From the NCBI GenBank assembly GCA_020073375.1, contig JAIQFG010000009.1, positions 1-64,000 of the forward strand: DNA of 64,000 nucleotides, written 5' to 3'. Origin of the DNA: Terriglobia bacterium (lineage in GTDB: Bacteria; Acidobacteriota; Terriglobia; Acidiferrales; UBA7541). A program made the translations under genes and the position numbers. Of this stretch, positions 1 to 64,000 are shown one piece after another. Every line of letters starts with the position of its first letter. The first letter of the stretch is position 1. Below the pieces are notes generated by a model. That model had not been told where the DNA came from. It searched no databases and saw only the letters and a program-made list of their open reading frames with translations.

Positions 1-36
1 CCTTGCCTGGATCTGCTCGTAAGCTGGATTCTTCAT
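1..36 (-). CDS. N-terminus of an unidentified CDS (cut by window edge)
   Basis: An ATG at 36-34 on the minus strand opens a frame reading MKNPAYEQIQAR before the window ends. A strong Shine-Dalgarno (AGGAGGTT, complement of 41-48) precedes it at normal spacing, which is the main reason to call a real start. A hairpin with GGTGGG/CCCACC arms lies just upstream at 51-74. Twelve residues are too few to name a family. Confidence 0.5.
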   Translation of the reverse strand, partial: MKNPAYEQIQAR

Positions 37-50
37 CCCGAACCTCCTGC

Positions 51-74
51 GGTGGGCTGTAAGAATAACCCACC
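51..74 (-). promoter_or_regulatory. Inverted repeat directly upstream of the RBS of the edge CDS
   Basis: GGTGGG at 51-56 and CCCACC at 69-74 form a 6-bp stem with a 12-nt loop immediately 5' of the ribosome-binding site of the leftward gene. It could be an operator or a 5'-UTR hairpin; nothing shows which. Confidence 0.25.
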
Positions 75-250
75 TGTCCGGGATGTCTATTAGCAGCTAC
101 AGTTTGCGCAAGGGTGGGGATATCATCCTCGTCTCTTTCCCGTGAATCAAACCAAGACCCGCCCTTGAAAAGACGTCAAGGACGGGGCACCCGCCAACCC
201 ACAATCTCAAGTCCGTTTCGGTCGGCGACGATGTTATTATCCCTCCGTGA

Positions 251-1063
251 AATCAAGTCGAGGAGAGACTAAAGCTTGGGCCACCCGCCCTGCGAAGTTC
301 GACGACCAGCTATTACAATGCGGATGGTCTTGGCTCGGTGACGTCTTTGGCAAATGGCTCAGGGACTCTGACCCAGAGCTACACCTATGATTCGTTCGCT
401 AAACAGACTGCGTCTTCCGGCTCCCTAATCAATCCATTCCAGTACACAGGGCGAGAGCTGGATTCGGAAACTGGCCTCTATTATTACCGGGCTAGATATT
501 ATGACCAGACGACGGGAAGGTTCTTGGGCGAAGATCCAATGGGATTCCAAGCCGGTGTCAATTTCTATGCGTACACTTTGAACAGCCCGACAAATCTTAT
601 CGATCCGTCAGGGTTGAATTGGCAAACGAACATCAAGTTTCTAAAGGATTGGGCAACAGGAAGCGGAGCAAAGCAGAGATATTATCGGCAAGGCGATGCT
701 GAAAATGCTGAAATGGAGTTCTCTCCCGGGGCCGACAAGATGCGCGATGAATTTTATAAGGATGGTTGTAAAACAATAGACAAGAAACAAGGATACGGGA
801 CATTTCAGGCATTCTGGGACACAGTAGCAAATCCGTTCTATTGGAGCAGTACGGCTGCCCAAGTCGGGGGATTCGCACAGGCCTCATCAATAAACAATCA
901 CAACGGAACGGTTACATTTGTGATTCCAAACACTGCGGGAACTCATTCATTCTTTCTTCATGCCGTGCCCGACATCTCTAGTCCCACAGGTCCGATGTCA
1001 AATATTGAGCAACATTTCCAGTGGACTGAAATGATCGATACTTCGAAATGTGGCTGCAAATGA
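251..1063 (+). pseudogene. Truncated RHS protein: core domain plus C-terminal toxin-like domain
   Basis: The frame is open from 251, with a possible GTG start at 338. It begins inside the RHS module that normally precedes the core (SYYNADGLGSV), so the long YD-repeat shell is missing. The core follows (GRELDSETGLYYYRARYYD, then the DPSGL end), about residues 33-93 counted from 338. Beyond the core is a roughly 148-residue variable C-terminal domain ending in KCGCK, which I do not recognise. In RHS/polymorphic toxins this position holds the toxin. The stop codon overlaps the start of the next gene (ATGA). Whether this remnant is still expressed is unknown. The left breakpoint is near 280. Confidence 0.75.
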
Positions 1064-1452
1064 TGCGCAACCGACTGTTCACGCTCTGTTATTTTTTAAT
1101 ACTTCTCGACCTTGCTGGATGCTCTACAACCGTCTCGTCACCGAGTATTCCCGGAACATACACTGCCACTTATTCATTTGGTGATTCGATTCTTACTCTC
1201 GAGCCTACCGGTAAATTTACACAAGAGGTCAACATTAAAGATCAACCTCCAGCCGCAGCCCAAGGAACGTGGGAGTTTGATTCAGCCCGAAGCTCGATCG
1301 CGTTGCACGGAATTATCCCAGTGGGTGACGAGTTCGACCATCTAAAGAGCGATTGGCGACGAACCGATGACTTCCCGAACATACCCGTCGAGCGATTGTG
1401 GTTCAAAGTCAATATTGAACTAAGTGAAGGTCATCCTTACATAAAGCGATAG
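1060..1452 (+). CDS. Small lipoprotein, candidate immunity protein of the RHS toxin domain
   Basis: The 130-residue product starts at the ATG of the ATGA overlapping the rhs stop (1060-1063), an arrangement that implies translational coupling. The N-terminus is a signal peptide with a lipobox (LLDLAGC), so the mature protein should be lipid-anchored on the periplasmic side. The rest looks like a small beta-rich domain with repeated G/W positions. Position immediately after an RHS C-terminal domain is where cognate immunity genes lie in polymorphic-toxin loci. The immunity role is inferred from position only; no family is recognised. A longer in-frame start at 1048 lies inside rhs and is less likely. 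Confidence 0.6.
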   Translation: MMRNRLFTLCYFLILLDLAGCSTTVSSPSIPGTYTATYSFGDSILTLEPTGKFTQEVNIKDQPPAAAQGTWEFDSARSSIALHGIIPVGDEFDHLKSDWRRTDDFPNIPVERLWFKVNIELSEGHPYIKR

Positions 1453-1793
1453 CGGGTTGTCGTGACGACTCATCGCGGTTTTTATAAATCATTTGACGCT
1501 AGTAAGCGTTCCACTTCCCCACAGCAAAGCGTCCGGCTTGCATCTGAGATGCAGATCGATTCGTCGAGACCGTAGAGGCCTTCGACGATTTTCCTGAAAC
1601 TCCATAAATAAGGAGACTTTGCTCACCCAGTAAAAACGAAGCTACCCCCCTACGTGGGTGCTTAAAATGCCCTCTGAAAACCTCCATTTCTAAGGAGGAT
1701 TTTGGAGGCACTTTTGGCAGATTGGGTCAGGCGGTTGTTTCTGAGGGTGCCAAAACCACTGTGCTGGAAAACACCCCAACTTTCGGCTCCTCT
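1453..1793. other. Intergenic remnant between the RHS module and the IS
   Basis: No convincing gene is visible on either strand. A weak hairpin (CCTCC/GGAGG with flanking A and T runs) lies around 1679-1698. If the IS had simply inserted into rhs, rhs sequence should continue here on the minus strand, but no YD-repeat coding is seen. Confidence 0.4.
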
Positions 1794-1818
1794 TGACCTT
1801 CACCCCAAAATCCGCACA
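1794..1818 (+). repeat. Left terminal inverted repeat of the IS3 element
   Basis: Begins TGACCTTCACCCC and shares 23 of 25 positions with the reverse complement of 3100-3124. Confidence 0.9.
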
Positions 1819-1859
1819 AACCTGAGTATGATTTCGCAGTTCGGAAAAGGGGGAGAGGC

Positions 1860-2141
1860 ATGTCCAAAGGAAAACATACGGAAGCGGAGATCATCGCAGC
1901 ATTGAAGCAGGTGGAGGCGGGGCGAAAGGCCGAGGATGTGGCGCGGGAAGTGGGGGTTTCCAAGCACACGATTTACGCTTGGAAGGCGAAGTATGGGGGG
2001 ATGGAAGTGAGCGAGGCGCAGGAGGCCAAGCAATTGCGTGACGAGAACACACGATTGCGGAAGCTGGTGGCGGATCTGAGTTTGGATAAGGACGCGTTGC
2101 AGTCGGTGATTCGAAAAAACGGATGGAGCTCGCAGTCTTGA
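1860..2141 (+). CDS. IS3-family transposase OrfA (HTH protein)
   Basis: The 93-residue protein starts at the ATG after a GGGAGAGG-like ribosome-binding site. It has an N-terminal helix-turn-helix of the HTH_8 type (DVAREVGVSKHTIYAWK, about residues 23-40). A leucine-zipper-like segment (about residues 55-82, with ENTRLRKLVADLSLD) is typical of the IS407 subgroup and mediates OrfA/OrfAB oligomerisation. OrfA binds the terminal repeats. Its last codons overlap orfB, and ribosomes slipping at 2114-2120 would make the OrfAB transposase. Confidence 0.93.
   Translation: MSKGKHTEAEIIAALKQVEAGRKAEDVAREVGVSKHTIYAWKAKYGGMEVSEAQEAKQLRDENTRLRKLVADLSLDKDALQSVIRKNGWSSQS
2114..2120 (+). promoter_or_regulatory. 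Programmed -1 frameshift heptamer A AAA AAC
   Basis: In the orfA frame the codons read CGA AAA AAC, so A_AAA_AAC fits the X XXY YYZ slippery rule exactly. Slipping one base back continues as CGG ATG GAG into orfB, which is in the -1 frame (orfB ATG at 2123). This is the established way IS3 elements make the OrfAB fusion. Confidence 0.8.
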
Positions 2142-3097
2142 AGGCGGCTGTGGAGCAGGTGCGCGAGGAGTATGCCTTCAGCCAGCGGCGGGCGTGCGGG
2201 CTGATGACGGTGGCGGTATCGAGTTACCGGTATCAAACCAAACGCAGCGATGAAGGGCTGCGCAGCAAGCTGGTGGAATTGGCGCGGGAGAAGCCGCGGT
2301 TCGGGTACCGGCGGCTGCATGTGCTGCTGCGACGCAGCGGCGAACTGGTGAACCACAAACGAGTGCAGCGCGTGTACCGGGAGGCGGGGTTGAGCATTCG
2401 GCGCAAGAAGCGCAAACATTGCGTGCGGAGCGGACAGCCGCTGCGGGCCTGCACTGCGGCGAATCAGGAGTGGGCGTTGGACTTCGTGCACGACGCGGTG
2501 GAAAGTGGGCGAGCGATCCGCGTGCTGAGCGTGGTGGATGCGTATACGCGAGAGTGCCTGGCGTTGGAAGTAGACACCAGCTTCGCGAGCCGGCGCGTGA
2601 CGCGTGTGTTGGAGGGGATCGTGGCGGCACGCGGTGTGCCGCAGGCGATTCGATGCGACAACGGGCCGGAACTGACGAGCCGGCATTTTCTGGCCTGGTG
2701 TGTGGAGCGGAAAATCGAGTTGGTACACATTCAACCGGGACGACCGATGCAGAACGGACGCGTGGAAAGTTTTAACGGGCGGATGCGGGAAGAGTGTTTG
2801 AGAGTGAGCTGGTTCGGGAATCTGTTCGAGGCACGGGAGAAGATCGCGGCGTGGCGACAGGAGTATAACGAAGAGCGTCCGCACAGCAGTCTGGGATATC
2901 GGACGCCGGAGGAATTCGCGCGCGAACTGGGTGGGGAAAAGGGCTATGGAAAAGGCGCTGCGTGGAAAAGTAAAAGCAACTTTTCCACTGCGCTTGGGAA
3001 TCCCGCAAACGGCGCGGGATTCCCACTTTCCCACAGCCCCGGCGGCGATGTAATCTCCACCGCCAAGCAGGTGAACGGCCCGGATGTCGTATTATGA
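2123..3097 (+). CDS. IS3-family transposase OrfB (DDE integrase domain)
   Basis: The 324-residue frame carries an HTH_21 region (about residues 45-95, RYGRR-like FGYRRLHVLL) and an rve integrase core. The DDE triad is visible: D in WALDFVHD, D in RCDNGPE, and E in NGRVESFNGR. It is normally produced as an OrfAB fusion through the -1 frameshift upstream. The C-terminus (PHSSLGYRTPEEFA) is the usual end of the family; the residues after it are probably read into the right end of the element. The frame appears intact, so the element could be active. Confidence 0.93.
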   Translation: MELAVLKAAVEQVREEYAFSQRRACGLMTVAVSSYRYQTKRSDEGLRSKLVELAREKPRFGYRRLHVLLRRSGELVNHKRVQRVYREAGLSIRRKKRKHCVRSGQPLRACTAANQEWALDFVHDAVESGRAIRVLSVVDAYTRECLALEVDTSFASRRVTRVLEGIVAARGVPQAIRCDNGPELTSRHFLAWCVERKIELVHIQPGRPMQNGRVESFNGRMREECLRVSWFGNLFEAREKIAAWRQEYNEERPHSSLGYRTPEEFARELGGEKGYGKGAAWKSKSNFSTALGNPANGAGFPLSHSPGGDVISTAKQVNGPDVVL

Positions 3098-3099
3098 CG

Positions 3100-3124
3100 T
3101 GTGCGGAGTTGGGGGTGAAGGTCA
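3100..3124 (-). repeat. Right terminal inverted repeat of the IS3 element
   Basis: The reverse complement begins TGACCTTCACCCCC and matches the left end at 23 of 25 positions. The rhs frame on the minus strand ends exactly at 3125. Confidence 0.9.
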
Positions 3125-3851
3125 GACCCATGTTGTCATAGGCGAACGCGTAAGTCCCTGTCGGATCGTTCACCTGAGTAATCTTCCCTACCAGGTCATA
3201 GACGTAATCCACTTCCGTCGAGTCCGGATATTGCTTCGCCGTGAGGCGGTTCAGTTCGTCGTAGACGTAGTTGATCGTCTGGCCTTTCCGGTCGGTCTTG
3301 CTGGTCAGGTTGCTATTCGCGTCGTAGGCATACGTCTCACTGAGCGAAGATGGGAAATTCGTATTCGTTACGCGGCCAAAGGCGTCATAGGTGAACGCAG
3401 TCGTGTTGCTGTTCGCATCCTGGATGCTGGTGAGGTTGTCCTCGGTGTCATACCCATTGTAGGTGACGTGGCTCGCCGCATCGGTGACGCTAGTCAACCT
3501 GTCGGCGGTGTCATACGCGTATGTGGTGGTCTTGCCATTCTGGTCGGTCGCCGATGTCCGCCGTCCGCGTGAATCGTACGTAAATGTGGACGTGGTGGAA
3601 TCGGGATAGGTGATCGTCGTGAGCCGGCTCATCGAGTCATAGGCAAACGTGGTCTGATGGGACAGGGCATCGGTAACTGAAGTGCGATTGCCCTTTGCGT
3701 CGTACCCGTAGGTAGTGACGTGGCTCTGCGCGTCGGTAATGGTGGCGATCAGGCCCGCCGTGAGCCAAAAGTACGATGCCGCGGAGGCCGAACGATTTTT
3801 CTCCGCATCATATACGACAGAGATGGAGCGCGAGGTCCTTCGAGCCGCGCT
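3125..3851 (-). pseudogene. RHS/YD-repeat fragment truncated by the IS
   Basis: On the minus strand a frame is open from 3851 (a stop lies at 3852-3854) through about ten YD repeats of the form (T/S)TxTYDxxGRLTxxTD. It breaks inside a YD motif (FAYDNMG) at base 3125, where the IS begins, and then runs as nonsense into the IS. There is no start codon context or signal peptide at the upstream end, so both ends are missing. It is a piece of a beta-cage shell, oriented opposite to the RHS core fragment at 251-1063. The two may be halves of one former gene separated by inversion. Confidence 0.8.
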
Positions 3852-3976
3852 TCACGGCGGCTCGTTGCCGGTGACGGCGCAGCACGCGTTCGAGGGCAAC
3901 AGTGTCGAATTATTTTGACGGGATCAGTGGCATTGAAGAATAAGCGCCTTTCCGTTCCGTTGCAGGAGGGACAACG

Positions 3977-4339
3977 ATGAAGCGAATTTTAGCCGTGGAC
4001 GATTCCGCCAGCGTTCGCCAGATGGTTAATTTCACGCTGTGCAAAGCGGGCTACGACGTGGTGGAGGCCGTGGATGGCAAGGACGGGCTTGGAAAGACGG
4101 GCGTCGGAAAATTCGATCTGATCATTACCGATCTGAACATGCCCAACATGGACGGCATCCAAATGATCTCGGCCGTCCGCAAGGTGCCCGGCTACGCGTT
4201 CATTCCCATCCTGATGCTGACGACGGAATCCCAGGCAGAGAAGAAAGACGCGGGTAAAAAAGCGGGCGCCACCGGCTGGATCGTGAAACCCTTCAACGCC
4301 GAGCAGTTGTTGTCCGTGATCCAGAAATTGGTGAAGTAG
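3977..4339 (+). CDS. Single-domain response regulator (CheY-like)
   Basis: The 120-residue protein is a lone receiver domain with no output domain. Key residues are all present: acidic pair D8/D9, phospho-acceptor D52 (IITDLNMPNMDG), T82/T83 in the switch position, and K104 in the WIVKPF motif. It follows a good ribosome-binding site (GGAGGG). Proteins of this kind relay phosphate in chemotaxis or serve as intermediates for hybrid kinases. No kinase or che gene lies nearby, so the partner is unknown. Confidence 0.92.
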   Translation: MKRILAVDDSASVRQMVNFTLCKAGYDVVEAVDGKDGLGKTGVGKFDLIITDLNMPNMDGIQMISAVRKVPGYAFIPILMLTTESQAEKKDAGKKAGATGWIVKPFNAEQLLSVIQKLVK

Positions 4340-4562
4340 TTTTTTCTGGGCCGACAATGTGGCAAAGCATAGACGTATGTTCAAGCGGTCTGCGAGAACT
4401 GCGGGCCCAGGTTCTGCAAACCGTGGGCCGCGTGGCCCGGCCTTTAGCATTCTGTTGTATGCCCAACTCCACGAAGCACGCCTCAAGGTTCCGAATATAT
4501 GGAAGAGAGTATCGTGTTACGATGTAACGAGAGGATTCAACTACTGCGGGTGGGGACAGCGA
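4340..4562. other. Intergenic region with a small palindrome upstream of the cupin gene
   Basis: No gene is seen. GTTAC-GAT-GTAAC at 4516-4528 is a 5-bp inverted repeat about 35 nt before the cupin start at 4563 and could be an operator. Its significance cannot be judged from one copy. Confidence 0.3.
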
Positions 4563-5033
4563 ATGCCTATTGCACAAAACAAAGCCATTCGACGCTCCGG
4601 TGTCGGGCATGAGTCCATCGCGGGCACGCTCAGTGGCCCCCTGCTTCAATTTGACCTGGCCCGCGAACTCGACCAACTGCACAAGGACGAATCATGGCTA
4701 CATACCACGGGGCGGAGTTCGAAGACGCTTGTGAAACATCCGGATCTCCGTATTGTGCTGATCGCGATGAAGGCGAATACGCGCATGCATGAGCACACAG
4801 CGGCTGGCAGAATCTCGGTGCATTCGCTGAACGGCCATATCCGGCTCCATCTACCCGATCGGGTGGTCGATCTCCCTGCCGGGCACCTGCTCGCCCTGGA
4901 TCGGTGCGTTCCTCATGATGTAGAGGCAGCCGAGGACACCGTCTTTCTGCTGACACTTTCGTGGCCGCCGAAAACAAAGATTTTGGAGACCAAAACGCAC
5001 CGGAAGAAAACTGCCCGCAATAAACGGAAATAA
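4563..5033 (+). CDS. Cupin-fold small protein
   Basis: I start this at the ATG at 4563 (156 residues), because sequence further upstream is low-complexity and lacks a ribosome-binding site. The C-terminal half is a single cupin barrel (about residues 60-140). It carries a metal-binding-like HEHTAAGRISVHSLNG strand pair and a closing PAGHLLALDRCVPHDVEA strand. The N-terminal part has no recognised domain, and the C-terminus is a basic tail (KTHRKKTARNKRK). The ligand is unknown. It belongs to a loose group of small genes with another cupin 0.4 kb downstream, all on the plus strand, which suggests co-expression in a stress or redox setting. Confidence 0.75.
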   Translation: MPIAQNKAIRRSGVGHESIAGTLSGPLLQFDLARELDQLHKDESWLHTTGRSSKTLVKHPDLRIVLIAMKANTRMHEHTAAGRISVHSLNGHIRLHLPDRVVDLPAGHLLALDRCVPHDVEAAEDTVFLLTLSWPPKTKILETKTHRKKTARNKRK

Positions 5034-5158
5034 CAGGACCCGGATTGTATTAGGTTCCGACCGTCATGTATGGCGTTCTTGCTTTCGCCACGTGCCTTGC
5101 TCTGGAGCGTGCGACAAATAGACGCGCTTTTCGTCAAGGCAAGCCAGCGAGGTGCACG

Positions 5159-5374
5159 ATGAAACCACTCTCTTTGCGTGTTCTGCGGTTATTCGGAGAA
5201 ATGGGGAAGGATCGACTGGACCTCCATATTCTGTTCGAGGCGGCGGGCAACGAGCCGGCTGAACGTCGAGGCGTACTCGACGCCATCAATGAATTGATCG
5301 GCATGGGGATGCTGGAGGCTTGCGGGGGTGACTTCTTCGCAATAACGGAAAAAGGCAGGGGTGCAATCGCTTAG
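5159..5374 (+). CDS. Small winged-helix-like protein
   Basis: The 71-residue protein begins at the ATG at 5159. Its pattern is helix-helix-helix followed by a beta-hairpin wing (LIGMGMLEACGGDFFAITEK), as in compact winged-helix DNA-binding proteins. Sequence to 5066 is also open but lacks a convincing start. It lies between two cupin genes on the same strand. The role is unknown; a local regulator is plausible, but no DNA target can be named. Confidence 0.6.
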   Translation: MKPLSLRVLRLFGEMGKDRLDLHILFEAAGNEPAERRGVLDAINELIGMGMLEACGGDFFAITEKGRGAIA

Positions 5375-5461
5375 GCTTCAGCAAGGGATATCGCTGCTAG
5401 TTCTTGTGGGGGAAAGCTGCTCGGTCAGCCGAGACCGTGGTGCCGATGGAGGTTGGCAAAG

Positions 5462-5809
5462 ATGAGTTCGCAACAGGCAGAGAGTAATCGTGAAATCCCC
5501 GTTGCAAAAGCCGTCGGGGTAATCGACCTGGTGAATTACCAGGAAGGAGCCGTTGTCAGCCGAACGCTAATAAACCGCACGACGACAACAGTCACCCTGT
5601 TTGCCTTCGATGACGGCCAGGGCTTAAGTGAGCATACATCTCCGTTTGACGCATTGGCACATCTGCTGGAGGGCGAGGCGGAAATTGTGGTTTCCGGCAA
5701 GCCACTACGGACGAAGGCAGGCGAAGCGGTTCTCATGCCAGCAAATCAACCCCACTCGCTGAAGGCCCTCAGTAGATTCAAGATGCTGCTGACGATGATC
5801 CGTTCATGA
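5462..5809 (+). CDS. Cupin_2 domain protein
   Basis: The 115-residue protein starts at the ATG at 5462, nine bases after GGAGG. It is essentially one cupin barrel: the first motif is HTSPFDALAHLLEGEAEIVV and the second is PANQPHSLKA. The histidines that usually bind metal are partly present (H in EHTSPF and in QPHSLKA). Stand-alone cupins of this size bind small ligands or a metal; no enzyme activity can be assigned. It precedes the convergent sigma-factor gene. Confidence 0.85.
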   Translation: MSSQQAESNREIPVAKAVGVIDLVNYQEGAVVSRTLINRTTTTVTLFAFDDGQGLSEHTSPFDALAHLLEGEAEIVVSGKPLRTKAGEAVLMPANQPHSLKALSRFKMLLTMIRS

Positions 5810-5926
5810 GCGACGTGGATGGGAGTGGAAATTGCGCCCGGATCGACATTCCCAACACAGACGTAAGCTGGAAGGCTCAACTTTCACCGCCAGCCACGGA
5901 TTCGCGCAATGTTGCTACTTGTCGTT

Positions 5927-6517
5927 TCAGCCTGAAGATTTACAGCCACAATCAAGACAGCCATGCTCAGCACAGGTTCCGCAAGCCTGTTCTACCTGAC
6001 GGCGAAGAGCTTTCCGGGCTCGATGAACGCGGACAGCGGCATTCTCTGCCGTAATGCCTGACTGTTGGGCAAGATCGCTGAGATTGCGCTCCTCCAAATC
6101 CACGATCCTCAGCGCATCCTGATACTCCGGTTTAAGTGTTGCAAGAAGGCCGGACACACACTCGCAGATTTCCTGTCGAAGTTCCGCCTCCGGCTCTTGG
6201 CTCTCCGTGAAGTCTCGTCCCCACACCTCCATGGCCCGCGCAGATGTTGATCGGTGACGATAGTGGTCAATTACCGCATTACGCAGGACACGATAGAACC
6301 AGGCGACCACTTTCTCGTCCTGCACGCCTGCCCCCCGCTCTAATCCCCTTGCAAACGCGGATTGCAGGATGTCTTCGGCGGCTGCCCTGGATTCGACGCG
6401 TCGCTCAAGGAACGCCAGAAAGTTGCGGTGCCCGCTCACCAGCTGCGCAATCGCTTGGGGAGACAGGGACTTAGAGGGCTTGGCATGAACCGTCACCGGG
6501 AAAGCGTAACACGCCAT
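5927..6517 (-). CDS. ECF sigma factor with Cys/His-rich C-terminal tail (CorE-like)
   Basis: The 196-residue product has sigma region 2 (AAEDILQSAFARGLE; WFYRVLRNAVIDHYR, about residues 47-90). Region 4 lies at about residues 125-175 (LSDLAQQSGITAENAAVRVHRARKALRR). The last 20 residues hold a C-x2-C-x2-H-x-C-x2-C-x-C cluster. In Myxococcus CorE-type (ECF44) sigma factors a C-terminal Cys-rich domain binds metal and switches the sigma factor without an anti-sigma partner. No anti-sigma gene lies next to this one. It is divergent from a Cys-rich small protein gene that is its likely target. The exact start is uncertain because the region before the ATG at 6517 has no well-spaced ribosome-binding site. 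Confidence 0.88.
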   Translation of the reverse strand: MACYAFPVTVHAKPSKSLSPQAIAQLVSGHRNFLAFLERRVESRAAAEDILQSAFARGLERGAGVQDEKVVAWFYRVLRNAVIDHYRHRSTSARAMEVWGRDFTESQEPEAELRQEICECVSGLLATLKPEYQDALRIVDLEERNLSDLAQQSGITAENAAVRVHRARKALRRQVEQACGTCAEHGCLDCGCKSSG

Positions 6518-6526
6518 CCCCTGGAC

Positions 6527-6552
6527 TGTAAGGTTTCTCGCTACCCCGCGTC
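6527..6552 (+). promoter_or_regulatory. Candidate ECF-type promoter for the Cys-rich small protein
   Basis: TGTAAGG at 6527-6533 and CGTC at 6549-6552 are spaced like the GTAAC/CGTC-type elements used by many ECF sigma factors. They sit about 50 nt upstream of the small protein's start. The match is short and unproven. Confidence 0.35.
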
Positions 6553-6604
6553 AGCCCCTTTGAAAGCGCATGAGGCGCTCAAACACCAAAAAAGGAGAAT
6601 TAGA

Positions 6605-6739
6605 ATGTCCAACACAAGCAACGCGACGAAGACAAGCTGCTGCGGTACCTGTGACTGCGCAACCTGCTCCTGCGGGTGCCAAAAAAATGGGTGCAACTGC
6701 CGCCAGTGCAACTGCCGCAAGCCCGTAATTGGCCGGTAA
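6605..6739 (+). CDS. Cys-rich metallothionein-like peptide (44 aa)
   Basis: A strong ribosome-binding site (AAAGGAGAA) precedes the ATG at 6605. The product has 11 cysteines in 44 residues, arranged mostly as CxC and CxxC (CCGTCDCATC, CSCGCQ, CNCRQCNC). This layout suits soft-metal binding. It has no signal peptide, so it should be cytosolic. It does not match a classical bacterial metallothionein (SmtA) that I can recognise, so the metal role is inferred from composition. It is divergently placed against the ECF sigma factor with a Cys-rich tail. Confidence 0.75.
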   Translation: MSNTSNATKTSCCGTCDCATCSCGCQKNGCNCRQCNCRKPVIGR

Positions 6740-6852
6740 TGCTCCGCAGCCTCGCCAGGCCCAATCCTGGCTGGCGAGGCTGCTCCCGAACACAAGAAGC
6801 GAACACGAATGGCCTGGCAGGTGAATGGATTCTCCAAAGGAGAGGAAAGATC

Positions 6853-7566
6853 ATGAAAATAATCACAGCAATGATTGGGCTCGTTTTGACCGGTTTTCTG
6901 GGAGTGGAAAGTATTTCAGCCCAGGGACTTGGCTCATGCCAGCCGGGTACTCTCGTCGGCATGGACACTAGAAGTCAGACGATAGAGGGAATGCGTAACG
7001 AACACTACGAGGAGAAGGAAAAGAAGAATGGCAAGAAATTTGTTGACGGATACACCTACGGCGGGGATCGGATCGAAGTGACGTACGTTTTGACAGTGGC
7101 GGTAGGAGACATGATCTACACGGCGGAACACCCCAAGACGCTCTTTTTCGGCTACAACCCGACCGACATGGTTGTGAACGACCCCGTAAGCGTCTGTGTC
7201 CAGAAGGGCAATTTAATTTTCCTGCGTCAAAGCGGAAAAGAGTACAAAACCAAAATCGTCCGCGTCGAGCGCAATCCAGAAAGAGGCATTGAAGTGCACA
7301 ACTCGTCCAGTGATGTTGGCACTGCAGACGCCAAGGTGGTAAGCCGCCCCCCAGAAAATCAAATGGCATCTGTAAAAATAGCTTCGACTCCAGCCGGCGC
7401 GGATATCGAAGTGGATGGGGTCTTTGTAGGGAGTACACCGTCCCAATTGAATCTCAACCACGGGGATCACAACATCAGTATTCGAAAATCCGGCTTTTCA
7501 GAATGGAGACGCAAAGTACGGATAAGTGACGGCGAAATCAATCTTTCGGCCGATCTTGGAAACTGA
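6853..7566 (+). CDS. Secreted PEGA-domain protein
   Basis: Starting at the ATG at 6853 after GGAGAGGAAA, the 237-residue protein has a cleavable signal peptide (cut near SISAQG, about residue 23). The middle part (about residues 25-140) is unrecognised. The C-terminal PEGA domain (about residues 168-235) carries STPAGADIEVDGVFVGSTPS. PEGA domains are small surface beta modules often tied to the cell envelope. It follows the Cys-rich peptide gene by about 110 bp on the same strand. Whether it belongs to the same regulon is open. Confidence 0.85.
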   Translation: MKIITAMIGLVLTGFLGVESISAQGLGSCQPGTLVGMDTRSQTIEGMRNEHYEEKEKKNGKKFVDGYTYGGDRIEVTYVLTVAVGDMIYTAEHPKTLFFGYNPTDMVVNDPVSVCVQKGNLIFLRQSGKEYKTKIVRVERNPERGIEVHNSSSDVGTADAKVVSRPPENQMASVKIASTPAGADIEVDGVFVGSTPSQLNLNHGDHNISIRKSGFSEWRRKVRISDGEINLSADLGN

Positions 7567-7649
7567 TCGAGCATGAATGCCAACCAGATTGATTTACTTC
7601 ACAGGTTGGCCAGATCAAATGATGTGATCTAAGTGAGGATAGGTGAGTC

Positions 7650-8069
7650 ATGGAATACATAATCGGCGTTGTTCTTTCAATCGCGGTATGCGTTTTCGCT
7701 CTGCTTGCCGGGCTTGATCGTGATCGCGTTTTCTACCCGACCATGCTGGCCGTTATCGCCACGTATTACATTTTGTTTGCCGTCATCGGGACTTCCCACC
7801 GCGCGATATGGATCGAGTCGCTCGTTGCGGGTTTCTTTCTGGGGATTGCCGTGGCGGGGTTTAAAACGAATCTCTGGTTTGTCGTCGCAGCTCTAGCGGG
7901 GCATGGAGTGTTTGACTTTTTTCACCATCTGTTCATCGAGAATCCGGGGGTCCCCGTGTGGTGGCCCGGTTTCTGCCTGGCGTTTGACGTTATCGCCGGC
8001 GGGTTTCTTACTTTGCTCCTGATCAAACGCGCCAACTTTTCATGGACGGCCTTCACGTCGACTCGCTGA
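7650..8069 (+). CDS. Small polytopic membrane protein
   Basis: The 139-residue protein contains about four hydrophobic segments (residues 3-20, 28-47, 55-90, 108-128). A polar loop HGVFDFFHHLF lies between the third and fourth, with histidines that could bind a metal. It starts at the ATG at 7650 after a weak GTGAGGATAGG site. It resembles uncharacterised small membrane families; no function is assigned. It is the last plus-strand gene before the tRNA. Confidence 0.65.
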   Translation: MEYIIGVVLSIAVCVFALLAGLDRDRVFYPTMLAVIATYYILFAVIGTSHRAIWIESLVAGFFLGIAVAGFKTNLWFVVAALAGHGVFDFFHHLFIENPGVPVWWPGFCLAFDVIAGGFLTLLLIKRANFSWTAFTSTR

Positions 8070-8206
8070 TCTGCGCATAATGATTTCTGTGCCGTGTGAT
8101 GCTAAAGCAACCGGCCACCGGATCGAGAGCTTCAATGGACGGAGAGCGGCACCGAACGCGCAAAAACAGGGGTGGCGAAAACGTGATTAAGTCGATCGAA
8201 ATAAAG

Positions 8207-8283
8207 TGGTAGGCCCGTGCGGACTCGAACCGCAGACCTCTACCGTGTCAAGGTAGCGCTCTAACCAACTGAGCTACGGGCCT
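8207..8283 (-). tRNA. tRNA-Val (anticodon GAC)
   Basis: On the minus strand the acceptor AGGCCCG pairs with CGGGCCT, followed by discriminator A and encoded CCA. The D arm is GCTCAGTTGGTTAGAGC. The anticodon arm is CTACC-TTGACAC-GGTAG, giving anticodon GAC. The T arm contains GGTTCGAGTCC. It is 77 nt including CCA. No integrase or direct repeat of the tRNA end is seen nearby, so it is not obviously an attachment site. Confidence 0.97.
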
Positions 8284-8706
8284 TCATAGGCGACAAACTG
8301 CTTCGCAACGCACCGCGGACCTGTCCGATGGAATCGGCCCGTTCCAGCCAACCGGGCGTCGGCCAATCGAAGAGAATGAATTCTATCACAGGGGAAGGAT
8401 TGTGCGGGAATCGGCGCACCCGATTCTTGTAATCCGGTTTGCGGGAGCCGCCTGCAGGCTTGAAATTCCGGCGAGCGCAAAATTTCCGTGGCAATTCGAT
8501 AATTTCCACATCTTTTTTCCGCTCGAATTTTTCCGGCGCGCCGGAAACTGTGTTAAGGTTCGCATGCGGGCCGGGCGCGTGAAAACAGGGGCAAGGCCGT
8601 TCCGGATCGTCGCGGGCATCTTGTGTCCGGCGGGAATGGCACCACTAGGGGTAGACAACTTGAGCACGCACTATCGAAGATTTTGTGTTTCGGCCCTCGT
8701 TTTCCC
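8284..8706. other. Intergenic region upstream of the nrdJ promoter
   Basis: Short frames exist on both strands but lack ribosome-binding sites and coding character. No RNA gene or repeat is recognised. Confidence 0.4.
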
Positions 8707-8735
8707 TTGACAGAATTTTCCCATTTGTTTACATT
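8707..8735 (+). promoter_or_regulatory. Sigma-70-type promoter upstream of nrdJ
   Basis: A perfect -35 TTGACA (8707-8712), a 17-bp spacer and a -10 TACATT (8730-8735) point toward nrdJ. Transcription from here would give a leader of about 360 nt before the start codon. Confidence 0.6.
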
Positions 8736-8741
8736 GCGCCG

Positions 8742-9101
8742 TCAGATTCGGAGGAACGTAATTCGGCAAGCGGTCAACCCTTCACCCCGGGAACGCCGCC
8801 AAGTCGTCTAACGCAACCTGCCGGAATTTTTCAGAGACATCGTGGAGGCGCCCTTCCACTCCCCGTCGCCGACGCTCCCAGCGCTGCCGGCGAGGCGTGA
8901 CGCAAATTCGTAGACGCGCAAGCGGCTATGGAGATGCGCTAGAAGGGTTTTTTTCTTTTTCGGTGCCCGTAAAATTCCGGTTTCCCATCGAATCCAGCAG
9001 CGGCCTGCTGAGAATCAGGCAGCTGCGTGCTCCCGGCTCCATTCGGGAGTAAAATACAAGGGTCCCCTCAGCGCGGGGGGGCCCACCTGCGCGGAGGAAT
9101 A
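8742..9101 (+). promoter_or_regulatory. Long structured 5' leader of nrdJ
   Basis: The leader contains a GCGCA/TGCGC hairpin (about 8915-8935) followed by a T7CT5 tract near 8947-8960, which resembles an attenuator. Two hairpins near the gene follow: CTCCCG/CGGGAG at about 9029-9048, and GGGTCCCC/GGGGGCCC at about 9060-9083. I could not match the conserved core of a cobalamin riboswitch or an NrdR box, so the ligand or regulator is unknown. Confidence 0.35.
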
Positions 9102-11918
9102 ATGGCACACACGAAAATGAGTTTGAACGACAAGTCGGTACTCCCCCCCAGCACCACTGCTCCCGCCGATGTGGAGGTCCGCACCGGGCTGGAGTTTCCA
9201 AGATACTTTACCGACGGACGCACATCGCCGTTTGATGCCGTTGAATGGGAGCGCCGCGTCGCGCTGATCGGCAACGAAAAGGGCAAGACGATTTTCCGCC
9301 AGGAAGACGTGGAAGTACCGAAGACCTGGTCGCAGACGGCGACCAATATCGTCGCTTCAAAATATTTTCACGGAAAGCCAAATACGCCCGAGCGCGAAAA
9401 CTCGGTACGCCAGCTTATCAGCCGCGTGGTGAACACCATCGTCCGCTGGGGCGAGCAGGGCGGCTACTTCGCGAACGCCGCATCGCGCGACGCTTTCCGC
9501 GACGAATTAACGCACCTGCTGGTCGAGCAGAAGATGGCCTTCAACTCCCCGGTCTGGTTCAACGTCGGCGTGCAGCCCAAGCCGCAATGCTCGGCCTGCT
9601 TCATCAATTCGGTCGAGGACAACATGGAATCGATCATGAACCTGGCCAAGACCGAAGGCATGCTCTTCAAGTGGGGCTCCGGCACAGGCACGAATTTCTC
9701 GACCTTGCGCGGCAGCCGCGAAACTCTTTCCGGCGGCGGCATCGCGTCCGGCCCGGTCAGTTTCATGAAGGGTTTCGACGCCTTCGCCGGCGTGATCAAG
9801 TCCGGCGGCAAGACGCGCCGCGCCGCCAAAATGGTCATCCTGAACGTGGATCATCCAGACATCGCCGAATTCATCGACTGCAAGATGAAGGAAGAGCACA
9901 AGGCCCAGGTCCTGATCGAGCAGGGTTACGATCCCTCGATCGACGGTGAGGCCTACTCCTCCGTCTACTTCCAGAATGCCAATCACTCCGTCCGCGTGAC
10001 CGACGAATTCATGCAGGCGGTCGAAGACGATCGCGACTGGTGGACGCGCAACGTGAACGACGGAAATCCCGTCGAGAAATACAGCGCGCGCGAACTGCTG
10101 CACCGCATGGCCGATTCCGCCTGGCATTGCGGCGATCCCGGCATGCAGTACGACACCACGGTGAACCGCTGGCACACCTGCAAGAACACGGCGCGCATCA
10201 ACGCCTCCAATCCCTGCTCCGAATACATGTTCCTGGACGACACGGCCTGCAACCTGGCGTCACTCAACCTGATGAAGTACCTGAACTCAAACGGCAGCTT
10301 CGACGTCGACGCCTTCCGTCACGCCGTGGACGTCACCATCACGGCGCAGGAAATTCTGGTGGACAACGCCAGCTACCCGACGCCGCGAATCGCCGACAAC
10401 TCGCACAAGTTCCGCCCGCTTGGCCTTGGCTACGCCAACCTGGGCGCGCTGCTCATGTCCATGGCGCTGCCCTACGATTCCGACGGCGGGCGCGACATGG
10501 CCGGCGCGGTTACCGCGCTGATGTGCGGCGAGGCCTACGCGCAATCCGCGCGCGTGGCCGAGCGGCTGGGCCCGTTCGCCGGGTACGCCGTCAACCGCGA
10601 ACCAATGCTCGATGTGATCCGCATGCACCGCGATTCACTGCGCCCGCTCAAGCCCGAAAACGTGCAGCCCTCGCTTCTGGGCGCCGCGCAGACGGCCTGG
10701 GATACGGCGCTCGCGCTCGGTGAAAAGTTCGGCTACAAGAATTCGCAAGTCACCGTGCTCGCTCCCACCGGCACCATCGGCTTCATGATGGATTGCGACA
10801 CCACCGGCGTCGAACCGGACCTGGCGCTTGTGAAATACAAGAAACTCGTCGGCGGCGGCGTCATCAAGATCGTCAACAACACCGTCCCGCAAGCGCTGAT
10901 GAGCCTGGGCTATTCGCCGGAGGAAACCTCGCAAATCGTTTCCTACATTGACCGCAACGGAAAGATCGAAGGCGCGCCCGGATTCAAGCCCGAGCATCTG
11001 GCTATCTTCGATTGCTCGCTGGCCACCGAGGGCGGGCGTTCGATCGCCTGGCGCGGCCACCTGAAAATGATGGCTGCCGCTCAGCCGTTTCTTTCCGGCG
11101 CGATCAGCAAGACCATCAACATGCCCGAGGAATCCACGGTCGAAGACATCATGCAGGCGTACATCGAATCGTGGAAGCTGGGCGTGAAAGCCGTGGCCAT
11201 CTACCGCGACAATTCCAAGGGTTCGCAGCCGCTCTCCGCCGCCGGCGATAAAAAAGACACCGCGCAACAGGCGCAGATCGCAGCAAAGGCCGCCGAAACC
11301 CCATCTCCAGTTGCCGAACAGGCCGAACTCTTCCAGCGCGCCCTTCGCCGCAAGCTGCCCAGCGAGCGCGCGTCCATCACCCATAAATTCTCCATCGGCG
11401 GCCACGAAGGCTACATCACCGTTGGCATGTATGAGAGTGGAGAGCCGGGCGAGATCTTCATCAAGATGGCCAAGGAAGGCTCGACGCTTTCCGGTTTCAT
11501 GGACGGCTTCGCGCTTTCGGTTTCCATCGGCCTGCAATACGGCGTGCCGCTCAAGGCCCTGGTGGACAAGTTCATCAACACGCGCTTTGAGCCCGCCGGC
11601 TACACTGGACATCCGGCCATCCCATACGCCAAATCCGTGCTCGATTACATCGCGCGCTGGCTCGGCGGACGATTTATCTCCCCCGAATACCTGACGCACA
11701 GCGGCGATGCCGCGCTGCCGGCCACAACGGTCGTTGCCACGCCCGTCGCTCCGCCCGCGCTGCTCGCATCCAGAAACGACGATCCGCCGTCGGCCCAGGC
11801 AAGTGCGCGCCCCATGTTCGACGGCGCGCCCACCTGCTCCGAGTGCGGCATGTTGATGACGCCGAACGGCGCCTGCTACAAGTGCGAAAACTGCGGCGGC
11901 ACCTCGGGCTGCAGTTAG
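9102..11918 (+). CDS. nrdJ: Vitamin B12-dependent ribonucleoside-diphosphate reductase (class II)
   Basis: The 938-residue protein reduces ribonucleotides to deoxyribonucleotides using adenosylcobalamin instead of a diferric subunit, so it works with or without oxygen. I start at the ATG at 9102, which follows GGAGGA. Visible hallmarks are the redox Cys region CSACFIN (C163/C166), the active-site NPCSE with N370, C372 and E374, and the APTGTIGFMMD loop. The C-terminal tail is CSECGMLMTPNG...CYKCENCGGTSGC, whose cysteines re-reduce the active site or bind zinc. Length and order fit the NrdJ/NrdZ family. It is monocistronic, with a promoter about 370 nt upstream and a repeat hairpin directly after the stop. 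Confidence 0.97.
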   Translation: MAHTKMSLNDKSVLPPSTTAPADVEVRTGLEFPRYFTDGRTSPFDAVEWERRVALIGNEKGKTIFRQEDVEVPKTWSQTATNIVASKYFHGKPNTPERENSVRQLISRVVNTIVRWGEQGGYFANAASRDAFRDELTHLLVEQKMAFNSPVWFNVGVQPKPQCSACFINSVEDNMESIMNLAKTEGMLFKWGSGTGTNFSTLRGSRETLSGGGIASGPVSFMKGFDAFAGVIKSGGKTRRAAKMVILNVDHPDIAEFIDCKMKEEHKAQVLIEQGYDPSIDGEAYSSVYFQNANHSVRVTDEFMQAVEDDRDWWTRNVNDGNPVEKYSARELLHRMADSAWHCGDPGMQYDTTVNRWHTCKNTARINASNPCSEYMFLDDTACNLASLNLMKYLNSNGSFDVDAFRHAVDVTITAQEILVDNASYPTPRIADNSHKFRPLGLGYANLGALLMSMALPYDSDGGRDMAGAVTALMCGEAYAQSARVAERLGPFAGYAVNREPMLDVIRMHRDSLRPLKPENVQPSLLGAAQTAWDTALALGEKFGYKNSQVTVLAPTGTIGFMMDCDTTGVEPDLALVKYKKLVGGGVIKIVNNTVPQALMSLGYSPEETSQIVSYIDRNGKIEGAPGFKPEHLAIFDCSLATEGGRSIAWRGHLKMMAAAQPFLSGAISKTINMPEESTVEDIMQAYIESWKLGVKAVAIYRDNSKGSQPLSAAGDKKDTAQQAQIAAKAAETPSPVAEQAELFQRALRRKLPSERASITHKFSIGGHEGYITVGMYESGEPGEIFIKMAKEGSTLSGFMDGFALSVSIGLQYGVPLKALVDKFINTRFEPAGYTGHPAIPYAKSVLDYIARWLGGRFISPEYLTHSGDAALPATTVVATPVAPPALLASRNDDPPSAQASARPMFDGAPTCSECGMLMTPNGACYKCENCGGTSGCS

Positions 11919-11926
11919 CCCGAATT

Positions 11927-11956
11927 GGTGGCACAGGCTTCAGCCTGTGCGGTTTT
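11927..11956 (+). repeat. Single arm of repeat family B (variant GGTGGCACAGG) after nrdJ
   Basis: CACAGGC-TTCA-GCCTGTG hairpin followed by CGGTTTT lies about 10 nt after the nrdJ stop codon and could terminate its transcript. There is no second inverted arm. Confidence 0.7.
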
Positions 11957-12073
11957 CCACCGATAGGAGTACGCAGTACCCAATGGAATCGGATTCAGCA
12001 AAGGGCACGGTTCGCCGTGCCCTTTGTTTTTGATTCGCTGGATCAAGAAATTATTAGTTCACGAAAAGAAAAA

Positions 12074-12097
12074 CCGCCGGCGGGACGCCGGCGCCAC
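12074..12097 (+). repeat. Degenerate single arm of repeat family A
   Basis: GCCGGCGGGACGCCGGCGC matches the right arm of the GCCGGCG doublets elsewhere in the window. It has no partner and ends in CCAC instead of CTAC. Confidence 0.6.
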
Positions 12098-12119
12098 CAG
12101 GCTAATCGAAATACATTCA

Positions 12120-12599
12120 ATGGATGCCCCGATCAGTTCGCCTCTTCTCCTGCGGCAGGTAATTCCTCCGCTCACGGCGCGCACCGCCGAAGGCAAAATC
12201 GTTCGCGCCTGGGATTACAAACAGAAGCGTCCACTAGTCATCGCCTTTCTTCATTCCGATTGCGCGCTTTGCGCCGCGTGGCTGGAGCAATTCGCCGCGA
12301 GCGCCGCCGGTCTAGCCGAGCGCGAAGCGGTTGCGCTCCTGATTTACGCCGAAACCCCGCCACGCAAAGCCGCGGAACTCGCGCCGCCGCTGATTGCAGC
12401 TTCCGACGCAACCGGACATTCCCATCGCGCGTTCCTTGGCCGCGAGGCTTTCTCCCCCGCAGGTCTGGGCCGTGTGGGTGTCTTCGTCACTGATCGCTAC
12501 GGCGAACTGTATGGGCAATGGATCGGCCGCGATGCCGGGGAACTGCCCGCGCAGAATGAGATCCTCGACACTCTTAACGTCATTCAGATCATTTGTTAG
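12120..12599 (+). CDS. Thioredoxin-like/redoxin-fold protein
   Basis: The 159-residue protein starts at the ATG at 12120, beyond a repeat remnant. It has a thioredoxin-like fold pattern: a beta strand (RPLVIAFLHSDC) leads into a CxxC-like motif (SDCALCAAW, about residues 47-55). A later strand reads VGVFVTDRYGELYGQW. This is the layout of AhpC/TSA-like or peroxiredoxin-like families, though the usual proline-rich PxxxxxC signature is absent. No signal peptide is seen, so it is probably cytosolic. A thiol-disulfide role is an inference from fold and motif. Confidence 0.7.
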   Translation: MDAPISSPLLLRQVIPPLTARTAEGKIVRAWDYKQKRPLVIAFLHSDCALCAAWLEQFAASAAGLAEREAVALLIYAETPPRKAAELAPPLIAASDATGHSHRAFLGREAFSPAGLGRVGVFVTDRYGELYGQWIGRDAGELPAQNEILDTLNVIQIIC

Positions 12600-13017
12600 G
12601 AAACTGTGCGTTTGGAATTGGCGCCAGGAAGAAGGCCGGGCTGATTGCTCACAGGAAGGATCGGCTGAAGCCGGGGACCCAGAAAAACTCCCCGCAAAAA
12701 TCGAAAGGGGCTCGTTTCCGAGCCCCTTCCAGCAAAACCCCATTTCACCCCATCCCGGCAAAAGCCGAGATTCGATCACCACCCCGGGAAATACTCAAAA
12801 CCACTTGACCTCTACTAGTGCAAGCTGTGTGCCAAATTATCCCCATTCCACGCTCTCTATATAAAATGCACATAATAAATACTTTAGATGAAGATTGCGC
12901 CTACGATCCATAATGCGGCCTATAAATATATACAATTTTTCACATTATTCGGTCCTGCTTCGTACGGTCTTTGGGATATGCGGCCCGCTAATCGCCCATC
13001 CGCAACCTGTCTTAGGA
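12600..13017. other. Intergenic region with an AT-rich island
   Basis: No gene is seen. 12836-12962 is markedly AT-rich for this GC-rich DNA (TATATAAAATG and TATAAATATATAC stretches). It ends about 60 bp from the glmM stop. Confidence 0.4.
12707..12726 (-). terminator. Hairpin, possible terminator of the cdaA-cdaR-glmM operon
   Basis: GGGGCTCG-TTTC-CGAGCCCC is an 8-bp perfect stem. On the minus strand it is followed by TTTCGATTTTTG. It lies about 290 nt after the glmM stop, so the link is tentative. Confidence 0.45.
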
Positions 13018-14361
13018 CTACGCCCCGATGGCGGAGCGAATGGCGGAGGCCAGCGTCTCGGCCCACAGGGTCACATCTTCGGCGTGCTCGGCTTCGACCA
13101 TGACGCGCGCTTTGGGCTCGGTGCCTGAGTAGCGGACCACCACGCGGCCAGCGGCGCCGAGCGTCTTCGTAGCCTTATCGATTGCGGCGGAAACCAGGGG
13201 CAGGGACTCCAGGGGAGGTTTGGACTTTACTTTCACGTTGACGATCGTCTGCGGATAAACCTTCAGGCCGCGCACAAGGTCATCGAGCGGCCCGCGTAGC
13301 GCAACCAGGCAGGCGATTTTCAGCGCGGTGAGCAAGCCGTCGCCGGTGGTCGCATCGTCCAGAAAAATAATGTGACCGGACTGCTCCCCGCCCAGATTTG
13401 CGCCGCTGCGCAGCATTTCTTCCAGGACGTAGCGGTCGCCCACGGGCATGCGGGCAAGGCTCAGGCCCTCGGATTCAAGAATACGTTCCAGGCCCAGGTT
13501 TGCCATCGTCGTGCCGATCACGCGGCCGCCGTGCAACTGTCCGGCGGATTTCAGGTACCGCGCCGCGGCCAGGAGCACGCCGTCGCCGTCGATGTGTTGG
13601 CCGCTCGCGCTGACGAACATGGCACGGTCGGCATCGCCATCAAACGCCACGCCCAGAGCGGCGTGCGTCGCGAGCACTTTTTCGCGCAAGTGTTCCGGGT
13701 GCAGCGACCCGCAGCCGTCGTTGATGTTCCGGCCATTGGGCTGATCGTGAATCGCGATCACATCGGCCCCGAGTGAGCGGAAAAGTGCAGGTCCAAGCTG
13801 GCTGGCGGCGCCATTGGCGCAATCCAGAACGAGTTTCATTCCCGCGAATTTGGCGCCCGGAATGATTCTCCCGCGCAGGTACTCCAAATACTCTTCGTCG
13901 AGCGAGCGGTCGACGGGCACGGGCACGCCGTGCGGCGCGGTTTCACGCCCTTTATGCTCGTGAATTTCGATTTCCAGGTGCTCCTCGACTTCATCCGGGA
14001 ATTTCATGCCGGTTCCGGCAAACAGCTTCACGCCGTTATCGTGAAAGGGATTGTGCGATGCGGAGATGACCATGCCCGCGGAGAATTTTTTCTGCCGCAC
14101 CAGGCATGCGACGCCTGGCGTGCTGATCACTCCCGCGGAGAGAAATTCCACGCCGTCATCGGCAAGCCCGGCGGCGAGTTGCGAGGCGATGTGCGGGCCC
14201 GATTCGCGCGTATCCATGCCGATCAGGACGCGCGGCTTGGGGTCGATTTTAAGAAGATATTTTCCGAGCGAGCGCGCGACCCCGTAAAGAGTCGCGTCGT
14301 CCAGCGGGTAAGTGCCGGGGATGCCGCGGATGCCGTCTGTGCCGAACAGTTCCTTAGTCAT
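13018..14361 (-). CDS. glmM: Phosphoglucosamine mutase
   Basis: GlmM converts glucosamine-6-phosphate to glucosamine-1-phosphate for UDP-GlcNAc, and so for peptidoglycan and LPS. The 447-residue protein starts at MTKELFGTDGIRG (14361), the conserved N-terminus of the family; the upstream extension is not conserved. The phosphoserine loop ISASHNP has S102. The Mg-binding DGDADR is at residues 241-246, and the sugar-binding GEQSGH and C-terminal RYSGTEP phosphate loop are present. It is the last gene of a cdaA-cdaR-glmM operon, the arrangement known from Firmicutes, where GlmM binds and inhibits CdaA. Confidence 0.97.
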   Translation of the reverse strand: MTKELFGTDGIRGIPGTYPLDDATLYGVARSLGKYLLKIDPKPRVLIGMDTRESGPHIASQLAAGLADDGVEFLSAGVISTPGVACLVRQKKFSAGMVISASHNPFHDNGVKLFAGTGMKFPDEVEEHLEIEIHEHKGRETAPHGVPVPVDRSLDEEYLEYLRGRIIPGAKFAGMKLVLDCANGAASQLGPALFRSLGADVIAIHDQPNGRNINDGCGSLHPEHLREKVLATHAALGVAFDGDADRAMFVSASGQHIDGDGVLLAAARYLKSAGQLHGGRVIGTTMANLGLERILESEGLSLARMPVGDRYVLEEMLRSGANLGGEQSGHIIFLDDATTGDGLLTALKIACLVALRGPLDDLVRGLKVYPQTIVNVKVKSKPPLESLPLVSAAIDKATKTLGAAGRVVVRYSGTEPKARVMVEAEHAEDVTLWAETLASAIRSAIGA

Positions 14362-14477
14362 CGTGGAGTCGGGCGCGGGCTTTTCATGAAGCCCGCGCAA
14401 AGGAGATGCCTGACGCAATCAGAACGATCGGGCCCTTTGGATTTGCCCTCGAATTTTTGAGTCTAGCACAGGCGGGG

Positions 14478-14888
14478 TTAATCGACCGGAGGAGGAGGCC
14501 CGCTGCGTGGCACAAGAGTAACGTGAATTTCGGCGGGAGAAACTTCCACGACCGTCGCGCCAAACGGCGCACCCACCATGTCCGGAGTGACCCTAATGAC
14601 GGATGCTCCCTGTTTTGCGTCCTTCATATCCAGCAACAGGCTCAAGTCGGCAGGCACCATGCGCCGCAACAGGGCGGAACGCCCACGCACACGGATGCGC
14701 GCGGTATTGGGCATGTCCCCGGACATTTCCAATTGCGGCGGCATGCTGGCGAATTCCAGCGGCACCTGGAAGCCCACCTCGGCGAAAGGCTCCGCCGTAT
14801 AAGTGACCCACAGGAAAAAGGAAATCCCCAGCGCCAGCAGTTTCAGCCCCGCGTTGGCGAACACGTAGTTGCGCAGAAAACGCTTCAT
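14478..14888 (-). CDS. cdaR: YbbR-domain regulator of diadenylate cyclase (CdaR-like)
   Basis: The 136-residue protein has one N-terminal transmembrane helix (about residues 10-30, LKLLALGISFFLWV) and then a single YbbR domain outside the membrane (about residues 40-125). CdaR proteins of Firmicutes usually carry several YbbR domains, so this is a short version. It sits 4 bp after cdaA and 116 bp before glmM on the same strand. In characterised systems CdaR binds CdaA and modulates c-di-AMP synthesis. Confidence 0.9.
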   Translation of the reverse strand: MKRFLRNYVFANAGLKLLALGISFFLWVTYTAEPFAEVGFQVPLEFASMPPQLEMSGDMPNTARIRVRGRSALLRRMVPADLSLLLDMKDAKQGASVIRVTPDMVGAPFGATVVEVSPAEIHVTLVPRSGPPPPVD

Positions 14889-14892
14889 TGGC

Positions 14893-15723
14893 TTATCTTC
14901 GCACCGTGGTGCGCGCGCTGGCGAGCGCCGCGGGCAGCACCATGGTCGTTCTGCGGCGGGATACCATTTCGTTCAAGCGGTCGCTCAAATCCTCGGGGGA
15001 AAGATTTGTCTGAATGGAGCCGGCGGATGCGACCGAAATCGATCCCGTTTCCTCGGAAACCAGAACCACCAGGCAGTCGCTATCCTCTGTGATTCCGATC
15101 GCCGCGCGATGCCGCGTTCCCAGCTGCTTGGAGATCATCGGGTTCAGGGAAAGCGGCAGGAAACATCCGGCGGCCGCGACGCGCGATCCCTCGATGATCA
15201 CCGCGCCATCGTGCAGCGGAGAGCCGGGGCGGAAAATCGAAACCAGCAAATCGTAGGAAAGCTTTGCGTCCAGGGGAATTCCGCTTTCGATATAGGTTCT
15301 CAGCCCCGCCTGCCGCTCGACCACGATCAGCGCGCCGATTCGATTTTGTGAAAAGAACTCGGCGGCCATGACGATGTCGTCATAGGTAGCCTTCGGGTTG
15401 GACGACGCGAATCGCATCATCGAAAGATTCCGGCCCACGCGCGAAAGCGCCCTGCGGATCTCCGGCTGAAATAAAATAATGAGGGCAATGGCCACGTAAG
15501 GCAGCAGCGTGGTGAGCAGCCATTCGACCATCTCGAGGCGCGCCCAGCGGGCTCCCCAATACGACACGGCAAGCAGGCCGATGGCCACCAGCATTTGCAC
15601 GGCGCGCGTTCCGCGCAGCAATCGCAGCAGATAATAGATCAGCGTCGCAATAATCAGGATGTCCAGCGCGGCTCGGAAGTCCAGGCGCGCGAGCGGAGTC
15701 ACAGGGAATGCGGCGGCGGGCAT
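14893..15723 (-). CDS. cdaA: Diadenylate cyclase (c-di-AMP synthase)
   Basis: CdaA condenses two ATP to cyclic di-AMP. The 276-residue protein has three N-terminal membrane helices (about residues 18-38, 42-58, 68-86) and a cytosolic DAC domain. Both catalytic motifs are intact: DGA at residues 172-174 (LHDGAVII) and RHR at residues 204-206 (GTRHRAA). Residue and domain order match CdaA (formerly YbbP/DacA). It heads the cdaA-cdaR-glmM operon, tying c-di-AMP to cell-wall precursor supply. A divergent membrane transporter gene lies 82 bp upstream. Confidence 0.96.
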   Translation of the reverse strand: MPAAAFPVTPLARLDFRAALDILIIATLIYYLLRLLRGTRAVQMLVAIGLLAVSYWGARWARLEMVEWLLTTLLPYVAIALIILFQPEIRRALSRVGRNLSMMRFASSNPKATYDDIVMAAEFFSQNRIGALIVVERQAGLRTYIESGIPLDAKLSYDLLVSIFRPGSPLHDGAVIIEGSRVAAAGCFLPLSLNPMISKQLGTRHRAAIGITEDSDCLVVLVSEETGSISVASAGSIQTNLSPEDLSDRLNEMVSRRRTTMVLPAALASARTTVRR

Positions 15724-15805
15724 GGTGATCTCTTCTACGTTATCTCAGCCGCGCCGCCTACGGCAAGCCGCAGTTTCCCGGGGTGCGCGGGTATGCTAAG
15801 GTGAA

Positions 15806-16876
15806 ATGGGCCGATTTATGCAGATGGAAGAAGTCAAAATCTCGTCGCGCTCCAACCCTTCCCAGCGCATTATCGCCCTGGGAATTGTTTTCGCCTTTCT
15901 GTATGTGGCTTCGAGCATCCTGATGACCCTGCTGCTGGCCGTCCTGGTGGCCTATTTCCTGGATCCCGCCGTCGGAGTTCTGGAGCGAAACCATATTCCG
16001 CGCGCCCTGGGCGCCTTGCTGGTTCTGCTGGCGGTCAGCGCGATTTTTGTCGGGCTGGGATATCTGGTCGTTGTCCGCGCCGAGCAATTCGCCACCGACT
16101 GGCCGCGCTACAGCGCCGTCCTGCGCCATGCCACCACGGCATTTGACCGCCAGATTTCCACTGTGGAAAGGCAGGTCGAAGCCATCGCTCCTCTTGCGGA
16201 AAAAGGCCGCGCGCCGACGCGCGCGATCGAACCGCCGCCCATCCGCGAGTGGCTGTTTGCTGGCGTCGGCTCCCTGTATTCGATTTTGCTGGTGGCCACG
16301 TTCGTTCCTTTCCTTGTGTTCTTCATGCTGGCCGCCAAGCGACGCATCTGGAATGCCACAATGGTTTTATTTCCGGATGAGCACCGCGATCGCGTAAAAG
16401 AAGCGCTCGATAAAGTCAGCTCCATGCTGCGAAGCTTCGTGGCGGGCAATTGTCTGGTGGCGCTGATCCTGGCGCTTTCCAGCTGGGCATTTTTCCTGGC
16501 CATTCACCTGGATTATCCTTTTCTTACCGGAGGAGTTTCCGGCGTGCTGAATCTGGTGCCGTACCTCGGCGCCATCCTGGCATGGATTCCGCCGTTCCTG
16601 ATCGGCATGGCGCAGTGGAGCACAATCGGTCCGTACTTTGGAGTCGCCGCTGTGCTCACATTGCTGCACATCGTCGGTTTGAATATTCTGATGCCCGCGA
16701 TTGTGGGCCGCCGCGTCCATTTGAATGGCCTGGCGGTAACCATCGCCTTTCTGTTTTGGGGTTGGCTCTGGGGCGCGATCGGCTTGATCCTGGCGATTCC
16801 CATCACGGCCACGATCAAGGTGATTTGCGATTATACGGAGGGATGGGAGCCGTTCGGACACTGGCTGGGCGCGTAA
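15806..16876 (+). CDS. AI-2E family transporter (PF01594)
   Basis: The 356-residue inner-membrane protein has the usual seven to eight hydrophobic segments (first two at about residues 18-58 and 66-88; last block from about 210 to the end). It carries the family signature near the C-terminus (VPYLGAILAWIPPFLIG; HLNGLAVTIAFLFWG). Members export small molecules or act as Na+/H+ antiporters. The substrate is not predictable here. It is divergent from cdaA and followed 76 bp later by an MscS channel gene. Confidence 0.9.
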   Translation: MGRFMQMEEVKISSRSNPSQRIIALGIVFAFLYVASSILMTLLLAVLVAYFLDPAVGVLERNHIPRALGALLVLLAVSAIFVGLGYLVVVRAEQFATDWPRYSAVLRHATTAFDRQISTVERQVEAIAPLAEKGRAPTRAIEPPPIREWLFAGVGSLYSILLVATFVPFLVFFMLAAKRRIWNATMVLFPDEHRDRVKEALDKVSSMLRSFVAGNCLVALILALSSWAFFLAIHLDYPFLTGGVSGVLNLVPYLGAILAWIPPFLIGMAQWSTIGPYFGVAAVLTLLHIVGLNILMPAIVGRRVHLNGLAVTIAFLFWGWLWGAIGLILAIPITATIKVICDYTEGWEPFGHWLGA

Positions 16877-16952
16877 TTTTGCGGACCAGCGTGGCTTGGA
16901 AAATTTTCGCTGGCTTCCCGGATTCGGGGAACACGCGGCAAATCAGGGCGAG

Positions 16953-18857
16953 ATGAAATCAACCCATCGCATTCTTCTGATCTTCCTTAGCCTGCTGCTG
17001 GCGGCGACCTGCGCCGGCTTGTTCCTCACCAGCAATTGGGGCAGCCGCACCGTTGCGGTCTCCAAGCGCCGCAAGCCATTGGCGCAATCCCCCGTGGACA
17101 TGCAGCAAATGCAGACCGCGATGGCGCTGGCTCCTCTGGCGGCCTCACCGGAGGAGCAGGATCGCGCGCGGGATGCTCTTCGCGCCGCCGACCATGAAGT
17201 CGATTTTGAATTTGCCGCCGCGCTGTACCGCGCCTCTTCCCAAACGGTCCCTTCCACTCCTGAAATTCAGGGCATCCAGCTGCGCATCCTGAACGCCGTA
17301 AAAAGCGTCTCCGACATCAACGCCGATATCGAGCGCATTAACAAACAAATGTCTGCTGCGACCGAAGACCGCAAGACAGCGCTCTCGCAGCAACTGGAAC
17401 TGGCCAATGCGCGCCTGGAATTGAACCAGGACGAACTGGACGACGCGAAAGGAGACCTGGAACGCGCCGGCGGTGACCCTCAAAGCCGCGTCCAGCGCTT
17501 AATCGATGAACACAAAGCCTCCGCGCAGGATAAAAACGGCGAACTGGACTTGAGCACCGTGGGAAACCAGGCGGGTTCCACGATCCCCACCTCCAATTCG
17601 TTTCTGCCGCGCGCGCGGTCATGGATCGCGCTGCGCTCTCTTGCCGGGCGGCTCGCGCAGGCTGAACAGGACGCTGCCTCGAAGTCCGCTGAATTTTCCA
17701 GCCGCCACGACGAGCTTGAAAAACAGCTCGAGCAAGCGCAGGCCGAACAAAGAAAGAAACTCCCCGAAACACAGGCTGGAACGCAGCCTGGAAAACAGCG
17801 TGGCGGCCCTCCCGGCGGAAATTCCGCAGGGGCAACCGGCCGGGCTCCGGATCAAACCGCCGCCGCAATTTCCACCTATCGCTCGCTCTCCGCGCTACAG
17901 AGAAGAATGTCCAGCATGGATAGCCGCATCCGCAATCAACAGGATCTGGCGGCGGCCTATGGGCAGTGGGGCACATTTTCCGCGGTGCGCGAACGCGAAG
18001 TCGTGCACAGCCTGTTTGTGTCGCTGGCGTGGATGCTGGCCATCGGCTTATCCGTGCTGATCGCGGACCGGTTCCTGGTGCGCCTGTTCGATCGCATCCA
18101 ACCAGACCGCAAGAATCTGCTCACGCTTCGCGCCGTTTCCCAGATCGTCACGCGCGCGGTGGGCGCGATTCTGATTCTCCTGATCGTTTTTGGCATGCCC
18201 ACGCAAATGGCCACGATTCTGGCGCTGGCCGGAGCCGGCCTGACCGTCGCGCTGAAGGATTTCATCGTCGGATTTTTCGGCTGGTTCGTGCTCATGGGCA
18301 AAAACGGAATCCGCCACGGCGACTGGGTCGAGATCAACGGAGTCAGCGGCGAAGTGGTCGAAATCGGATTGTTCCACACCGTTCTTCTGGAAACCGGGAA
18401 CTGGAACGGATCCGGACATCCCACCGGCCGCCGCGTTACGTTCGTCAACAGCTACGCCATCGAGGGCCACTACTTCAATTTTTCCACTTCCGGCCAGTGG
18501 CTTTGGGACGAAATGGAAATCATGCTCCCGTCGGACCGCGACCCGTATCCCGTGGCCGCGGAAATGCAGAAGATCGTCGCCAAGGAAACCGAAACGAACG
18601 CGCAGCAGGCCGAGCAGGAATGGGAGCGCATGGGAAACGCCCGCGGGATTCGCCCGTTTTCCGCGGGCCCGGCCATCAGCGTCCGCCCGTCCGGCCTTGG
18701 CTTCGAAATTTTGCTGCGTTACGTCACGCGCGCCAACGAGCGCCACCAGCAGCGCTCCAAACTGTACTTTGAAATTGTGGAATTGCTGCGCCGCAAGAAT
18801 ATCCCCCAGCCCGCAGCGCCTCCGCCCTCCGACACTCCTTCCGCCGCCACGGCGTAG
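16953..18857 (+). CDS. MscS-family mechanosensitive channel with periplasmic coiled coil
   Basis: I start at ATG 16953 (634 residues), where a signal/anchor helix begins (HRILLIFLSLLLAATC). A long charged alpha-helical region (about residues 110-330, including a Gln/Ala/Pro-rich linker) resembles the periplasmic extension of large MscS/MscK-type channels. Three membrane helices follow (about residues 355-470), then the Gly/Ala-rich pore helix (LALAGAGLTVALKDF) and the cytosolic MscS beta domain (GDWVEINGVSGEVVEIG). It releases solutes under hypo-osmotic stress. Adjacency to the c-di-AMP operon suggests an osmotic-adaptation neighbourhood, but no regulatory link is shown. Confidence 0.9.
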   Translation: MKSTHRILLIFLSLLLAATCAGLFLTSNWGSRTVAVSKRRKPLAQSPVDMQQMQTAMALAPLAASPEEQDRARDALRAADHEVDFEFAAALYRASSQTVPSTPEIQGIQLRILNAVKSVSDINADIERINKQMSAATEDRKTALSQQLELANARLELNQDELDDAKGDLERAGGDPQSRVQRLIDEHKASAQDKNGELDLSTVGNQAGSTIPTSNSFLPRARSWIALRSLAGRLAQAEQDAASKSAEFSSRHDELEKQLEQAQAEQRKKLPETQAGTQPGKQRGGPPGGNSAGATGRAPDQTAAAISTYRSLSALQRRMSSMDSRIRNQQDLAAAYGQWGTFSAVREREVVHSLFVSLAWMLAIGLSVLIADRFLVRLFDRIQPDRKNLLTLRAVSQIVTRAVGAILILLIVFGMPTQMATILALAGAGLTVALKDFIVGFFGWFVLMGKNGIRHGDWVEINGVSGEVVEIGLFHTVLLETGNWNGSGHPTGRRVTFVNSYAIEGHYFNFSTSGQWLWDEMEIMLPSDRDPYPVAAEMQKIVAKETETNAQQAEQEWERMGNARGIRPFSAGPAISVRPSGLGFEILLRYVTRANERHQQRSKLYFEIVELLRRKNIPQPAAPPPSDTPSAATA

Positions 18858-19027
18858 TGGTTTGCCTCGCCAAAATGGGAAATTGCAATCGCGTCCCAAT
18901 CAAATTACGTAACAAGGTGTGCTGTACCCGCAATCGAATCAGTCCCTACGGGACTTCGGACAATACCTGGAATTGGGGAAGGGGCGGGCGATTGGAATTG
19001 CGAATTGCCGGGCCGGGTTGCGATGAA

Positions 19028-19852
19028 TCAATGCGTCATCGCATACACGACGTAATTCACGCCGATGCGGATTCCCAGGTCGGAAAATTTCTGCGGATAG
19101 CGGGGGTCGTTCGACCATTCCCAGGAATCGCCTAGATCGGAATTGAACGAAATGGCGACCATGACGCGGCCGTGATCGTCATAAATTCCACGCCAGTGTG
19201 CGTCGACGCCGTCTGCCTTGTAGCCCACGCGCAGGTGTTCGGCGCCGGTGACGCGGTATCGCTGGTCGAGATCGAACATGGTGTGAAAGATCGGGTCGTT
19301 GTCCGGAATTTCCACGATGGGGCGGTCCGGAAATACCTTGCGGATGTTTTCCTCAAACACCTGCCATTCGACCGTCCCGTGGAAATCGTCAGCCATGAAA
19401 AATCCGCCGCGCAGCAGGTAGTCGCGAAGTTTTTTTCCTTGCGCGGCGGTGATTCCCCATTCGCCGACTTGCACGGCATACAGAAACGGCCAGTTGTAGA
19501 TCTCGTCTCCGTCGTCGGGGTTCACGCACTCTTCCACCGACCGCGTATGGATACGCGTCAGCCGCCGAACGGCCTGCGAAAAGGCCCGGTCCGCGGGAGG
19601 ATAATCCTGCGTCCACAAGGAGAGTCCCTTGCGCCAGTCGCCGTCGAAGCGTCCGCGGTACCCGTCGTTCCAGCCCGGGGGATACATCAGGCGTGCGAAG
19701 ACGAACTCCGTCTTTTCCTGCCAGTCCGCGGGCAGCCCCGGCACGCCATATTCCACGGAGGGATATTCACGGAAGGGAGCCTGATAAGCATACGCCACTC
19801 CGACCAAAAGGAACGCGCAGCCGAGTAGCCACCAAGCTTTCACGATTCGCAT
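19028..19852 (-). CDS. DUF4159 domain protein, exported
   Basis: The 274-residue protein has an N-terminal signal or anchor helix (residues 5-22). The rest is a DUF4159 domain with EFVFARLMYPPGWNDGY, an aromatic-rich WPFLYAVQVGEWG and the GGFFMADDFHG motif. DUF4159 resembles a glutamine-amidotransferase-like fold and often lies near MoxR/DUF58/membrane-anchored von Willebrand gene sets; none is present here. The biochemical role is unknown. It is monocistronic. Confidence 0.88.
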   Translation of the reverse strand: MRIVKAWWLLGCAFLLVGVAYAYQAPFREYPSVEYGVPGLPADWQEKTEFVFARLMYPPGWNDGYRGRFDGDWRKGLSLWTQDYPPADRAFSQAVRRLTRIHTRSVEECVNPDDGDEIYNWPFLYAVQVGEWGITAAQGKKLRDYLLRGGFFMADDFHGTVEWQVFEENIRKVFPDRPIVEIPDNDPIFHTMFDLDQRYRVTGAEHLRVGYKADGVDAHWRGIYDDHGRVMVAISFNSDLGDSWEWSNDPRYPQKFSDLGIRIGVNYVVYAMTH

Positions 19853-19916
19853 CGTCGCAGCCCTGGCCTCAGGATATCACGGGCCCGGAGAATCTGTCGG
19901 TTAGGAGGAGGTTTGA

Positions 19917-20016
19917 GTAGCACAGGCGCTCCTGCCTGTGTGATTCTTGCGAACGCGACGAATCTGCGGCGTAACCGTGGCCTACGAAACCGCGCAGGCA
20001 AGAGTGCCTGTGCTAC
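19917..20016. repeat. GTAG...CTAC doublet, family D
   Basis: Left arm GTAGCACAGGCGCTCCTGCC and its inverted partner ending GCCTGTGCTAC are separated by about 50 bp. Each arm is itself a hairpin. Confidence 0.8.
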
Positions 20017-20041
20017 CGCATCGCCCCCGCATCGCGCAACC

Positions 20042-22858
20042 TCACTGCAACTGCTGCGTGGACGGCGTGCATCCCGAAGCAACCCCAGCGCAAGTATCCC
20101 GCAGGAAAAGGCCCGTCGTTGCTGAAGACGCCGGATCCAGATTGGTCGCCGCAGACCGGAAGGTGACGTACCGCCCGCCGCCATTGATCGCCGCCGAACT
20201 GCTTGCGCCATTCGCCTGCGTTCCGCTGGTGGCGACTGATACGCGCTGGGTTGAAGGCGTGCAGCCTGAGGCGACTCCCGCGCAGGTATCCCGAACAAAC
20301 ACGTCCGCCGCGCCGTTGTTGTCGCCCGCCACCAGATTCGTGGCCGAGGAAATGAACGCCACATACCGCCCGTCCGCGCTGATCGACGGCGAAATGCTGT
20401 TCCCATCCGCGGGATTGTTGCTGATTCCGTTGGATTCCAGAGTAGTGGAGGGAGTGCACCCGGAGGAAACGCCCGTGCACGTGTCGCTTACAAAAATATT
20501 CTCGATGCTGCCGGGAATCTCCGTGACGCCGTCGGCCGAGGCCAGCACAAACACCGCATAACGGCTGTCCGCGCTCAATGTCGGCGTGGCCAGATCCCCG
20601 GCCGCCGATGCCAATCCGCCAGCCAAGCCGGGCGTGGTAAAAATCGGGAACGCAACCGCGTTGGAAGTGCCGCCGCCGGGCGAAGGACTCACGCCCGTAA
20701 TTTGGACCGTTATATTGCCAGTAGCAATATCCGCGGCCGAAATTGCCGCCGCGCCCCCGGTTGTCCCGACAAATAGAGTAGTGCGCCCGCTTCCGTTCCA
20801 CTGCACCACCGTGCACGGCACCCAACTGCTGCCATTTATCCCCAGCAGGAATCCCGGATTTCCCGCCGCCGCATTCGAAGGAGTAAGCGAGGCAATGGCG
20901 GGCGCCGGGAGAGAGCCGGGCGCGGACAGCGTGAAGGTCGACGTGTTCGATGTCGTCGTGGAGCTGGAGACCGTTACCGCGGCGGTTCCCGGAAAAGCCG
21001 AGTCGGCCACCGACAGCGTGGCCACCAGCTGCGTGGAACTGACAAACTTGGTCGGGCGCGGCGAGCCGTTCCAATTTACTGTCAGCCCGTTCACGTAGTT
21101 CGCCCCGTTCACCGTAAGCGCAATGCCGGAAAGGCCGCAGGCAGGCGCCGAATTCGCGGAGGTCGTGGAAGCCGAAAGCGAAGTAATGGTGGGAGCAACG
21201 ATCGGGAACGGGGCCGCCAAAGACGCGCCGCCTCCTCCGCCCGCCGTGGGATTGAACACGGTGACTTGGGCCGTGCCCACGCTGAGAATATTCGTGGCCG
21301 GCACGAGAGTGGCGAGCTGGTGCGTCGTGCTGTCAAACGTGGTCGGCAGATTTACGCCGTTCCATTGCACCAGCGAACACGGTAGGAAATTTCCTCCGGT
21401 CACCGCCAGCGTGATGCCCGCCGTTCCGGCCGTCGCATTGGCCGGCAGGACCGAGGAGATCGCGGGCACGGGCAGCGCGGCGGGCGTGGTGACCGCGAAG
21501 CTGAAGGAGGTCGATGTCACGGATCCGGTGCTCACGGTAACCGGCTGCGTTCCCTGGAAGGCCACGTCCGCGGACGTGAGCTGAGCGGTGAGCTGCGTGG
21601 TGCTGACAAACGTTGTGGCGCGAGGCGACCCATTCCAGTTGACCACCGAAATGTTCACGAAGTTCGTGCCGGTCACGGTCAGCGTCGGTCCAGTCAGCGT
21701 GCATGACGCGGTCGAGGATCCAGTCACTGATGCAATGGCCGGGGCAGAAATTGTAAAGGCGCTTCCGCCCGATGTTCCGCCGCCCGGCGCGGGATTCACG
21801 ATCTGCACTTGAGCCGTTCCCGCGGCCGCAAAATCGCTGGAGGGCAGCGTCACGCTCAGTGAAGCAGCGCCTGTTGCGGGAGGAATGTAGGTCGTGGCCA
21901 GCGGCGTTACGGCGCTCCCGTTGACCCACTGCGCCACCGAGCAGGGGAGAATATTGTTGCCGGTCAGCGTCACCGTCAGCGCCGGACTGCCTACCGAGGC
22001 GGAAGTCACCGACAGCGTAGGCGCGCCGGGCGCGGCCAGAGGTGCCGGCGTCGTCATCGTGAAAGGCAAGCTGTTGGAAGTTCCCGGCGAAGCGCTTGCC
22101 GCCGGATTGGAAACCGAAACCGTGGCCGTGCCTGAAAACGCCGTGTCGCTGGCCGGAATTTGGGCGGTGAGCTGCGTTGCGCTGACATACTTGGTGGGCC
22201 GCGGCGAGCCGTTCCAGTTCACCGTGGAAGCGCCCACAGCTACGCCATTCACCGTCGAGCTGTTCACGAAATTCGTGCCGTTCACGGTCAGCGTGATACC
22301 GGTCGCGCTGCAAAAGGGCGTGGAGGCTTGCGAGGAGGTGGACGCCGAGAGCGATGTAACGGCCGGCGCAGGCCCCGGCGGAGCGGCGATCGTGAAGAAG
22401 ACGACGTTGGAGATTTCGGTTGTATTCGTGTTGTATACGTTTGACGTGGGCGAAGCCGCGGAGCCGGGGATCTGCACGGCAACCTGTACGGTCCCCGCCG
22501 TGGTAAGAAGCGAGGCCGGAACCGGAGCAGTCAACTCAACCGAACTCACCAGCGTGGTAGTGAGCTGCGTCTGCGTGGCTCCCACATTCCAGATAATGAT
22601 GGCGCCGGTCACAAAGCCCGCGCCGTTAACGGTAATCGTGAAGCCCGATCCGCCGGCCGACACCGTGCTGGGGCTCAGGAATGCCACCGAGGAAGAAGAA
22701 GTCTGGATCGTGAGATTGGTGTTGTACTCGGAACATGCGGACACCAAGCCGCACACGGCCAACGCCGCCATGAGCCAGATATTCCGGCGAGGTCCAAGTA
22801 GAGCCCATTCATTATTAATGCGGGCTCCAAGTAGAGCCCGCACCCGTCGCGAATACAT
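20042..22858 (-). CDS. Large lipoprotein with seven IPT/TIG domains and PD40-like repeats
   Basis: I start at ATG 22858 (938 residues) because GAGGAG lies nine bases upstream; longer and shorter starts exist. The signal peptide ends at a lipobox-like LVSAC. Seven Ig-like IPT/TIG domains follow over about residues 45-745. From the second on they alternate between two types (VNWNGSPRPTKFVS and LPC(S/T)xxQWNG), as if a two-domain unit was duplicated. The C-terminus has about three PD40/TolB-like repeats with SADGRYVAF and near-identical DTCAGVASGCTPST loops. It should be a surface-anchored adhesive or scaffold protein. The ligand is unknown. Confidence 0.85.
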   Translation of the reverse strand: MYSRRVRALLGARINNEWALLGPRRNIWLMAALAVCGLVSACSEYNTNLTIQTSSSSVAFLSPSTVSAGGSGFTITVNGAGFVTGAIIIWNVGATQTQLTTTLVSSVELTAPVPASLLTTAGTVQVAVQIPGSAASPTSNVYNTNTTEISNVVFFTIAAPPGPAPAVTSLSASTSSQASTPFCSATGITLTVNGTNFVNSSTVNGVAVGASTVNWNGSPRPTKYVSATQLTAQIPASDTAFSGTATVSVSNPAASASPGTSNSLPFTMTTPAPLAAPGAPTLSVTSASVGSPALTVTLTGNNILPCSVAQWVNGSAVTPLATTYIPPATGAASLSVTLPSSDFAAAGTAQVQIVNPAPGGGTSGGSAFTISAPAIASVTGSSTASCTLTGPTLTVTGTNFVNISVVNWNGSPRATTFVSTTQLTAQLTSADVAFQGTQPVTVSTGSVTSTSFSFAVTTPAALPVPAISSVLPANATAGTAGITLAVTGGNFLPCSLVQWNGVNLPTTFDSTTHQLATLVPATNILSVGTAQVTVFNPTAGGGGGASLAAPFPIVAPTITSLSASTTSANSAPACGLSGIALTVNGANYVNGLTVNWNGSPRPTKFVSSTQLVATLSVADSAFPGTAAVTVSSSTTTSNTSTFTLSAPGSLPAPAIASLTPSNAAAGNPGFLLGINGSSWVPCTVVQWNGSGRTTLFVGTTGGAAAISAADIATGNITVQITGVSPSPGGGTSNAVAFPIFTTPGLAGGLASAAGDLATPTLSADSRYAVFVLASADGVTEIPGSIENIFVSDTCTGVSSGCTPSTTLESNGISNNPADGNSISPSISADGRYVAFISSATNLVAGDNNGAADVFVRDTCAGVASGCTPSTQRVSVATSGTQANGASSSAAINGGGRYVTFRSAATNLDPASSATTGLFLRDTCAGVASGCTPSTQQLQ

Positions 22859-22939
22859 CCGAACACGCTCCTCGCGAGCCACCCGGCCACACGCCAGGCA
22901 GATGAAAACGTTTTGGAAACAACCCGGGTGCTGAGGCAA

Positions 22940-23184
22940 TCAGCGAGATCAAACTAGCAGCGCGGGCACTCCGACCTGGTTCCGCCAGGACGTTCAGCGC
23001 AAGAATACGGCCCACACTCGAGAATTAGGAAGAGCCCCCCACCAAACCGGCCTGTTTCTGATATCACCAGTACAGGTCCAAGTCAACCCGGACCACGCCC
23101 CTACAGCTTACAGCAGCGAGAGTGAGATGCACAGGCCCGCTTGAGCCGTTGCCCGGCGAAACTGTGCCTCCGCCAACGGAATTT
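22940..23184. other. Upstream region of the TIG lipoprotein gene
   Basis: No gene is seen. It should contain the promoter of the leftward lipoprotein gene; no clear -35/-10 pair was found. Confidence 0.3.
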
Positions 23185-23249
23185 GTAGCGCCCGCCTTCA
23201 GGCGGCCATGTGCCTGGCTCACACGTGCCCGCCTGAAGGCGGGCGCTAC
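23185..23249. repeat. GTAG...CTAC doublet, family C (CGCCCGCC-TTCAG)
   Basis: GTAGCGCCCGCCTTCAGGCGG and its inverted partner ending GGCGGGCGCTAC are separated by about 20 bp. A near-identical copy is at 26942-27006. Confidence 0.85.
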
Positions 23250-23285
23250 ATGACGCCAACGTTGGTTCCATTCTCTACTACGGCG

Positions 23286-23313
23286 GTAGGGTCACGGCAT
23301 GCCGTGCCCCTAC
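23286..23313. repeat. Palindromic repeat, family F, containing the TPR gene stop codon
   Basis: GTAGGGTCACGGCATGCCGTGCCCCTAC is one palindrome bounded by GTAG and CTAC. The complement of 23310-23312 is the TAG stop of the leftward TPR gene. Confidence 0.85.
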
Positions 23314-24302
23314 TGGGCTTTGCCCAGGGAAGCCAGCGCTTCGCGGGCCAGCGATTGCGCATTCGCTGCGCACGCCGAGTCTCCCTCGCTGGACGCCGCC
23401 GCCGCGCGGAACCTCACGGCCGCCGCGTCGTTGTGCCCGAGCTTCTGCTCGATATCTCCGGCCAGCAACAGGAATATGGGATTGCCCGGGAAGGCCGTCA
23501 GCAGCGGCGCGGCGGATTGCGCGGCGCGCGCGTAGTCGCGGTCGTAGTTGCGCAGGCTCTTGGCCATGTTGAAGCGCGCTTCCATTTGCGTCAGCTCGCC
23601 CTTGCTGGACGCCGTCTCCAGTTGCCGCAACCCCACGGCCTTGTCTCCGCCCGGAATGCCCATGAAAAATCGCAGAATCTTTGCCAGCGTCGAAAGTGTG
23701 TCGACGTAATAGTTGTACAGGCCCAGCCCCAGGTTGGCGTCCGCCATATCGGGATCGAGTTCCAGGCAGCGCAGCAGGTGCTTGCGTGCCTCGACGCCCG
23801 CGCGCGCCACCGGCATTTTTTCGTAGCGCAGGCCCAGCAGGCGCGCCCGCGACGCGTAGCCCAGCCCCGCGTACAGCTCCATTTCCGCCGTGTCCGACTT
23901 GGCGATGCTCGCTTCGGCCAGGCGCGTCACCTTGTCGGCCAGCGCCAGGTCCGCGTCGTCGTCCGCATCCGCGGGGCGCGTGTGGCTCCACGCGTCAATC
24001 GTGTTGTATTTCCGCTCGGACCATTTGCAATAAATCTTCCACCACAAAATGTCGGCTTCGATCAGATACCCAAGAGGATGCTCGGGCCGCGAAGTTTCCA
24101 GCTGGCGCGCCAGCGCCACGGCCCGCTCCGGCTGCCCCGCATACATCAGATGAATGGCTACCGTCGCTTCCGTCGGGATATCCAGTTCCGACGCGGGGGC
24201 TTGCCGCGCGGCGAACATGGCAGCGACAAGGCAGAACACCATTCGGAAGTGTCGGTTTGCGAAGCGCACCGGGCTATTCCTGATACTTCTTCTCGGCGAC
24301 AT
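23310..24302 (-). CDS. Exported TPR-repeat protein
   Basis: The 330-residue protein has a signal peptide (hydrophobic MVFCLVAAMFAA, preceded by a long basic n-region). Several degenerate tetratricopeptide repeats follow over about residues 45-325 (AIHLMYAGQPERAVALARQL; ADANLGLGLYNYYVD). Start 24302 has an AGGAAG site but overlaps the upstream membrane-protein gene by 29 bp; ATG 24242 is the alternative. It is probably periplasmic and scaffolds protein contacts. The stop codon lies in a family F repeat. Confidence 0.8.
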   Translation of the reverse strand: MSPRRSIRNSPVRFANRHFRMVFCLVAAMFAARQAPASELDIPTEATVAIHLMYAGQPERAVALARQLETSRPEHPLGYLIEADILWWKIYCKWSERKYNTIDAWSHTRPADADDDADLALADKVTRLAEASIAKSDTAEMELYAGLGYASRARLLGLRYEKMPVARAGVEARKHLLRCLELDPDMADANLGLGLYNYYVDTLSTLAKILRFFMGIPGGDKAVGLRQLETASSKGELTQMEARFNMAKSLRNYDRDYARAAQSAAPLLTAFPGNPIFLLLAGDIEQKLGHNDAAAVRFRAAAASSEGDSACAANAQSLAREALASLGKAQ

Positions 24303-25194
24303 ACTTCCTGCTCAAAATCCATGCGCCGGTCACGTACATCGCAAAACATTCTAGCGCGTAAACCGGAAAGGCAAGATACCCCGGCGCGGGCATCTGAAAA
24401 ATTTTCCATTGCTGCCCGATGGGAAACGTGTACGTCCACCCCGCGCGTGCCCAGTAATTCCAGAATTCCCACAGCCACCCGCACACCCAGCCCGCCACGA
24501 GAAACGAATACAGCCGGCCGCGGTAGCCGCGCGCAAAATCGCCCTTGAACGAAGGCAGATTCAGGCGTTCGTTGACCGGTTCGAGCAGAAACAGAAATCC
24601 AAGCCAGACCAGGCCAAACAGATAGGCGCTTTTTTCCCTCGGCACGGCCAGGGGCACAATTAGCAGCGCCGCTCCAAGGCCCATGAAAATGTTTCCCGCC
24701 ACCGGGCCAATGCGAATCGGCCGCGAGTCGCCCTCAAACCATCCGAACGACTCGATCAGCCAAGCCGTTACGAAAATCCCGGGTGTAATGGTCGCAAACG
24801 CCCACGCGTACCCGATCCATCGCTCGATGTGCCCCTGCGGCAGTCCCGCATACGCCCAGTTCGCCAGCCGCAGATTGTAGGCCTCAAAAATCAGCCACAA
24901 GGGAATCGAAAGCGCCGCCATTTTCAGCAGCCCGCGGGGCTCGTCACGCAAACGCGACACGCCCGAAATCGCAAACGTGGCCGCATCCGCAATCAAAATG
25001 TAAGCCGTCCACGCCACCGGATTGAAATACGTCGCCGCCGGCTCCACGCCGTGAAACATCAGGAATTCCGCGCTCGCCAGCGCCGCAAGTCCCAGCCACC
25101 CGTGCGCCGGAAACGCTCGCCGCCGCGCGCGAAAAAACTCCACAACCAGGATCGTCACCGTCGCTGCCGTCAGCAGGATTCCCAGTTTCAACAT
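24274..25194 (-). CDS. Polytopic membrane protein of unknown function
   Basis: From ATG 25194 the protein has 306 residues and about eight hydrophobic helices spread along its length, with aromatic-rich helix ends (GWLWEFWNYWARAGWTY). A GTG start at 25353 with a GGGAGAGG site would add 53 polar residues that look non-conserved. No enzymatic motif is seen. It overlaps the downstream TPR gene, suggesting co-translation. Confidence 0.7.
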   Translation of the reverse strand: MLKLGILLTAATVTILVVEFFRARRRAFPAHGWLGLAALASAEFLMFHGVEPAATYFNPVAWTAYILIADAATFAISGVSRLRDEPRGLLKMAALSIPLWLIFEAYNLRLANWAYAGLPQGHIERWIGYAWAFATITPGIFVTAWLIESFGWFEGDSRPIRIGPVAGNIFMGLGAALLIVPLAVPREKSAYLFGLVWLGFLFLLEPVNERLNLPSFKGDFARGYRGRLYSFLVAGWVCGWLWEFWNYWARAGWTYTFPIGQQWKIFQMPAPGYLAFPVYALECFAMYVTGAWILSRKYVAEKKYQE

Positions 25195-25352
25195 GCGTTG
25201 CGCTCGCTCCGCAACGATTTTGCACCATATTGCGCTTCGTGGGCGAGCAAGATCGCTTTCAGGAATATTCTTCAGTTTGCGATGGGGGAAAGCCCAGTAC
25301 AGCTCAGCGGGATTCGCGTGGGCGGAAGGAAGAGAGGCGCTCGGCAGATTCA

Positions 25353-25411
25353 CAAGCGCCTCTCCCTAAAACTCAATCAAGATAACCGATACCTCACTGG
25401 ATCACCTCCTT
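25353..25411 (-). promoter_or_regulatory. Leader with an extended Shine-Dalgarno and possible six-codon leader peptide
   Basis: On the minus strand AAGGAGGTGATCCAG (25411-25397) is complementary to the whole conserved 16S 3' tail. Seven bases after GGAGG a GTG opens a frame of six codons (MRYRLS, then TGA). The membrane-protein frame follows with its own GGGAGAGG site before GTG 25353. Confidence 0.35.
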
Positions 25412-25511
25412 CTCGGCAAGGCTGCCGATGGGAGGATTATAAATCCACACGCCACTTTCGTGCTATAGAAGTATTGGATGCTTCCAGTCAGTTAAGTGGG
25501 GGAACTAGCGC

Positions 25512-26798
25512 GTGGCGGACACGCATCGAGTTGTAATCATCGGCGGCGGTTTCGGCGGGCTGAGCGCCGCCAAGCGGCTCAAGCATGCGCCTGTCGATGT
25601 CACGCTCATCGACCGCTGCAATTACCACTTGTTCCAGCCGCTGCTCTACCAGGTTGCGACCGGCGCTCTCTCTCCCGCAAACATCGCGGCGCCGCTGCGC
25701 AATGTCCTCAAGAACCAGCGGAACACAAAAGTCCTGCTGGCAGAGGCCACGCGCATTGACGCCGAGGGCCGCCGCGTCATCCTGAGCGATGGCGAAATTC
25801 CCTACGACACACTCATCGTTGCCACCGGCTCATCCCACCAGTATTTCGGGCACGACGAGTGGGAAAAATTCGCGCCCGGCCTCAAAACAGTCGAGGACGC
25901 CACCGACATGCGCCGCCGGATTTTGCTGGCGTTTGAGACCGCCGAGCGCGAACCGGACGCAGCGAAATGCGCCGCCTGGATGACGTTCGTCGTGGTCGGT
26001 GGCGGTCCCACGGGCGTGGAATTGGCGGGCACGCTCGGCGAAATCGCGCACGACACGCTCAAGCACGATTTCCGCAAGATTAACCCGTCGCAAGCCAGAA
26101 TTCTTCTCGTCGAGGCGACCGACCGCGTGCTCCCTCCGTTTCCGCCGCCGCTTTCCGAGGCCGCCCGAAAGATGCTCACGCGCCTTGGCGTCACGGTTCG
26201 CACCGGCGCCATGGTCATGAATATCGAGGACGGGGCAGTGACCATCCGCGAAGGCGAGCGCACCGAAACAATTCCCACCCGCACGATTCTCTGGGCGGCC
26301 GGCGTTCTCGCCTCGCCCCTCGGCCGCATGCTGGCCCAGCAAGCAGGCGCCACGCTCGATAAAGTGGGCCGCGTCGTCGTCGAGCCAGACCTCACGGTCC
26401 CCGGTCATTCCGAAATTTTCGTGGTCGGCGACCTTGCCAACTTCAGCCACCAAACGGGAAAGCCGCTCCCCGGAGTAGCGCCGCCCGCCATTCAAGCCGG
26501 GCGCTACGTGGCGGAGACGATCGAGCGGCGCATCAGCGGGAAACAAATCGCGCCGTTTCACTATTTTGATCACGGAAATCTCGCGACGATCGGCCGCGCC
26601 GCGGCCGTCGCGGATCTGGGATGGCTTCGTCTTTGCGGTTTTCCGGCATGGGTGATCTGGCTGTTCATTCACCTGCTCAACATCGTCGAATTCCAGAACC
26701 GGCTGCTCGTGCTCGTGCAATGGGCCTGGCTCTACTTCACCCGCGACCGTTCCGCCCGCTTGATTACGGGAAAAAATCCGCTTCCGCTCGATCTGTAG
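25512..26798 (+). CDS. ndh: Type II NADH dehydrogenase (NDH-2)
   Basis: The 428-residue flavoprotein transfers electrons from NADH to quinone without pumping protons. The FAD-binding GGGFGGLSAA is at residues 11-20, and the NADH-binding VVGGGPTGVELAG is near residues 160-172. A second FAD contact is FVVGDLA near residue 300. The quinone-side C-terminal helix block (WVIWLFIHLLNIVEFQNR) attaches it to the membrane. GTG 25512 is used as start, preceded by a G-rich site. It is monocistronic and flanked by repeats. Confidence 0.95.
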   Translation: MADTHRVVIIGGGFGGLSAAKRLKHAPVDVTLIDRCNYHLFQPLLYQVATGALSPANIAAPLRNVLKNQRNTKVLLAEATRIDAEGRRVILSDGEIPYDTLIVATGSSHQYFGHDEWEKFAPGLKTVEDATDMRRRILLAFETAEREPDAAKCAAWMTFVVVGGGPTGVELAGTLGEIAHDTLKHDFRKINPSQARILLVEATDRVLPPFPPPLSEAARKMLTRLGVTVRTGAMVMNIEDGAVTIREGERTETIPTRTILWAAGVLASPLGRMLAQQAGATLDKVGRVVVEPDLTVPGHSEIFVVGDLANFSHQTGKPLPGVAPPAIQAGRYVAETIERRISGKQIAPFHYFDHGNLATIGRAAAVADLGWLRLCGFPAWVIWLFIHLLNIVEFQNRLLVLVQWAWLYFTRDRSARLITGKNPLPLDL

Positions 26799-26802
26799 GC
26801 CA

Positions 26803-26903
26803 GTAGCACGGCCACTCTTGGCTGTGTGTTTTCTTCGATTGCAGTTAGGTTGTCGCCTTAAGTGCAAATTACAAAACCACATAGCCAGGAGTGGCTGTGC
26901 TAC
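26803..26903. repeat. GTAG...CTAC doublet, family D, after ndh
   Basis: GTAGCACGGCCACTCTTGGC and the inverted arm ending GTGGCTGTGCTAC are about 55 bp apart, starting 4 nt after the ndh stop codon. Each arm is followed on the inside by GTGTGTTTTC or GTGGTTTTG, as in terminators. Confidence 0.85.
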
Positions 26904-26941
26904 CAAAACCGGCCCCGCATAGATTTCTTCAGCAAGCTAGT

Positions 26942-27006
26942 GTAGCGCCCGCCTTCAGGTGGGCACGTATGGGCCGGGCACATGCCCGCCTGAAGGCGGG
27001 CGCTAC
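26942..27006. repeat. GTAG...CTAC doublet, family C
   Basis: GTAGCGCCCGCCTTCAGG and the inverted GCCTGAAGGCGGGCGCTAC. It is 13 nt from the stop of the leftward alpha/beta hydrolase gene. Confidence 0.85.
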
Positions 27007-27018
27007 ATCCAGCAACTT

Positions 27019-28215
27019 TTAGCGAACGTTCTTCTCCAGCCAGCCCATGAAATATTTCGCGATCCCCGCGCTGTTTTTTTCCGACATCATCTGATGCCCG
27101 TTGCCCGGCAGCCCCACGTCTTCCAGATTCACGTACGTGGTCTTCACGCCCGCCTGATTCAGCCACTTCGCCGTGCAATGCGAGTACGGATGGTGATAAC
27201 TCGCTTCTCCGGCCACGTTCAGCACCGGAATTCCCTCAAGGTTTGCCAGCTTGTGCGCCGGCTCCTGTTGCACCCAGCAGGGAATCAGGTCCGGGCCATC
27301 CGCCTTTTCCTGCCGCACGGGATGCAATTCCGCCGGATCGCTCACCGGCGGATCGTAGCGCAGCGGAAAATTCGACAGCCCCCACAGGCGGCCGGGACCG
27401 CTCCTGCCGCGTTCCGCCTCTTCGATCGGCGGCGCAACCGGCTCGGCCGCGATGACGCCTTTCACCAGCTTCGGCCGCATGTCCGCGGCGTTCCATCCCG
27501 ATGGCGCAACGCCAGAGTGCAGCAGCAGGATCACTGGCTTGCCAATCAGATCCAGCAATTCCGCGATGTCGTCGGCAGCGACCTTTGGCAGGTCCGCGGC
27601 AGTCGGCGTCTGCGTGTCGGTCTTTGCGTAGTAATCGAAAATGGGATCGCCCATCTTGCCTTTCGTCGGTCCGTCGCCGGGCCACTGCGTGTGCTTGGTC
27701 CACTGCGGCCAGGTGCTTTCCGGCGTGGCCGGCGGGCGCCCGCTCGACCACACTTCCTCCATCAGCGATCCGGTGCGCGGCGGAAGCAAGTCGCCGTCGA
27801 CTCCCGGCACATACGCCGATCGCCCGTACCCCGGAAGATCGAGCATGTACACGGTGTATCCGTTGTTCACGAAATCGTAGGCCCAGCCCGGCCGCCCGTC
27901 CGGCGTCATCAATAGCGCCACGTTCGTTTGCCCGCCGCCCGATTGCACGAAGACGATGGGATACTTGTAGCGGACCACTTTTGGCACCCACACTTCCACG
28001 TACATCGCGCCGCGCATTTCTTCCTTACCCGCGCCGCCCACCCACTTTCCGCCCACATAAAAATGTCCCTGCCGGGCAATCTTGGCCGTGGAAAACGTCG
28101 GCACCGATTTCAGCGGCATGTCCACTTTCTCGTTCTGGGCGTTTGCTGGGAATTTTCCCCCGGCAAGAATCGCAGCCAGAGTAATCAGCAGTGCAGTCGA
28201 AATCCTAATTTTCAT
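27019..28215 (-). CDS. Exported alpha/beta-hydrolase fold protein
   Basis: The 398-residue protein has a signal peptide (residues 1-27, cut near ANAQ). An alpha/beta-hydrolase core follows: YPIVFVQSGGGQ (oxyanion-side strand), LDLPGYGRSAY, nucleophile-elbow-like LLLHSGVAPSGW and a late GNGHQMMSEK that can supply the histidine. The elbow HSGVA differs from the canonical GxSxG, so catalysis should not be assumed. The substrate is unknown. It should be periplasmic. Confidence 0.82.
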   Translation of the reverse strand: MKIRISTALLITLAAILAGGKFPANAQNEKVDMPLKSVPTFSTAKIARQGHFYVGGKWVGGAGKEEMRGAMYVEVWVPKVVRYKYPIVFVQSGGGQTNVALLMTPDGRPGWAYDFVNNGYTVYMLDLPGYGRSAYVPGVDGDLLPPRTGSLMEEVWSSGRPPATPESTWPQWTKHTQWPGDGPTKGKMGDPIFDYYAKTDTQTPTAADLPKVAADDIAELLDLIGKPVILLLHSGVAPSGWNAADMRPKLVKGVIAAEPVAPPIEEAERGRSGPGRLWGLSNFPLRYDPPVSDPAELHPVRQEKADGPDLIPCWVQQEPAHKLANLEGIPVLNVAGEASYHHPYSHCTAKWLNQAGVKTTYVNLEDVGLPGNGHQMMSEKNSAGIAKYFMGWLEKNVR

Positions 28216-28330
28216 CGCATCTCTCCCTGTCGGATGGTTCCGGGGCTTCCCTTTTTTTGATTTTCAGGACAAATTCGTGCTTCGTTCACTTATAGCGTAG
28301 GGCAAATCATTGTCAAGGGATTACGCTTTG

Positions 28331-28411
28331 GTAGGATAGACACTCTTGTCTGTCCGGTTTGCTGGCCGGCGATGAGAATCTAAACCGGACAGACAGGAGT
28401 GTCTGTCCTGC
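28331..28411. repeat. GTAG doublet, family E (GACAGACACTC)
   Basis: GTAGGATAGACACTCTTGTC and the inverted arm GACAGGAGTGTCTGTCCTGC are about 35 bp apart. The right end reads CTGC instead of CTAC. Confidence 0.8.
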
Positions 28412-28537
28412 AAAACCGCCCCGACCCCTGCTTGACTTGGGAACAAAATCTATTTATGACCTACACGTGTAAACTAAAGCTCACAATCATTCCGCCAGTT
28501 GAAAAAGACGCGGCAGCAAACAGGAGACCCATCCGTT

Positions 28538-30079
28538 ATGACGCAAATTCCGGCAAGTGGCGCTCCAACAGATACCGCGGCGCCCGCCAATGATCTGTTG
28601 AACGGTTCCAGTTATCTGGCGAGTCTTTCGGATGCCCGCCAGGTCTATCTCTACGGCGAGCGCGTCAAGGATGTCACCCGTCATCCCGGCTTCCGCAATT
28701 CCTGCCGCTCCATCGCCCGCTTGTATGATGCGCTGCACGATCCCAAGCACAGGGACACCCTCACAGGCATCGACCGCTCCGGCCGCCGCACTCACAAATT
28801 CTTCATGCCCAGCTACACCGCGCAGGAGCTGCTGGGAGCGCGCGACGCCATCGTCGACTGGGCGCGCCTGACCTACGGATTCATGGGCCGCACGCCCGAC
28901 TACAAAGCGGCGCTCATGGCCAGCCTCGATTCGCAGCCTGAGTTCTACGCGCCCTTCGAGGAAAACGCGCGCAAATGGTACGCGCGCTATTCCTCGCAGT
29001 GTCTTTTCCTGAACCACTGCCTCATCAATCCACCGGTCGACCGCAATCGCCCCGCGCACGAAGTCGGCGACGTCTTTGTCCATGTGGTGAAGGAGCAGGA
29101 TGGCGGCATCGTCGTCAGCGGAGCAAAGACACTTGGCACCGGATCGGCCATGACCCACGCCACGTTCGTCGCCCAGAACAGCGCCACCACGCTCGACAAG
29201 GAAAAAGCCAAGGATTTCGCGCTAGTTTTTATTGCCCCTCTCGACACTCCCGGATCCCGGCTGCTCTGCCGGCCCTCGTACGAAGGCAACGCCAAAAGCC
29301 CGTTCGACAATCCTCTTTCCAGCCGCTTCGATGAAAATGACGCGGTGCTGCTGTTCGACAACGCCTTCATCCCCTGGGAAAACGTTCTCGTCTATCGTGA
29401 TCCCGAGCGCGCCAACTCCTTCTTCCGCCACTCGCGTTTCGTGAATCGCTACACGCTGCAATCCGCGTCGCGCCTCGCGGTCAAACTCGACTTCATGTGC
29501 GGACTTTTCGCGCGCGCCATCGAGGCCAACGGCACCGACACGTTCCGCGGCGTGCAGGCCGCCATGGGCGAAATTCTCGCCTGGAGAAATCTGATCTGGG
29601 GCATTACCGCCGCAATGTGCCTCGATCCCGAACCCGCCCCCGGCGGCGCGGTCGTCCCCAAGCAGGAATACGCGTACACGCTGCGCGTGTTCGGCTCTCA
29701 AGCCTGGCCTGCAATCCGCTATCTGTTTGAAAAAAATCTGGCCGTCAGCCTGCTCATGACGCCTTCCAGCTACAAAGATTTGCAGAACGAGGAACTGCAG
29801 CCGCTGATCGAAAAATATTATCGCGGCTCCTCCTCCACCGCCGCCGACCGCATCAAGCTGTTCAAGCTCATCTGGGACGCCATCGGCTCGGAATTCGGCG
29901 CCCGCCACGAACTCTACGAAATCAATTATTCCGGCAACCACGATCAAATCCGCCTCGACGTCCTCACCGGCGCGCGCTCCAGCGGAATCCTCGACCGCTG
30001 CATCGCCCTCACCGAGCAATGCATGTCCGAATACGACGTGAACGGCTGGAAAGATTCCACCTGGGTCTGGGACAAGTAG
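28538..30079 (+). CDS. 4-hydroxyphenylacetate 3-hydroxylase (HpaB) family flavin monooxygenase
   Basis: The 513-residue protein belongs to the two-component, FADH2-using HpaB family that ortho-hydroxylates phenols. It has the acyl-CoA-dehydrogenase-like fold: an N-terminal helical domain with GRRTHKFFMPSYTAQEL, a middle beta domain (GGIVVSGAKTLGTGSAMTH) and a C-terminal helical domain. The last ends in EFGARHELYEINYSGNHDQI, a family hallmark. The ATG at 28538 follows CAGGAGA. The enzyme needs a separate flavin reductase; one is encoded at 36632. The stop TAG lies in the GTAG of a family F repeat. The true substrate is not determinable. Confidence 0.9.
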   Translation: MTQIPASGAPTDTAAPANDLLNGSSYLASLSDARQVYLYGERVKDVTRHPGFRNSCRSIARLYDALHDPKHRDTLTGIDRSGRRTHKFFMPSYTAQELLGARDAIVDWARLTYGFMGRTPDYKAALMASLDSQPEFYAPFEENARKWYARYSSQCLFLNHCLINPPVDRNRPAHEVGDVFVHVVKEQDGGIVVSGAKTLGTGSAMTHATFVAQNSATTLDKEKAKDFALVFIAPLDTPGSRLLCRPSYEGNAKSPFDNPLSSRFDENDAVLLFDNAFIPWENVLVYRDPERANSFFRHSRFVNRYTLQSASRLAVKLDFMCGLFARAIEANGTDTFRGVQAAMGEILAWRNLIWGITAAMCLDPEPAPGGAVVPKQEYAYTLRVFGSQAWPAIRYLFEKNLAVSLLMTPSSYKDLQNEELQPLIEKYYRGSSSTAADRIKLFKLIWDAIGSEFGARHELYEINYSGNHDQIRLDVLTGARSSGILDRCIALTEQCMSEYDVNGWKDSTWVWDK

Positions 30080-30099
30080 GGGCACGGCATGCCGTGCCC
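30076..30099. repeat. Palindromic repeat, family F, containing the HpaB stop codon
   Basis: GTAGGGGCACGGCATGCC and its other half GGCATGCCGTGCCC. Bases 30077-30079 (TAG) are the HpaB stop. Confidence 0.8.
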
Positions 30100-30207
30100 G
30101 TGCGGATGTAACGTCCACCGAAATGGTCCGCGAATCAGCCGAAGAATCTCCGTTGGACCAACACACGCCCGAGCGGTGTAAAATGTCCGTTTTGGGGAGG
30201 CACTCCT

Positions 30208-31725
30208 ATGGAATTCCTAGCCGGCAGCTTATTGGAATTGATCACGCAAACGTCGACGAATCTTCCGCCCGATGTCCGAGCGGCGATGAACATCGCTGCC
30301 CGCGAAGAAACCCCGGGCACGCAATCTTCACAGGCGTTTGACATTATTTTGTCGAACATCGACATGGCCGTCGACGACACCGGCCCGATTTGCCAGGACA
30401 CCGGCATGCCCACCTTCATCGTGCACACGCCTGTGGGCGTGAATCAGATCCGCATCAAGAAAGCCATTCTGGAAGCGGTCGCCGAAGCCACGCGCCTCGG
30501 TAAACTGCGCCCCAACTCCGTTGACTCCCTCACCGGAAAAAACAGCGGGAACAATCTGGGCGAGGAAACCCCCGTCATTCATTTTCATCAATGGGAAGAA
30601 GACGACGTTGAGGTCAAGCTGATCCTCAAGGGCGGCGGCTGCGAAAATAAGAACATCCAGTATTCCGTCCCCTGCACGCTGGATCACTTGGGCCGCGCCG
30701 ACCGCAACCTCGAAGGCGTCCGCAAATGCATCCTGCACGCCGTGTGGCAGGCGCAAGGCCAGGGATGCGCGCCCGGCGCGCTCGGCGTGTGCATCGGCAG
30801 CGATCGCGCGCACGGCTACGATCTGGCCAAGGAGCAACTCTTCCGGACGCTCGATGATGTGAATCCCAATCCCACGCTGGCAAAGCTCGAAGCGGAAATC
30901 ATGGACGAGGCCAACAAACTGGGCGTGGGCGCGATGGGCTTCGGCGGCAACTCCTCGCTGATCGGCTGCAAAATCACTGCCGCGAACCGCCTGCCCGCGA
31001 GCTTTTTCGTTTCGGTGGCCTACGAATGCTGGGCCTTCCGCCGCCTGGGCGTGCGCCTGGACGCCGCGAACGGAGCAATCACGCAGTGGCTCTACCGCGA
31101 TCCGTCGCGACCGGTCGAGCGCATGGCTCGCGGCTCCGGCTTCGCGCTCACGGGGCGCGAAGTGATTCTCACCGCGCCCCTGACCGAAGCCCAGGTGCGC
31201 GCGCTGAAAGTCGGCGACGTCGTCCTGATCAACGGCGAAATGTATACCGGCCGCGACAACGTGCACGCTTACCTGATGAAAAACCCCCCGCCGGTCGATC
31301 TGAACGGCGCGGTGCTCTATCACTGCGGCCCGGTGATGCTTAAGCAAGGCGATCAGTGGGTAGTCAAGGCCGCCGGCCCCACCACCAGCATCCGCGAAGA
31401 ACCCTATCAGGCCCACGTCATCAAGAATTACGGCGTGCGCGCCGTGATCGGCAAGGGCGGCATGGGCGCGAAGACCTTGGCCGCGCTCAAGGAATGCGGC
31501 GCCGTGTACCTGAACGGCATTGGCGGCGCCGCGCAATACTACGCGCGCACCGTCGAAAAAGTTCTCGGCGTCGAACTCATGGAATTCGGCATTCCCGAAG
31601 CTATGTGGCACTTGCGCGTGAACAATTTCGCCGCCATCGTCACCATGGACGCCCACGGCAACAGCCTCCACGCCGACGTGGAAAGAGCCACCGGCGAAGC
31701 CCTGGAAACGCTGCAGAAAGTTTGA
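30208..31725 (+). CDS. Class I fumarate hydratase (4Fe-4S type)
   Basis: The 505-residue protein interconverts fumarate and malate in the TCA cycle with an oxygen-labile 4Fe-4S cluster. Alpha and beta domains are fused: the alpha domain (about residues 1-280) has CQDTGMPTF, GGGCENKN and SSLIGCK, whose cysteines fit cluster ligands. The beta domain has GSGFALTGREV, GKGGM and YLNGIGGAAQYYA. The start follows GGGGAGG. Related enzymes can hydrate other dicarboxylates. It is monocistronic. Confidence 0.95.
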   Translation: MEFLAGSLLELITQTSTNLPPDVRAAMNIAAREETPGTQSSQAFDIILSNIDMAVDDTGPICQDTGMPTFIVHTPVGVNQIRIKKAILEAVAEATRLGKLRPNSVDSLTGKNSGNNLGEETPVIHFHQWEEDDVEVKLILKGGGCENKNIQYSVPCTLDHLGRADRNLEGVRKCILHAVWQAQGQGCAPGALGVCIGSDRAHGYDLAKEQLFRTLDDVNPNPTLAKLEAEIMDEANKLGVGAMGFGGNSSLIGCKITAANRLPASFFVSVAYECWAFRRLGVRLDAANGAITQWLYRDPSRPVERMARGSGFALTGREVILTAPLTEAQVRALKVGDVVLINGEMYTGRDNVHAYLMKNPPPVDLNGAVLYHCGPVMLKQGDQWVVKAAGPTTSIREEPYQAHVIKNYGVRAVIGKGGMGAKTLAALKECGAVYLNGIGGAAQYYARTVEKVLGVELMEFGIPEAMWHLRVNNFAAIVTMDAHGNSLHADVERATGEALETLQKV

Positions 31726-31769
31726 GCGCGCTCTATTTTTGCGGTGCAGGCGGCCCGTGACAAGGTTTT

Positions 31770-31846
31770 GTAGCGCCGGCGTCTCGCCGGCAGTTTTTGC
31801 GCTGTGTGCCGAATTTGCGAACTTGCCGGCGGGACGCCGGCGCTAC
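31770..31846. repeat. GTAG...CTAC doublet, family A (GCGCCGGCGTCTCGCCGGC)
   Basis: GTAGCGCCGGCGTCTCGCCG and the inverted arm CGGGACGCCGGCGCTAC are about 30 bp apart. The left arm is followed by AGTTTTTG. Confidence 0.88.
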
Positions 31847-31948
31847 GAAAATCTCAAGATCCACAACAAACGAAATAACATCAGATCCACCTCAACGGAA
31901 CGACGCGACCATCACTGGCACGACCGCAATTCGCCTAGGAGAGAAGAC

Positions 31949-33358
31949 ATGAACGCATTTCGGGCCGGGAATCGTCAATTCCCGCACGCACTGACGCTTC
32001 AAATCCCATTGGTCGCCGCGCTCGCTTGTTTTTTATCAGCTCCCGGTCTTGCGCAATCCGATCCCGCCGAGCCCCCGCAAGCCCATCCAGCGCCGAAACT
32101 TCTGGCTCGCCCGGGAAGACCCGTCGCTCGCCAGGAAGTCGATGAAAAATCCATGCGCGCCCTGATCGAGCAGCTCGTCGCCTGCGGCACGCGCCATTCG
32201 CTTTCTTCGTGGGGCGATCCCGCCCGCGGCGCGGGATGCGCGCGCGACCATATCCTCGCGCGCCTCCAGGAAATTAATAAGCAATCCGGCGAAAAACTGA
32301 AAATCGTCAACGACAAGTTCGAGACCACCGGCCCCAGAACCGGCAACAAACCGGTCCCCATGGAGAATATCTACGCGGTTCTCGCCGGCTCCGATCCCGC
32401 GCTCGCAAAAACCGTCTTCATCGTTTCCGGCCATTTCGACAGCCGCAATTCCGACCCCCTGGATCCGACGATGGACGCGCCCGGCGCCGATGACGACGCT
32501 TCGGGCGTAGCCGTCAGCATGGAATGCGCGCGCCTGCTGAGCCGCGCGGGCGCCGCCGGCCACGGCCCTTATCGCGCCACGCTTTTGTTCGCCGCCATTT
32601 CCGGCGAAGAACAAGGCCTGCTCGGCAGTTCGCGCATGCTCGAATGGGTCCAGCAGCAGGGATATACCATCGGCGGGATGCTCGATAACGATATCGTCGG
32701 CTCGGACCCTGCCGCCGGCGCGCCGCATCGCGTGCGATTGTTTTCCGGCAGCGGAGAAATGGACGATAGCGACTCGCCCTCGCGGGAACTGGCCCGCGCC
32801 ATCGAGGAGATCGCGGGCGAAACGAACATCCGCATGATCTTCAACGTCGACCGCCTGGGCCGCGGCGGCGATCACTACGTTTTCTACAAGGCAGGCCAGC
32901 CCGGCGTGCGCTTCACCGAGCCGCTCGAGGATTACCGCCACCAGCATCAAACCCTGCGCACCGAAAACGGCGTCGAGTACGGCGACCAGATGAAATATCT
33001 GAATTTCACGTTCATGGGCAACGTCGCGCGCGACAACGCTGAGGCCTTGCGCCAGTTGTCCCTGGCTCCCGCACCACCCTCCCAGCTGAAGCTCAGCGGA
33101 GGCGTCACCCCGGATGCAAAGCTCGATTGGACCGCGCCGGAGGACCCTGAGCGAGCCGGTTTTGAAATTCTTTGGCGCGAAACCACCAGTCCGCGATGGC
33201 GGGTCTATGATTTTCCCGCGGCCACAGCGGAATTCGTATTGAAAAGCGTCTCCACCGACAACCATTTCTTTGCCGTCCGCTCAGTCGGAAAAAATGGCGC
33301 CCGCTCCGTCGCCGTCCCCACCGACACAGGACGCAGATTGCCCCCCGGCCGCCAGTAG
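31949..33358 (+). CDS. Secreted M28-family zinc aminopeptidase-like protein
   Basis: From ATG 31949 (after TAGGAGAG) the protein has 469 residues. A signal peptide ends near GLAQSD (about residue 32). The M28 catalytic domain shows the zinc ligands and general base in order: H in GHFDSR, D in GADDDASG, EE in ISGEEQGLLGS and D in DNDIVGSDP. The C-terminal ~85 residues resemble a fibronectin III-like beta domain (GFEILWRET). It probably degrades peptides outside the cytoplasm. The TAG stop lies in the GTAG of a family B repeat. Confidence 0.92.
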   Translation: MNAFRAGNRQFPHALTLQIPLVAALACFLSAPGLAQSDPAEPPQAHPAPKLLARPGRPVARQEVDEKSMRALIEQLVACGTRHSLSSWGDPARGAGCARDHILARLQEINKQSGEKLKIVNDKFETTGPRTGNKPVPMENIYAVLAGSDPALAKTVFIVSGHFDSRNSDPLDPTMDAPGADDDASGVAVSMECARLLSRAGAAGHGPYRATLLFAAISGEEQGLLGSSRMLEWVQQQGYTIGGMLDNDIVGSDPAAGAPHRVRLFSGSGEMDDSDSPSRELARAIEEIAGETNIRMIFNVDRLGRGGDHYVFYKAGQPGVRFTEPLEDYRHQHQTLRTENGVEYGDQMKYLNFTFMGNVARDNAEALRQLSLAPAPPSQLKLSGGVTPDAKLDWTAPEDPERAGFEILWRETTSPRWRVYDFPAATAEFVLKSVSTDNHFFAVRSVGKNGARSVAVPTDTGRRLPPGRQ

Positions 33359-33453
33359 GGCAGGCTTCAGCCTGTCGATTTTTGAATTACGTTTGAGAAA
33401 ATACCTCGTTGAATTGTAGCGAAGAAAACCCCACAGGCTGAAGCCTGTCCTAC
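33355..33453. repeat. GTAG...CTAC doublet, family B, containing two stop codons
   Basis: GTAGGGCAGGCTTCAGCCTG and the inverted arm ending AGGCTGAAGCCTGTCCTAC are about 55 bp apart. The left GTAG holds the M28 stop (33356-33358) and the right CTAC holds the ggt stop (33450-33452). Both hairpins are followed inward by T runs (CGATTTTTG; GGGGTTTTC). Confidence 0.92.
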
Positions 33454-35159
33454 TTGATCCACTCCTTAATCACCAACTCCGGCACCGCCGCCCCATCCTT
33501 GCGCGGATCGCTCGCCCCATAATTTACGCCCGCCGCATAATCGCGCATCACCGCCTGGCCTCCGCCAAACGCATCCGAAAATCCGTTGTGCATCGTCAGC
33601 ACGTGCCCCTTGGCCGTCAGTTCCGCCCGCACGTTCCCAGGCACGCGATTCTCCAGCTCCACGTCGCATCCGCCGAACGTGCGCTTGGTAAACCGCGCCG
33701 TTTCCATCGCCGCCTGAATGTTCTGATTGAAATCCACGATGTGCGAAACGAATTGCGCGTGCGCCTGCGCCTGGTTCCATCCCCCCATGATGCCGAACGC
33801 GATCCGCGTCTGGTCCTTCTCCATGAACGCGGGAATGATCGTGTGCAGCGGCCGCTTGTGACCGGCGATCGCATTCGGGGAATCCTTGTCCATATTGAAC
33901 AGCGCTCCGCGATCGTGGAGCGGGAACCCCGTTCCGGCGGCGACCAGTCCCGATCCGAACTCGTCGTAATTCGATTCGATCAGCGAAACCATGTTCCCGT
34001 CGCGATCCACCACACTCAGGTAAGTCGTATCTCCCGCGTCCGGCACCGGGGTCCCCGGCGCGACTTCGCATTTCGCGTGGTCCGGATCGATCAGTTTCGC
34101 GCGCTCGGCGGCGTACGCCTTCGACAGCATTCCGCTCACCGGCATCTTGTTCATTTTCGGATCGGCGATGTAGCGCAGCACGTCCGCATACGCCAGCTTC
34201 TTCGCTTCGATCTGGATATGGAGCGCCTGCGTGGAATTTAATCCCATCTTATGCAGATCGAACTGCTCCATCAGGTTCAGCATTTCCAGCGCGCCGATCC
34301 CCTGCACGTTCGGCGGCAATTCCAGAACCGTCCATCCGCGATACGTTGTGGAAATAGGCTCGACCCATTCGCTGGAATAATCGGCAAAATCCTTCGCGGT
34401 GAACGAACCCCCATGCTGCGCCGAAAGTTCCAGCAGGCTTTTGGCAATCGGCCCCTTGTAAAAGGCGTCGCGCCCACCCGCCGCGATCTGCCGCAGCGAC
34501 CATGCCAGGTCGGGATTATGCATCACCTCGCCCACGCGCGGCGGCCGGTCATTGATCAGAAATGTTTTCGCCGCAGCTTCCGAATTGCGCAGCAGGTCAG
34601 CGTCTTTCGCGAAGTGCAGCGCGATCCACTCCGTCACCGGATAGCCGTCGTCTGCAATTTGAATCGCCGGCGCAAGCACTTCGTTCAATTTTTTCTTTCC
34701 AAACCGGTCCAGAAGTTTCTGCCACCCGTCCACCGCGCCCGGCACAGTGGCCGATTCGATCCCGCGCACCGGCACCTCCTGCAACCCCTTCTGCCGCAGC
34801 CGGTCGATCGACTGCGCCGCCGGAGCCCACCCGCTGGCGTTGAGCCCGTAATATTTTCCGGTCTTGGCGTCGTACACGATGGCGAACAGATCCCCGCCGA
34901 TGCCGTTCCACATCGGTGCCACCACGGTCATCACTGCGTGCGCCGCTATGGCCGCGTCCACCGCGTTTCCCCCGCGCTCCAGAACCGCCGCACCCGCCTT
35001 CGACGCCAGCGGCGATTCGGTCGCGACGATTCCGCCCTGCGAGATCACCATCGACCGCCCCTGCCCGCGATCCTGCGCAAACACTTTGTCCTGGTTCATT
35101 TCCATGGTCAGAATTCCCGCAAACAGGAGTAACGCCAGCCGGATTGAATGTTTTCGCAT
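33450..35159 (-). CDS. ggt: Gamma-glutamyltransferase
   Basis: The 569-residue protein is made as a precursor that self-cleaves. It transfers or hydrolyses gamma-glutamyl groups, mainly from glutathione, in the periplasm. A signal peptide is at residues 1-28. The N-terminal large-subunit region carries ESPLASKAGAAVLERGGNAVDAA. The autocleavage nucleophile threonine lies in DAGDTTYLSVVD (T378/T379). The small subunit has the substrate-binding GGWNQAQAHAQ-type helix and the HTIIPAF loop. It is convergent with the M28 peptidase gene. Together they could supply amino acids from peptides. Confidence 0.96.
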   Translation of the reverse strand: MRKHSIRLALLLFAGILTMEMNQDKVFAQDRGQGRSMVISQGGIVATESPLASKAGAAVLERGGNAVDAAIAAHAVMTVVAPMWNGIGGDLFAIVYDAKTGKYYGLNASGWAPAAQSIDRLRQKGLQEVPVRGIESATVPGAVDGWQKLLDRFGKKKLNEVLAPAIQIADDGYPVTEWIALHFAKDADLLRNSEAAAKTFLINDRPPRVGEVMHNPDLAWSLRQIAAGGRDAFYKGPIAKSLLELSAQHGGSFTAKDFADYSSEWVEPISTTYRGWTVLELPPNVQGIGALEMLNLMEQFDLHKMGLNSTQALHIQIEAKKLAYADVLRYIADPKMNKMPVSGMLSKAYAAERAKLIDPDHAKCEVAPGTPVPDAGDTTYLSVVDRDGNMVSLIESNYDEFGSGLVAAGTGFPLHDRGALFNMDKDSPNAIAGHKRPLHTIIPAFMEKDQTRIAFGIMGGWNQAQAHAQFVSHIVDFNQNIQAAMETARFTKRTFGGCDVELENRVPGNVRAELTAKGHVLTMHNGFSDAFGGGQAVMRDYAAGVNYGASDPRKDGAAVPELVIKEWIK

Positions 35160-35183
35160 TGGAGAATCGTATCCTCTGGCACT

Positions 35184-35209
35184 GGTGGCACAGGCTTCAG
35201 CCTGTCCGG
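35184..35209 (+). repeat. Single arm of repeat family B (variant)
   Basis: GGTGGCACAGGCTTCAGCCTG with T run CCGGTTTTGAG. It is the same variant as the one after nrdJ and has no partner. Confidence 0.7.
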
Positions 35210-35267
35210 TTTTGAGTTTCTGCAGCCCAAAATATCACGCTGGTGTGCAGCCTGCGGAGAAATTCAG

Positions 35268-35388
35268 GTAGCACAGCCATTCTTTATCCCGAGCCCCCGC
35301 GAGGGGTTGGCTGTGTGGTTTTGCGGACCACATCCGCGTCACTAATCTATCTGCGAATTTCAAAATCCGCACAGCCAGAAGTGGCTAC
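35268..35388. repeat. GTAG...CTAC doublet, family D, with enlarged left loop
   Basis: The left arm begins GTAGCACAGCCATTCTT, has about 23 extra bases, and then resumes GTTGGCTGTG. The right arm is GCACAGCCAGAAGTGGCTAC. The complement of 35385-35387 is the TAG stop of the YVTN gene. Confidence 0.8.
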
Positions 35389-36398
35389 GCCCCCGGCACC
35401 ACCATCGTCAGCAGCCGCTTCGGACCTTCCCCGGTCTTGACCGTGGCCACCACTTCCCGCGATTTCGCCTCGATGATCGTCGTGGTGTTCCCCGCGCAGT
35501 TGCTCACGGCCACATATTTGCCGTCGGGCGAAAATCCGATCCAGTTCGGGCACTCGCCGGTGGCGATTTCCTTGGAAAGTTTTTTCGAGGCCACGTCGTA
35601 CACATACACGCCGTTGTCGGACAGGCTGGTAACCCACAATTCCTTTTCGTCGCCCGACAGCGCGATCCCGTGCGTCTCTGTGTGCGGCTCGAGGATGCAA
35701 TCCGCGGGAGGCGCGGCCGGCAGGTCCACGCGCGCGATTTCCTTCTTGGTCGAAATATTCACGATCTCAAAGCCGTGGTAATCCGACAGCGCGACGTACA
35801 AGGTTTTTTCGTCCCGCGTCACCGCATAAGGCCGCGGAATTCCGCCCACCGGAATCTTGTCCGTATATTCCATCTTCTTCAGGTCGATGCGGTTGATCTG
35901 ATGATCGTCCATGGACGAAACGTACAGGACGTCGTTGCGCCCCGTGTTGTACGCGTTGTGCGGCGCGTTGACCGGCAGCACCTTTACGATTTTTCCCTGC
36001 GGGATGTCGATGATGTCCACGCCGCCCACGTCGCGAATCGGCACCGCCACGTAATGGCCGTCCGGCGTCGACGCGCACTGATTGGGCCGCCCGGTCAGCG
36101 CAATCGTCGCGGTCACCTGGTTGGTGGCCGTGTCCACCACCTTCAGCATTTTCTCCGATTCGATCGTGGCAAAAAGTTTCTGCCCGTCGGCCTGCGCGCA
36201 CACGCCGTGCACGCGCTTGCCCACCGTGATCTCCGCGTCGGCCTTCATCGTGGCCAGATCGATCCGCGTAATGGTCGTCCCCAGGCTGTTCGTGACGAAC
36301 ACTTTCGCGCTCCCCATTTTTGCGGGCGCCACCTTGCTCAGTCCGAATGCGCAAAATGCCAGGGCCGCCATCACCGCCCAACGTGCGCGTGGGTTCAT
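35385..36398 (-). CDS. Exported YVTN-type beta-propeller protein
   Basis: From ATG 36398 (GGAGACA site) the protein has 337 residues, with a signal peptide ending near KVAPAK. About six to seven blades follow, of the type VFVTNSLGTTITRIDLATM, KLFATIESEKMLKVVDTATN and YVAVSNCAGNTTTIIEAKS. YVTN/lactonase-like propellers bind proteins or small ligands; a lactonase active site cannot be confirmed. The stop is inside a family D repeat arm. Confidence 0.88.
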   Translation of the reverse strand: MNPRARWAVMAALAFCAFGLSKVAPAKMGSAKVFVTNSLGTTITRIDLATMKADAEITVGKRVHGVCAQADGQKLFATIESEKMLKVVDTATNQVTATIALTGRPNQCASTPDGHYVAVPIRDVGGVDIIDIPQGKIVKVLPVNAPHNAYNTGRNDVLYVSSMDDHQINRIDLKKMEYTDKIPVGGIPRPYAVTRDEKTLYVALSDYHGFEIVNISTKKEIARVDLPAAPPADCILEPHTETHGIALSGDEKELWVTSLSDNGVYVYDVASKKLSKEIATGECPNWIGFSPDGKYVAVSNCAGNTTTIIEAKSREVVATVKTGEGPKRLLTMVVPGA

Positions 36399-36541
36399 CG
36401 CGTGTCTCCTGTTCTCCATCGATTCAGGTTGCAATTTGCCGGGATTATACCGCCGCACAGCGCGCCGTTCCTAGGATTCGTTCGCGCCATCCAACGCTCC
36501 TGGAACGCAAGAGGCAGCACCGCTAGCGAGCCCCGCATTTC

Positions 36542-36617
36542 GTAGCGCCGGCGTCTCGCCGGCAGCCTTTTCCACTGTTTGCTCGGGCCAAAAGAGCCGG
36601 CGGGTCGCCGGCGCTAC
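36542..36617. repeat. GTAG...CTAC doublet, family A
   Basis: GTAGCGCCGGCGTCTCGCCG and the inverted arm CGGGTCGCCGGCGCTAC about 30 bp apart, between two leftward genes. Confidence 0.88.
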
Positions 36618-36631
36618 AAAATATTCTCGCC

Positions 36632-37165
36632 TCATCGCATCTTCGATTTCAGCTTGATCGTCTTCCCATCCACCACAAACGTGCCGTATCCGTGATGATG
36701 GATCGTCCTGGGATTTTTCTGCGCGGGATCCTTCCAGGCCTTGAGCACTTCCAGAATGAAAAGGTTATAGCTGTTCACCAGCCGCGTATCGGCCACCCTG
36801 CACTCCAGATTGGCGAAACATTCCGCCACCAGCGGCGCCGCCACCTTCGCGGCAGGCGCCCGCGTCAGCCCGATCGCCGCAAACTTGTCGACATCGCGCC
36901 CCGAACAGTTGCCCACTTCCACCACCTTGCTCGCCAATTTCACCGCGGGAATCGAGATCACGCATTCCCCCGTCGCCCGCAGCGCCGCAAAGCTGTAATT
37001 CGCGCCGCTCACCACGCAGGCCACCAGCGGCGGCTCAAACTCCACCATCATGTGCCACGACATGGTCATGACGTTCACTCGCCCCTTGCGCGAAGTCGTC
37101 AGCAGCACCACCGGCCCCGGTTCGAGCAGTTGGTAGACTTTGGCCAGCGGCAAATCCTTCATCAT
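36632..37165 (-). CDS. Flavin reductase-like (FMN-binding split barrel) protein
   Basis: The 177-residue protein has the flavin-reductase fold: PVVLLTTSRKGRVNVMTMSWHMMV (FMN contact), PPLVACVVSGANYSF, and CVISIPAVKLA. It starts at an ATG after GAGGAG. Members supply reduced FMN/FAD to two-component monooxygenases or reduce other flavins. The HpaB-like oxygenase 6.5 kb upstream is the only obvious local partner. The closer DUF447/FMN-reductase-type relatives also exist, so specificity is open. Confidence 0.88.
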   Translation of the reverse strand: MMKDLPLAKVYQLLEPGPVVLLTTSRKGRVNVMTMSWHMMVEFEPPLVACVVSGANYSFAALRATGECVISIPAVKLASKVVEVGNCSGRDVDKFAAIGLTRAPAAKVAAPLVAECFANLECRVADTRLVNSYNLFILEVLKAWKDPAQKNPRTIHHHGYGTFVVDGKTIKLKSKMR

Positions 37166-37302
37166 CCTCGCAGCTCCTCGCGCGCGCGATGTTCCCGCCC
37201 AGAAGTTATAACAATTTCAGCAAAGGGTCCACGCGGCGCGCGCGTTCTCGTCAAGCGCACTTCCGCCTTGCAATCGTTTCCCGCAGCGGGAACAATCCTT
37301 TC

Positions 37303-37890
37303 GTGGAAATTCACGAGTGGAACAAGCGTTACCGCCTGCGAGAACACGAGACGTCGGATTTTGAATCCCCGCCCACGCCTCTCCTGGTGGAAACCATCGC
37401 ACCGCTCGCGCCCGGCAGCGCCCTCGACCTCGCCTGTGGCGCCGGCCGCAACGCGCTGTGGCTTGCCGAGCACGGCTGGCAGGTCACCGCTGTCGACGGC
37501 TCATCCGTGGCCATCGAAACGCTGCGCGACCGCGCCGCCGAGCGCAATTTGCCCATCGCGGCAGTCGTCGCCGACCTCGAAAAACACGAATTTGAAATCG
37601 AGCGCGACCGCTGGGACTTGATCGCCATCTGCTACTACCTGCAACCAAATTTATTTGAGCCCGCCAAGCGCGGCGTGAAGCCCGGCGGCATCCTCATCGC
37701 CATCGTTCACATCACCGAGCCCGGCCAGGCGCAAACCCGCCACAGCCTGCGCCCCGGAGAACTCGAAGCATTTTTCAAAGGCTGGGAAATCCTGCATCGC
37801 CACGAAGGCATCCCCACCGACAAGCCCCACCGCCGCCCCGTAGCCGAACTCGTAGCCCGCCGCCCGCCACTGTCCATATGGCCCACGTAG
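37303..37890 (+). CDS. SAM-dependent methyltransferase (TehB-like)
   Basis: From GTG 37303 the product has 195 residues (a longer frame goes to 37189). The class I methyltransferase signature is clear: motif I LDLACGAGRNALWLAEHG, an acidic strand end VTAVDGSS, and motif IV WDLIAICYYLQ. The pattern resembles TehB/UbiE-like enzymes that methylate small molecules or metalloids. The substrate is unknown. The stop TAG lies in the GTAG of a family F repeat. Confidence 0.85.
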   Translation: MEIHEWNKRYRLREHETSDFESPPTPLLVETIAPLAPGSALDLACGAGRNALWLAEHGWQVTAVDGSSVAIETLRDRAAERNLPIAAVVADLEKHEFEIERDRWDLIAICYYLQPNLFEPAKRGVKPGGILIAIVHITEPGQAQTRHSLRPGELEAFFKGWEILHRHEGIPTDKPHRRPVAELVARRPPLSIWPT

Positions 37891-37913
37891 GGGCACGGCA
37901 TTGCCCTGCCCCG
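37887..37913. repeat. Palindromic repeat, family F (degenerate), containing the methyltransferase stop
   Basis: GTAGGGGCACGGCATTGCCC resembles the perfect palindrome at 23286-23313. Bases 37888-37890 are the TAG stop. Confidence 0.75.
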
Positions 37914-38002
37914 CGATCGAGGCTTGTGCAAACTAGATTTCACAGGAGAGAAAGACTCCCCGCAAGGTGGAACGCCGCGCACAAATCCGCCACTCAAAAA
38001 AA

Positions 38003-38064
38003 CTTGTCATTCCGACCGAAGGGACGGCGCTCTTCGCCGCCCCGCAGCGGAGGAATCTCTCTAG
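38003..38064. repeat. TTGTCATTCCGA...GGAATCTCT intergenic repeat
   Basis: It starts CTTGTCATTCCGACCGAAGG and ends AGGAATCTCTCTAG. A related inverted-end element is at 41922-42027. Confidence 0.5.
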
Positions 38065-38107
38065 AATTTTTTGAATTTCACGACCAACCAAGGCGCCCGC
38101 GGAAACC

Positions 38108-38563
38108 CTACTTGGACCCCATCATCGCGTCGATCGAAATCCCGTTCTCCCCGATATGCGCCAGCAGATAATAATAAAGGAAGGCATAAATCAGCTGCAG
38201 CCCCGACACCAGCCAGTCCTGCGCCAGATTCGTCCCGATCACCAGGCACAGAACCACAATCCCCCCGCCAATCAGCGCGAACCGCGTCAACAGCCCCACC
38301 AGCAGCAACAGCCCCAGAATCGTCTCCACCCACGGCTGCACCGTGGCAAACGCCGGCAACATCCCCAGCGGAATCCCGTGCGCGTGCTCAAAATAGTGGT
38401 TCAAGTAAGCCAGAAACGCATCGTGCCCCATCAGAATCCGGCTCACCCCATGCAGCATGATGTTCGCGCCAAACGACACGCGCAGGATCGCGTACGCCAC
38501 ACTCGTGTCGGACGAAACCCCGCCCGCAGCCCGCGCACTTCCCGCACTGGTCGATTCGCTCAT
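38108..38563 (-). CDS. DoxX family membrane protein
   Basis: The 151-residue protein has four membrane helices (about residues 25-45, 72-92, 97-113, 120-140) in the DoxX pattern: AILRVSFGANIMLHGVSRI, an amphipathic segment, and WVETILGLLLLVGLLTRFAL. DoxX-like proteins work in thiosulfate:quinone oxidoreductase or in thiol-redox membrane complexes. No partner gene is next to it. ATG 38563 or 38566 can serve as start after a GAGG site. Confidence 0.85.
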   Translation of the reverse strand: MSESTSAGSARAAGGVSSDTSVAYAILRVSFGANIMLHGVSRILMGHDAFLAYLNHYFEHAHGIPLGMLPAFATVQPWVETILGLLLLVGLLTRFALIGGGIVVLCLVIGTNLAQDWLVSGLQLIYAFLYYYLLAHIGENGISIDAMMGSK

Positions 38564-38791
38564 CATCCATCCTCGGCAAGTTTCAGATTTGGCCCGCCAC
38601 GCCGCCCGCTTCGCACCCAACCCGATTTCCCGGGCTTGTTGGCTGGGAGTCTATCGCTTCCTTGCGCGAGGTACAACTGCGCTTTCTTCAAATTAAGTTT
38701 TTCACGATCGCAGTTCCGCGCCTCATGCCAAATTCGGTTGGGCCAGGAATTTTCCACGAGGGCTGCGACAATTCGGCGCGTCGAATCCGCC

Positions 38792-39853
38792 CTACTGGCT
38801 CACCCTCTCCGCAATCGCCTTCCCCACAATTTCCGTACTCGCCTTCCCGCCCACATCCGGCGTGCGATATTCCGGCGCGGCCAGCACATCCTCGATGGCG
38901 CGCTCGATCGCGTCCGCGGCCTTTTCTTCGCCGAAGTGGCGGAGCATCATCGCGCCGGACCAGATTTGCCCGATGGGATTGGCGATGCCTTTCCCGGCGA
39001 TGTCCGGAGCGGAGCCATGCACGGGCTCGAACATCGAGGGATATTTCCGGGGCGGATTCAAATTCGCCGACGGAGCGATCCCGATCGATCCCACCACGGC
39101 GGGGCCCAGGTCGGAAAGAATGTCGCCGAACAGGTTCGATCCCACCACCACGTCAAACGATTCGGGCCGCCGCACAAAATGCGCCGTCAGGATGTCGATG
39201 TGATACTGGTCGGTGCGCACGTCCGGAAATTGCGCCGCCATGGCATGAAAGCGCTCGTCCCAATACGGCATGGTGTGGATGATGCCGTTCGATTTCGTCG
39301 CGGACGTGACGTGCGATTTGCGCTTTCGCGCCAGCTCGAACGCGAATCGCAAGATGCGGTCCACGCCGCGCCGCGTGAAAATCGTCTGCTGCATGGCCAT
39401 TTCCTCATCGGTGCCGTCGAAAATCCGCCCGCCGACGTTCGAGTACTCGCCCTCTACGTTTTCGCGCACCACGCAGAAGTCGATTCCTCCGGGCTTCGCG
39501 TTCTTCAGCGGGGAATCGACGCCCTTCAACATGCGCACCGGCCGCAGGTTCGCGTACTGCTCAAAGCTGCGGCGGATCGGGATCAGCAGCCCCCAGAGCG
39601 AAATGTGATCCGGCACACCCGGATATCCTACCGCCCCCAGAAAAACGGCGTCGAACGGGCGCAGTTGCGCCAGGCCATCGTCCGGCATCATTTTTCCCGT
39701 CTTCAGGTAGGTCTCGCAGCTCCAGCCGAAATGCTGCTGCGACAATTGAAAACCAAAATGCCGCCCCGCCGCTTCCAGCACGCGCAATCCTTCGGGCACC
39801 ACTTCTTTTCCGATCCCGTCTCCGGGTATCACCGCGATTTTGTATGTATTCAT
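38792..39853 (-). CDS. Tartrate/isopropylmalate-type dehydrogenase (TtuC-like)
   Basis: The 353-residue protein is a beta-decarboxylating NAD-dependent dehydrogenase. It has GDGIGKEV, the substrate arginine region RRSFEQYANLRPVR, FCVVRENVEGEYSNVGGR, metal-binding DILSDLGPAVVG and the NAD-site EPVHGSAPDIAGKG. The segment HFGWSCETYLKTGKMMP and the DHISLWGLL loop fit tartrate dehydrogenase/decarboxylase better than LeuB. It lies 30 bp after an exported class II aldolase gene on the same strand, so the two may be co-transcribed. Confidence 0.9.
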   Translation of the reverse strand: MNTYKIAVIPGDGIGKEVVPEGLRVLEAAGRHFGFQLSQQHFGWSCETYLKTGKMMPDDGLAQLRPFDAVFLGAVGYPGVPDHISLWGLLIPIRRSFEQYANLRPVRMLKGVDSPLKNAKPGGIDFCVVRENVEGEYSNVGGRIFDGTDEEMAMQQTIFTRRGVDRILRFAFELARKRKSHVTSATKSNGIIHTMPYWDERFHAMAAQFPDVRTDQYHIDILTAHFVRRPESFDVVVGSNLFGDILSDLGPAVVGSIGIAPSANLNPPRKYPSMFEPVHGSAPDIAGKGIANPIGQIWSGAMMLRHFGEEKAADAIERAIEDVLAAPEYRTPDVGGKASTEIVGKAIAERVSQ

Positions 39854-39883
39854 GAAATGATTGCCTCCGCTTCCCTTGGTTTA

Positions 39884-40681
39884 TTATTCGACTTTTCCCA
39901 CCCGCGCCTTCCACAATTCCCACGGACGCGAAACGACGGCGTCAATGGACACGCCCGCCTTGGCCGATTCCTCCGGCGACAAAAATATCACCGGCCCGAG
40001 CTGCGCCGCCTGCGCCTGCAGCCGCGCGTTCACCTGCGTATAGATCGCGCGAAAAACCACTTGCGGCACCGCATTGCCCACGGCGACGTATCCATGCCCG
40101 CGCATCAGGACCACGGCGCTATTTCCCAGCGATTTTGCCAGCGCGTCGCCAAGCTTGTTGTCGCGGACCAGCATGTCGGTCATCCCCGCGGCGTCCCGAA
40201 TATCAAAAATGGGCGCGCCCGCGCCCAGAAACGCGCTCATGTGATAGATCGGACGAAGAGCCGTTCCCGTCACCGTGAAGGGAATCACTTCCGGCGAATG
40301 GCTGTGCACGATGGCCATCACGTCGGGCCGCGCGCGGTAAATCGCGGCGTGAATGTACCGTTCCACGTAGGAAGTGCGCCCGCGCGCATCGATCGGCTCG
40401 CCCACGCTGTTGTATTCCAAGATATCGCCGCGTGTCACGATCCCCGGCGCCATGCTGCGCGCCATCAGAAATTTGCCGGGATCCTTGGGGTCGCGCGCGC
40501 TCACGTGGCCGAATCCGTCCAGCACATCCTGATCCGCCAGAATGCGGTTGGCGTAGACCAGGTCTTCGACCAGCTTCGCATCGGGGGCCGCCGCAGAATT
40601 CTGCGCCCGCCCGGCCCACGCGAATACCGCAAGCGCGCCGACGCACAGCGCGATCAGGACGCCAATTCTTATTCCTCGCAT
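39884..40681 (-). CDS. Exported class II aldolase/adducin-family protein
   Basis: From ATG 40681 (CCGGAGAG site) the protein has 265 residues. An N-terminal signal peptide (VLIALCVGALAVFAWAGRAQ) is unusual, as class II aldolases are normally cytosolic. The zinc site is visible: HSH in IVHSHSPEV and a third histidine in RGHGYVAVG. An N-terminal ANRILADQDVLDGFGHVSAR segment is typical of the family. It is upstream of a tartrate-type dehydrogenase gene and divergent from an exported amidohydrolase, 240 bp apart. The substrate is unknown. Confidence 0.88.
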   Translation of the reverse strand: MRGIRIGVLIALCVGALAVFAWAGRAQNSAAAPDAKLVEDLVYANRILADQDVLDGFGHVSARDPKDPGKFLMARSMAPGIVTRGDILEYNSVGEPIDARGRTSYVERYIHAAIYRARPDVMAIVHSHSPEVIPFTVTGTALRPIYHMSAFLGAGAPIFDIRDAAGMTDMLVRDNKLGDALAKSLGNSAVVLMRGHGYVAVGNAVPQVVFRAIYTQVNARLQAQAAQLGPVIFLSPEESAKAGVSIDAVVSRPWELWKARVGKVE

Positions 40682-40921
40682 ACATGCTCTCCGGAAAAAT
40701 TCTGATTTCGCATTTCGCGATGAACGCGTGGCCGGAAATCGCAGCCCGTGAATTGTATCAAGAGCGGGCCGCATGGGCAGGGAGAATCTGGCGCAGGGAC
40801 AGGGCCGGGTCAAGCGGCAAGAAGCACGTGGACCGCCGCAAAATCCGGGTTACAATCTTGCGAAAAGTTTTTGCAAATGTTTTCGCAATTATCCGTGAGA
40901 CGAATTCCAGGAGAGCTGCCA

Positions 40922-41890
40922 ATGTTGACGCGACGCGAAGTTTTGCTGGGCGGGGCCGTTGCAGGGGCGGGAATGTTTCTCGGCGGGCAAGAACCCGCTT
41001 CCGCAAAGGCTTCCCAGCCATCCACCGCCGTAAATTTCAAGGTCCCGGAAGGCGCCTGCGATTGCCACACGCACGTCTTCGGCGACCCGCAGCGTTTTCC
41101 CATGGCCCCCTCGCGCAATTACACGCCGGAGCCCGCTTCGGTCGCCGAAATGCGCGCCCTGCACCGCGCGCTGCACACCACGCGCGTGGTGATCGTGAAC
41201 CCCTCGATTTACGGCACCGATAATTCCTGCACTCTCGACGGCATCAAACAGCTGGGCGCCGAGGCTCGCGGCGTCGCCGTGATCGACGAGAAAACTCCGG
41301 ACTCCGCCCTCGCCGACATGGACAAGGCAGGCATTCGCGGCATCCGCATCAATCTGGAAACCGCCGGTCAGACCGATCCTGCCGCCGCGCGCGCGCGCTT
41401 CCAAACCGCCGTCAACCGCATAAAGGGCGGCAAATGGCACATCCAGATTTACACGCGTCTCTCTGTGATTGAAGGCTTGAAGGATCAGATTGCCGCGGCG
41501 CCCATGCCCGTGGTCTTCGATCACTTTGGCGGAGCGCAGGCGGTGCAGGGAGTCTCGCAGCCCGGCTTTGAAACATTAGTGAGCCTGGTTCGATCGGGAA
41601 AAGCTTACGTCAAAATTTCCGCGCCTTACCGCGCCTCCACCCAGCCCGGCTACGCGGACGTCGCGCCGCTGGCCAAGGCGCTCATCGACGCCAATCCGAA
41701 GCGCATGTTGTGGGGAAGCGACTGGCCGCATCCCGGCACTCCGATCCCCGGCCGCAGCCTCTCGGAACTTACGCCTCTTTTCAAGATCGATGACGGCCAG
41801 GTATTGAACCTGCTCCCGGTGTGGGCGCCCGACGCCGCCGTCAGAAAAACAATCTTGGTCGATAATCCGGCGGGCCTCTACGGATTCTGA
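40922..41890 (+). CDS. Exported amidohydrolase, 2-pyrone-4,6-dicarboxylate hydrolase-like
   Basis: From ATG 40922 (after AGGAGAG) the protein has 322 residues. It begins with a Tat-like signal (TRREVLLGGAVAGAG). The TIM-barrel amidohydrolase fold shows CDCHTHVFG (HxH), YGTDNSCTLDGI, GIRGIRINL, PVVFDHFGG and LWGSDWPHPG with the final metal or catalytic aspartate. This order matches the PDC lactonase (LigI) group of PF04909, which opens a lactone in lignin-derived aromatic degradation. Export is atypical for LigI. The exact substrate is inferred only by family. Confidence 0.88.
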   Translation: MLTRREVLLGGAVAGAGMFLGGQEPASAKASQPSTAVNFKVPEGACDCHTHVFGDPQRFPMAPSRNYTPEPASVAEMRALHRALHTTRVVIVNPSIYGTDNSCTLDGIKQLGAEARGVAVIDEKTPDSALADMDKAGIRGIRINLETAGQTDPAAARARFQTAVNRIKGGKWHIQIYTRLSVIEGLKDQIAAAPMPVVFDHFGGAQAVQGVSQPGFETLVSLVRSGKAYVKISAPYRASTQPGYADVAPLAKALIDANPKRMLWGSDWPHPGTPIPGRSLSELTPLFKIDDGQVLNLLPVWAPDAAVRKTILVDNPAGLYGF

Positions 41891-41921
41891 TTTGGTCGCA
41901 GAAGTGTTCTGGAAGCGAAAA

Positions 41922-42027
41922 CCGTCATTCCAAGTCCCGGTAGGAACCGGGATAAACTCCGCTAGGAATCCCTCTTTCTTGTGCGCCTAGGCCAAGGAGG
42001 GATTCATCGTTTCGTCCGGAATGACGG
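41922..42027. repeat. Inverted-end intergenic element CCGTCATTCC...GGAATGACGG
   Basis: Ten-base terminal inverted repeats (41922-41931 and 42018-42027) enclose about 85 bp containing two GGAATCCCTC/GAGGGATTC-like inner copies. No coding frame is present. A related one-sided copy is at 38003-38064. Confidence 0.6.
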
Positions 42028-42088
42028 CGCAATGCAATTGTCCGCGCTAGGCGAACCTGCCGTGCCGGAGACCGGTGTCGCCCTTGTA

Positions 42089-42104
42089 GCGCCGGCGCCA
42101 CAAA
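42089..42104 (+). repeat. Degenerate single arm of repeat family A
   Basis: GTAGCGCCGGCGCCAC matches the outer part of the family A arm without a partner. Confidence 0.5.
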
Positions 42105-42157
42105 AAGTGCGCAGAATCAGCACCGGCGATTCCTCAAAACAGCAAATGCAACAGCCA

Positions 42158-42655
42158 CTAATTCTGCGGCGGAGGCGCCCCTGGATTATCCCCGCCCGGA
42201 TTCCCGCCGCCTTGATTGTCGCTACCCGGCCCACCTGACCCGCCGCGCCGGCCCTGCATCCTCTGCATGCGTTCTTGCTCCAGCTTGTCGAATTTCTCTT
42301 TCTGCTTGTCGTCGAGCTGGTTGCGGACCTGCGCGTTCGTGTCCTGCATGAGTTTCATCATCTTGCCGCGCCGCTCTTGCCGGTCGCCTGACGAATCCTC
42401 CCTCATGTCGTCCATCTTCTTTTGCGAATCCACCAGAATCTGCTTGATCTTCGTCTGCTGGTCGGCGGTCAGGTCAAAATCCTTCGTCATTTGCTTCACG
42501 CGCTCGTCGGGAGATATCGGCCCCATTCCTCGCCGCCCGCCTTCCGGCCGGGGTCCTCCGCCCCCTCCCATTTGTGCGGCCCGCACGCCGGCCGCCAGAA
42601 ACGGCACAGCCAGCAAAAGCGCAAAAATCGTCAAAACTCTGCGTCGCGATGACAT
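42158..42655 (-). CDS. Spy/LTXXQ-like small periplasmic protein
   Basis: From ATG 42655 (GGGAGGAAT site) the protein has 165 residues: a signal peptide (residues 1-25), a glycine-rich linker and a central helical region (about residues 48-135). The helical region has DLTADQQTKIKQILVDSQK, an LTxxQ-type motif shared by Spy/CpxP chaperones and zinc-resistance-associated proteins. The tail is a long Gly/Asn/Pro-rich region. It is probably a periplasmic stress or folding helper. No Cpx system is visible. Confidence 0.8.
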   Translation of the reverse strand: MSSRRRVLTIFALLLAVPFLAAGVRAAQMGGGGGPRPEGGRRGMGPISPDERVKQMTKDFDLTADQQTKIKQILVDSQKKMDDMREDSSGDRQERRGKMMKLMQDTNAQVRNQLDDKQKEKFDKLEQERMQRMQGRRGGSGGPGSDNQGGGNPGGDNPGAPPPQN

Positions 42656-42893
42656 GATTATTATTCCTCCCTCTCGAAATGCCCGTGCATCAGCATAGAT
42701 GGGGCAACGCCCCCTATGGGATGTTCCGCTGGCATGGACACTCTTTAAATACCTTCCGGGATGCCGAAAGGTTCCACAATCGGAGTAAAATACGGCCCGC
42801 CATGAACACACTCTCCCAATTCGGACGCATCCCGACGGAAGCGCGCTCATATCAAAAGTGTTGCTCGACGGCCGCCCGAAAGGACAACTCGCG

Positions 42894-43361
42894 ATGATTT
42901 CGATTCGGGACGCCAACGCGAACGACGCGGTTGCCATCGCCCGCCTGGTCAACACGGCCTTTCTGGTTGAGCAGTTCTTCATCGAACGCGACCGCACCAA
43001 TCCCGAAGTGGTCCGCGGCATGATGAAAAAAGGAAAATTTCTCCTCGCTGAGGACGAACACAGCCTGGTCGGCAGCATCTACGTGGAACTGCGCGGCGAG
43101 CGCGGGTATTTCGGCATGTTGTCCATCGAGCCCTCCCGGCAGGGCATGGGCGTGGGGCACCGCCTGGTCGACGCCGCCGAAAACTATTTTCTGGATGCGG
43201 GCTGCATGTGGAGCGACCTGATTATCGTCAACGTTCGCACGGAACTTCTCGCGCTTTACGGCCGCTGGGGATACAAGGAAACCGGCACCGCTCCCTACGA
43301 CGATCCTCACCCCACGAAGATCCCCGTCCATTTCATCTTGATGTCCAAGCCGCTCTCTTAA
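42894..43361 (+). CDS. GNAT family N-acetyltransferase
   Basis: The 155-residue protein starts at ATG 42894. The acetyl-CoA-binding motif A is clear (YFGMLSIEPSRQGMGVGHRLVDAAE, about residues 76-100). It is preceded by a beta-strand block (SLVGSIYVELRGERG) and followed by a WGYKETGTAPYDD end. The substrate is not predictable from sequence. Its TAA stop is directly followed by GTAGGACAGG of a family B repeat arm. Confidence 0.9.
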   Translation: MISIRDANANDAVAIARLVNTAFLVEQFFIERDRTNPEVVRGMMKKGKFLLAEDEHSLVGSIYVELRGERGYFGMLSIEPSRQGMGVGHRLVDAAENYFLDAGCMWSDLIIVNVRTELLALYGRWGYKETGTAPYDDPHPTKIPVHFILMSKPLS

Positions 43362-43386
43362 GTAGGACAGGCTTCAGCCTGTCGGT
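43362..43386 (+). repeat. Single arm of repeat family B
   Basis: GTAGGACAGGCTTCAGCCTG followed by TCGGTTTTC, starting immediately after the GNAT stop codon. Confidence 0.8.
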
Positions 43387-43420
43387 TTTCGCCCGCCCCG
43401 AATGAGATGTGCGTCTTCCT

Positions 43421-43484
43421 GGCGCCGGCATCTTTGTTTCTTGGCGCGCGTGTGAAAAGCCCGCCGGCGAGACGCCGGCGCTAC
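43421..43484. repeat. Family A repeat, left arm degenerate, right arm intact
   Basis: The right arm GCCGGCGAGACGCCGGCG ends in CTAC, which abuts the stop of the dioxygenase gene. The left part (GGCGCCGGCATC) is decayed. Confidence 0.7.
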
Positions 43485-44362
43485 TAAACCCGGGCGGCAA
43501 CGCTCTTCGCCGGGCTAAGCACGAAATCGTAATTCACCACCACAAACGGCGTTTCCAACACTTCCCCCGTTGGCGCCTTCCCCGCCGGCATTTTCTTGAA
43601 TTCCGCGATGAGCTTGTCTTTCACCCCGAACACGACGTCGCAATCGATATATTTCCCGTCCTTCTTGAACAAATGCGTGATCAGCGTTTCGTATCCGGGC
43701 GCTTGAATCAGGAAATGAATGTGCGCCGGCCGGAAATGCGAAATATCGGTCTTCCTCAATAAGTCGCCGACGGTGCCGTCCATGGGAATCGAATATCCGG
43801 GCGGGGCGATGGTCCGGATTGCGTATTTTCCATCCTCGCCGGTTTCAAAAATGGCGCGCAGCAGCGGCTCTTCCGAACCAAGCTGCGATTCGTACATGCC
43901 TTCCGCGTCGGCTTGCCAGATATCCAGCTTGGCGCCCGCGATCGGCTTTCCCTCAAGGTCGCGAACAGTCCCCACCAGAAAACAGGTCTCTCCGCCGAGC
44001 CCTTCCGCCATGTTCGCGCCCATCGGCATTTCCGGCGAGCCCTCGATATGAAACGGGCCCATCACCGTCGACGGGGTCGCGCCGCCCGGAAACCGGTGAT
44101 TGATCGCGTCAACCAGCATGCTCACGCCCAGCACATCGGAAAGCAGAATGAATTCGTGGCGCTTTTCCGAGCACAGCTTGCCCGTCTTGGCCAGCCAGTC
44201 CACGGCCTCCAGCCATTCCTTTTCCGTCAGGTCCACTTCGCGCACAAATCCGTGCACATGCTTGACCAGCGACTGCATGATTTCGCGCAAACGCGGCGAG
44301 TGGCATGATTCCCATTGTTTCAGGGCCAGTTCGGTCAGATTCTGTTCGGTCGCATTTGGCAT
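43484..44362 (-). CDS. Intradiol ring-cleavage dioxygenase
   Basis: The 292-residue protein resembles catechol or hydroxyquinol 1,2-dioxygenases, which cut catechols between the hydroxyl groups using Fe(III). It starts at ATG 44362 after CAGGAGA. The N-terminal helical dimerisation domain (residues 1-100) is followed by GPFHIEGSPEMPMG, GTVRDLEGKPIAGAKLDIWQADAEGMY (iron-site tyrosine), a second tyrosine in PPGYSIPMDG, and RPAHIHFLIQAPGY with two iron histidines. All four iron ligands are apparent. Together with the HpaB-like hydroxylase it suggests aromatic degradation. Confidence 0.92.
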   Translation of the reverse strand: MPNATEQNLTELALKQWESCHSPRLREIMQSLVKHVHGFVREVDLTEKEWLEAVDWLAKTGKLCSEKRHEFILLSDVLGVSMLVDAINHRFPGGATPSTVMGPFHIEGSPEMPMGANMAEGLGGETCFLVGTVRDLEGKPIAGAKLDIWQADAEGMYESQLGSEEPLLRAIFETGEDGKYAIRTIAPPGYSIPMDGTVGDLLRKTDISHFRPAHIHFLIQAPGYETLITHLFKKDGKYIDCDVVFGVKDKLIAEFKKMPAGKAPTGEVLETPFVVVNYDFVLSPAKSVAARV

Positions 44363-44461
44363 GGGGTTCTCCTGTTGTGCTGTGCCCGCGATTTTCATGC
44401 CACAGGCCCGCCCATGTCCATTGCTTTCTTGCCGCCCAAATTTTTTCAGGTAGACTTCCAG

Positions 44462-44562
44462 GTAGCATAGGCAATCTTGCCTGTGCGGTTCTTGCAATCG
44501 CCCAAATATCGGAGACGCATCGGTGGCCCACAAACCCGCACTGCCAGGAGTGGCTGTGCTAC
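44462..44562. repeat. GTAG...CTAC doublet, family D
   Basis: GTAGCATAGGCAATCTTGCC and the inverted arm GGAGTGGCTGTGCTAC are about 55 bp apart, between divergent genes. Confidence 0.8.
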
Positions 44563-44650
44563 TCAAGTCCCTTCGCAATCCGCCTAACCGCCGGCGCTCC
44601 AATATTGATTGTCAACTGCATCCCGGAAACCACAGGAACCACGGAGCTTC

Positions 44651-45637
44651 ATGGCCATTCTCGTAACCGGCGGCGCCGGATACATCGGCAGCGTTACCGT
44701 CGAGCGGTTGCGCACCAAAGGCGAGCAAGTCGTCGTCCTGGACGATCTCGAGCGCGGCCATCGCGCCGCGCTCGAGGCCGATGTTCCCCTGTATCGCGGG
44801 AAAATCGGCGACCGCGAACTGGTCGCGCGCATCTGCCGCGAACACAACCTCGAATCCTGCATCCACTTCGCCGCATTGATCGAAGTCGGCGAATCGGTCA
44901 AGGATCCCGCGAAATATTTTGAAAATAATGTCGGCCACGGCATCGCATTTATCACTGAACTCGTCCAGCAAGGCGTGCGCCGCATCGTGTTTTCTTCCAC
45001 AGCCGCCGTCTACGGCGATCCCGAGGAAATCCCGATCACCGAACCAAGCCGCAAATGGCCGAAAAATCCCTACGGCTGGTCCAAGCTTTTCATGGAACGC
45101 CTGCTCGATTCCTACGGCACTGCGTATGGAATGAAATTCGCCGCCCTGCGCTACTTCAATGCTGCCGGGGCCACCGAAAAATGCGGCGAGGACCACCGCC
45201 CCGAGTCCCACCTGATTCCCAATGTGCTTTCCGCGGCTCTGGGCCTGCAGCAGGCCATTCGCGCTTTCGGCAACAATTATCCCACCCCGGACGGCACGCC
45301 CATTCGCGATTACATTCACGTCGCCGACCTGGCCGACGCGCACATCCTCGCCCTCGATCATCTTCGCCGCGGCGGCGTCTCCGACTTCTTGAACTTGGGA
45401 ACGGGCCGCGGCTATTCCGTCCTCGAAGTCATCCAGTGCGCGCGCCAAATCACCGGAAGGGAAATTCCCGTCGTGCTGGAACCGCCGCGCCCCGGCGATC
45501 CTGCCCGATTGATCGCCGACCCGTCCAGGGCCAAAGCCATGCTGGGCTGGGAGCCGCGCCAGTCCGATTTGCCCTCCATCATTCGCTCCGCGTGGCAGTG
45601 GCGGCTTCGACATCAGCAGGGTTATGCGGCGGAATAG
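44651..45637 (+). CDS. galE: UDP-glucose 4-epimerase
   Basis: The 328-residue short-chain (extended SDR) enzyme interconverts UDP-glucose and UDP-galactose, supplying sugars for the polysaccharide genes downstream. It has the NAD motif GGAGYIGS (residues 7-14), the catalytic YGWSK (Y141, K145) and the RYFNAAGA loop. ATG 44651 is used. It is followed 87 bp later by UDP-glucose dehydrogenase on the same strand. GalE relatives may act on UDP-GlcNAc; this cannot be told apart here. Confidence 0.94.
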
Positions 45638-45724
45638 TCTTTTGTTGCGGATTAGAATGGGCGAGAATTAGAACATCGCTCTTGAGATGGAAAAACGCGC
45701 AGGATACGAACAAGGGGAGCCAGC

Positions 45725-47101
45725 GTGAAATTAGCGGTGATCGGATGCGGGTACGTGGGTCTGGTGTCGGGCAGCTGTCTGGCGGAGGCGGGGCATGAGG
45801 TGATTGCCACCGATAACGACGCCTCGAAAATCGCCACGTTGCAGGCGGGGAAAATACCAATCTACGAACCGAGTCTCGACAAGGTGCTCGAGACCGTTGT
45901 GCGCGAAGGGCGCTTGCGATTCACAGCCAATGGCGGCGAAGCCGTCCGCGAGTCCGATGTCGTATTCATCTGCGTGGGCACGCCTCCCACGGATACAGGC
46001 GATGCGGATTTGTCCGCCATTGACAGCGTGGCGCGCATGATCGCCCGGGAATCGCGCACGCCCAAGCTAGTCATCGAAAAAAGCACCGTGCCGGCGCAGA
46101 CGGGCGACCAGTTGAAGCGCGCGCTCCAGGTTTATGCGACCAACGCCGGAGCGAAATTCCGCGTCGCCTCCAACCCTGAATTCTTGCGCGAAGGCACGGC
46201 CGTCGAGGATTTTTTCCATCCGGACCGCATCGTCGTCGGCGTCGAGGATAAGGAGAGCGAGCAGGAATTGCGCGAAATCTACGCGCCCATACTGCAGGGG
46301 CGGTTCCGCTGCCCGGTGCACCTGCCGAATTGTCCGCCCGCGCCTACTCCTGATTTCGTGGTCACCACGATTGCCAGTGCCGAATTGATCAAGCACGCCT
46401 CCAACTCCTTCCTCGGCCTGAAAATTTCCTACGCCAACGTCCTGGCCGATTTGTGCGAGCATCTCGGCGGAAACGTCGAGGAAGTTACACGCGCGGTGGG
46501 GCTCGATCCCCGAATTGGCGGGCAATTTTTGAAGGCCGGCCTCGGCTTCGGCGGATTCTGTTTGCCGAAGGATATCCAAGCGTTCATTTCGCTGGCCGAG
46601 CGCGCCGGCATCGACTTCGGTTTGCTCAAGGAAGCCGAACGCGTGAATCGCCAGCGCGTCGATCTGTTGCTGGACAAAGTGAAAAAGGCCCTGTGGGTCA
46701 TGAAGGGAAAACAGATTGGCGTCCTCGGCATCGCTTTCAAGCCCAACACCGACGACATTCGACTGGCCCCGGCCATCGAAGTAATCCGCCGCCTGCTCGC
46801 CGAAGGAGCGGTAGTCCGGGCCACCGATCCCGAAGCCATGGAGCGCGCGCGCGGCGTTTTTCCCGACCTCGCCTACAGCGCGGATCCTTATGAAGTCGCC
46901 CGCGGCGCGGACGCCTTGCTGGTCCTCACCGAATGGGAGCAGTTCCGCCGCCTGGACTGGAAACGCGTGCGCAGCGAAATGGCCCGTCCCCTGGTCGTGG
47001 ACGGTCGGAACATGCTCCGCCCAGCGGAAATGAAAGCTCTGGGCTTCGAGTATATGAGTTTCGGCAGGCCCGAAAAAGCCGTCGCAACACCCGCATCATG
47101 A
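45725..47101 (+). CDS. udg: UDP-glucose 6-dehydrogenase
   Basis: The 458-residue enzyme oxidises UDP-glucose to UDP-glucuronic acid in two NAD steps. The GTG at 45725 follows AAGGGGAG. The NAD-binding site is GCGYVGLVSGSCLAEAGH, and the catalytic Cys is C279 in GFGGFCLPKD. The sugar-binding ends are the EFLREGTAVEDF region and the C-terminal GIAFKPNTDDIR and DGRNM. The acidic sugar product fits the exopolysaccharide region that follows. Confidence 0.96.
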   Translation: MKLAVIGCGYVGLVSGSCLAEAGHEVIATDNDASKIATLQAGKIPIYEPSLDKVLETVVREGRLRFTANGGEAVRESDVVFICVGTPPTDTGDADLSAIDSVARMIARESRTPKLVIEKSTVPAQTGDQLKRALQVYATNAGAKFRVASNPEFLREGTAVEDFFHPDRIVVGVEDKESEQELREIYAPILQGRFRCPVHLPNCPPAPTPDFVVTTIASAELIKHASNSFLGLKISYANVLADLCEHLGGNVEEVTRAVGLDPRIGGQFLKAGLGFGGFCLPKDIQAFISLAERAGIDFGLLKEAERVNRQRVDLLLDKVKKALWVMKGKQIGVLGIAFKPNTDDIRLAPAIEVIRRLLAEGAVVRATDPEAMERARGVFPDLAYSADPYEVARGADALLVLTEWEQFRRLDWKRVRSEMARPLVVDGRNMLRPAEMKALGFEYMSFGRPEKAVATPAS

Positions 47102-47264
47102 CTTTTGCGAACCGGAACTCCGGGAATTTCAAGGATTTGCCATTTTGAAACTGCTCCTCCGGAAAAAATGCCGACCTTCGGAAACGCAATAGAACAACAA
47201 TGCAATTGTTTTCCCTATTTGCCGACGACCTGCCTCGCGGGAACAACACACCCCTCTGAGCCCT

Positions 47265-47276
47265 GAGGATATCCTC
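47265..47276. promoter_or_regulatory. Perfect 12-bp palindrome, possible operator
   Basis: GAGGATATCCTC lies 71 bp upstream of the candidate sigma-54 promoter, a position where an enhancer-binding activator could sit. No family is assigned. Confidence 0.3.
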
Positions 47277-47346
47277 GTAAGCTGCTTATTTTGAGTATGA
47301 TGGATAATCGTTAACTTCTCTCCTATGCGGGAAGCTGGAACCAGTC

Positions 47347-47361
47347 TGGCAGGCCGATTGC
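47347..47361 (+). promoter_or_regulatory. Candidate sigma-54 promoter (-24 TGGCA, -12 TTGC)
   Basis: TGGCAGGCCGATTGC matches TGGCACG-N4-TTGC at all but one position, with the invariant GG and GC spaced correctly. It points toward the sugar-transferase gene, giving a leader of about 225 nt to the start at 47598. A degenerate copy at 47435 keeps the -24 half only. Confidence 0.55.
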
Positions 47362-47597
47362 CTCTAAGTCTGCGTGCTTTGATGCCCGGCCTTGATTTGT
47401 GACCGGCGGAACTTTTTTGCGCTGAATCCGTGCCTGGCAGGCAATTCGTTCTAAGCATTTGTAAATACAAGACTTATTAATAGATGTGCGGAGCGGTGGC
47501 ACACCAGGGACGAAGCCTTGCTTTGCGCTGTTCTCGTGATTCCCTGAATGTCATGGAGGGAAACCTCCCTGGCGAGCTGTCCGCGGCAGGAGCCCAA

Positions 47598-48785
47598 ATG
47601 GCAAATAGCTATTCGAGAATCGGATCTCCGGAAAACCAGCAATCGGCCAAGCAGACGGGTCCGAAGTTTTCCGAACCACGCGATTTTGGCATTCTACCCG
47701 CTCCCGAGGAAACCGCGCTCACTGAAAGCGTTTTTCATTCCTTGCTCACGCATGAGCGCCGGCGCGCCGAACGCTCCCGCAAACCTTTCGTCTTGATGCT
47801 GCTGGACGCCAATCTGGAAGACGGCACCCCCGCGGAAATTTTGAAAAATGCAGTCGAGGTGGTACTGGCTTCCAAACGGGAGACCGACCTGGTCGGTTGG
47901 TACAAGCAGGAACTTATCCTGGGCGTGATTTTCACGGAAGTCAGCGTCGAGGGAGATGTTCCGGTCACCGAAACTTTACGGACCAAAATCGAGGCTGCGC
48001 TGATCAAGCATCTGGGCCGCGAGCCGGCCTCCAAGATCGCCATTTCCCTGCATTTGTTTCCGGAAAATTGGGACAAGGATCACACCGGATGGGTTGCGGA
48101 TTCCAAGCTGTACCCCGACCTGAAGCGCAAAAGTTCGCGCAAGCGCCTGCCCCTGGTGATCAAGCGCGTGATGGACATTGCGGGCAGCGGAGCCCTGCTG
48201 CTGGTGCTTTCGCCCTTGCTCGCGGCCATTGCCGCCATCATCAAGCTCACGTCAACCGGCCCTGTCATTTATGAACAGGATCGCCTGGGCCAGTTCGGCG
48301 CGCGCTTCAAGTGCCTGAAATTTCGAACGATGTACTCCAATAACGACCCGAAAATTCACCAGGAATACGTCCAGCAATTCATTGCCGGCAAGGACGGGCT
48401 GGACAAGTCTGCCTCCAGCGAAAAGCCTGTTTACAAGCTGACTAACGACCCGCGAATTACCTCCATCGGGCGTTTGCTGCGCAAGGCCAGCCTGGACGAA
48501 CTCCCGCAATTCTGGAACGTGCTGCGCGGCGAAATGTCGCTGGTCGGCCCGCGCCCTCCGGTTCCCTACGAATTCGAAGTCTATGACGTCTGGCACCGCC
48601 GCCGCGTTCTTGAAGTGAAGCCCGGAGTCACCGGCCTTTGGCAGGTGAGCGGCCGAAACCGCACGCTGTTCGATGAAATGGTCCGTCTGGATCTGCGTTA
48701 CTGCCAGAGCTGGTCGCTATGGCTGGATGTAAAGATTTTGTTTGCCACCCCCCGCGCCGTTTTCCACGGGGATGGCGCCTGCTGA
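47598..48785 (+). CDS. Polyprenyl-phosphate sugar-1-phosphate transferase with degenerate GGDEF domain
   Basis: I start at ATG 47598 (395 residues) after CAGGAG. The first ~150 residues read like a GGDEF fold: an [18 protein letters not shown] strand, and [19 protein letters not shown] where the active GGDEF loop is replaced by KQELI. It therefore should not make c-di-GMP. One membrane helix (about residues 195-220) and the bacterial sugar-transferase domain follow, with [36 protein letters not shown] and [11 protein letters not shown]. This single-helix layout resembles the PglC-type monotopic enzymes that start glycan assembly on undecaprenyl phosphate. Confidence 0.9.
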
Positions 48786-48870
48786 CGCAGGAAATCCGCA
48801 GTTTTCAATTTTTCCGCGAAGTTTGAACCCTTTGTGTGTTGTTCCAGCTTAATTTTCAAGGATGGTTTGA

Positions 48871-48947
48871 GTAGGACAGGCTTCAAGCCTGCCGCTCTTG
48901 ATTTTCCTTGCCGACCAACAAACCCGACAGGCTGAAGCCTGTCCTAC
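48871..48947. repeat. GTAG...CTAC doublet, family B, containing the gmhA stop
   Basis: GTAGGACAGGCTTCAAGCCTG and the inverted arm GGCTGAAGCCTGTCCTAC are about 35 bp apart. The complement of 48944-48946 is the gmhA TAG stop. Confidence 0.88.
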
Positions 48948-49543
48948 TTGGAACCCACTGAATTCGCTGCCGCGGAAGCAATCGCGTGCTCGACCGCATC
49001 GCAGAGCGCGTGGCCGATCAGGATATGGCACTCCTGAATGCGCGGCGTGTCGTCGGACGGCACGGCGATGAGCGCATCGACCAAGCCGCTCAGGCGGCCG
49101 CCCGAGGAACCGGTCAGCCCGATCGTGAACATTCCCAGCGCGCGCGCGCGTGTCACACCTTCAATAATATTTTGCGAATTTCCCGAAGTGCTGATAGCCA
49201 CGGCCACGTCGCCCGGCGCGGCCAGCGCCTCGATTTGCCGCGAAAAAACGTGCGCGTAGCCGTAATCGTTGGCGATGGCCGTGACTCCCGCAGTGTTGTC
49301 GGCCAGCGCCACCGCCGGCAGCGGCCGCCGCTCGCGCAGGTAGCGTCCCAGGAATTCTCCGGCCAGGTGCTGCGCGTCGGTGGCGCTGCCGCCGTTGCCG
49401 AAGAACAGAGCTTTGTGGCCAGAGCGGTAAGCCGATACCAGCGCGTTCGCCGCGGCCGTCATCGCCGGCAAGCAATGTTCCAGCAGCCTGGTGTGCACTT
49501 GCACGCTGCGCTCGATATTCGTGCGAAGAATGTCGCCGGTCAT
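48944..49543 (-). CDS. gmhA: Sedoheptulose-7-phosphate isomerase (GmhA-like SIS protein)
   Basis: The 199-residue SIS-domain protein converts sedoheptulose 7-phosphate to D-glycero-manno-heptose 7-phosphate, the first step of heptose for LPS core or S-layer glycans. It has GHKALFFGNGGSATDAQHLAGEF (phosphate-binding loop and zinc histidine), AISTSGNSQNIIEG and CHILIGHALCDAVE with the metal ligands. It is opposite in orientation to the flanking polysaccharide genes. No gmhB/hldE gene is present nearby. Confidence 0.93.
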   Translation of the reverse strand: MTGDILRTNIERSVQVHTRLLEHCLPAMTAAANALVSAYRSGHKALFFGNGGSATDAQHLAGEFLGRYLRERRPLPAVALADNTAGVTAIANDYGYAHVFSRQIEALAAPGDVAVAISTSGNSQNIIEGVTRARALGMFTIGLTGSSGGRLSGLVDALIAVPSDDTPRIQECHILIGHALCDAVEHAIASAAANSVGSK

Positions 49544-49753
49544 GCGTGCCTCCTTGTTGCGGAAACCATCCTAATACTCCCATGGCCATCAATCTGGAAT
49601 CATTCCCGCCCGCGCATTTGCCCGCCTATCATCGCTCAGGATTGCGCCGGGAACCAAGATTATATGGAAACACCCGGCCGCGTCCGCATTGAATCCGATT
49701 TCTCGTTCGGATATTCTTTTTTCGCCCGATGAAAAATTGAGGAGGAAGATCCG

Positions 49754-50494
49754 ATGGAAACGGGAAAAATCAGCAAGCTGGCCGTGGTGGAAACCGACCG
49801 CATCGGATCTAATGTGACCATCGGCGAGTTCAGCGTGATCCGCAAGGGCGCCGTGCTCGGAGACGACGTCGTCATCCACCCTCACGTGGTCATCGAATCC
49901 GGCGTCACCATCGGCAAGGGCACCGAAATATTCCCCAGCACCTATATCGGCAAGGAACCCAAGGGCGCCGGGGCCACGGCGCGCAATCTGGACTTCATCC
50001 GCGAGGTTACCATCGGCGAGCATTGCTGCGTCGGCCCCAATGCCGTGATCTATTGCGACGTGCAGATCGGCGATTCCACGCTGATCGGCGACGCCGCCTC
50101 CATCCGCGAAAAAAGCCGCGTCGGATCGAAATCCATCATCGGCCGTCACGTCACGCTGAGCTACGTTTCCATCATCGGCTCCTATACCAAGATCCTCGAC
50201 CACTGCACCATGGGCGGAAACGTCACCGTGGGAGACCACGTCTTCATCGGCACCGATACGCACACCGCCAACGACAATTCGTTCGGCGCCGAGGGCTGGA
50301 GTGACGACATGATCGGCCCGACCATTAAGGATGGCGCGAATATTGGCGTCGGGGCCCTCCTGCTCCCCGGCGTGGTCATCGAAAAGGGCGTGCTGATCGG
50401 CGCGGGTTCGGTTGTTTACCGCAGCGTAAAAGAGGGCTTCGTGACCATGGCCGCCGCCGCGCGCGAGATGCCGCGCCCTCCGAAGAAGGAGTAA
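49754..50494 (+). CDS. LpxA-like left-handed beta-helix acyltransferase
   Basis: The 246-residue protein starts at ATG 49754 after GAGGAGGAAG. It consists almost wholly of hexapeptide repeats (VTIGEF, VVIHPH, VTIGKG, CVGPNAVI, VQIGDS) over residues 18-225. A loop HTANDNSFGAEGW interrupts the helix, as in sugar O- or N-acyltransferases, with a candidate catalytic histidine. Such proteins form trimers and acylate sugars or nucleotide sugars using acyl-CoA or acyl-ACP. The ACP operon begins 248 bp downstream, so an acyl-ACP donor is possible. Confidence 0.88.
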   Translation: METGKISKLAVVETDRIGSNVTIGEFSVIRKGAVLGDDVVIHPHVVIESGVTIGKGTEIFPSTYIGKEPKGAGATARNLDFIREVTIGEHCCVGPNAVIYCDVQIGDSTLIGDAASIREKSRVGSKSIIGRHVTLSYVSIIGSYTKILDHCTMGGNVTVGDHVFIGTDTHTANDNSFGAEGWSDDMIGPTIKDGANIGVGALLLPGVVIEKGVLIGAGSVVYRSVKEGFVTMAAAAREMPRPPKKE

Positions 50495-50742
50495 GGCCGG
50501 GGCATCGTATTCCCGCTCAAAAATCGACCCGCAGAATCCTTCTAAGCGGTGTATTGTGTGGTAGTTACAAGCCCATACGGCCGGCACTCCGTCTTTTCCC
50601 GCAATGTCGGACCGCCGGAATCCGCGGCTTGCGCGGTTTACTAATTCGAACCGGCAGATTCCTCCGACCGTTCGCCGATTCGCCCAGCGTGCTAGCATTC
50701 AAGATGTAGCTTCCGCGGAAATTTAACTCAGGAGAATTGTCC

Positions 50743-51003
50743 TTGCCGGCGAACACCATGAGTAATCTGGACACATTGAAAAGCACGTTTGTGGACGTCA
50801 TCGGCGTCGATCCGGCAATCGATTTCAACAGTCTGGTGTACGGCAGCACGCCGGGCTGGGACAGCGTTGCGCACATGGCGCTGGTGGCCGCGATCGAAGG
50901 CTCGTTTGACATCATGCTGCCCACCGATGACGTCATTGACATGAGCAGCTTTGCGAAGGCGAAGGAAATCGTCGCCAAGCACGGTGTCGCCCTTGATGCT
51001 TGA
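50743..51003 (+). CDS. Acyl carrier protein
   Basis: The 86-residue protein is read from TTG 50743, which lies eight bases after GGAGA; ATG 50758 is the alternative. The phosphopantetheine serine is S41 in TPGWDSVAHM, with the usual acidic helix II following. It ends eight bases inside the next gene. It differs from a housekeeping AcpP (no DSLDTVE-type helix) and so is probably a dedicated carrier. It is the first gene of the ACP/SDR/ligase/LuxE/LuxC operon. Confidence 0.9.
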   Translation: MPANTMSNLDTLKSTFVDVIGVDPAIDFNSLVYGSTPGWDSVAHMALVAAIEGSFDIMLPTDDVIDMSSFAKAKEIVAKHGVALDA

Positions 51004-51739
51004 TGGCAGGGTGGCGTTTGTAACCGGATCGACCCGCGGAATCGGCTGGGCGACGGCGCGCACATTCGCTTCGCAGGGCGCGGCGGTGATCGTCAACGGT
51101 GTCACTTCCCAGGAGCGCGTGGACAAGCGAGTCGAGGAAATCTGCACGGAGTTCGGCGTGCCGTGCATCGGATTTCTTTGCGACGTTTCCAATCCCGCCT
51201 GCGTCCGTTCCTGCTACGCGGAAATTTTCAAGAAATTCAAGCGCCTCGACGTGCTGGTGAACAACGCCGGCATCGTGCAGGACGCGCTGCTGGGCATGAT
51301 TTCCGAGGCGTCCATCCGCCGGCAGATCGAAGTCAACACCATGGGCGCGATCTTTCATTTGCAGGAGGCCGCGCGCTTGATGCTGCGTAACCGTTCCGGC
51401 TCGATCATCAACGTCAGCTCGATCGTGGGGCGCAACGGGAACGCGGGAGAGATTGTGTACAGCGCCTCCAAGGCTGCCCTGATCGGATTGACGTATTCCG
51501 CGGCCAAGGAACTGGCGCCGAAAAATATTCGCGTGAACGCCGTCGCTCCCGGATTCATTGACACTGATCTGACCAAGGTTTTGCCGAAGGATGCGCACGC
51601 CGAGTGGAGCAAGCGCGTCGGATTGGGACGCATGGGCACCGCGCAGGAAGTGGCCAACACGATTTTGTTTCTGGCCTCGGACCAATCCAGCCACATTTCC
51701 GGCCAAGTCGTGGGAGTAGATGGTTGCCTGGTAATCTGA
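50996..51739 (+). CDS. Short-chain dehydrogenase/reductase (FabG-like)
   Basis: The 247-residue protein starts at ATG 50996, overlapping the ACP stop. It has the NADP(H) motif GSTRGIGWA (residues 11-19), NNAG at about 87-90, and the catalytic triad Ser in SSIVGR plus YSASK (Y and K). The family reduces 3-oxoacyl-ACP or other carbonyls. The overlap with the ACP gene suggests an ACP-bound substrate, but the substrate is not shown. Confidence 0.93.
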   Translation: MLDGRVAFVTGSTRGIGWATARTFASQGAAVIVNGVTSQERVDKRVEEICTEFGVPCIGFLCDVSNPACVRSCYAEIFKKFKRLDVLVNNAGIVQDALLGMISEASIRRQIEVNTMGAIFHLQEAARLMLRNRSGSIINVSSIVGRNGNAGEIVYSASKAALIGLTYSAAKELAPKNIRVNAVAPGFIDTDLTKVLPKDAHAEWSKRVGLGRMGTAQEVANTILFLASDQSSHISGQVVGVDGCLVI

Positions 51740-51748
51740 GCCAATTCC

Positions 51749-53185
51749 ATGCTATTCGACACCGAACGCCAGCCCGCCCAGAGCCCTGCCATCCATGATG
51801 CCGCCCTGGGGAAGTGGTTCACCTACGGGGAACTTCGCGAACTTGTAGAGCGCCTTGCCCAGTCGCTGGCATATCCGCAAAAGGCGCTAGCTTTCTGCTT
51901 CACGCGGAACGATCTTGCCTCGGTGGCCTGGTATCTGGCGGCTGTGCAGGCGGGCCACGCCGTCGCCCTGCTCGATGAAGGCCTTACCAGGGAATTCAAG
52001 GCTGCGCTGATTTCGTCCTACGCTCCGGATTTTATTCTTGCTTCGGTCGATACCACCGACTACGCAACGATCAGCGAAGAGCGGCCCGGCTACGACTCCG
52101 CCTCCACTCCTGAACCTCGGAATTATTTCTGGCGCCGCAAGTCCGTCCCGGTGCAAACCGTTCATGCGGACTTGTCCGTGCTGCTTTCGACTTCCGGAAG
52201 CACTGGCAGCCCGAAATTCGTGCGCCTCTCCGGGAAAAATGTGTTGAGCAATGCGCTGTCCATCAGCCAGGTCCTGGAAATCGACGCGCCCGACCGCGCC
52301 ATCAGCAGCCTTCCGTTTCATTACTCCTACGGCCTTTCGGTGCTGAACACGCACCTGCTGACGGGCGCAAGCGAAGTGATGACAAACGAAGGCCTCACAT
52401 CGCCCGCATTCTGGAACGCGTTTCGCGAAACGGAGTGCACATCCTTCGCCGGCGTGCCGTATTCGTATCAGATTATGAAGCGGCTGGATGTGGATAAACT
52501 GAATCTTCCCAGCCTGCGCGTGATGACCCAGGCCGGAGGCCGTTTGCACAAGGACCTGGTCGCGCACTTTCACCAGGTGATGGCCGCGCGCAGCGGACGT
52601 TTCTACGTAATGTACGGGCAGACCGAAGCCACCGCGCGCATCGCGATCTTGCCCTCGCAGTTTCTTCCCGAAAAACTCGGTTCGGCCGGGCTTGCGATTC
52701 CGGGCGGATCGCTTTCCGTGCGCGTCGAAGGCCGCTTGACGACAGAAGCCAATCAAGTCGGCGAGTTGGTGTACACCGGGCCAAACGTAATGATGGGATA
52801 CGCGAATAGCCGCGAAGATCTGAGCCTGGGAGACGCCCTGGGCGGAACGCTCGAGACGGGCGACTCGGCGCACTTTGACGAGGAAGGGTTTATTTTCTTC
52901 GAGGGCCGCATGAAGCGCGACGCCAAGGTGTTCGGCTTGCGCGTGAACCTGGACGAAGTCGAAAACCTGCTGCGCGTGCACGGGCCCACGGCCGTCGTCG
53001 CGGGCGGCGAAAATCTCCAGATCTATTGCGAGTACGGCGAGGCGGAGGATTTCGCGCGCTACCGCCAGGACCTGGCGGCAAAGCTGCGCGTGCACCACAG
53101 CGCGTTCAAATTTCATCGCATCGAGCAGATACCGACCACGCCCAGCGGCAAAATCAACTATCCGGCGCTGACCGCCAAGACCTGA
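51749..53185 (+). CDS. AMP-forming acyl-CoA/acyl-ACP ligase
   Basis: The 478-residue ANL-superfamily enzyme adenylates a carboxylic acid and transfers it to a thiol. The ATP-binding P-loop is LLSTSGSTGSPKFV (about residues 145-158), A5 is FYVMYGQTEAT, A7 ETGDSAHFDEEG, and A10 PTTPSGKIN with the catalytic lysine. It is shorter than typical acyl-CoA synthetases and starts nine bases after the SDR. Given the operon, loading of the preceding ACP is the most economical guess. Confidence 0.92.
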   Translation: MLFDTERQPAQSPAIHDAALGKWFTYGELRELVERLAQSLAYPQKALAFCFTRNDLASVAWYLAAVQAGHAVALLDEGLTREFKAALISSYAPDFILASVDTTDYATISEERPGYDSASTPEPRNYFWRRKSVPVQTVHADLSVLLSTSGSTGSPKFVRLSGKNVLSNALSISQVLEIDAPDRAISSLPFHYSYGLSVLNTHLLTGASEVMTNEGLTSPAFWNAFRETECTSFAGVPYSYQIMKRLDVDKLNLPSLRVMTQAGGRLHKDLVAHFHQVMAARSGRFYVMYGQTEATARIAILPSQFLPEKLGSAGLAIPGGSLSVRVEGRLTTEANQVGELVYTGPNVMMGYANSREDLSLGDALGGTLETGDSAHFDEEGFIFFEGRMKRDAKVFGLRVNLDEVENLLRVHGPTAVVAGGENLQIYCEYGEAEDFARYRQDLAAKLRVHHSAFKFHRIEQIPTTPSGKINYPALTAKT

Positions 53186-53192
53186 AACCGCC

Positions 53193-54272
53193 ATGAAATT
53201 CGACGACCTGCTTAAACTGCCGCAATACTCTCTGCCCTACGCGGAGAAGGAACGGATTTTGCTCGATGGGCTCAACGAACTCGATGAGCACCATCGCCGC
53301 AATTGCCCGGAATACAATCGCCTGGTCTCTGTCCTCTGGCCGGACTACCGCAAGGCCGAAACGCTTGCCGATCTGCCGTATCTGGCCGTGGGATTGTTCA
53401 AGAGCCACCGCTTGTGCAGCATTCCCAAGGAGAACATTTTCAAGACGCTGACCTCCAGCGGCACCACCGGGCAAGCCGTCAGCCAGATTTTTCTGGACGT
53501 GGAAACCGCGCAGCGCCAGAGCGCCGCGCTCAGCCGCATCATGACGCATACCCTGGGGCCGAACCGCCTGCCGATGATCCTGGTGGAAAGCAGCGCGCTG
53601 CTGAAGGACCGCGCGCGATTCAGCGCGCGGGCCGCGGGCGTGCTTGGGATGATGACGTTCGGGCGCGACCATTTCTACGCGCTCGATGAAAAAATGGAAC
53701 TCGACGAAAAGGGCCTGCAAGCGTTCCTCGAAAAAGTGAACGGCAAACCGTTTTTCATGTTCGGCTTCACCTTCATGATCTGGCAATACCTGTACCAGCG
53801 CATCGCCGACCGCAGCGTGGACCTGTCGCAGGGAATCATGGTGCATGGCGGAGGCTGGAAAAAATTGCAGGAATTGGCCGTCAGCAACGACGAATTCAAA
53901 CGCAAGCTGCGCGAAAAAACGGGGCTCTCGCGAATCTACAATTTTTACGGCCTGGTCGAGCAAGTGGGCAGCATCTACGTGGAGGGCGAAAACGGCTACC
54001 TGTTCGCGCCGAATTACGCGGACGTGATTGTGCGCGACCCCCTCACCTGGGAGCCCGCGCCGATGGGCACGCCCGGAGTCCTGCAGGTGCTCAGCCTGCT
54101 GCCGCTCAGCTATCCGGGACACTCCGTGCTGACCGAGGACCTGGGAATCATTCACGGCATCGACGATGCCGCCGGCGGGCGCTTCGGAAAATATTTCTCG
54201 GTGCTGGGACGAATCCCGAAAGCAGAATTGCGCGGCTGCAGCGACGTTCATGCCAGCCAGGTGAGCGGATGA
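53193..54272 (+). CDS. LuxE-family acyl-protein synthetase
   Basis: The 359-residue protein has the LuxE domain, a shorter relative of ANL enzymes. In lux systems LuxE activates a fatty acid with ATP and carries it on a cysteine before reduction by LuxC. Visible landmarks are FKTLTSSGTTGQAVSQIF (nucleotide loop), HFYALDEKMELD, and MVHGGGWKKLQE. The Tyr-rich FYGLVEQVGSIY region is like A5. It is 7 bp after the ligase gene and overlaps the LuxC-like gene by ATGA. No luciferase (LuxAB) gene is present. Confidence 0.9.
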   Translation: MKFDDLLKLPQYSLPYAEKERILLDGLNELDEHHRRNCPEYNRLVSVLWPDYRKAETLADLPYLAVGLFKSHRLCSIPKENIFKTLTSSGTTGQAVSQIFLDVETAQRQSAALSRIMTHTLGPNRLPMILVESSALLKDRARFSARAAGVLGMMTFGRDHFYALDEKMELDEKGLQAFLEKVNGKPFFMFGFTFMIWQYLYQRIADRSVDLSQGIMVHGGGWKKLQELAVSNDEFKRKLREKTGLSRIYNFYGLVEQVGSIYVEGENGYLFAPNYADVIVRDPLTWEPAPMGTPGVLQVLSLLPLSYPGHSVLTEDLGIIHGIDDAAGGRFGKYFSVLGRIPKAELRGCSDVHASQVSG

Positions 54273-55498
54273 AAGTCCAGCAACTGGTGCCGCGCGCCGA
54301 GGAAGTCGAACTCGACGATATCCTCGCCGGGCTGCGCGATATTTCCGGGGGCACGCTTTCCCCCCTCGCCCCGGAAATTCTGGAATTCTGCGCGAATTTT
54401 TCGCGCGCCCTGTTCAAGGACGCCGAGGCAAAAAAGTTCCCCGAATTGCAGGCACTGGCGTTCTGGATGCGGAAATCGGAACTCGAGCGCCTGCGCCAGG
54501 AATTCGACCGCCTGAAAACCAAAAACACGCTTCCGGTGCCGCGCGGCCTGGTGTTTCACGTCCCTCCCGCAAACGTGGACACGATTTTCATGTATTCGTG
54601 GATCATGTCCGTGCTGGTGGGCAACCGCAACATCCTGCGTATTTCGCCGCGCGCCGCGCAGCAGACCACGATCATCTGCAAGGTATTCAACGAGTGCCTG
54701 GAGGCGGCCGGCGACGTCATGCGCCGCAACACGGTGATGATCCGCTACGGCCACGAGCAGGAAATCACGGCCGCGATTTCCGCCGTGGCCGATGTGCGCG
54801 TGATCTGGGGCGGGGACGCGTCGGTGAACAATATCCGCGCCGTGCGCATCCCGCCGCATTGCAAGGAACTTGCGTTTCCCGACCGCTACTCGCTGTCGGT
54901 GGCGCGCACCGCGCGGTATCTAGCGCTGGACGAAGCCAAACGCAAGGAAGTGGCCGCGCAATTTTATAACGATACCTACTGGTTTGACCAAATGGCGTGC
55001 TCTTCTCCCCGGCTGCTGATCTGGTGCGGGGAGCGGGAAGAAAGTTCCAAGGCGAGCGCAATGTTCCTGCAGGATTTGCACGAGGAAGTGCAGCGCCGGG
55101 GATACACGCTGGACGCTTCCGGCAGCATGAATAAGTTCACGTTCCTGTCGCGCGCGATCCTGGACCAGCCCGTGGCTTCGACCCGGCGGGTCGACAATCA
55201 GCTGACCGTCGCGCAGCTTGAAAACATTCGGCACCTGGACCGCGACCATTGCGGAGGAGGATTCCTATTCCAGTATTACGCCGAGGGGATCGATGTCCTC
55301 GGACAGGTCGTGGCGCGCAAGGACCAGACCCTCACCTATTTCGGTTTCGAGCCCGCGGAAATGGCCGCGCTCGCGAAACTGCTCAACGGCCGCGGAATCG
55401 ACCGCATCGTGCCCATGGGCAAGGCGCTGACCTTCAATCGCTACTGGGACGGCTACGATCTGATGGCCGAGATGATCCGACACGTGTACGTGGAATAG
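54269..55498 (+). CDS. LuxC-family acyl-CoA/acyl-protein reductase
   Basis: The 409-residue protein belongs to the LuxC/aldehyde dehydrogenase-like family that reduces an activated acyl group to an aldehyde with NADPH. The catalytic cysteine is C244 in WFDQMACSSPR. Earlier landmarks are VFHVPPANVDTIF and the nucleotide-site GNRNILRIS; the C-terminal block is LTYFGFEPAEMAAL. It closes a five-gene operon with ATGA coupling to LuxE. The LuxE-LuxC pair implies an aldehyde product, possibly for a polysaccharide or lipid. Confidence 0.9.
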   Translation: MKVQQLVPRAEEVELDDILAGLRDISGGTLSPLAPEILEFCANFSRALFKDAEAKKFPELQALAFWMRKSELERLRQEFDRLKTKNTLPVPRGLVFHVPPANVDTIFMYSWIMSVLVGNRNILRISPRAAQQTTIICKVFNECLEAAGDVMRRNTVMIRYGHEQEITAAISAVADVRVIWGGDASVNNIRAVRIPPHCKELAFPDRYSLSVARTARYLALDEAKRKEVAAQFYNDTYWFDQMACSSPRLLIWCGEREESSKASAMFLQDLHEEVQRRGYTLDASGSMNKFTFLSRAILDQPVASTRRVDNQLTVAQLENIRHLDRDHCGGGFLFQYYAEGIDVLGQVVARKDQTLTYFGFEPAEMAALAKLLNGRGIDRIVPMGKALTFNRYWDGYDLMAEMIRHVYVE

Positions 55499-55630
55499 AA
55501 TCAGGCCGGCCGACGGAAAAATCCCGCCGCATTATCCGCGGTCCTTGCGATCAAATTCTTTCCGCGCTTTCTGGAATTTACTCGTCTTCGATTTTCGCTC
55601 CCATTTCAGAGCGGCTAGCGCCAGGGTTTT

Positions 55631-55706
55631 GTAGCGCCGCCGTTTCGCCGGCAACCTTGCGTATGGTCTGCCTAAACGCAAAATGCCGGCGAAACGCCGG
55701 CGCTAC
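55631..55706. repeat. GTAG...CTAC doublet, family A (GTTTCGCCGGC variant)
   Basis: GTAGCGCCGCCGTTTCGCCGG and the inverted arm GCGAAACGCCGGCGCTAC are about 30 bp apart. Confidence 0.85.
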
Positions 55707-55842
55707 GAAGCCTTCTCATCTGGTCGTGAATTTAGGCGGAAACAAGCGGTGAGAAGATGAAACGCGGGGGGAACCGGGCAAAACAGAAATTCATTTGTTC
55801 GGGAGGACTGGCGCGGGGGCCCGGCGAGAAAATTCCAAATCG

Positions 55843-55881
55843 AAAAAACAAGCGAGGCAGGGCTCACCTGCGTGGCCCTGC
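55843..55881 (-). terminator. Rho-independent terminator of the BY-kinase gene
   Basis: GCAGGGC/GCCCTGC (55857-55863 and 55875-55881) form a 7-bp stem 15 bases past the leftward stop. On that strand a TTGTTTTTT run follows within five bases. Confidence 0.7.
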
Positions 55882-55895
55882 TAAGGATTATGCGG

Positions 55896-56834
55896 CTACT
55901 TCTTCGCCTTTTTCGCCGTCTTGGCGCCGTAGTGCCCGCTGGAATAGTAAGAGCCGTACTCCGAACTTTCGTCCGCCGTATTGAGGACCACGCCCAGGAT
56001 TTGAGAATCCTTGAATTCCCTGCAGGCCTTGCGAGCCATATCCGACGGCGTGGAGCTTGCGCGAACCACCAGCAGAACTCCGTCGCACATTCCCCCGAGC
56101 ACGGTCGCGTCGGCAACAGGAAGAACCGGCGAGGAGTCGATGACGATCCAGTCGAACTCCGGCTTCACGCGGTCGATGAATGCCTTCATGCGGGCGCTGG
56201 ATATCAGTTCGGACGGGTGGGTAACGTGCGTTCCCGCCGGCGTGAAATAGAGGCCTTCCTCGTGGCCCTTTTGAATGACTTCAAACTCCGCGGCGCCGCC
56301 CTGCAGGTAATCGGCAAGGCCCGGGTTGGAGGGAGCGCCCAGCAGCGTGTGCACGCGCGGGGCGCGCAAATCGGCGTCAATGAGCAGAACGCGGCAACCC
56401 TGCTGGCGAACCAGCGCATGGGCCAGATTGGTGGCGACCATCGTTTTGCCTTCCGCGGGGACGGCGCTGGAAATCAGCACGGTCTGCAAGGGCTGGTTCT
56501 CGCGGATGCGCGCCAGCCGCGAACGCAACGTGCGGAATTGCTCGGTGCCGGGAAAGAAGGGATCCGAATTGGCGAACACCAGGAACGCAGGATCGGGCTT
56601 CCAATTGGGCTGGGCGCACCGGGCCAGAAAGCTTCCGGCAGGGGAAGGTTCAGGCATGGTTTCGACCGCGGCAACGGTGGAGGCGGCAGGCTGCATAAAA
56701 TTCGGAACTGCCGGCTCCGGCTGCTTCTCCAGCTTGGGCGCGGCAACCTCGGCCAGGTCTTCCGGTTTCTGGCCGTTGTGGGCCGCCGATTTTTCCTGCT
56801 CCGCTCGTTTCAGTGCTTCGTGGATCCTGCTCAT
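55896..56834 (-). CDS. BY-kinase (CpsD/CapB-like tyrosine autokinase)
   Basis: The 312-residue protein is the cytosolic kinase partner of the Wzz/GumC protein upstream. The N-terminal MSRIHEALKRAEQ segment is the one found in Wzz-associated kinases of the XrtA-type loci. It has Walker A SAVPAEGKT (residues 123-131), Walker A' LLIDADLR (150-157), Walker B IVIDSSP and a C-terminal Tyr cluster (YGSYYSSGHYG) that can be autophosphorylated. It lies 46 bp after the wzz gene and is followed by a terminator. Such pairs control chain length and export of exopolysaccharides. Confidence 0.94.
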   Translation of the reverse strand: MSRIHEALKRAEQEKSAAHNGQKPEDLAEVAAPKLEKQPEPAVPNFMQPAASTVAAVETMPEPSPAGSFLARCAQPNWKPDPAFLVFANSDPFFPGTEQFRTLRSRLARIRENQPLQTVLISSAVPAEGKTMVATNLAHALVRQQGCRVLLIDADLRAPRVHTLLGAPSNPGLADYLQGGAAEFEVIQKGHEEGLYFTPAGTHVTHPSELISSARMKAFIDRVKPEFDWIVIDSSPVLPVADATVLGGMCDGVLLVVRASSTPSDMARKACREFKDSQILGVVLNTADESSEYGSYYSSGHYGAKTAKKAKK

Positions 56835-56880
56835 GATTCCCTTTCCTTACAAGACAAAAGCTGCTGAATTTGGATTAGGT

Positions 56881-58398
56881 TCAAGCCCTGGCTGCCGCCC
56901 GCGGATTTTGAGGACCCACGAGCGAAGGCCGCGTGCCGGTCTTGCCCTGATTTTTTGTGATCACCGGGATCATCGCCAGAACCGGCAGGTGCAAAGCCGC
57001 TTCCACGTCGCGTTCCGAGCGCATCGAGGTGTCCTGCATTTCCAGCAGGAGCGTCAAGCCCAGTCCAAGGGCCAAACCCGCGGCAAAGCCGCCCCCCGCG
57101 AAGAGCGGAACCTTGGGGAAGGATGGCTGGTTGGGCAGATTGGCCGGGTCAAGCACCTGGAATTGTTCGCCCTGCTGGCTTTGTTCCAGGTTCATGGCCA
57201 TGGCCGATTGGTCGCGCTTTTTCTGCAAATCGTTGTAGAAATCCAGCGCTGTCTGATGATCGCGGGTGATCAGCTTGTATTCCTGCTCAACTGCGGGGCT
57301 GGCTTGCACGCGTGCCTGGTACAGTTTGATTTGCGCCTGAGTATCCGTCTGCTGCTGCGTGCGCTCCTTGATCACCTGGTCGTATTGATGGATCTGGGCG
57401 CGGAGCTGCTGTATCTGGGCCGGCTCGGAAAGAGGTTTGGTCGGCCTATCCACTCCCGCGTTTCTTTCCTGTTGATTTTCTTCGGCGATCTTCTTGCGCA
57501 TCACCGCGATGTCGTTCTTGGCCTTGATCACGTCCGGATGGTCGTTGGTATATTTCGATTGCAGTGTCGTCAGATTCGCTTCGAGCGCGGCCAGTTGCTG
57601 TTCGAGCGTTTCCGGGTTCGTCCCGCTCTGGGTGGCCTGCCAGGCCGCGATTTGTTGCGCCAGCTGCGATTCCGCGAAGCTCTTATCCTGCTGCGCGCGC
57701 GTCAGCGCCTGCGTGGAAGCTTCCAACTGCGGCGTCAGACCGGCCAACAGGCCGATGTTCGTTTGCGCATCGTCTGGAAGAATGCCCATGTTCCTGCGTT
57801 GAAACGCTGCCAGCCGCGCGTCCTGCTCGTCGAGCTTGGCCTTGGCTTCCTCCAGCTGCTTCCCAAGAAATTCGTTGGTCTGAATCGTCTGGCCCTTGCG
57901 GCTCTGAACGTTTTCCTCCAGGAACATGTTGGTGATCCGCGCGCAAATCGCCTGGGCCATGCGCGGATCGTTGAACACCACGCTGATGTAAAAGCCGGGC
58001 AGGTTCTGAGCCCGGGTCTCGGCCATGGGCTGCACCGGGGTAATGGTGATCGCGGTTCGCAGCCGCTCGACCAGCGCGTCCATCGGCACCGAATCGATGT
58101 CCTTGGCGTACAGGCCGAACTGCTGGATTACCGGTTCCAGCCGGGACCGGCTCAGGATCTGCTGCTGCATCGCGGCCAATCTCTGATTGGTGTTGTCCGC
58201 AACGACAGTCGGGACCAACGATTGGGACACGATGGGCGGCTGGACCAGCACCAGTGTCTGGGACGTGAACCGCTTCGGCAGAACGTGCGACGCGAAATAT
58301 CCCCCAGCGCCACCGATCACGGCAATCAGGGCAATCAGATACCATCGCCGCTTAAGGATGGAGATTACGTCGCTCGGTTTTATGTCCTGATGTAGCAT
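56881..58398 (-). CDS. Wzz/GumC-type polysaccharide co-polymerase
   Basis: The 505-residue protein has two membrane helices (about residues 18-36 and 448-468) around a large periplasmic coiled-coil domain (about residues 120-430). Wzz and GNVR signatures occur (the TSQTLVLVQPP strand; the C-terminal VLDPANLPNQPSFPKVPLF segment before TM2). It determines polysaccharide chain length together with the BY-kinase. A candidate sigma-54 promoter lies about 205 nt upstream. The downstream BY-kinase gene is co-directional. Confidence 0.94.
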   Translation of the reverse strand: MLHQDIKPSDVISILKRRWYLIALIAVIGGAGGYFASHVLPKRFTSQTLVLVQPPIVSQSLVPTVVADNTNQRLAAMQQQILSRSRLEPVIQQFGLYAKDIDSVPMDALVERLRTAITITPVQPMAETRAQNLPGFYISVVFNDPRMAQAICARITNMFLEENVQSRKGQTIQTNEFLGKQLEEAKAKLDEQDARLAAFQRRNMGILPDDAQTNIGLLAGLTPQLEASTQALTRAQQDKSFAESQLAQQIAAWQATQSGTNPETLEQQLAALEANLTTLQSKYTNDHPDVIKAKNDIAVMRKKIAEENQQERNAGVDRPTKPLSEPAQIQQLRAQIHQYDQVIKERTQQQTDTQAQIKLYQARVQASPAVEQEYKLITRDHQTALDFYNDLQKKRDQSAMAMNLEQSQQGEQFQVLDPANLPNQPSFPKVPLFAGGGFAAGLALGLGLTLLLEMQDTSMRSERDVEAALHLPVLAMIPVITKNQGKTGTRPSLVGPQNPRAAARA

Positions 58399-58812
58399 TG
58401 CTTGCTCACCTTCTCCGCGCCGGCTCTTCTATCCGGCGGGCTGCACCTTCCGTTTACAAAGTCCAGCCCGCACCCGTTTGGAGCCCGCTCCCGCGCTTTG
58501 GCGGGTCTGAATTCCTTACCGCCGATTTGAAACTGGGGCCAGAGGCCAGGTCGTCCGCGAAACCTGAATACACTGCTATTATTCCACGACGCAGGGATCA
58601 GGAGCAATTCAGCGACCACGCCAAGAACAATCACTAACCTGTTTACTTACTGTAGTATACGAAGATTTTCCGGGCCCGTTTCCCTGGAAATTCCGTTCCC
58701 GTGGTCAAAACTATTTCCTCTTCATGGAATAACTTTGCCCAGGCACCCGACGGTAACATTATGAAAATAAGTGTGTTAGTAAGGAACGCTTTCTTCCCGG
58801 CGTTCGCCCGGG
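58399..58812. other. Intergenic region between wzz and the deacetylase gene
   Basis: No gene is seen. It carries the candidate promoter at 58604-58618, and the leftward 3' end of the deacetylase gene abuts its right side. A GAGCCCGC/GGCGGGC hairpin-rich part near 58425-58510 lies in the wzz leader. Confidence 0.35.
58604..58618 (-). promoter_or_regulatory. Candidate sigma-54 promoter of the wzz-BY-kinase operon
   Basis: On the minus strand TGGTCGCTGAATTGC (58618-58604), followed by T, keeps -24 TGG and -12 TTGCT at the right spacing. The middle of the -24 box is a poor match, so this is weaker than the site at 47347. Confidence 0.35.
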
Positions 58813-60204
58813 TTACCGCTCTTGCCTCACGACTTCTTCCTGGATAGCGGTACTCCCCGTGACCGTAAAGCACAGCCGCGTTCCCTCCAGACTGGTGTAA
58901 GCGATCCGTGCCCGTTCCTTCCCGGGGCCTTCAATCTCCAGGCGGCCGCCTCGCTTGACGATCTTCATCTGGCTGCGGTCTCTCCACCAGCGGTTGACGT
59001 CCCGGGGCAGGGCCAGCCAGACATTTTTTTCCGGCGCGAGGCTTGCCAGGTAAGCGAGGAGCTGGGAATACACCGCGCGTGCCTTCGGGTCGATGACATA
59101 GTCAGGATGGACGTTGAAGCTGGCCAGGCCGTGTCCATCGAGGATTCGCTGGACTTGGCGCTTCCAGACTTCAATCGAATAATCCTGCAGGATGTGAAAC
59201 AGGGAATAGTCCTGAATCGTGGTCAGGGGAATCTCAAGCATATTGCCGATGAAATATGGCATCACGGTGCAACACCCGCCGGGCTGAGGATCCAGATGGC
59301 CCACGTTGGGGACGGACATGTCGTAGGCGAATTTCAGGTCACCGTACCAGTCCGTATTGCGGTACAGCACGCCCGAACGGAAACCTTCGGCGCCGTATTC
59401 CACCGCTATTTGATTTATTTTTGCGGCGCGCGAAAGAAAAAGTTCGCGATTGGAATAGAGGTAGCCATCATGATTCCAGTCGTGGACGTTCACTTCAAAG
59501 CCGCGGTTGCGGAACGCGTCCAGCTCGTGCTTTTCGGCATGGTACCGGCCTTCGGGTATCACCTGGAAAGACGATTTGATTCCGTGGGAATCATTGAGGT
59601 CCATCAGCGTGGGGCAGAAATCCAGGCCCGTGCGCGTTTCGATGTCATGAGTGACGATGGCACAGCCGGATTTTCCCTCCGGCCAGAACCAAATGAAGGG
59701 AATCTTTTCGCCTTTTTGTTTTCCGATCGCCAGGGCCATGAGCTGGTCGAAAACACTCTCCACCGAGCGGTCCACGGGCCATTTTGGAAACGGCTTGTTC
59801 GCCCATCCCTTGAGCGACGCGCGCTGCAGGTGTTTGCGCACGGCCACCGGCAGCAGGGGCCGCACCAGGTAATACGCCTTGCGCACGAATCCGCCGGTCG
59901 ATGGGCCGCGGCCCGGCGGTAGAGCGTCCGCCACATAGCGCTCGCGCCGCAGATTTTCCACGACGGCGTCCGGGTCGAACGCGATCGTGCACGCGCCGTT
60001 TTCCACGCGCACGTCCGAGCTCGCGTCGTAGAGTTCGGCGTCGGCCGACGGCGAGCAGTAACCCGTGCCCACGTGCCCGTAACAGATCGCGTCCGGCCCA
60101 AAGCGGAAGAACCCCGGCGGGGTGTGGCCGTTGCCGATCGCCGCGAATTCCGCGTGCTCTTCGGCGCAACGGAAATGCTCCAGAAATGATTTGGAAATGG
60201 TCAT
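58813..60204 (-). CDS. Polysaccharide deacetylase-like (NodB fold) protein
   Basis: The 463-residue protein contains a carbohydrate-esterase-4-like core at about residues 185-400. It has AIVTHDIETRTGLDF (a TxDxD-like strand), HGIKSSFQVIPEGRY, and VNVHDWNHDGYLY with the metal-type histidines. The N-terminal ~120 residues are unrecognised. CE4 enzymes remove acetyl groups from polysaccharides, but the catalytic Asp/His set is not canonical, so activity should be tested. It follows FemAB- and pyruvyl-transferase-like genes on the same strand. Confidence 0.78.
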   Translation of the reverse strand: MTISKSFLEHFRCAEEHAEFAAIGNGHTPPGFFRFGPDAICYGHVGTGYCSPSADAELYDASSDVRVENGACTIAFDPDAVVENLRRERYVADALPPGRGPSTGGFVRKAYYLVRPLLPVAVRKHLQRASLKGWANKPFPKWPVDRSVESVFDQLMALAIGKQKGEKIPFIWFWPEGKSGCAIVTHDIETRTGLDFCPTLMDLNDSHGIKSSFQVIPEGRYHAEKHELDAFRNRGFEVNVHDWNHDGYLYSNRELFLSRAAKINQIAVEYGAEGFRSGVLYRNTDWYGDLKFAYDMSVPNVGHLDPQPGGCCTVMPYFIGNMLEIPLTTIQDYSLFHILQDYSIEVWKRQVQRILDGHGLASFNVHPDYVIDPKARAVYSQLLAYLASLAPEKNVWLALPRDVNRWWRDRSQMKIVKRGGRLEIEGPGKERARIAYTSLEGTRLCFTVTGSTAIQEEVVRQER

Positions 60205-60216
60205 GGCAATGAAGTC

Positions 60217-61326
60217 TTATCCCACGTGCCGATACAACAGCTTTCCCGCCAGGGTCAGAAAAGCATCGGGCAGCTTTTCGCAAACGCGTTCCGCCATTTT
60301 CATTTTCCAACCCTTGCCCTGCGGCGTCGCCGCGGGGGCGGCATATGGATAGCGGTAATAACGCAGGTTCGTGCGCGTCGTGCCCCAGTGATCCTTGAAG
60401 TTCACCAGGCCCTCATTTTCAATTTCCGAGCGGCCGAAATCGAATTCCTCGAGACCCTGCTTTTTGGCTTCCTGCATGGCGTCCCAGAACAAGAACGGAG
60501 TGCCGCCCATGCTGCTGTAGGCGCCGTCCGAGCAGCCGTACTTGTAAACCATGGTTTTCTTGTGGGTCGCTGTGAAAATGGCGGCCACCGGAATTTCGCC
60601 TTTGTACGCGACGCGGATGGCGGCCGGTTCGCCCACGCATTCCAGCACGTTGCGGAACCACGCGACGGGCTGCGGAGGGATGCCGTGACGGCGGCGCGTA
60701 ATTAGCATCAGACGGTAGAAATCGCCCAGCAGTATCGCGCTACGCCCGGTTTCAATTCTCAGTTCTTCCTTTTTGGCGCGCGCAATCTTTCGCTGGATAT
60801 GGCTCTTGTGAAAACACTGCAGGAGCGCTTCGGCCGGCGGCCTCAGGTCCAGCATGTGGATGCAGAACGAGGCGTCAACAGCGGCGCGGGCAGCCGTTTC
60901 CGTCGCGGCGTCGAACGCGGCGAGCGGACGCAGTTCCGCGTACTTGTATTTCCGGGTGCGGACCTGTTCCTCCAGATAATTCAGAAAAATATGCAGCGCT
61001 GCGGGATCGTCCACCAGCGGCTGGCAATGATCCGAGAAGGGAAGCGAAACCAGGCGATTTCCGGTCAGCCAGCTGGACACCTTGCACAGCGCCAGACCGT
61101 TTTCGAGCGGCTCGCCTTCCGCGGACGTGGTCAAGACCACCGGTTCGTAGTTGTACGTGCGGCGCAGAGCTTCCAGCCAGCCTTGCGTGTGGAAAATGCT
61201 CGATGCCGGATGGCTTTCCACCAAGCGGCTCCAGCGCGGGTCGCGCAGCGGGTCGATTTGACGCACGGCCATGCTGGTTCGCATGCCGGCGGGCAGGTGA
61301 ATCACTTCCTGTGCGGCGGGAGTCAT
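60217..61326 (-). CDS. FemAB-like GNAT-fold protein
   Basis: The 369-residue protein has the double-GNAT layout of FemAB/CelD-like proteins common in exopolysaccharide clusters. It has an early HTQGWLEALRRTYNYEP, and later HKSHIQRKIARAKKEE, VAAIFTATHKKTMVYKYGCSD and FDFGRSEIENEGLVNFK. These proteins transfer aminoacyl or acyl groups. The acceptor is unknown. It lies 12 bp after the pyruvyl-transferase-like gene and 12 bp before the deacetylase gene, indicating one transcript. Confidence 0.88.
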   Translation of the reverse strand: MTPAAQEVIHLPAGMRTSMAVRQIDPLRDPRWSRLVESHPASSIFHTQGWLEALRRTYNYEPVVLTTSAEGEPLENGLALCKVSSWLTGNRLVSLPFSDHCQPLVDDPAALHIFLNYLEEQVRTRKYKYAELRPLAAFDAATETAARAAVDASFCIHMLDLRPPAEALLQCFHKSHIQRKIARAKKEELRIETGRSAILLGDFYRLMLITRRRHGIPPQPVAWFRNVLECVGEPAAIRVAYKGEIPVAAIFTATHKKTMVYKYGCSDGAYSSMGGTPFLFWDAMQEAKKQGLEEFDFGRSEIENEGLVNFKDHWGTTRTNLRYYRYPYAAPAATPQGKGWKMKMAERVCEKLPDAFLTLAGKLLYRHVG

Positions 61327-61338
61327 TTTTGGTTTTTC

Positions 61339-62709
61339 TTAGCGTGACGATGCGATTCCTGCAGCAACGGGCGCGGGCTTTGCCGGGTCATTCGCTTCCG
61401 CATTCCGAGCGGAATCGTTTGGGTCCACGAACAGGTTCATGACGCGCGATTTCACTTCCGGCATTTGCCGGGCCAGCCGTTCGCGAATCGCGGCGCGGGC
61501 ATCCAGCGTATTTTCGATGAACTGAAGCAACTCTTTTTCGTCCAGCTTGCGCGCATCGGCTACGATCGAATCGGCTCCGATGGCGGCCATCACGCCGGTA
61601 AATTTGTCGCTGTATGCCACGCACACCGCGGGCACGCATTGCGAAACCGCGGCAATGCACGCATGCATGCGCGCGCCGATCAGCATGTCGCACTTCCCGA
61701 TGACGTATTTGATTTCGTGCTGGTTGTATTCGCCGCGCAGCAACGCCAGCCGACCCGGGTATTTGTCTTTCAGTTCCTGGTAGAGCTGCTCGCATGCGGC
61801 CGTGTCGGTTTCACCCTCGTGCCCGAAGACGTGAGGAACTAGAAGAACGGTGGCGCCTTTTTCAATCAGGAGATGGACAGCGTCGCGGCTGAACTGCCGG
61901 TAATCGGCGCGCAGGCCGAACATGTTGTCGCGCGTGTAGCCGCCCATGTACAGCAGCCCGCTGACGTTCAGTCCCACCAGCGGCCCGGCATGTTTGTCCA
62001 GCGATTCCAGCCCCGCAAGGTCGATGCGCGCGGGAGCCACCGGCTGCAGAATAAAGCCCACGTCGTAGCAGAACTCAAATTTGGAGGATGCGTACGCGGG
62101 TCCGACCAGCGACCTGATTTCCTCGAGGCCTTGCAGATCGCGCGAATAGACGTGGTCCGAGCGCTTCAGGATGAACCGCGTCAGCGATTTTGCAAGGCTG
62201 CCGCGGAACGGGCCGTAGGTCTGAGGCAACAGGACCAGTTTTTTGCCGAGCAGCAGGACGAGAATCTGCGGCAGCGAAACGTAGAAATACCGCTCCATGC
62301 CGTAGATGTCGCTGAAGCTGTCGCCGCCGGCGATGGATGCGAACAGGTCGATGGCGTCGATTTCCGCAAGGCACGCGTTCTTGGAGATCACCCATTTACG
62401 AAACATACTAGAAGGGACGAGTTTGACCAGCAGCGCAAGGGCCGTCAGAAGCGCGATGTTGTTGGGCAGCAGCAGCCGCTTGGAAAAGCGCATCGGAATG
62501 ACGGGGACGCGGACCTGGTCCGCGTCGACGGTCAGCGTCTGCACCGAGCGGCTCTTGGCGAAGTGCAGAAAATGGATCTCCGCCGCCGGATACGCGTGCG
62601 CGAAGCAGCGCACCGCTCCCGCAGCGAGCGCGCAGACGCCCATGTTGGTGGAATCGAGCGTCGCGCCTAGAATCGCGATCTTCCGTCTTTTATCTTCCTG
62701 CATGGACAT
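61339..62709 (-). CDS. Polysaccharide pyruvyl transferase family protein
   Basis: The 456-residue protein belongs to PF04230, which adds pyruvate ketals or related groups to surface sugars using phosphoenolpyruvate. Landmarks are IAILGATLDSTNMGVCALAAG at the N-terminus, AGGDSFSDIYG, LLPQTYGPF, YSRDLQGLEEI, and the C-terminal CDMLIGARMHACIAA. It starts at ATG 62709. The order of genes from the right (GT-methyltransferase, PPT, FemAB, deacetylase) fits a modification branch of the exopolysaccharide cluster. Confidence 0.93.
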   Translation of the reverse strand: MSMQEDKRRKIAILGATLDSTNMGVCALAAGAVRCFAHAYPAAEIHFLHFAKSRSVQTLTVDADQVRVPVIPMRFSKRLLLPNNIALLTALALLVKLVPSSMFRKWVISKNACLAEIDAIDLFASIAGGDSFSDIYGMERYFYVSLPQILVLLLGKKLVLLPQTYGPFRGSLAKSLTRFILKRSDHVYSRDLQGLEEIRSLVGPAYASSKFEFCYDVGFILQPVAPARIDLAGLESLDKHAGPLVGLNVSGLLYMGGYTRDNMFGLRADYRQFSRDAVHLLIEKGATVLLVPHVFGHEGETDTAACEQLYQELKDKYPGRLALLRGEYNQHEIKYVIGKCDMLIGARMHACIAAVSQCVPAVCVAYSDKFTGVMAAIGADSIVADARKLDEKELLQFIENTLDARAAIRERLARQMPEVKSRVMNLFVDPNDSARNAEANDPAKPAPVAAGIASSR

Positions 62710-62742
62710 TGAATAACCGGAAACGCGGGCGGCCGGGCGCGG

Positions 62743-64000
62743 TCAGCCTTTCGCCCCGACAAAAATAAATTCCTCGGCGATTAATCCGTCGCCCAGGTTG
62801 GCCATTTTTTTGCGCAAGGGCCGGCGCTTTTCGGAAATCACCGGCACATCCTGGCGCACGGCCAATCCCGCGTTCTTGAACCATCCGCGAATCACGCGGC
62901 GCGACGTCTGGTGAACTCCCGCGCTGGCGAAACTTCCCTGGTTGAGCGTGGTGGCTTCGCGCTGGATCCTTTTCTTCCAAACGCCCAGTTCGGAAAGATT
63001 GGGCACAGTGACCACAATCACGCCTTTGGGAGACAGGAGCGCGGAAAACTTTTTCAGCAGGTCTTCGGGTTTGGCGAACCGGTGCAGCAAGTCCGTGGCC
63101 AGAACGCAATCGAAGCGTTCGCCGGAAACTTTCGCCAGCGCGCTTTCCAGGGTTCCATAAATCACCTCGAGGCCGCGGGCTTCGGCGCAGGCCCCGATCA
63201 CGGCATCCACCGGAAGCGCGGTGACGTGAATGCCGCGCTTGGCCAGCTCCGCTTCCATAGCGCCCCAGCCGCAGCCGAAGGATAGCAGGCGCTTCGTGTT
63301 GGCCGGAATCGCGTCCAGAATGTCCTGCCGCGCGGGCTCATAGTAGCTCTTGGACCACTTGGATTGCCCGACGCGCGTTTCGGTGTTGAACAAAACATCG
63401 GGCGACCGTTTTCCCGCCCCGATATCCTGCAGCGCGCGAAGCTGCGTGAACATTTCCGAATCGCGCAGGCCGAGCTTGCCGACGTATTTGTTGGGCAAGT
63501 GAGGGAGAACGAAATCCTCGAATCGCGAAATGTTGATGAGCTTCCGGAAGCCGCACTGCGTGTAGGGATCGGTGGCCGCGGATACCAGAAGATCGTATTT
63601 CTCCTGGTGCGGCTGAACGAGAAAGCCGCCGGAAGCGATGGCGCGCTTCAGCTGCGCGCGTGTGAGGATGTAGCAGGCCGAATGCTCGTTGGAAAAAAAC
63701 GCGAAGGTCTGGCCGCCGCGGGAAACGACCGACCCGGGGTCCCAGTGAAAATGGTAATGCACGGTGGAGAAATGCGTTTCGCCTTGGGCGCCGCGCTCGG
63801 AGCGCATGAATCCGGCAATTTCGTTGTCGCGCAGGATTTCGGTGGCCTTGAGGAACGCGTCGATGTTCTTTTCGGTGATCAGCGTGTCGTCCTCGGAATA
63901 GATGAACAGGTCGTAGTCGTCGACGTGATCCGCCATCATCTGTTTATGCGGAAACGGGAAAGACCACGGATCGCCCGAGGGAGGCCGGACGATGATCTCA
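62743..64000 (-). CDS. Glycosyltransferase-methyltransferase fusion (5' end outside the window)
   Basis: The frame is open to the window edge, so the start is missing; an internal ATG at 63939 is not its start (the frame reads on through EIIVRPPSGDPWSF). The visible first part has YDLFIYSEDDTLIT, a glycosyltransferase-like DxD region. The second part is a class I SAM methyltransferase (LLSFGCGWGAMEAELAKRG; FDCVLATDLLHRFAKPEDLL; VVTVPNLSELG), the type that methylates sugars. Two-domain fusions of this kind can extend and cap or modify a glycan. Confidence 0.82.
   Translation of the reverse strand, partial: EIIVRPPSGDPWSFPFPHKQMMADHVDDYDLFIYSEDDTLITEKNIDAFLKATEILRDNEIAGFMRSERGAQGETHFSTVHYHFHWDPGSVVSRGGQTFAFFSNEHSACYILTRAQLKRAIASGGFLVQPHQEKYDLLVSAATDPYTQCGFRKLINISRFEDFVLPHLPNKYVGKLGLRDSEMFTQLRALQDIGAGKRSPDVLFNTETRVGQSKWSKSYYEPARQDILDAIPANTKRLLSFGCGWGAMEAELAKRGIHVTALPVDAVIGACAEARGLEVIYGTLESALAKVSGERFDCVLATDLLHRFAKPEDLLKKFSALLSPKGVIVVTVPNLSELGVWKKRIQREATTLNQGSFASAGVHQTSRRVIRGWFKNAGLAVRQDVPVISEKRRPLRKKMANLGDGLIAEEFIFVGAKG

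Follow-up and report, generated by a model that had tools for sequence, protein, structure and literature searches.

That GTAG repeats often supply the TAG stop codons of genes has been in print since 2013 (Di Nocera, De Gregorio and Rocco, PMC3733652). The GTAG repeats described there come from Proteobacteria, Cyanobacteria, Chloroflexi and the PVC group, and the passage on stop codons gives no count, test or orthologue comparison; the Acidobacteria figure in that paper with tyrosine transposases that have other terminal repeats. Our host, a Terriglobia bacterium, belongs to the Acidobacteriota. What is new here is the counts, the same-codon result and the Acidobacteriota host, the general statement being the older one. 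Among the papers listed by searches of an open-access library, none was a closer precedent than PMC3733652 for REPIN insertion sites and stop codons, and likewise none for REP, RAYT and Acidobacteria.

Nunvar et al. 2010 (PMC2817692) described both a REP at the stop of a RAYT gene and copying of the RAYT 3′ end. As in their REPtrons and BIMEs, cognate REPs stand on either side of a RAYT-like gene in the present genome; one of them lies directly at the stop of this gene, and copies of its 3′ end occur between REPs. Unlike the RAYT/TnpAREP systems as presented in that paper and in the 2021 recognition study (PMC8266576), the REP foot here ends many ordinary host genes, mostly at the ancestral codon. 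The E. coli REPs treated in RepRanger (PMC12306157) also lie close behind stops, with proposed effects on translation; that work uses distance classes (≤15 nt, ≥16), whereas exact coincidence with the TAG stop is counted here.

REP elements at the stop codons of the window

The palindromic repeats of this genome are GTAG-tagged REP elements: short hairpins with a conserved GTAG at the 5′ foot and strongly conserved stems. Eight families (D, E, A, C, G, B, K and D3) have GTAG feet, some reading GTGG. The elements are mainly intergenic and of high copy number; one family-D pattern has 271 exact matches genome-wide, its reversed control none. Most are inverted doublets of the REPIN kind, about 65–108 nt long (n = 114, median 76 nt; the range is the 5th–95th percentile). 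Their feet lie chiefly downstream of gene stops and crowd within 20 nt of them.

The window, the whole 64,000-nucleotide stretch that was analysed, contains seven TAG stops that are the TAG of a repeat-foot GTAG and three genes ending within five bases of a GTAG (table 1). Both groups had been named in a sequence-only reading, and every position holds. Recognisable elements stand at six of the seven stops, family B at the TPR, HpaB and methyltransferase genes and family D at the M28, ggt and gmhA genes. Since M28 and ggt use opposite ends of one doublet, the seven stops derive from six elements. The gene names are backed by Pfam, the TPR match only below curated cut-offs.

Table 1. REP elements and the genes that end on or beside them; positions are counted from the first base of the window.
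Feature	Position	Strand	Relation to stop codon
Family B palindrome	23286..23313	-	Minus-strand GTAG 23313-23310 carries TAG stop of TPR gene
TPR gene	23310-24242	-	Stop 23312-23310
Family B REP	30076..30099	+	Supplies HpaB stop, TAG 30077-30079
HpaB gene	28538-30079	+	
Family D doublet, GTAG...CTAC, 99 bases	33355..33453	.	Left end is M28 stop, right end is ggt stop
M28 peptidase gene	32153-33358	+	Stop 33356-33358
Gamma-glutamyltranspeptidase gene (ggt)	33450-35159	-	Stop 33452-33450
Eroded C-like hairpin	35367..35388	-	GTAG 35388-35385 carries YVTN stop
YVTN beta-propeller gene	35385-36371	-	Stop 35387-35385
Imperfect family B REP	37887..37912	+	TAG 37888-37890 is the methyltransferase stop
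Methyltransferase gene	37303-37890	+	
Family D doublet	48871..48947	.	Right foot 48947-48944 carries gmhA stop
GmhA-like SIS-domain gene (gmhA)	48944-49543	-	Stop 48946-48944
Family C REP	26803..26826	+	Starts past a 4-nt spacer after TAG stop of ndh
NDH-2-like gene (ndh)	25512-26798	+	
Family D REP	43362..43383	+	Immediately 3′ of TAA stop of GNAT gene
GNAT gene	42858-43361	+	
Family E REP	43463..43484	-	First G of GTAG is last base of intradiol dioxygenase TAG stop
Intradiol dioxygenase gene	43484-44362	-	

Offset counts at the stop codon

Do the feet fall on stop codons more often than their general position behind genes would predict? We counted REP feet by their offset from the stop in 1,664 genes, found by a simple purpose-made caller rather than taken from annotation. 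The sequence covered was 1.44 Mb from the bacterium itself (its ‘own’ genome) and 0.64 Mb from G005, the nearest relative. The background for offset 0, at which the gene ends on the foot, is the mean foot count per position 3–20 bases downstream of the stop. In the first own sample (771 genes), part of which was picked from contigs with family-D hits, so that REP density is biased although offsets should not be, 30 feet lie at offset 0 against 4.06 expected (Poisson p = 1.3e-16). G005 has 19 against 1.78 (527 genes, p = 8.5e-14). A second own sample of 366 genes, mostly not selected for REPs, has 7 against 0.56 (p = 2.0e-6).

Altogether 56 of the 1,664 genes have a REP foot at offset 0, and in each set this exceeds the per-position count downstream by a factor of 7 to 13. 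The detector tolerates one mismatch in the foot, and 51 of the 56 feet read GTAG, three GTAA and two TTAG, the last pair being doubtful. It is strict enough to miss the methyltransferase and YVTN cases, which are absent from the 56 for that reason. Offsets 1 and 2 hold no feet, and out-of-frame feet within the last 40 nt of genes number 0, 0 and 1 in the three gene sets. We conclude that the excess of REP feet at the stop codon is real and well above chance; the coincidence of GTAG and stop goes beyond 3′ intergenic placement, as had been proposed for the window.

The same stop codon in relatives

Was the stop at the same codon before the repeat came? Among 307 reciprocal best hits between the own genome and G005, 20 pairs have a REP at the stop in one species only, and in 14 of these the two genes stop at the same codon. 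Where both species have a REP at the stop, the codon is the same in 11 of 11 pairs. Judged from these sequences, protein truncation caused by a REP is the minority outcome among one-sided pairs.

For the TPR gene of the window, the REP-less orthologue in G005 ends at the same codon, with TAG. HpaB stops at the same position in G005 (TAA) and in two other relatives, G001 and G003 (TAG), none of them with a recognised REP. The YVTN orthologue of G005 stops at the same codon (TAA), and its REP lies 13 nt downstream; the NDH-2-like gene of G005 retains the stop and the 4-nt spacer, with no GTAG there. The end of the methyltransferase differs, coming a few residues earlier in G005, G001 and G003, and gmhA stops 3–4 codons upstream of its orthologues.

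One stop codon can bear different REP families in different species. Three stops with family D in the own genome have family E in G002 (L004), family C in G005 (L006) and family K in G005 (L144). In ggt and in the pairs L005/L113 and L150/L115 (the last differing in length by one codon), the REP is at offset 0 in one species, whereas the gene of the other ends in a GTAG stop and its REP follows 9–10 nt later.

A gene end is a fixed reference, a codon in a reading frame, and can still be recognised in diverged relatives; REPs at stop codons make insertion and loss readable where intergenic sites no longer align. The same-codon stops, together with the swapping of families at a single stop, limit the ways in which REPs can be inserted in living cells, and these limits are testable in any RAYT-bearing genome. 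For annotation, a mobile element is the source of the stop of certain genes and, in a few, of the C-terminus.

Proposed joining of foot and stop, rival explanations and RAYT-type genes

How might foot and stop become one sequence? The best explanation overall, to which we give a little under an even chance, is tolerance at gene 3′ ends together with joining of the foot to a GTAG or GTAA stop. REP elements, probably spread by RAYT-type transposases, settle at gene 3′ ends, and on top of the tolerance there they show an excess of junctions exactly at the old stop, the protein keeping its length. Most of the excess would come from a foot joined to a stop that already read GTAG or GTAA, and this joining may be what makes the junction exact, either at insertion or by later deletion between nearby copies of GTA(G) in stop and foot. 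GTAG stops with a REP 5–12 nt downstream would be the substrate of such a GTAG–GTAG deletion. In the own genome GTAG stops are over-represented among genes with a REP at that distance (15 of 36, against 78 of 597 REP-free genes; p = 4.4e-5), and the two smaller sets are no more than suggestive of the same (5/14 and 2/4, p = 0.07 each).

On the other hand, where orthologues without a REP stop at the same codon, GTAG is only weakly enriched among them, both in G005 (3/11 versus 168/1157 controls) and in four more distant relatives (6/22 versus 18/133 control genes). Several of them have TAA or TGA and a different last base, which under joining need a later change. A subset of junctions whose last codons share their first two bases seemed richer in GTAG/GTAA stops in G005, but it was picked by hand with the data already known and does not serve as a test. 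In five one-sided cases (TPR, L004, L042, L115/L150 and L037) the last codon is wholly different, so those junctions are not a simple join. Two ‘empty’ sites in G005 (L010, L032) resemble REP remnants by eye, so that loss in G005 rather than gain in the own genome is possible.

An unlikely alternative is that the transposase complex favours stop codons, or GTAG/TAG, for instance through sites chosen by a GTAG guide. The 7- to 13-fold excess and the different families on one stop fit it, as does L264, whose stop in G005 and in G003 lies in a GTAG with no recognised REP, and relatives in the IS200/IS605 group pick targets via guide sequences (PMC8266576). An IS200/IS605-like target, staying upstream, would place GTAG at empty sites beforehand; for one-sided REPs at offsets 3–14, GTAG is absent from 16 of 17 REP-less orthologues, and the one exception looks like a REP remnant. 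Away from stops, then, GTAG comes in with the element. A weak GG.TT.A context upstream of GTAG recurs far from stops; with mean likelihood ratios of 2.67 and 3.47 at offsets 3 and 4 and only 0.99 at offset 0, it accounts for the former peaks and is rejected as the cause of the latter. Nor do the elements carry an additional GTAG of their own: far from stops, one lies 6–12 nt upstream in 3 of 287 REPs, a count not above expectation. Both flanks were found in the other genome for 48 of 114 own and 18 of 35 G005 doublets, few of them alignable up to the junction, and the comparison yielded no insertion with a clean empty site. Since GTAG moreover normally arrives with the element, the sequence-only reading's preference for inserting at stops stands as regards the excess and the same-codon stops, and direct targeting we can at most infer.

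Quite unlikely, too, is random insertion of REPs within gene ends, any in-frame GTAG becoming the first stop of a shortened protein and the coincidence a reading-frame artefact. This would account for the empty offsets 1 and 2 and for the one-sided pairs shortened by 1 (two pairs), 4, 7 and 26 codons, as well as for L047, which is truncated by about 40 residues. It also predicts shifts of 0, −1, −2 and so on in equal number, against the 14 pairs that keep the codon, unless each lost residue is strongly selected against; and out-of-frame landings, for which it predicts double the frequency, hardly occur. The orthologue comparison thus largely refutes pure truncation.

Of similarly low probability is selection for stop-abutting REPs, for instance through a hairpin that shields the mRNA or delays the ribosome at termination. 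REPs crowd behind stops generally, and a ribosome effect within 15 nt of the stop is cited for E. coli REPs in PMC12306157, but hairpin function alone does not require offset 0 over offset 4. With 25 nt of slack, and common cases counted from both sides, REPs shared with G005 are about as frequent at offset 0 (26/42) as at 5–12 (16/29), 13–20 (10/17) and 21–50 (15/24). Longer retention at stops is therefore rejected as the main cause, and the idea that repeats are kept there by longer survival finds no support. When the slack is cut to 4 nt, offset 0 comes out ahead (22/42 versus 5/24 at 21–50), so a modest effect of selection may exist, but an exact REP position is easier to preserve next to a gene.

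Mere chance, whereby a foot containing TAG and crowding at 3′ ends must sometimes coincide with a stop, is hardly credible, being refuted by the offset counts in all three gene sets.

GTAG and GTAA stops could serve as acceptors where REP hairpins come and go and one family replaces another with the protein unchanged. The stop codon of a host gene would then be one sequence with the tetranucleotide that guides an element recognised by the transposase; this we regard as speculative and rather doubtful.

Which enzymes might spread the elements? The genome has five Y1_Tnp matches. One (L152) scores 101.8 for the NCBIfam REP-associated tyrosine transposase (cut-off 80), with none of the searched REPs nearby. 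Another (L155) scores 73.9, under the cut-off, and has six C-type REPs around it; this RAYT-like gene itself ends on the TAG of a REP, and its 3′ end is copied between its REPs. For family D no RAYT partner was identified in the genome. These genes, and the REP-flanked L155 in particular, support the earlier view of the repeats as REPs linked to RAYTs, and the elements were probably spread by tyrosine transposases of this type. The host of these stop-supplying REPs is a soil bacterium.

REPs and transposases of the host genome

The repeats are ordinary GTAG REPs, and their host is a member of the Acidobacteriota. In the first 785 kb of the genome, the commonest 14-mers starting with GTAG make up several hairpin families. 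Most copies form inverted doublets, GTAG-hairpin...hairpin-CTAC, with a median length of 76 nt (n=114, first sample of this genome). One family-D pattern by itself occurs without mismatch 271 times in the 5.29-Mb genome; the reversed control pattern does not occur. A further GTAG-bearing repeat, GGGCTCCAAGTAGAGCCCGCACCCG, lacks the usual hairpin behind its GTAG and in places runs head-to-tail, with copies about 33-35 nt apart.

The genome contains five matches to Y1_Tnp. The transposase of piece L152 scores above the NCBIfam cut-off for REP-associated tyrosine transposases (RAYTs), that of L155 just under it. Six C-type REPs surround the L155 gene, which itself takes its TAG stop from a C-type REP. 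A second copy of the last ~60 nt of this gene and of its REP lies about 170 nt downstream, the copied 3' end standing before another REP. This layout matches that of the RAYT loci in Nunvar et al. 2010 (PMC2817692) and resembles the BIMEs with captured rayt 3' ends described there.

Coordinates of individual features, by window or sequence piece
Feature	Sequence	Position	Strand
REP doublet ending both convergent genes (M28, ggt)	window	33355-33453	
REP doublet ending both convergent genes	L008	5063-5178	
REP doublet ending both convergent genes	L010	14496-14568	
REP doublet ending both convergent genes	L138	10254-10329	
Example of a gene with a REP 5-12 nt downstream	window	26796-26806	
RAYT-like gene	L155	1159-1995	
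GGGCTCCAAGTAGAGCCCGCACCCG repeat	window	22831	
GGGCTCCAAGTAGAGCCCGCACCCG repeat	L045	3925-4026	
GGGCTCCAAGTAGAGCCCGCACCCG repeat	L038	14055-14090	
Long-loop family-D variant at stop	L069	18096	
Long-loop family-D variant at stop	L127	9318	
Long-loop family-D variant at stop	L129	4184	-

Excess of REP feet exactly at stop codons

Do REPs supply stop codons more often than their placement would predict? In the window, the seven stops named by the sequence-only reading (TPR, HpaB, M28, ggt, YVTN, methyltransferase and gmhA) are each the TAG within a GTAG, as claimed, and its three near cases (ndh, GNAT and intradiol dioxygenase) are correct. Six of the stops lie in palindromic elements that can be assigned to family B or D; the YVTN element is eroded and C-like. 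The gene names agree with Pfam, with the TPR match below the curated cut-offs. M28 and ggt are convergent and share a doublet, each taking its stop from one end of it.

Genes were taken from a simple hexamer caller, and the offset of a REP foot is the distance of its T from the first base of the stop, counted on the gene's strand; offsets 1 and 2 are impossible because no stop would form. Among 771 genes of this genome, offset 0 held 30 feet and offsets 3 to 20 together 73; the nearest relative, G005, gave 19 and 32 (527 genes), and a second sample of this genome 7 and 10 (366 genes). Relative to the mean per position, offset 0 is thus enriched 7.4-, 10.7- and 12.6-fold, respectively (Poisson p 1.3e-16, 8.5e-14 and 2.0e-6). 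The first sample was chosen in part from contigs with family-D matches, the second by contig number, with further parts of contigs C28 and C34 added for transposase matches. Inside genes, the final 40 nt held 0, 0 and 1 out-of-frame feet in the three sets. Since the offset-0 counts lie well over the local density, we conclude that feet coincide with stops more often than 3' intergenic placement predicts.

A weak motif, GG.TT.A, precedes GTAG, far from genes too. It makes a foot more likely at offsets 4 and 3 (likelihood ratios 3.47 and 2.67) and accounts for the peaks there. At offset 0 its ratio is 0.99; it is rejected as the cause of that peak, which is left over.

That GTAG REPs provide TAG stops is already known, as Di Nocera et al. 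2013 (PMC3733652) state. A search of mainly open-access literature, with subscription journals mostly outside it, found neither a count of stop coincidence against local density nor an orthologue stop comparison. What is new is the measured size of the excess and its place, right on the ancestral stop.

Ancestral stops and the source of the GTAG

Does the REP truncate the gene, or does it stand at the old stop? We compared 307 reciprocal best-hit pairs between this genome and G005 (median identity 92.6%). In all 11 pairs with a foot at the stop in both species, length is unchanged. In 20 pairs the foot is at the stop in one species only; the codon position is kept in 14 (one of which, L046, turned out to have a variant REP in G005 too) and changed in 6, by -1 (twice), -4, -7, -26 and +2 codons. 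REP-free pairs keep the position in 191/201, so REP pairs change length more often than controls (6/20 vs 10/201). At L022, four relatives share the codon position of the stop, which reads TAA, TAG, TGA and TAG, and for HpaB three relatives share it, all with no REP at the stop. A stop at the old codon, not truncation, is the rule. The preference for insertion at stops that had been proposed is partly supported by the same-codon pairs.

At offsets 3 to 14, only 1 of 17 one-sided partners without a recognised REP reads GTAG at the corresponding site, which resembles a REP remnant; so here the GTAG arrives with the element. Among same-codon orthologues without a nearby REP, 3/11 in G005 have GTAG at the stop and another 3 have GTAA; in four other relatives 6/22 have GTAG. 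The backgrounds are 168/1157 and 18/133. This enrichment is weak, and REP loss in the relative would leave the same trace. For control genes with a GTAG stop in this genome, G005 has GTAG in 15/30 and GTAA in 8.

GTAG stops are also frequent beside REPs lying 5-12 nt downstream (15/36 genes of this genome vs 78/597 REP-free, p 4.4e-5); two smaller gene sets point the same way (p 0.07 each). At ggt and L005/L113, one species has offset 0 and the other a GTAG stop with the REP 9 or 10 nt further; L150/L115 shows the same contrast with a one-codon shift. A short deletion between the GTAG of the stop and that of the foot would yield offset 0; alternatively, GTAG stops might be used again and again as REP acceptors. 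The three cases are consistent with either and prove neither.

Turnover at a single stop

At the same stop codon, L004 carries family D here and E in relative G002; L006 carries D here and C in G005, and L144 D here and K in G005. The family on one stop changes between species. At L262, the REP of relative G001 belongs to a different family and lies two codons off. Are REPs at stops kept longer, as had also been suggested? With 25 nt slack, REPs shared with G005 amount to 26/42 at offset 0, 16/29 at 5-12 and 15/24 at 21-50; sharing is alike across offsets, and thus longer survival is not required for the offset-0 excess. With 4 nt slack the fraction is higher at offset 0 (22/42) than at 21-50 (5/24). 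In G005, long-loop family-D variants stand at three stops, two of them with GTAA rather than GTAG; the foot sequence may be free to change provided the stop is kept.

Follow-up and report, generated by a model that had tools for sequence, protein, structure and literature searches.

A conserved ACP-SDR-ligase-LuxE-LuxC operon in an acidobacterial exopolysaccharide locus as a candidate source of acyl groups for amino-sugar N-acylation

Introduction

What would enzymes of the LuxE and LuxC families produce in an exopolysaccharide (EPS) locus of a soil acidobacterium? The window, that is the whole stretch of 64,000 nucleotides that was analysed, contains an operon of five genes in the order ACP, SDR, ligase, LuxE and LuxC (positions 50743–55498, forward strand) in such a locus of a member of the Acidobacteriota (Terriglobia). 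The gene set itself is already known. Five genes annotated as ACP, 3-oxoacyl-ACP reductase, AMP-synthetase, luxE and luxC were found in this very order in the Group II flagella/flagellin-glycosylation islands of 98 Aeromonas strains (PMC7874193), and related gene sets have been published in Enterobacteriaceae and Dickeya. The set is widespread, with well over a hundred published Aeromonas and enterobacterial strains and four phyla in the present comparison. A proposed link to amino-sugar N-acylation, together with a concrete C4 acyl candidate, turns the long-standing question of its product into a testable one and would give LuxC/LuxE chemistry a role apart from light production.

Architecture of the operon and its surroundings

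All five open reading frames are intact and lie on the forward strand (Table 1). The first-pass annotation had described them as tightly packed, placed them in a surface-glycan setting and pointed out that LuxE and LuxC occur there without luciferase or LuxD. The spacings of −8, +9, +7 and −4 bp match that description exactly, EPS genes (Wzz, tyrosine kinase, sugar transferase, Wzx and Wzy) lie on both flanks, and neither luxAB nor luxD is found in or beside the operon. Bioluminescence based on fatty aldehyde was ruled out, as no luciferase is encoded in the operon; two genes for luciferase-family flavin oxidoreductases are located on other contigs of the genome. A genome search for the LuxD thioesterase gave no match, neither here nor in any control. 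A scan of the operon for promoters and terminators returned no signal exceeding that of shuffled sequences. In a sister species (G001) the same EPS core is present without the operon block, as expected for a glycan-variant cassette.

Table 1. Features of the operon and the neighbouring EPS genes in the window
Feature	Position	Strand	Evidence and remarks
Epimerase	44609–45637	+	true gene at 44.6–45.6 kb, correcting an earlier reading
Polyprenyl-phosphate hexose-1-phosphate transferase, starts EPS units	47484–48785	+	PF02397 1e-65; TIGR03025 286 bits
GmhA-like sugar isomerase	48944–49543	-	PF13580 8.5e-25; NF010546 198 bits
Hexapeptide (left-handed beta-helix) acyltransferase, QdtC/NeuD type	49754–50494	+	PF00132 5.6e-33
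Stand-alone acyl carrier protein (ACP)	50743–51003 (TTG start, AGGAG upstream; alternative ATG 50758)	+	WDS-xx-H motif
FabG-like SDR, probably NADPH-dependent reductase	50996–51739	+	PF13561 5.6e-65
AMP-forming acid-ACP ligase	51749–53185	+	PF00501 4.4e-45
LuxE-family acyl-protein synthetase	53193–54272	+	PF04443 3.6e-51
LuxC-family acyl reductase, catalytic C244	54269–55498	+	PF05893 1.1e-28
EPS tyrosine autokinase	55896–56834	-	TIGR03018 145 bits (below cut-off); TIGR01007 136 bits (above cut-off)
XrtA-type polysaccharide chain-length determinant	56881–58398	-	TIGR03007 268.9 bits (cut-off 278.85)

Residues and family assignments of the five proteins

The catalytic residues are intact and conserved across all five proteins. 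The WDS-xx-H motif of the ACP, with Ser36, is invariant in 17 homologues, and while neither Pfam nor NCBIfam gave a match for this protein, a weak PDB match to an ACP was obtained (0.0036). The SDR retains S142, Y155 and K159; it scores below the FabG equivalog level (TIGR01830, 257.4 bits against a cut-off of 297.75) and, judged by NCBIfam, most resembles 3-ketoacyl-ACP reductases rather than aldehyde reductases.

In the ligase, the P-loop TSGSTGSPK, K468 and R297 are invariant. Its best PDB match is 3wvn/3wv4, which we take to be VinN, and R297 aligns with VinN Arg331, the proposed binding residue for the alpha-carboxyl group of beta-methylaspartate. This arginine is also kept in divergent type II ligases, and hence it may not mark a dicarboxylate substrate. 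The closest structures by sequence and fold (3wvn, oxalate, MenE and MatB) belong to enzymes with small-acid substrates, in several cases dicarboxylic ones; as the fold search brought up mostly generic AMP-ligases with large rmsd, it is weakly suggestive. The ligase stays far from the XrtA (exosortase A)-associated acyl-CoA ligase family (TIGR03098, 154.7 bits against a cut-off of 592).

LuxE aligns with the LuxE of PDB entry 7xc6 (4.7e-19), where its GCS motif matches the C-terminal GCS, and C349 is invariant in 22 sequences. It is predicted to adenylate a free acid and to carry the acyl group on C349. C244 of LuxC is invariant in 19 sequences. The LuxC of 7xc6 is the best PDB match of its AlphaFold model (3.9e-17), at 17% identity in the fold alignment; in the sequence comparison by phmmer the E-value is 0.12.

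Conservation and genomic neighbourhood

The five genes are a conserved, co-inherited unit beyond chance, since about ten genomes, drawn from four phyla, share this order together with the overlaps, their mean identity being 36–50%. The check proposed at first pass, whether the genes stay together in relatives, was run, and they do. A homologous module with 30–52% identity per gene is present in the gammaproteobacterial Coxiellaceae. In a comparison of distance matrices, LuxE and LuxC correlate (Mantel p about 0.003) and ligase and LuxE do so weakly (0.035), while no correlation was found for ACP-LuxE, SDR-LuxE or SDR-LuxC, so that the ACP and SDR genes provide no co-inheritance signal of this kind. 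Phage records contained no module, the single weak match to LuxE there covering 45% of the query, IMG/VR searched with the ligase yielded no module, and E. coli genomes gave no DNA match to the Coxiellaceae luxE.

Glycan genes recur independently beside the module in Acidobacteriota, Deinococcota and Pseudomonadota. An acyltransferase of the NeuD/PglB/VioB type adjoins it in Coxiellaceae (L008), Deinococcus (L035), Rhizobium (L038) and genome G331 (L034), a PglD-type enzyme is found at the module of G447 (L072), and a weak GNAT match at that of Ponticoccus (L036); in five of the 12 module loci no recognised N-acyltransferase lies nearby. Among loci with LuxE matches that lack the module, only one of 16 has a sugar N-acyltransferase-type gene. 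DegT aminotransferases are encoded beside the module in L008, L034, L038 and L072.

In the window, the gene directly upstream had been annotated at first pass as an LpxA-like acyltransferase. It turned out to be nearer to amino-sugar N-acetyltransferases, as its best PDB match is QdtC (3fs8, 4.7e-18), an amino-sugar N-acetyltransferase, and its top NCBIfam model is NeuD, with a score below the cut-off. A role in lipid A synthesis was rejected, the LpxA equivalogs reaching 86–88 bits against cut-offs of 226–231. At 72–98% identity the gene occurs in three of 61 relatives (G000, G005 and G010), exactly those that bear the operon; the one other match among the 61 is distant (37%, G014). We therefore propose that it is the sixth member of the unit, a sugar N-acyltransferase. 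A candidate acceptor pathway is encoded in the same EPS locus, 10–12 kb from the operon and outside the window (contig 65.9–67.4 kb), by an FdtA ketoisomerase gene (188 bits) and a DegT aminotransferase gene, beside which no N-acyltransferase gene was seen; RmlB is encoded in the same genome.

Proposed function

Taken together, the operon probably supplies an acyl group for the N-acylation of an amino sugar. It is plausible, though we put it forward tentatively, that the six genes together build a small acyl group and attach it to a nucleotide-linked amino sugar entering the EPS. In the published islands the set has pseH as its neighbour in Aeromonas, and maa and vioA in Dickeya. What the acyl group might be is suggested by a scheme that starts from a small dicarboxylic acid such as malate or succinate, one carboxyl of which would be adenylated by the ligase and loaded onto the dedicated ACP. 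LuxE would then adenylate the remaining free carboxyl and pass the acyl group via its Cys349 to Cys244 of LuxC, which would reduce it with NAD(P)H to the aldehyde. A hydroxyacyl-ACP (3,4-dihydroxybutyryl in the case of malate) would arise once the FabG-like SDR had reduced the aldehyde further to an alcohol, and the QdtC-like enzyme would move the acyl group to the 3-amino-3,6-dideoxyhexose made by FdtA and the DegT aminotransferase of the same locus. This dicarboxylate chemistry is less well supported than the supply of an acyl group as such, and we regard it as possible but doubtful.

The alignment of R297 with Arg331 provides indirect backing for the dicarboxylate idea, as do published masses from Aeromonas piscicola AH-3, which has the module and whose glycan carries a 376.14-Da pseudaminic derivative and a 102-Da unit. 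With C4H6O3 in place of one acetyl group the predicted mass is 376.148, and a remainder of 102.04 is left from the glycan total, compared to 102.032 for C4H6O3. This match must be taken with caution, as it stems from one organism and near-nominal masses, and an O-methylglyceryl group has the identical formula. A. caviae Sch3 shows the ordinary ion at m/z 317.1. Against the proposal count the distance of the FdtA and DegT genes from the operon and the module loci devoid of a recognised N-acyltransferase, and the likeness of the SDR to 3-ketoacyl-ACP reductases would speak against the aldehyde-reduction step. Moreover, LuxE is not known to act on the carboxylate of an acyl group that is attached to a carrier. 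The first-pass annotation had envisaged an aldehyde- or alcohol-bearing acyl building block for a surface glycan or lipid; its glycan setting and LuxE/LuxC chemistry hold, whereas an aldehyde in the final product is not supported, and a hydroxyacyl group on an amino sugar fits the neighbouring genes better.

Alternative explanations

In a lipid route, a fatty acid might be handled by the ligase and ACP and turned by LuxE and LuxC into a fatty aldehyde or alcohol, destined for a glycan "liposugar" or for an ether or wax lipid; long-chain acids are the substrates of characterised members of both Lux families. A liposugar component was suggested by earlier papers for the same gene set, and a FabG-like SDR would be in keeping with it. 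However, the long-chain NCBIfam equivalogs score far below their cut-offs (62.7 of 550 bits for LuxE, 36 of 750 for LuxC), the nearest ligase structures use small acids, the acyltransferases beside the module, where present, are mostly of sugar N-acyltransferase types, and the published AH-3 glycan masses include no long acyl chain, which together make a fatty product unlikely.

It would be similarly improbable that LuxE and LuxC supply a small aldehyde which is joined to another unit by transketolase-type C2 transfer or amination to form a special sugar or side chain, with the ligase and ACP acting on a separate or later acid. In its favour, the module of Rhizobium is interleaved with the genes of a split transketolase and with one for a DegT protein, tktA and tktB lie in the same cluster in Dickeya and a class I/II aminotransferase gene follows LuxC in G010, but most five-gene loci, including the window, have no transketolase-type gene in the module, and the minimal conserved set lacks an enzyme forming C-C bonds. 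Two module loci (L028 and L026) have no clear glycan genes alongside, and together with the luciferase-family oxidoreductases elsewhere in the genome this would suit an aldehyde released as a metabolite or signal, the EPS neighbourhood being incidental. The independently recurring glycan neighbours, the published islands and the EPS core of the sister species lacking the block argue against such a released product, which we consider highly unlikely.

Relation to known systems

If the acylation reading is extended beyond the window, bacteria of different phyla might have recruited LuxE and LuxC to reduce carboxylic acids that are bound to a carrier, namely at the distal carboxyl of a dicarboxylyl-ACP, by which an abundant metabolite such as malate would become the dihydroxybutyryl part of N-acylated amino sugars at the cell surface. 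We deem this broad generalisation rather unlikely; if true, it would also account for the 102-Da unit of the Aeromonas flagellin glycan.

Compared to luxCDABE (LuxC-LuxE, PDB 7xc6), the window retains the predicted LuxE adenylation and cysteine transfer, the LuxC cysteine reductase, the folds and the catalytic cysteines, whereas LuxD and LuxAB are missing alongside, a dedicated ACP and ligase are added and the LuxC similarity is very low. The VinN/VinL pair of vicenistatin likewise combines a ligase with a stand-alone ACP, and the arginine at the VinN Arg331 position is kept, but in the window ligase Ser193 takes the place of the amine-binding Asp230 and Ala262 that of Ser299, and a PLP decarboxylase is absent. 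The sfmABCDE genes of Shewanella oneidensis were rejected as a relative, as their products include a TPP enzyme besides a 3-oxoacyl-ACP reductase, with neither LuxC nor LuxE among them. The Dickeya cluster contains the same enzyme families, with the hexapeptide-type transferase maa and the sugar aminotransferase vioA by the set; it differs in gene order and adds the split transketolase (tktA and tktB inside the cluster) and a second fabG. With the Aeromonas Group II islands the likeness, which is one by annotation, extends to all five genes and their order, in the window on the same strand, and there too the module sits in a glycan locus beside amino-sugar genes, namely the pse genes including the N-acetyltransferase gene pseH. 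While those islands serve flagellin glycans with pseudaminic acid, the surroundings of the operon in the window are no such flagellin island, marked by pse or vio genes, but an XrtA-type EPS locus with a QdtC-like acyltransferase.

Gene organisation and conservation

The first-pass annotation had claimed a compact five-gene set, and all five genes do lie on the plus strand, with spacings of -8, +9, +7 and -4 bp. Their catalytic positions are intact: S36 in the ACP, whose WDS-xx-H motif is kept in 17 of 17 homologues, S142/Y155/K159 in the FabG-like SDR, the P-loop and K468 in the AMP-forming ligase, C349 in LuxE, part of a GCS motif that aligns with the GCS of LuxE in PDB 7xc6, and C244 in LuxC, for whose AlphaFold model (pLDDT 78.5) the top PDB hit is LuxC of 7xc6.

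Features of the operon and its surroundings (window positions unless stated otherwise)
Feature	Position	Strand	Observation
849-aa ORF	38156-40705		no Pfam match
EPS-initiating sugar transferase	47484-48785		one flank of operon
Hexapeptide acyltransferase	49754-50494		best match among solved structures: QdtC
ACP	50743-51003 (alternative start 50758)	+	no match in family-library searches; WDS-xx-H motif
SDR	50996-51739	+	strong family match
AMP-ligase	51749-53185	+	strong family match
LuxE	53193-54272	+	strong family match
LuxC	54269-55498	+	strong family match
EPS tyrosine kinase and chain-length protein, XrtA type	55896-58398		other flank of operon
FdtA ketoisomerase (188 bits) and DegT aminotransferase	contig 65.9-67.4 kb		outside window
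Second DegT + hexapeptide pair, same EPS locus	contig C140 ~80.7-82.4 kb (L040:18699-20000, L041:3-581)		outside window; similar pair in sister species G003

The operon forms a conserved unit: in ten genomes ACP-SDR-ligase-LuxE-LuxC follow one another in this order and closely spaced. Those in Acidobacteriota are the window's own, G005 (same genus), G010 (where a contig end leaves only the stretch from SDR to LuxC in view), G262, G263, G447 and G530; the others are a Coxiellaceae MAG, Deinococcus NW-56 and Nonomuraea, where a 158-bp gap precedes LuxC. Ponticoccus has LuxC at another position, Rhizobium has the genes split up, the SDR is missing at its usual place in G378, and G331 shows ligase-LuxE-LuxC only, divided between two contigs. 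Mean pairwise identity by gene is 36-50%. The module is real as well as conserved, and it is biologically coherent.

A divergent second module type occurs in five Acidobacteriota loci (L022, L023, L024, L027 and L071, from G059, G181, G116, G159 and G580), in which (ACP)-ligase-LuxE-LuxC precedes a 299-aa SAM methyltransferase and, in most cases, FabZ; the LuxC of this type has only ~22% identity to that of the window. On the Salmonella enterica conjugative plasmid CP053580 (L039:7980-12857), a LuxE homologue is accompanied by a large AMP-binding protein and by a PaaK-like ligase, near a HlyD/peptidase-ABC export pair.

Genomic setting and acyltransferase neighbours

The host is a 5.3-Mb Terriglobia assembly, and a LuxC 92% identical to the window's was found in a Terriglobia MAG. 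Past the end of the window, the EPS locus goes on to encode Wzx- and Wzy-type proteins, FdtA and DegT; RmlB is encoded elsewhere in the genome. In the sister species G001, sugar transferase, chain-length protein and kinase adjoin each other without the block, which is therefore an optional cassette of the locus.

Among 61 relatives, the hexapeptide gene, a proposed sixth member of the unit, has copies of 72-100% identity in the three operon-bearing genomes and in no others, apart from one distant match (37%) in G014. In G010 this gene and the operon are on separate contigs, the former close to the end of its contig and the latter at the beginning, so that adjacency there is only likely.

NeuD/PglB/VioB-type acyltransferases and/or DegT and/or sugar transferases lie near the module in Coxiellaceae, Deinococcus, Rhizobium, G331 and G447, and the Ponticoccus locus has a weak GNAT match; around LuxE hits at module-less loci, such an acyltransferase occurs in 1 of 16. 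The tie to N-acyltransferases is strong, though not universal, since no recognised one was found nearby in 5 of 12 module loci. On the Rhizobium anhuiense plasmid (L038:5221-17404), module genes are interleaved with a split transketolase, a NeuD-type transferase, DegT, a GMC oxidoreductase and FabZ, and adjoin a TonB siderophore receptor; LuxE/LuxC homologues are present on ten Rhizobium plasmids.

Proposed product

LuxE-type enzymes require a free carboxylate. If the ligase loaded the ACP through one carboxyl of a dicarboxylic acid, all five enzymes would have a role: the distal carboxyl would be the natural LuxE/LuxC substrate, the SDR could reduce the resulting aldehyde, and an N-acyltransferase would use the hydroxyacyl-ACP produced. 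Among PDB entries, the ligase matches 3wvn/3wv4 best, and we take this protein to be VinN. With a constant offset of 16, three residues correspond to VinN Asp230, Ser299 and Arg331; the amine-binding Asp is replaced by Ser193, and invariant R297 aligns with Arg331. This arginine is the proposed binder of the beta-methylaspartate alpha-carboxyl (PMC7756342).

The published flagellin glycan masses of A. piscicola AH-3, which carries the module, comprise a 376.14-Da pseudaminic derivative and an unidentified 102-Da unit. A. caviae Sch3 gives the ordinary 317.1 ion. Calculated from the AH-3 masses, C4H6O3 (dihydroxybutyryl or O-methylglyceryl) fits, with 376.148 predicted and a residual of 102.04. 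An AH-3 mutant lacking the glycosyltransferase fgi-1 retains the 376-Da residue, as expected if the intact acyl operon makes it. Ligase residues and glycan masses support the proposed dicarboxylate mechanism indirectly, as fits, not proofs.

Relation to known gene sets

Similar gene sets have been described in 71-80 strains of Enterobacteriaceae (PMC4875605) and, with transketolase genes, maa and vioA, in a Dickeya cluster (PMC7575072). The same five genes, in unchanged order, are on record for 98 Aeromonas strains, where they lie in Group II flagella glycosylation islands (PMC7874193). For the Aeromonas and enterobacterial sets, fatty acid or liposugar roles were proposed; none of the three studies demonstrated a product. 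Since the set was already published, what is new here is its location and lineage, and its interest lies in how it is conserved across phyla, in its tie to amino-sugar N-acylation and in a product open to testing. The five-gene order is common to the Aeromonas islands and the window, but serves flagella glycosylation there and stands in an EPS locus here.
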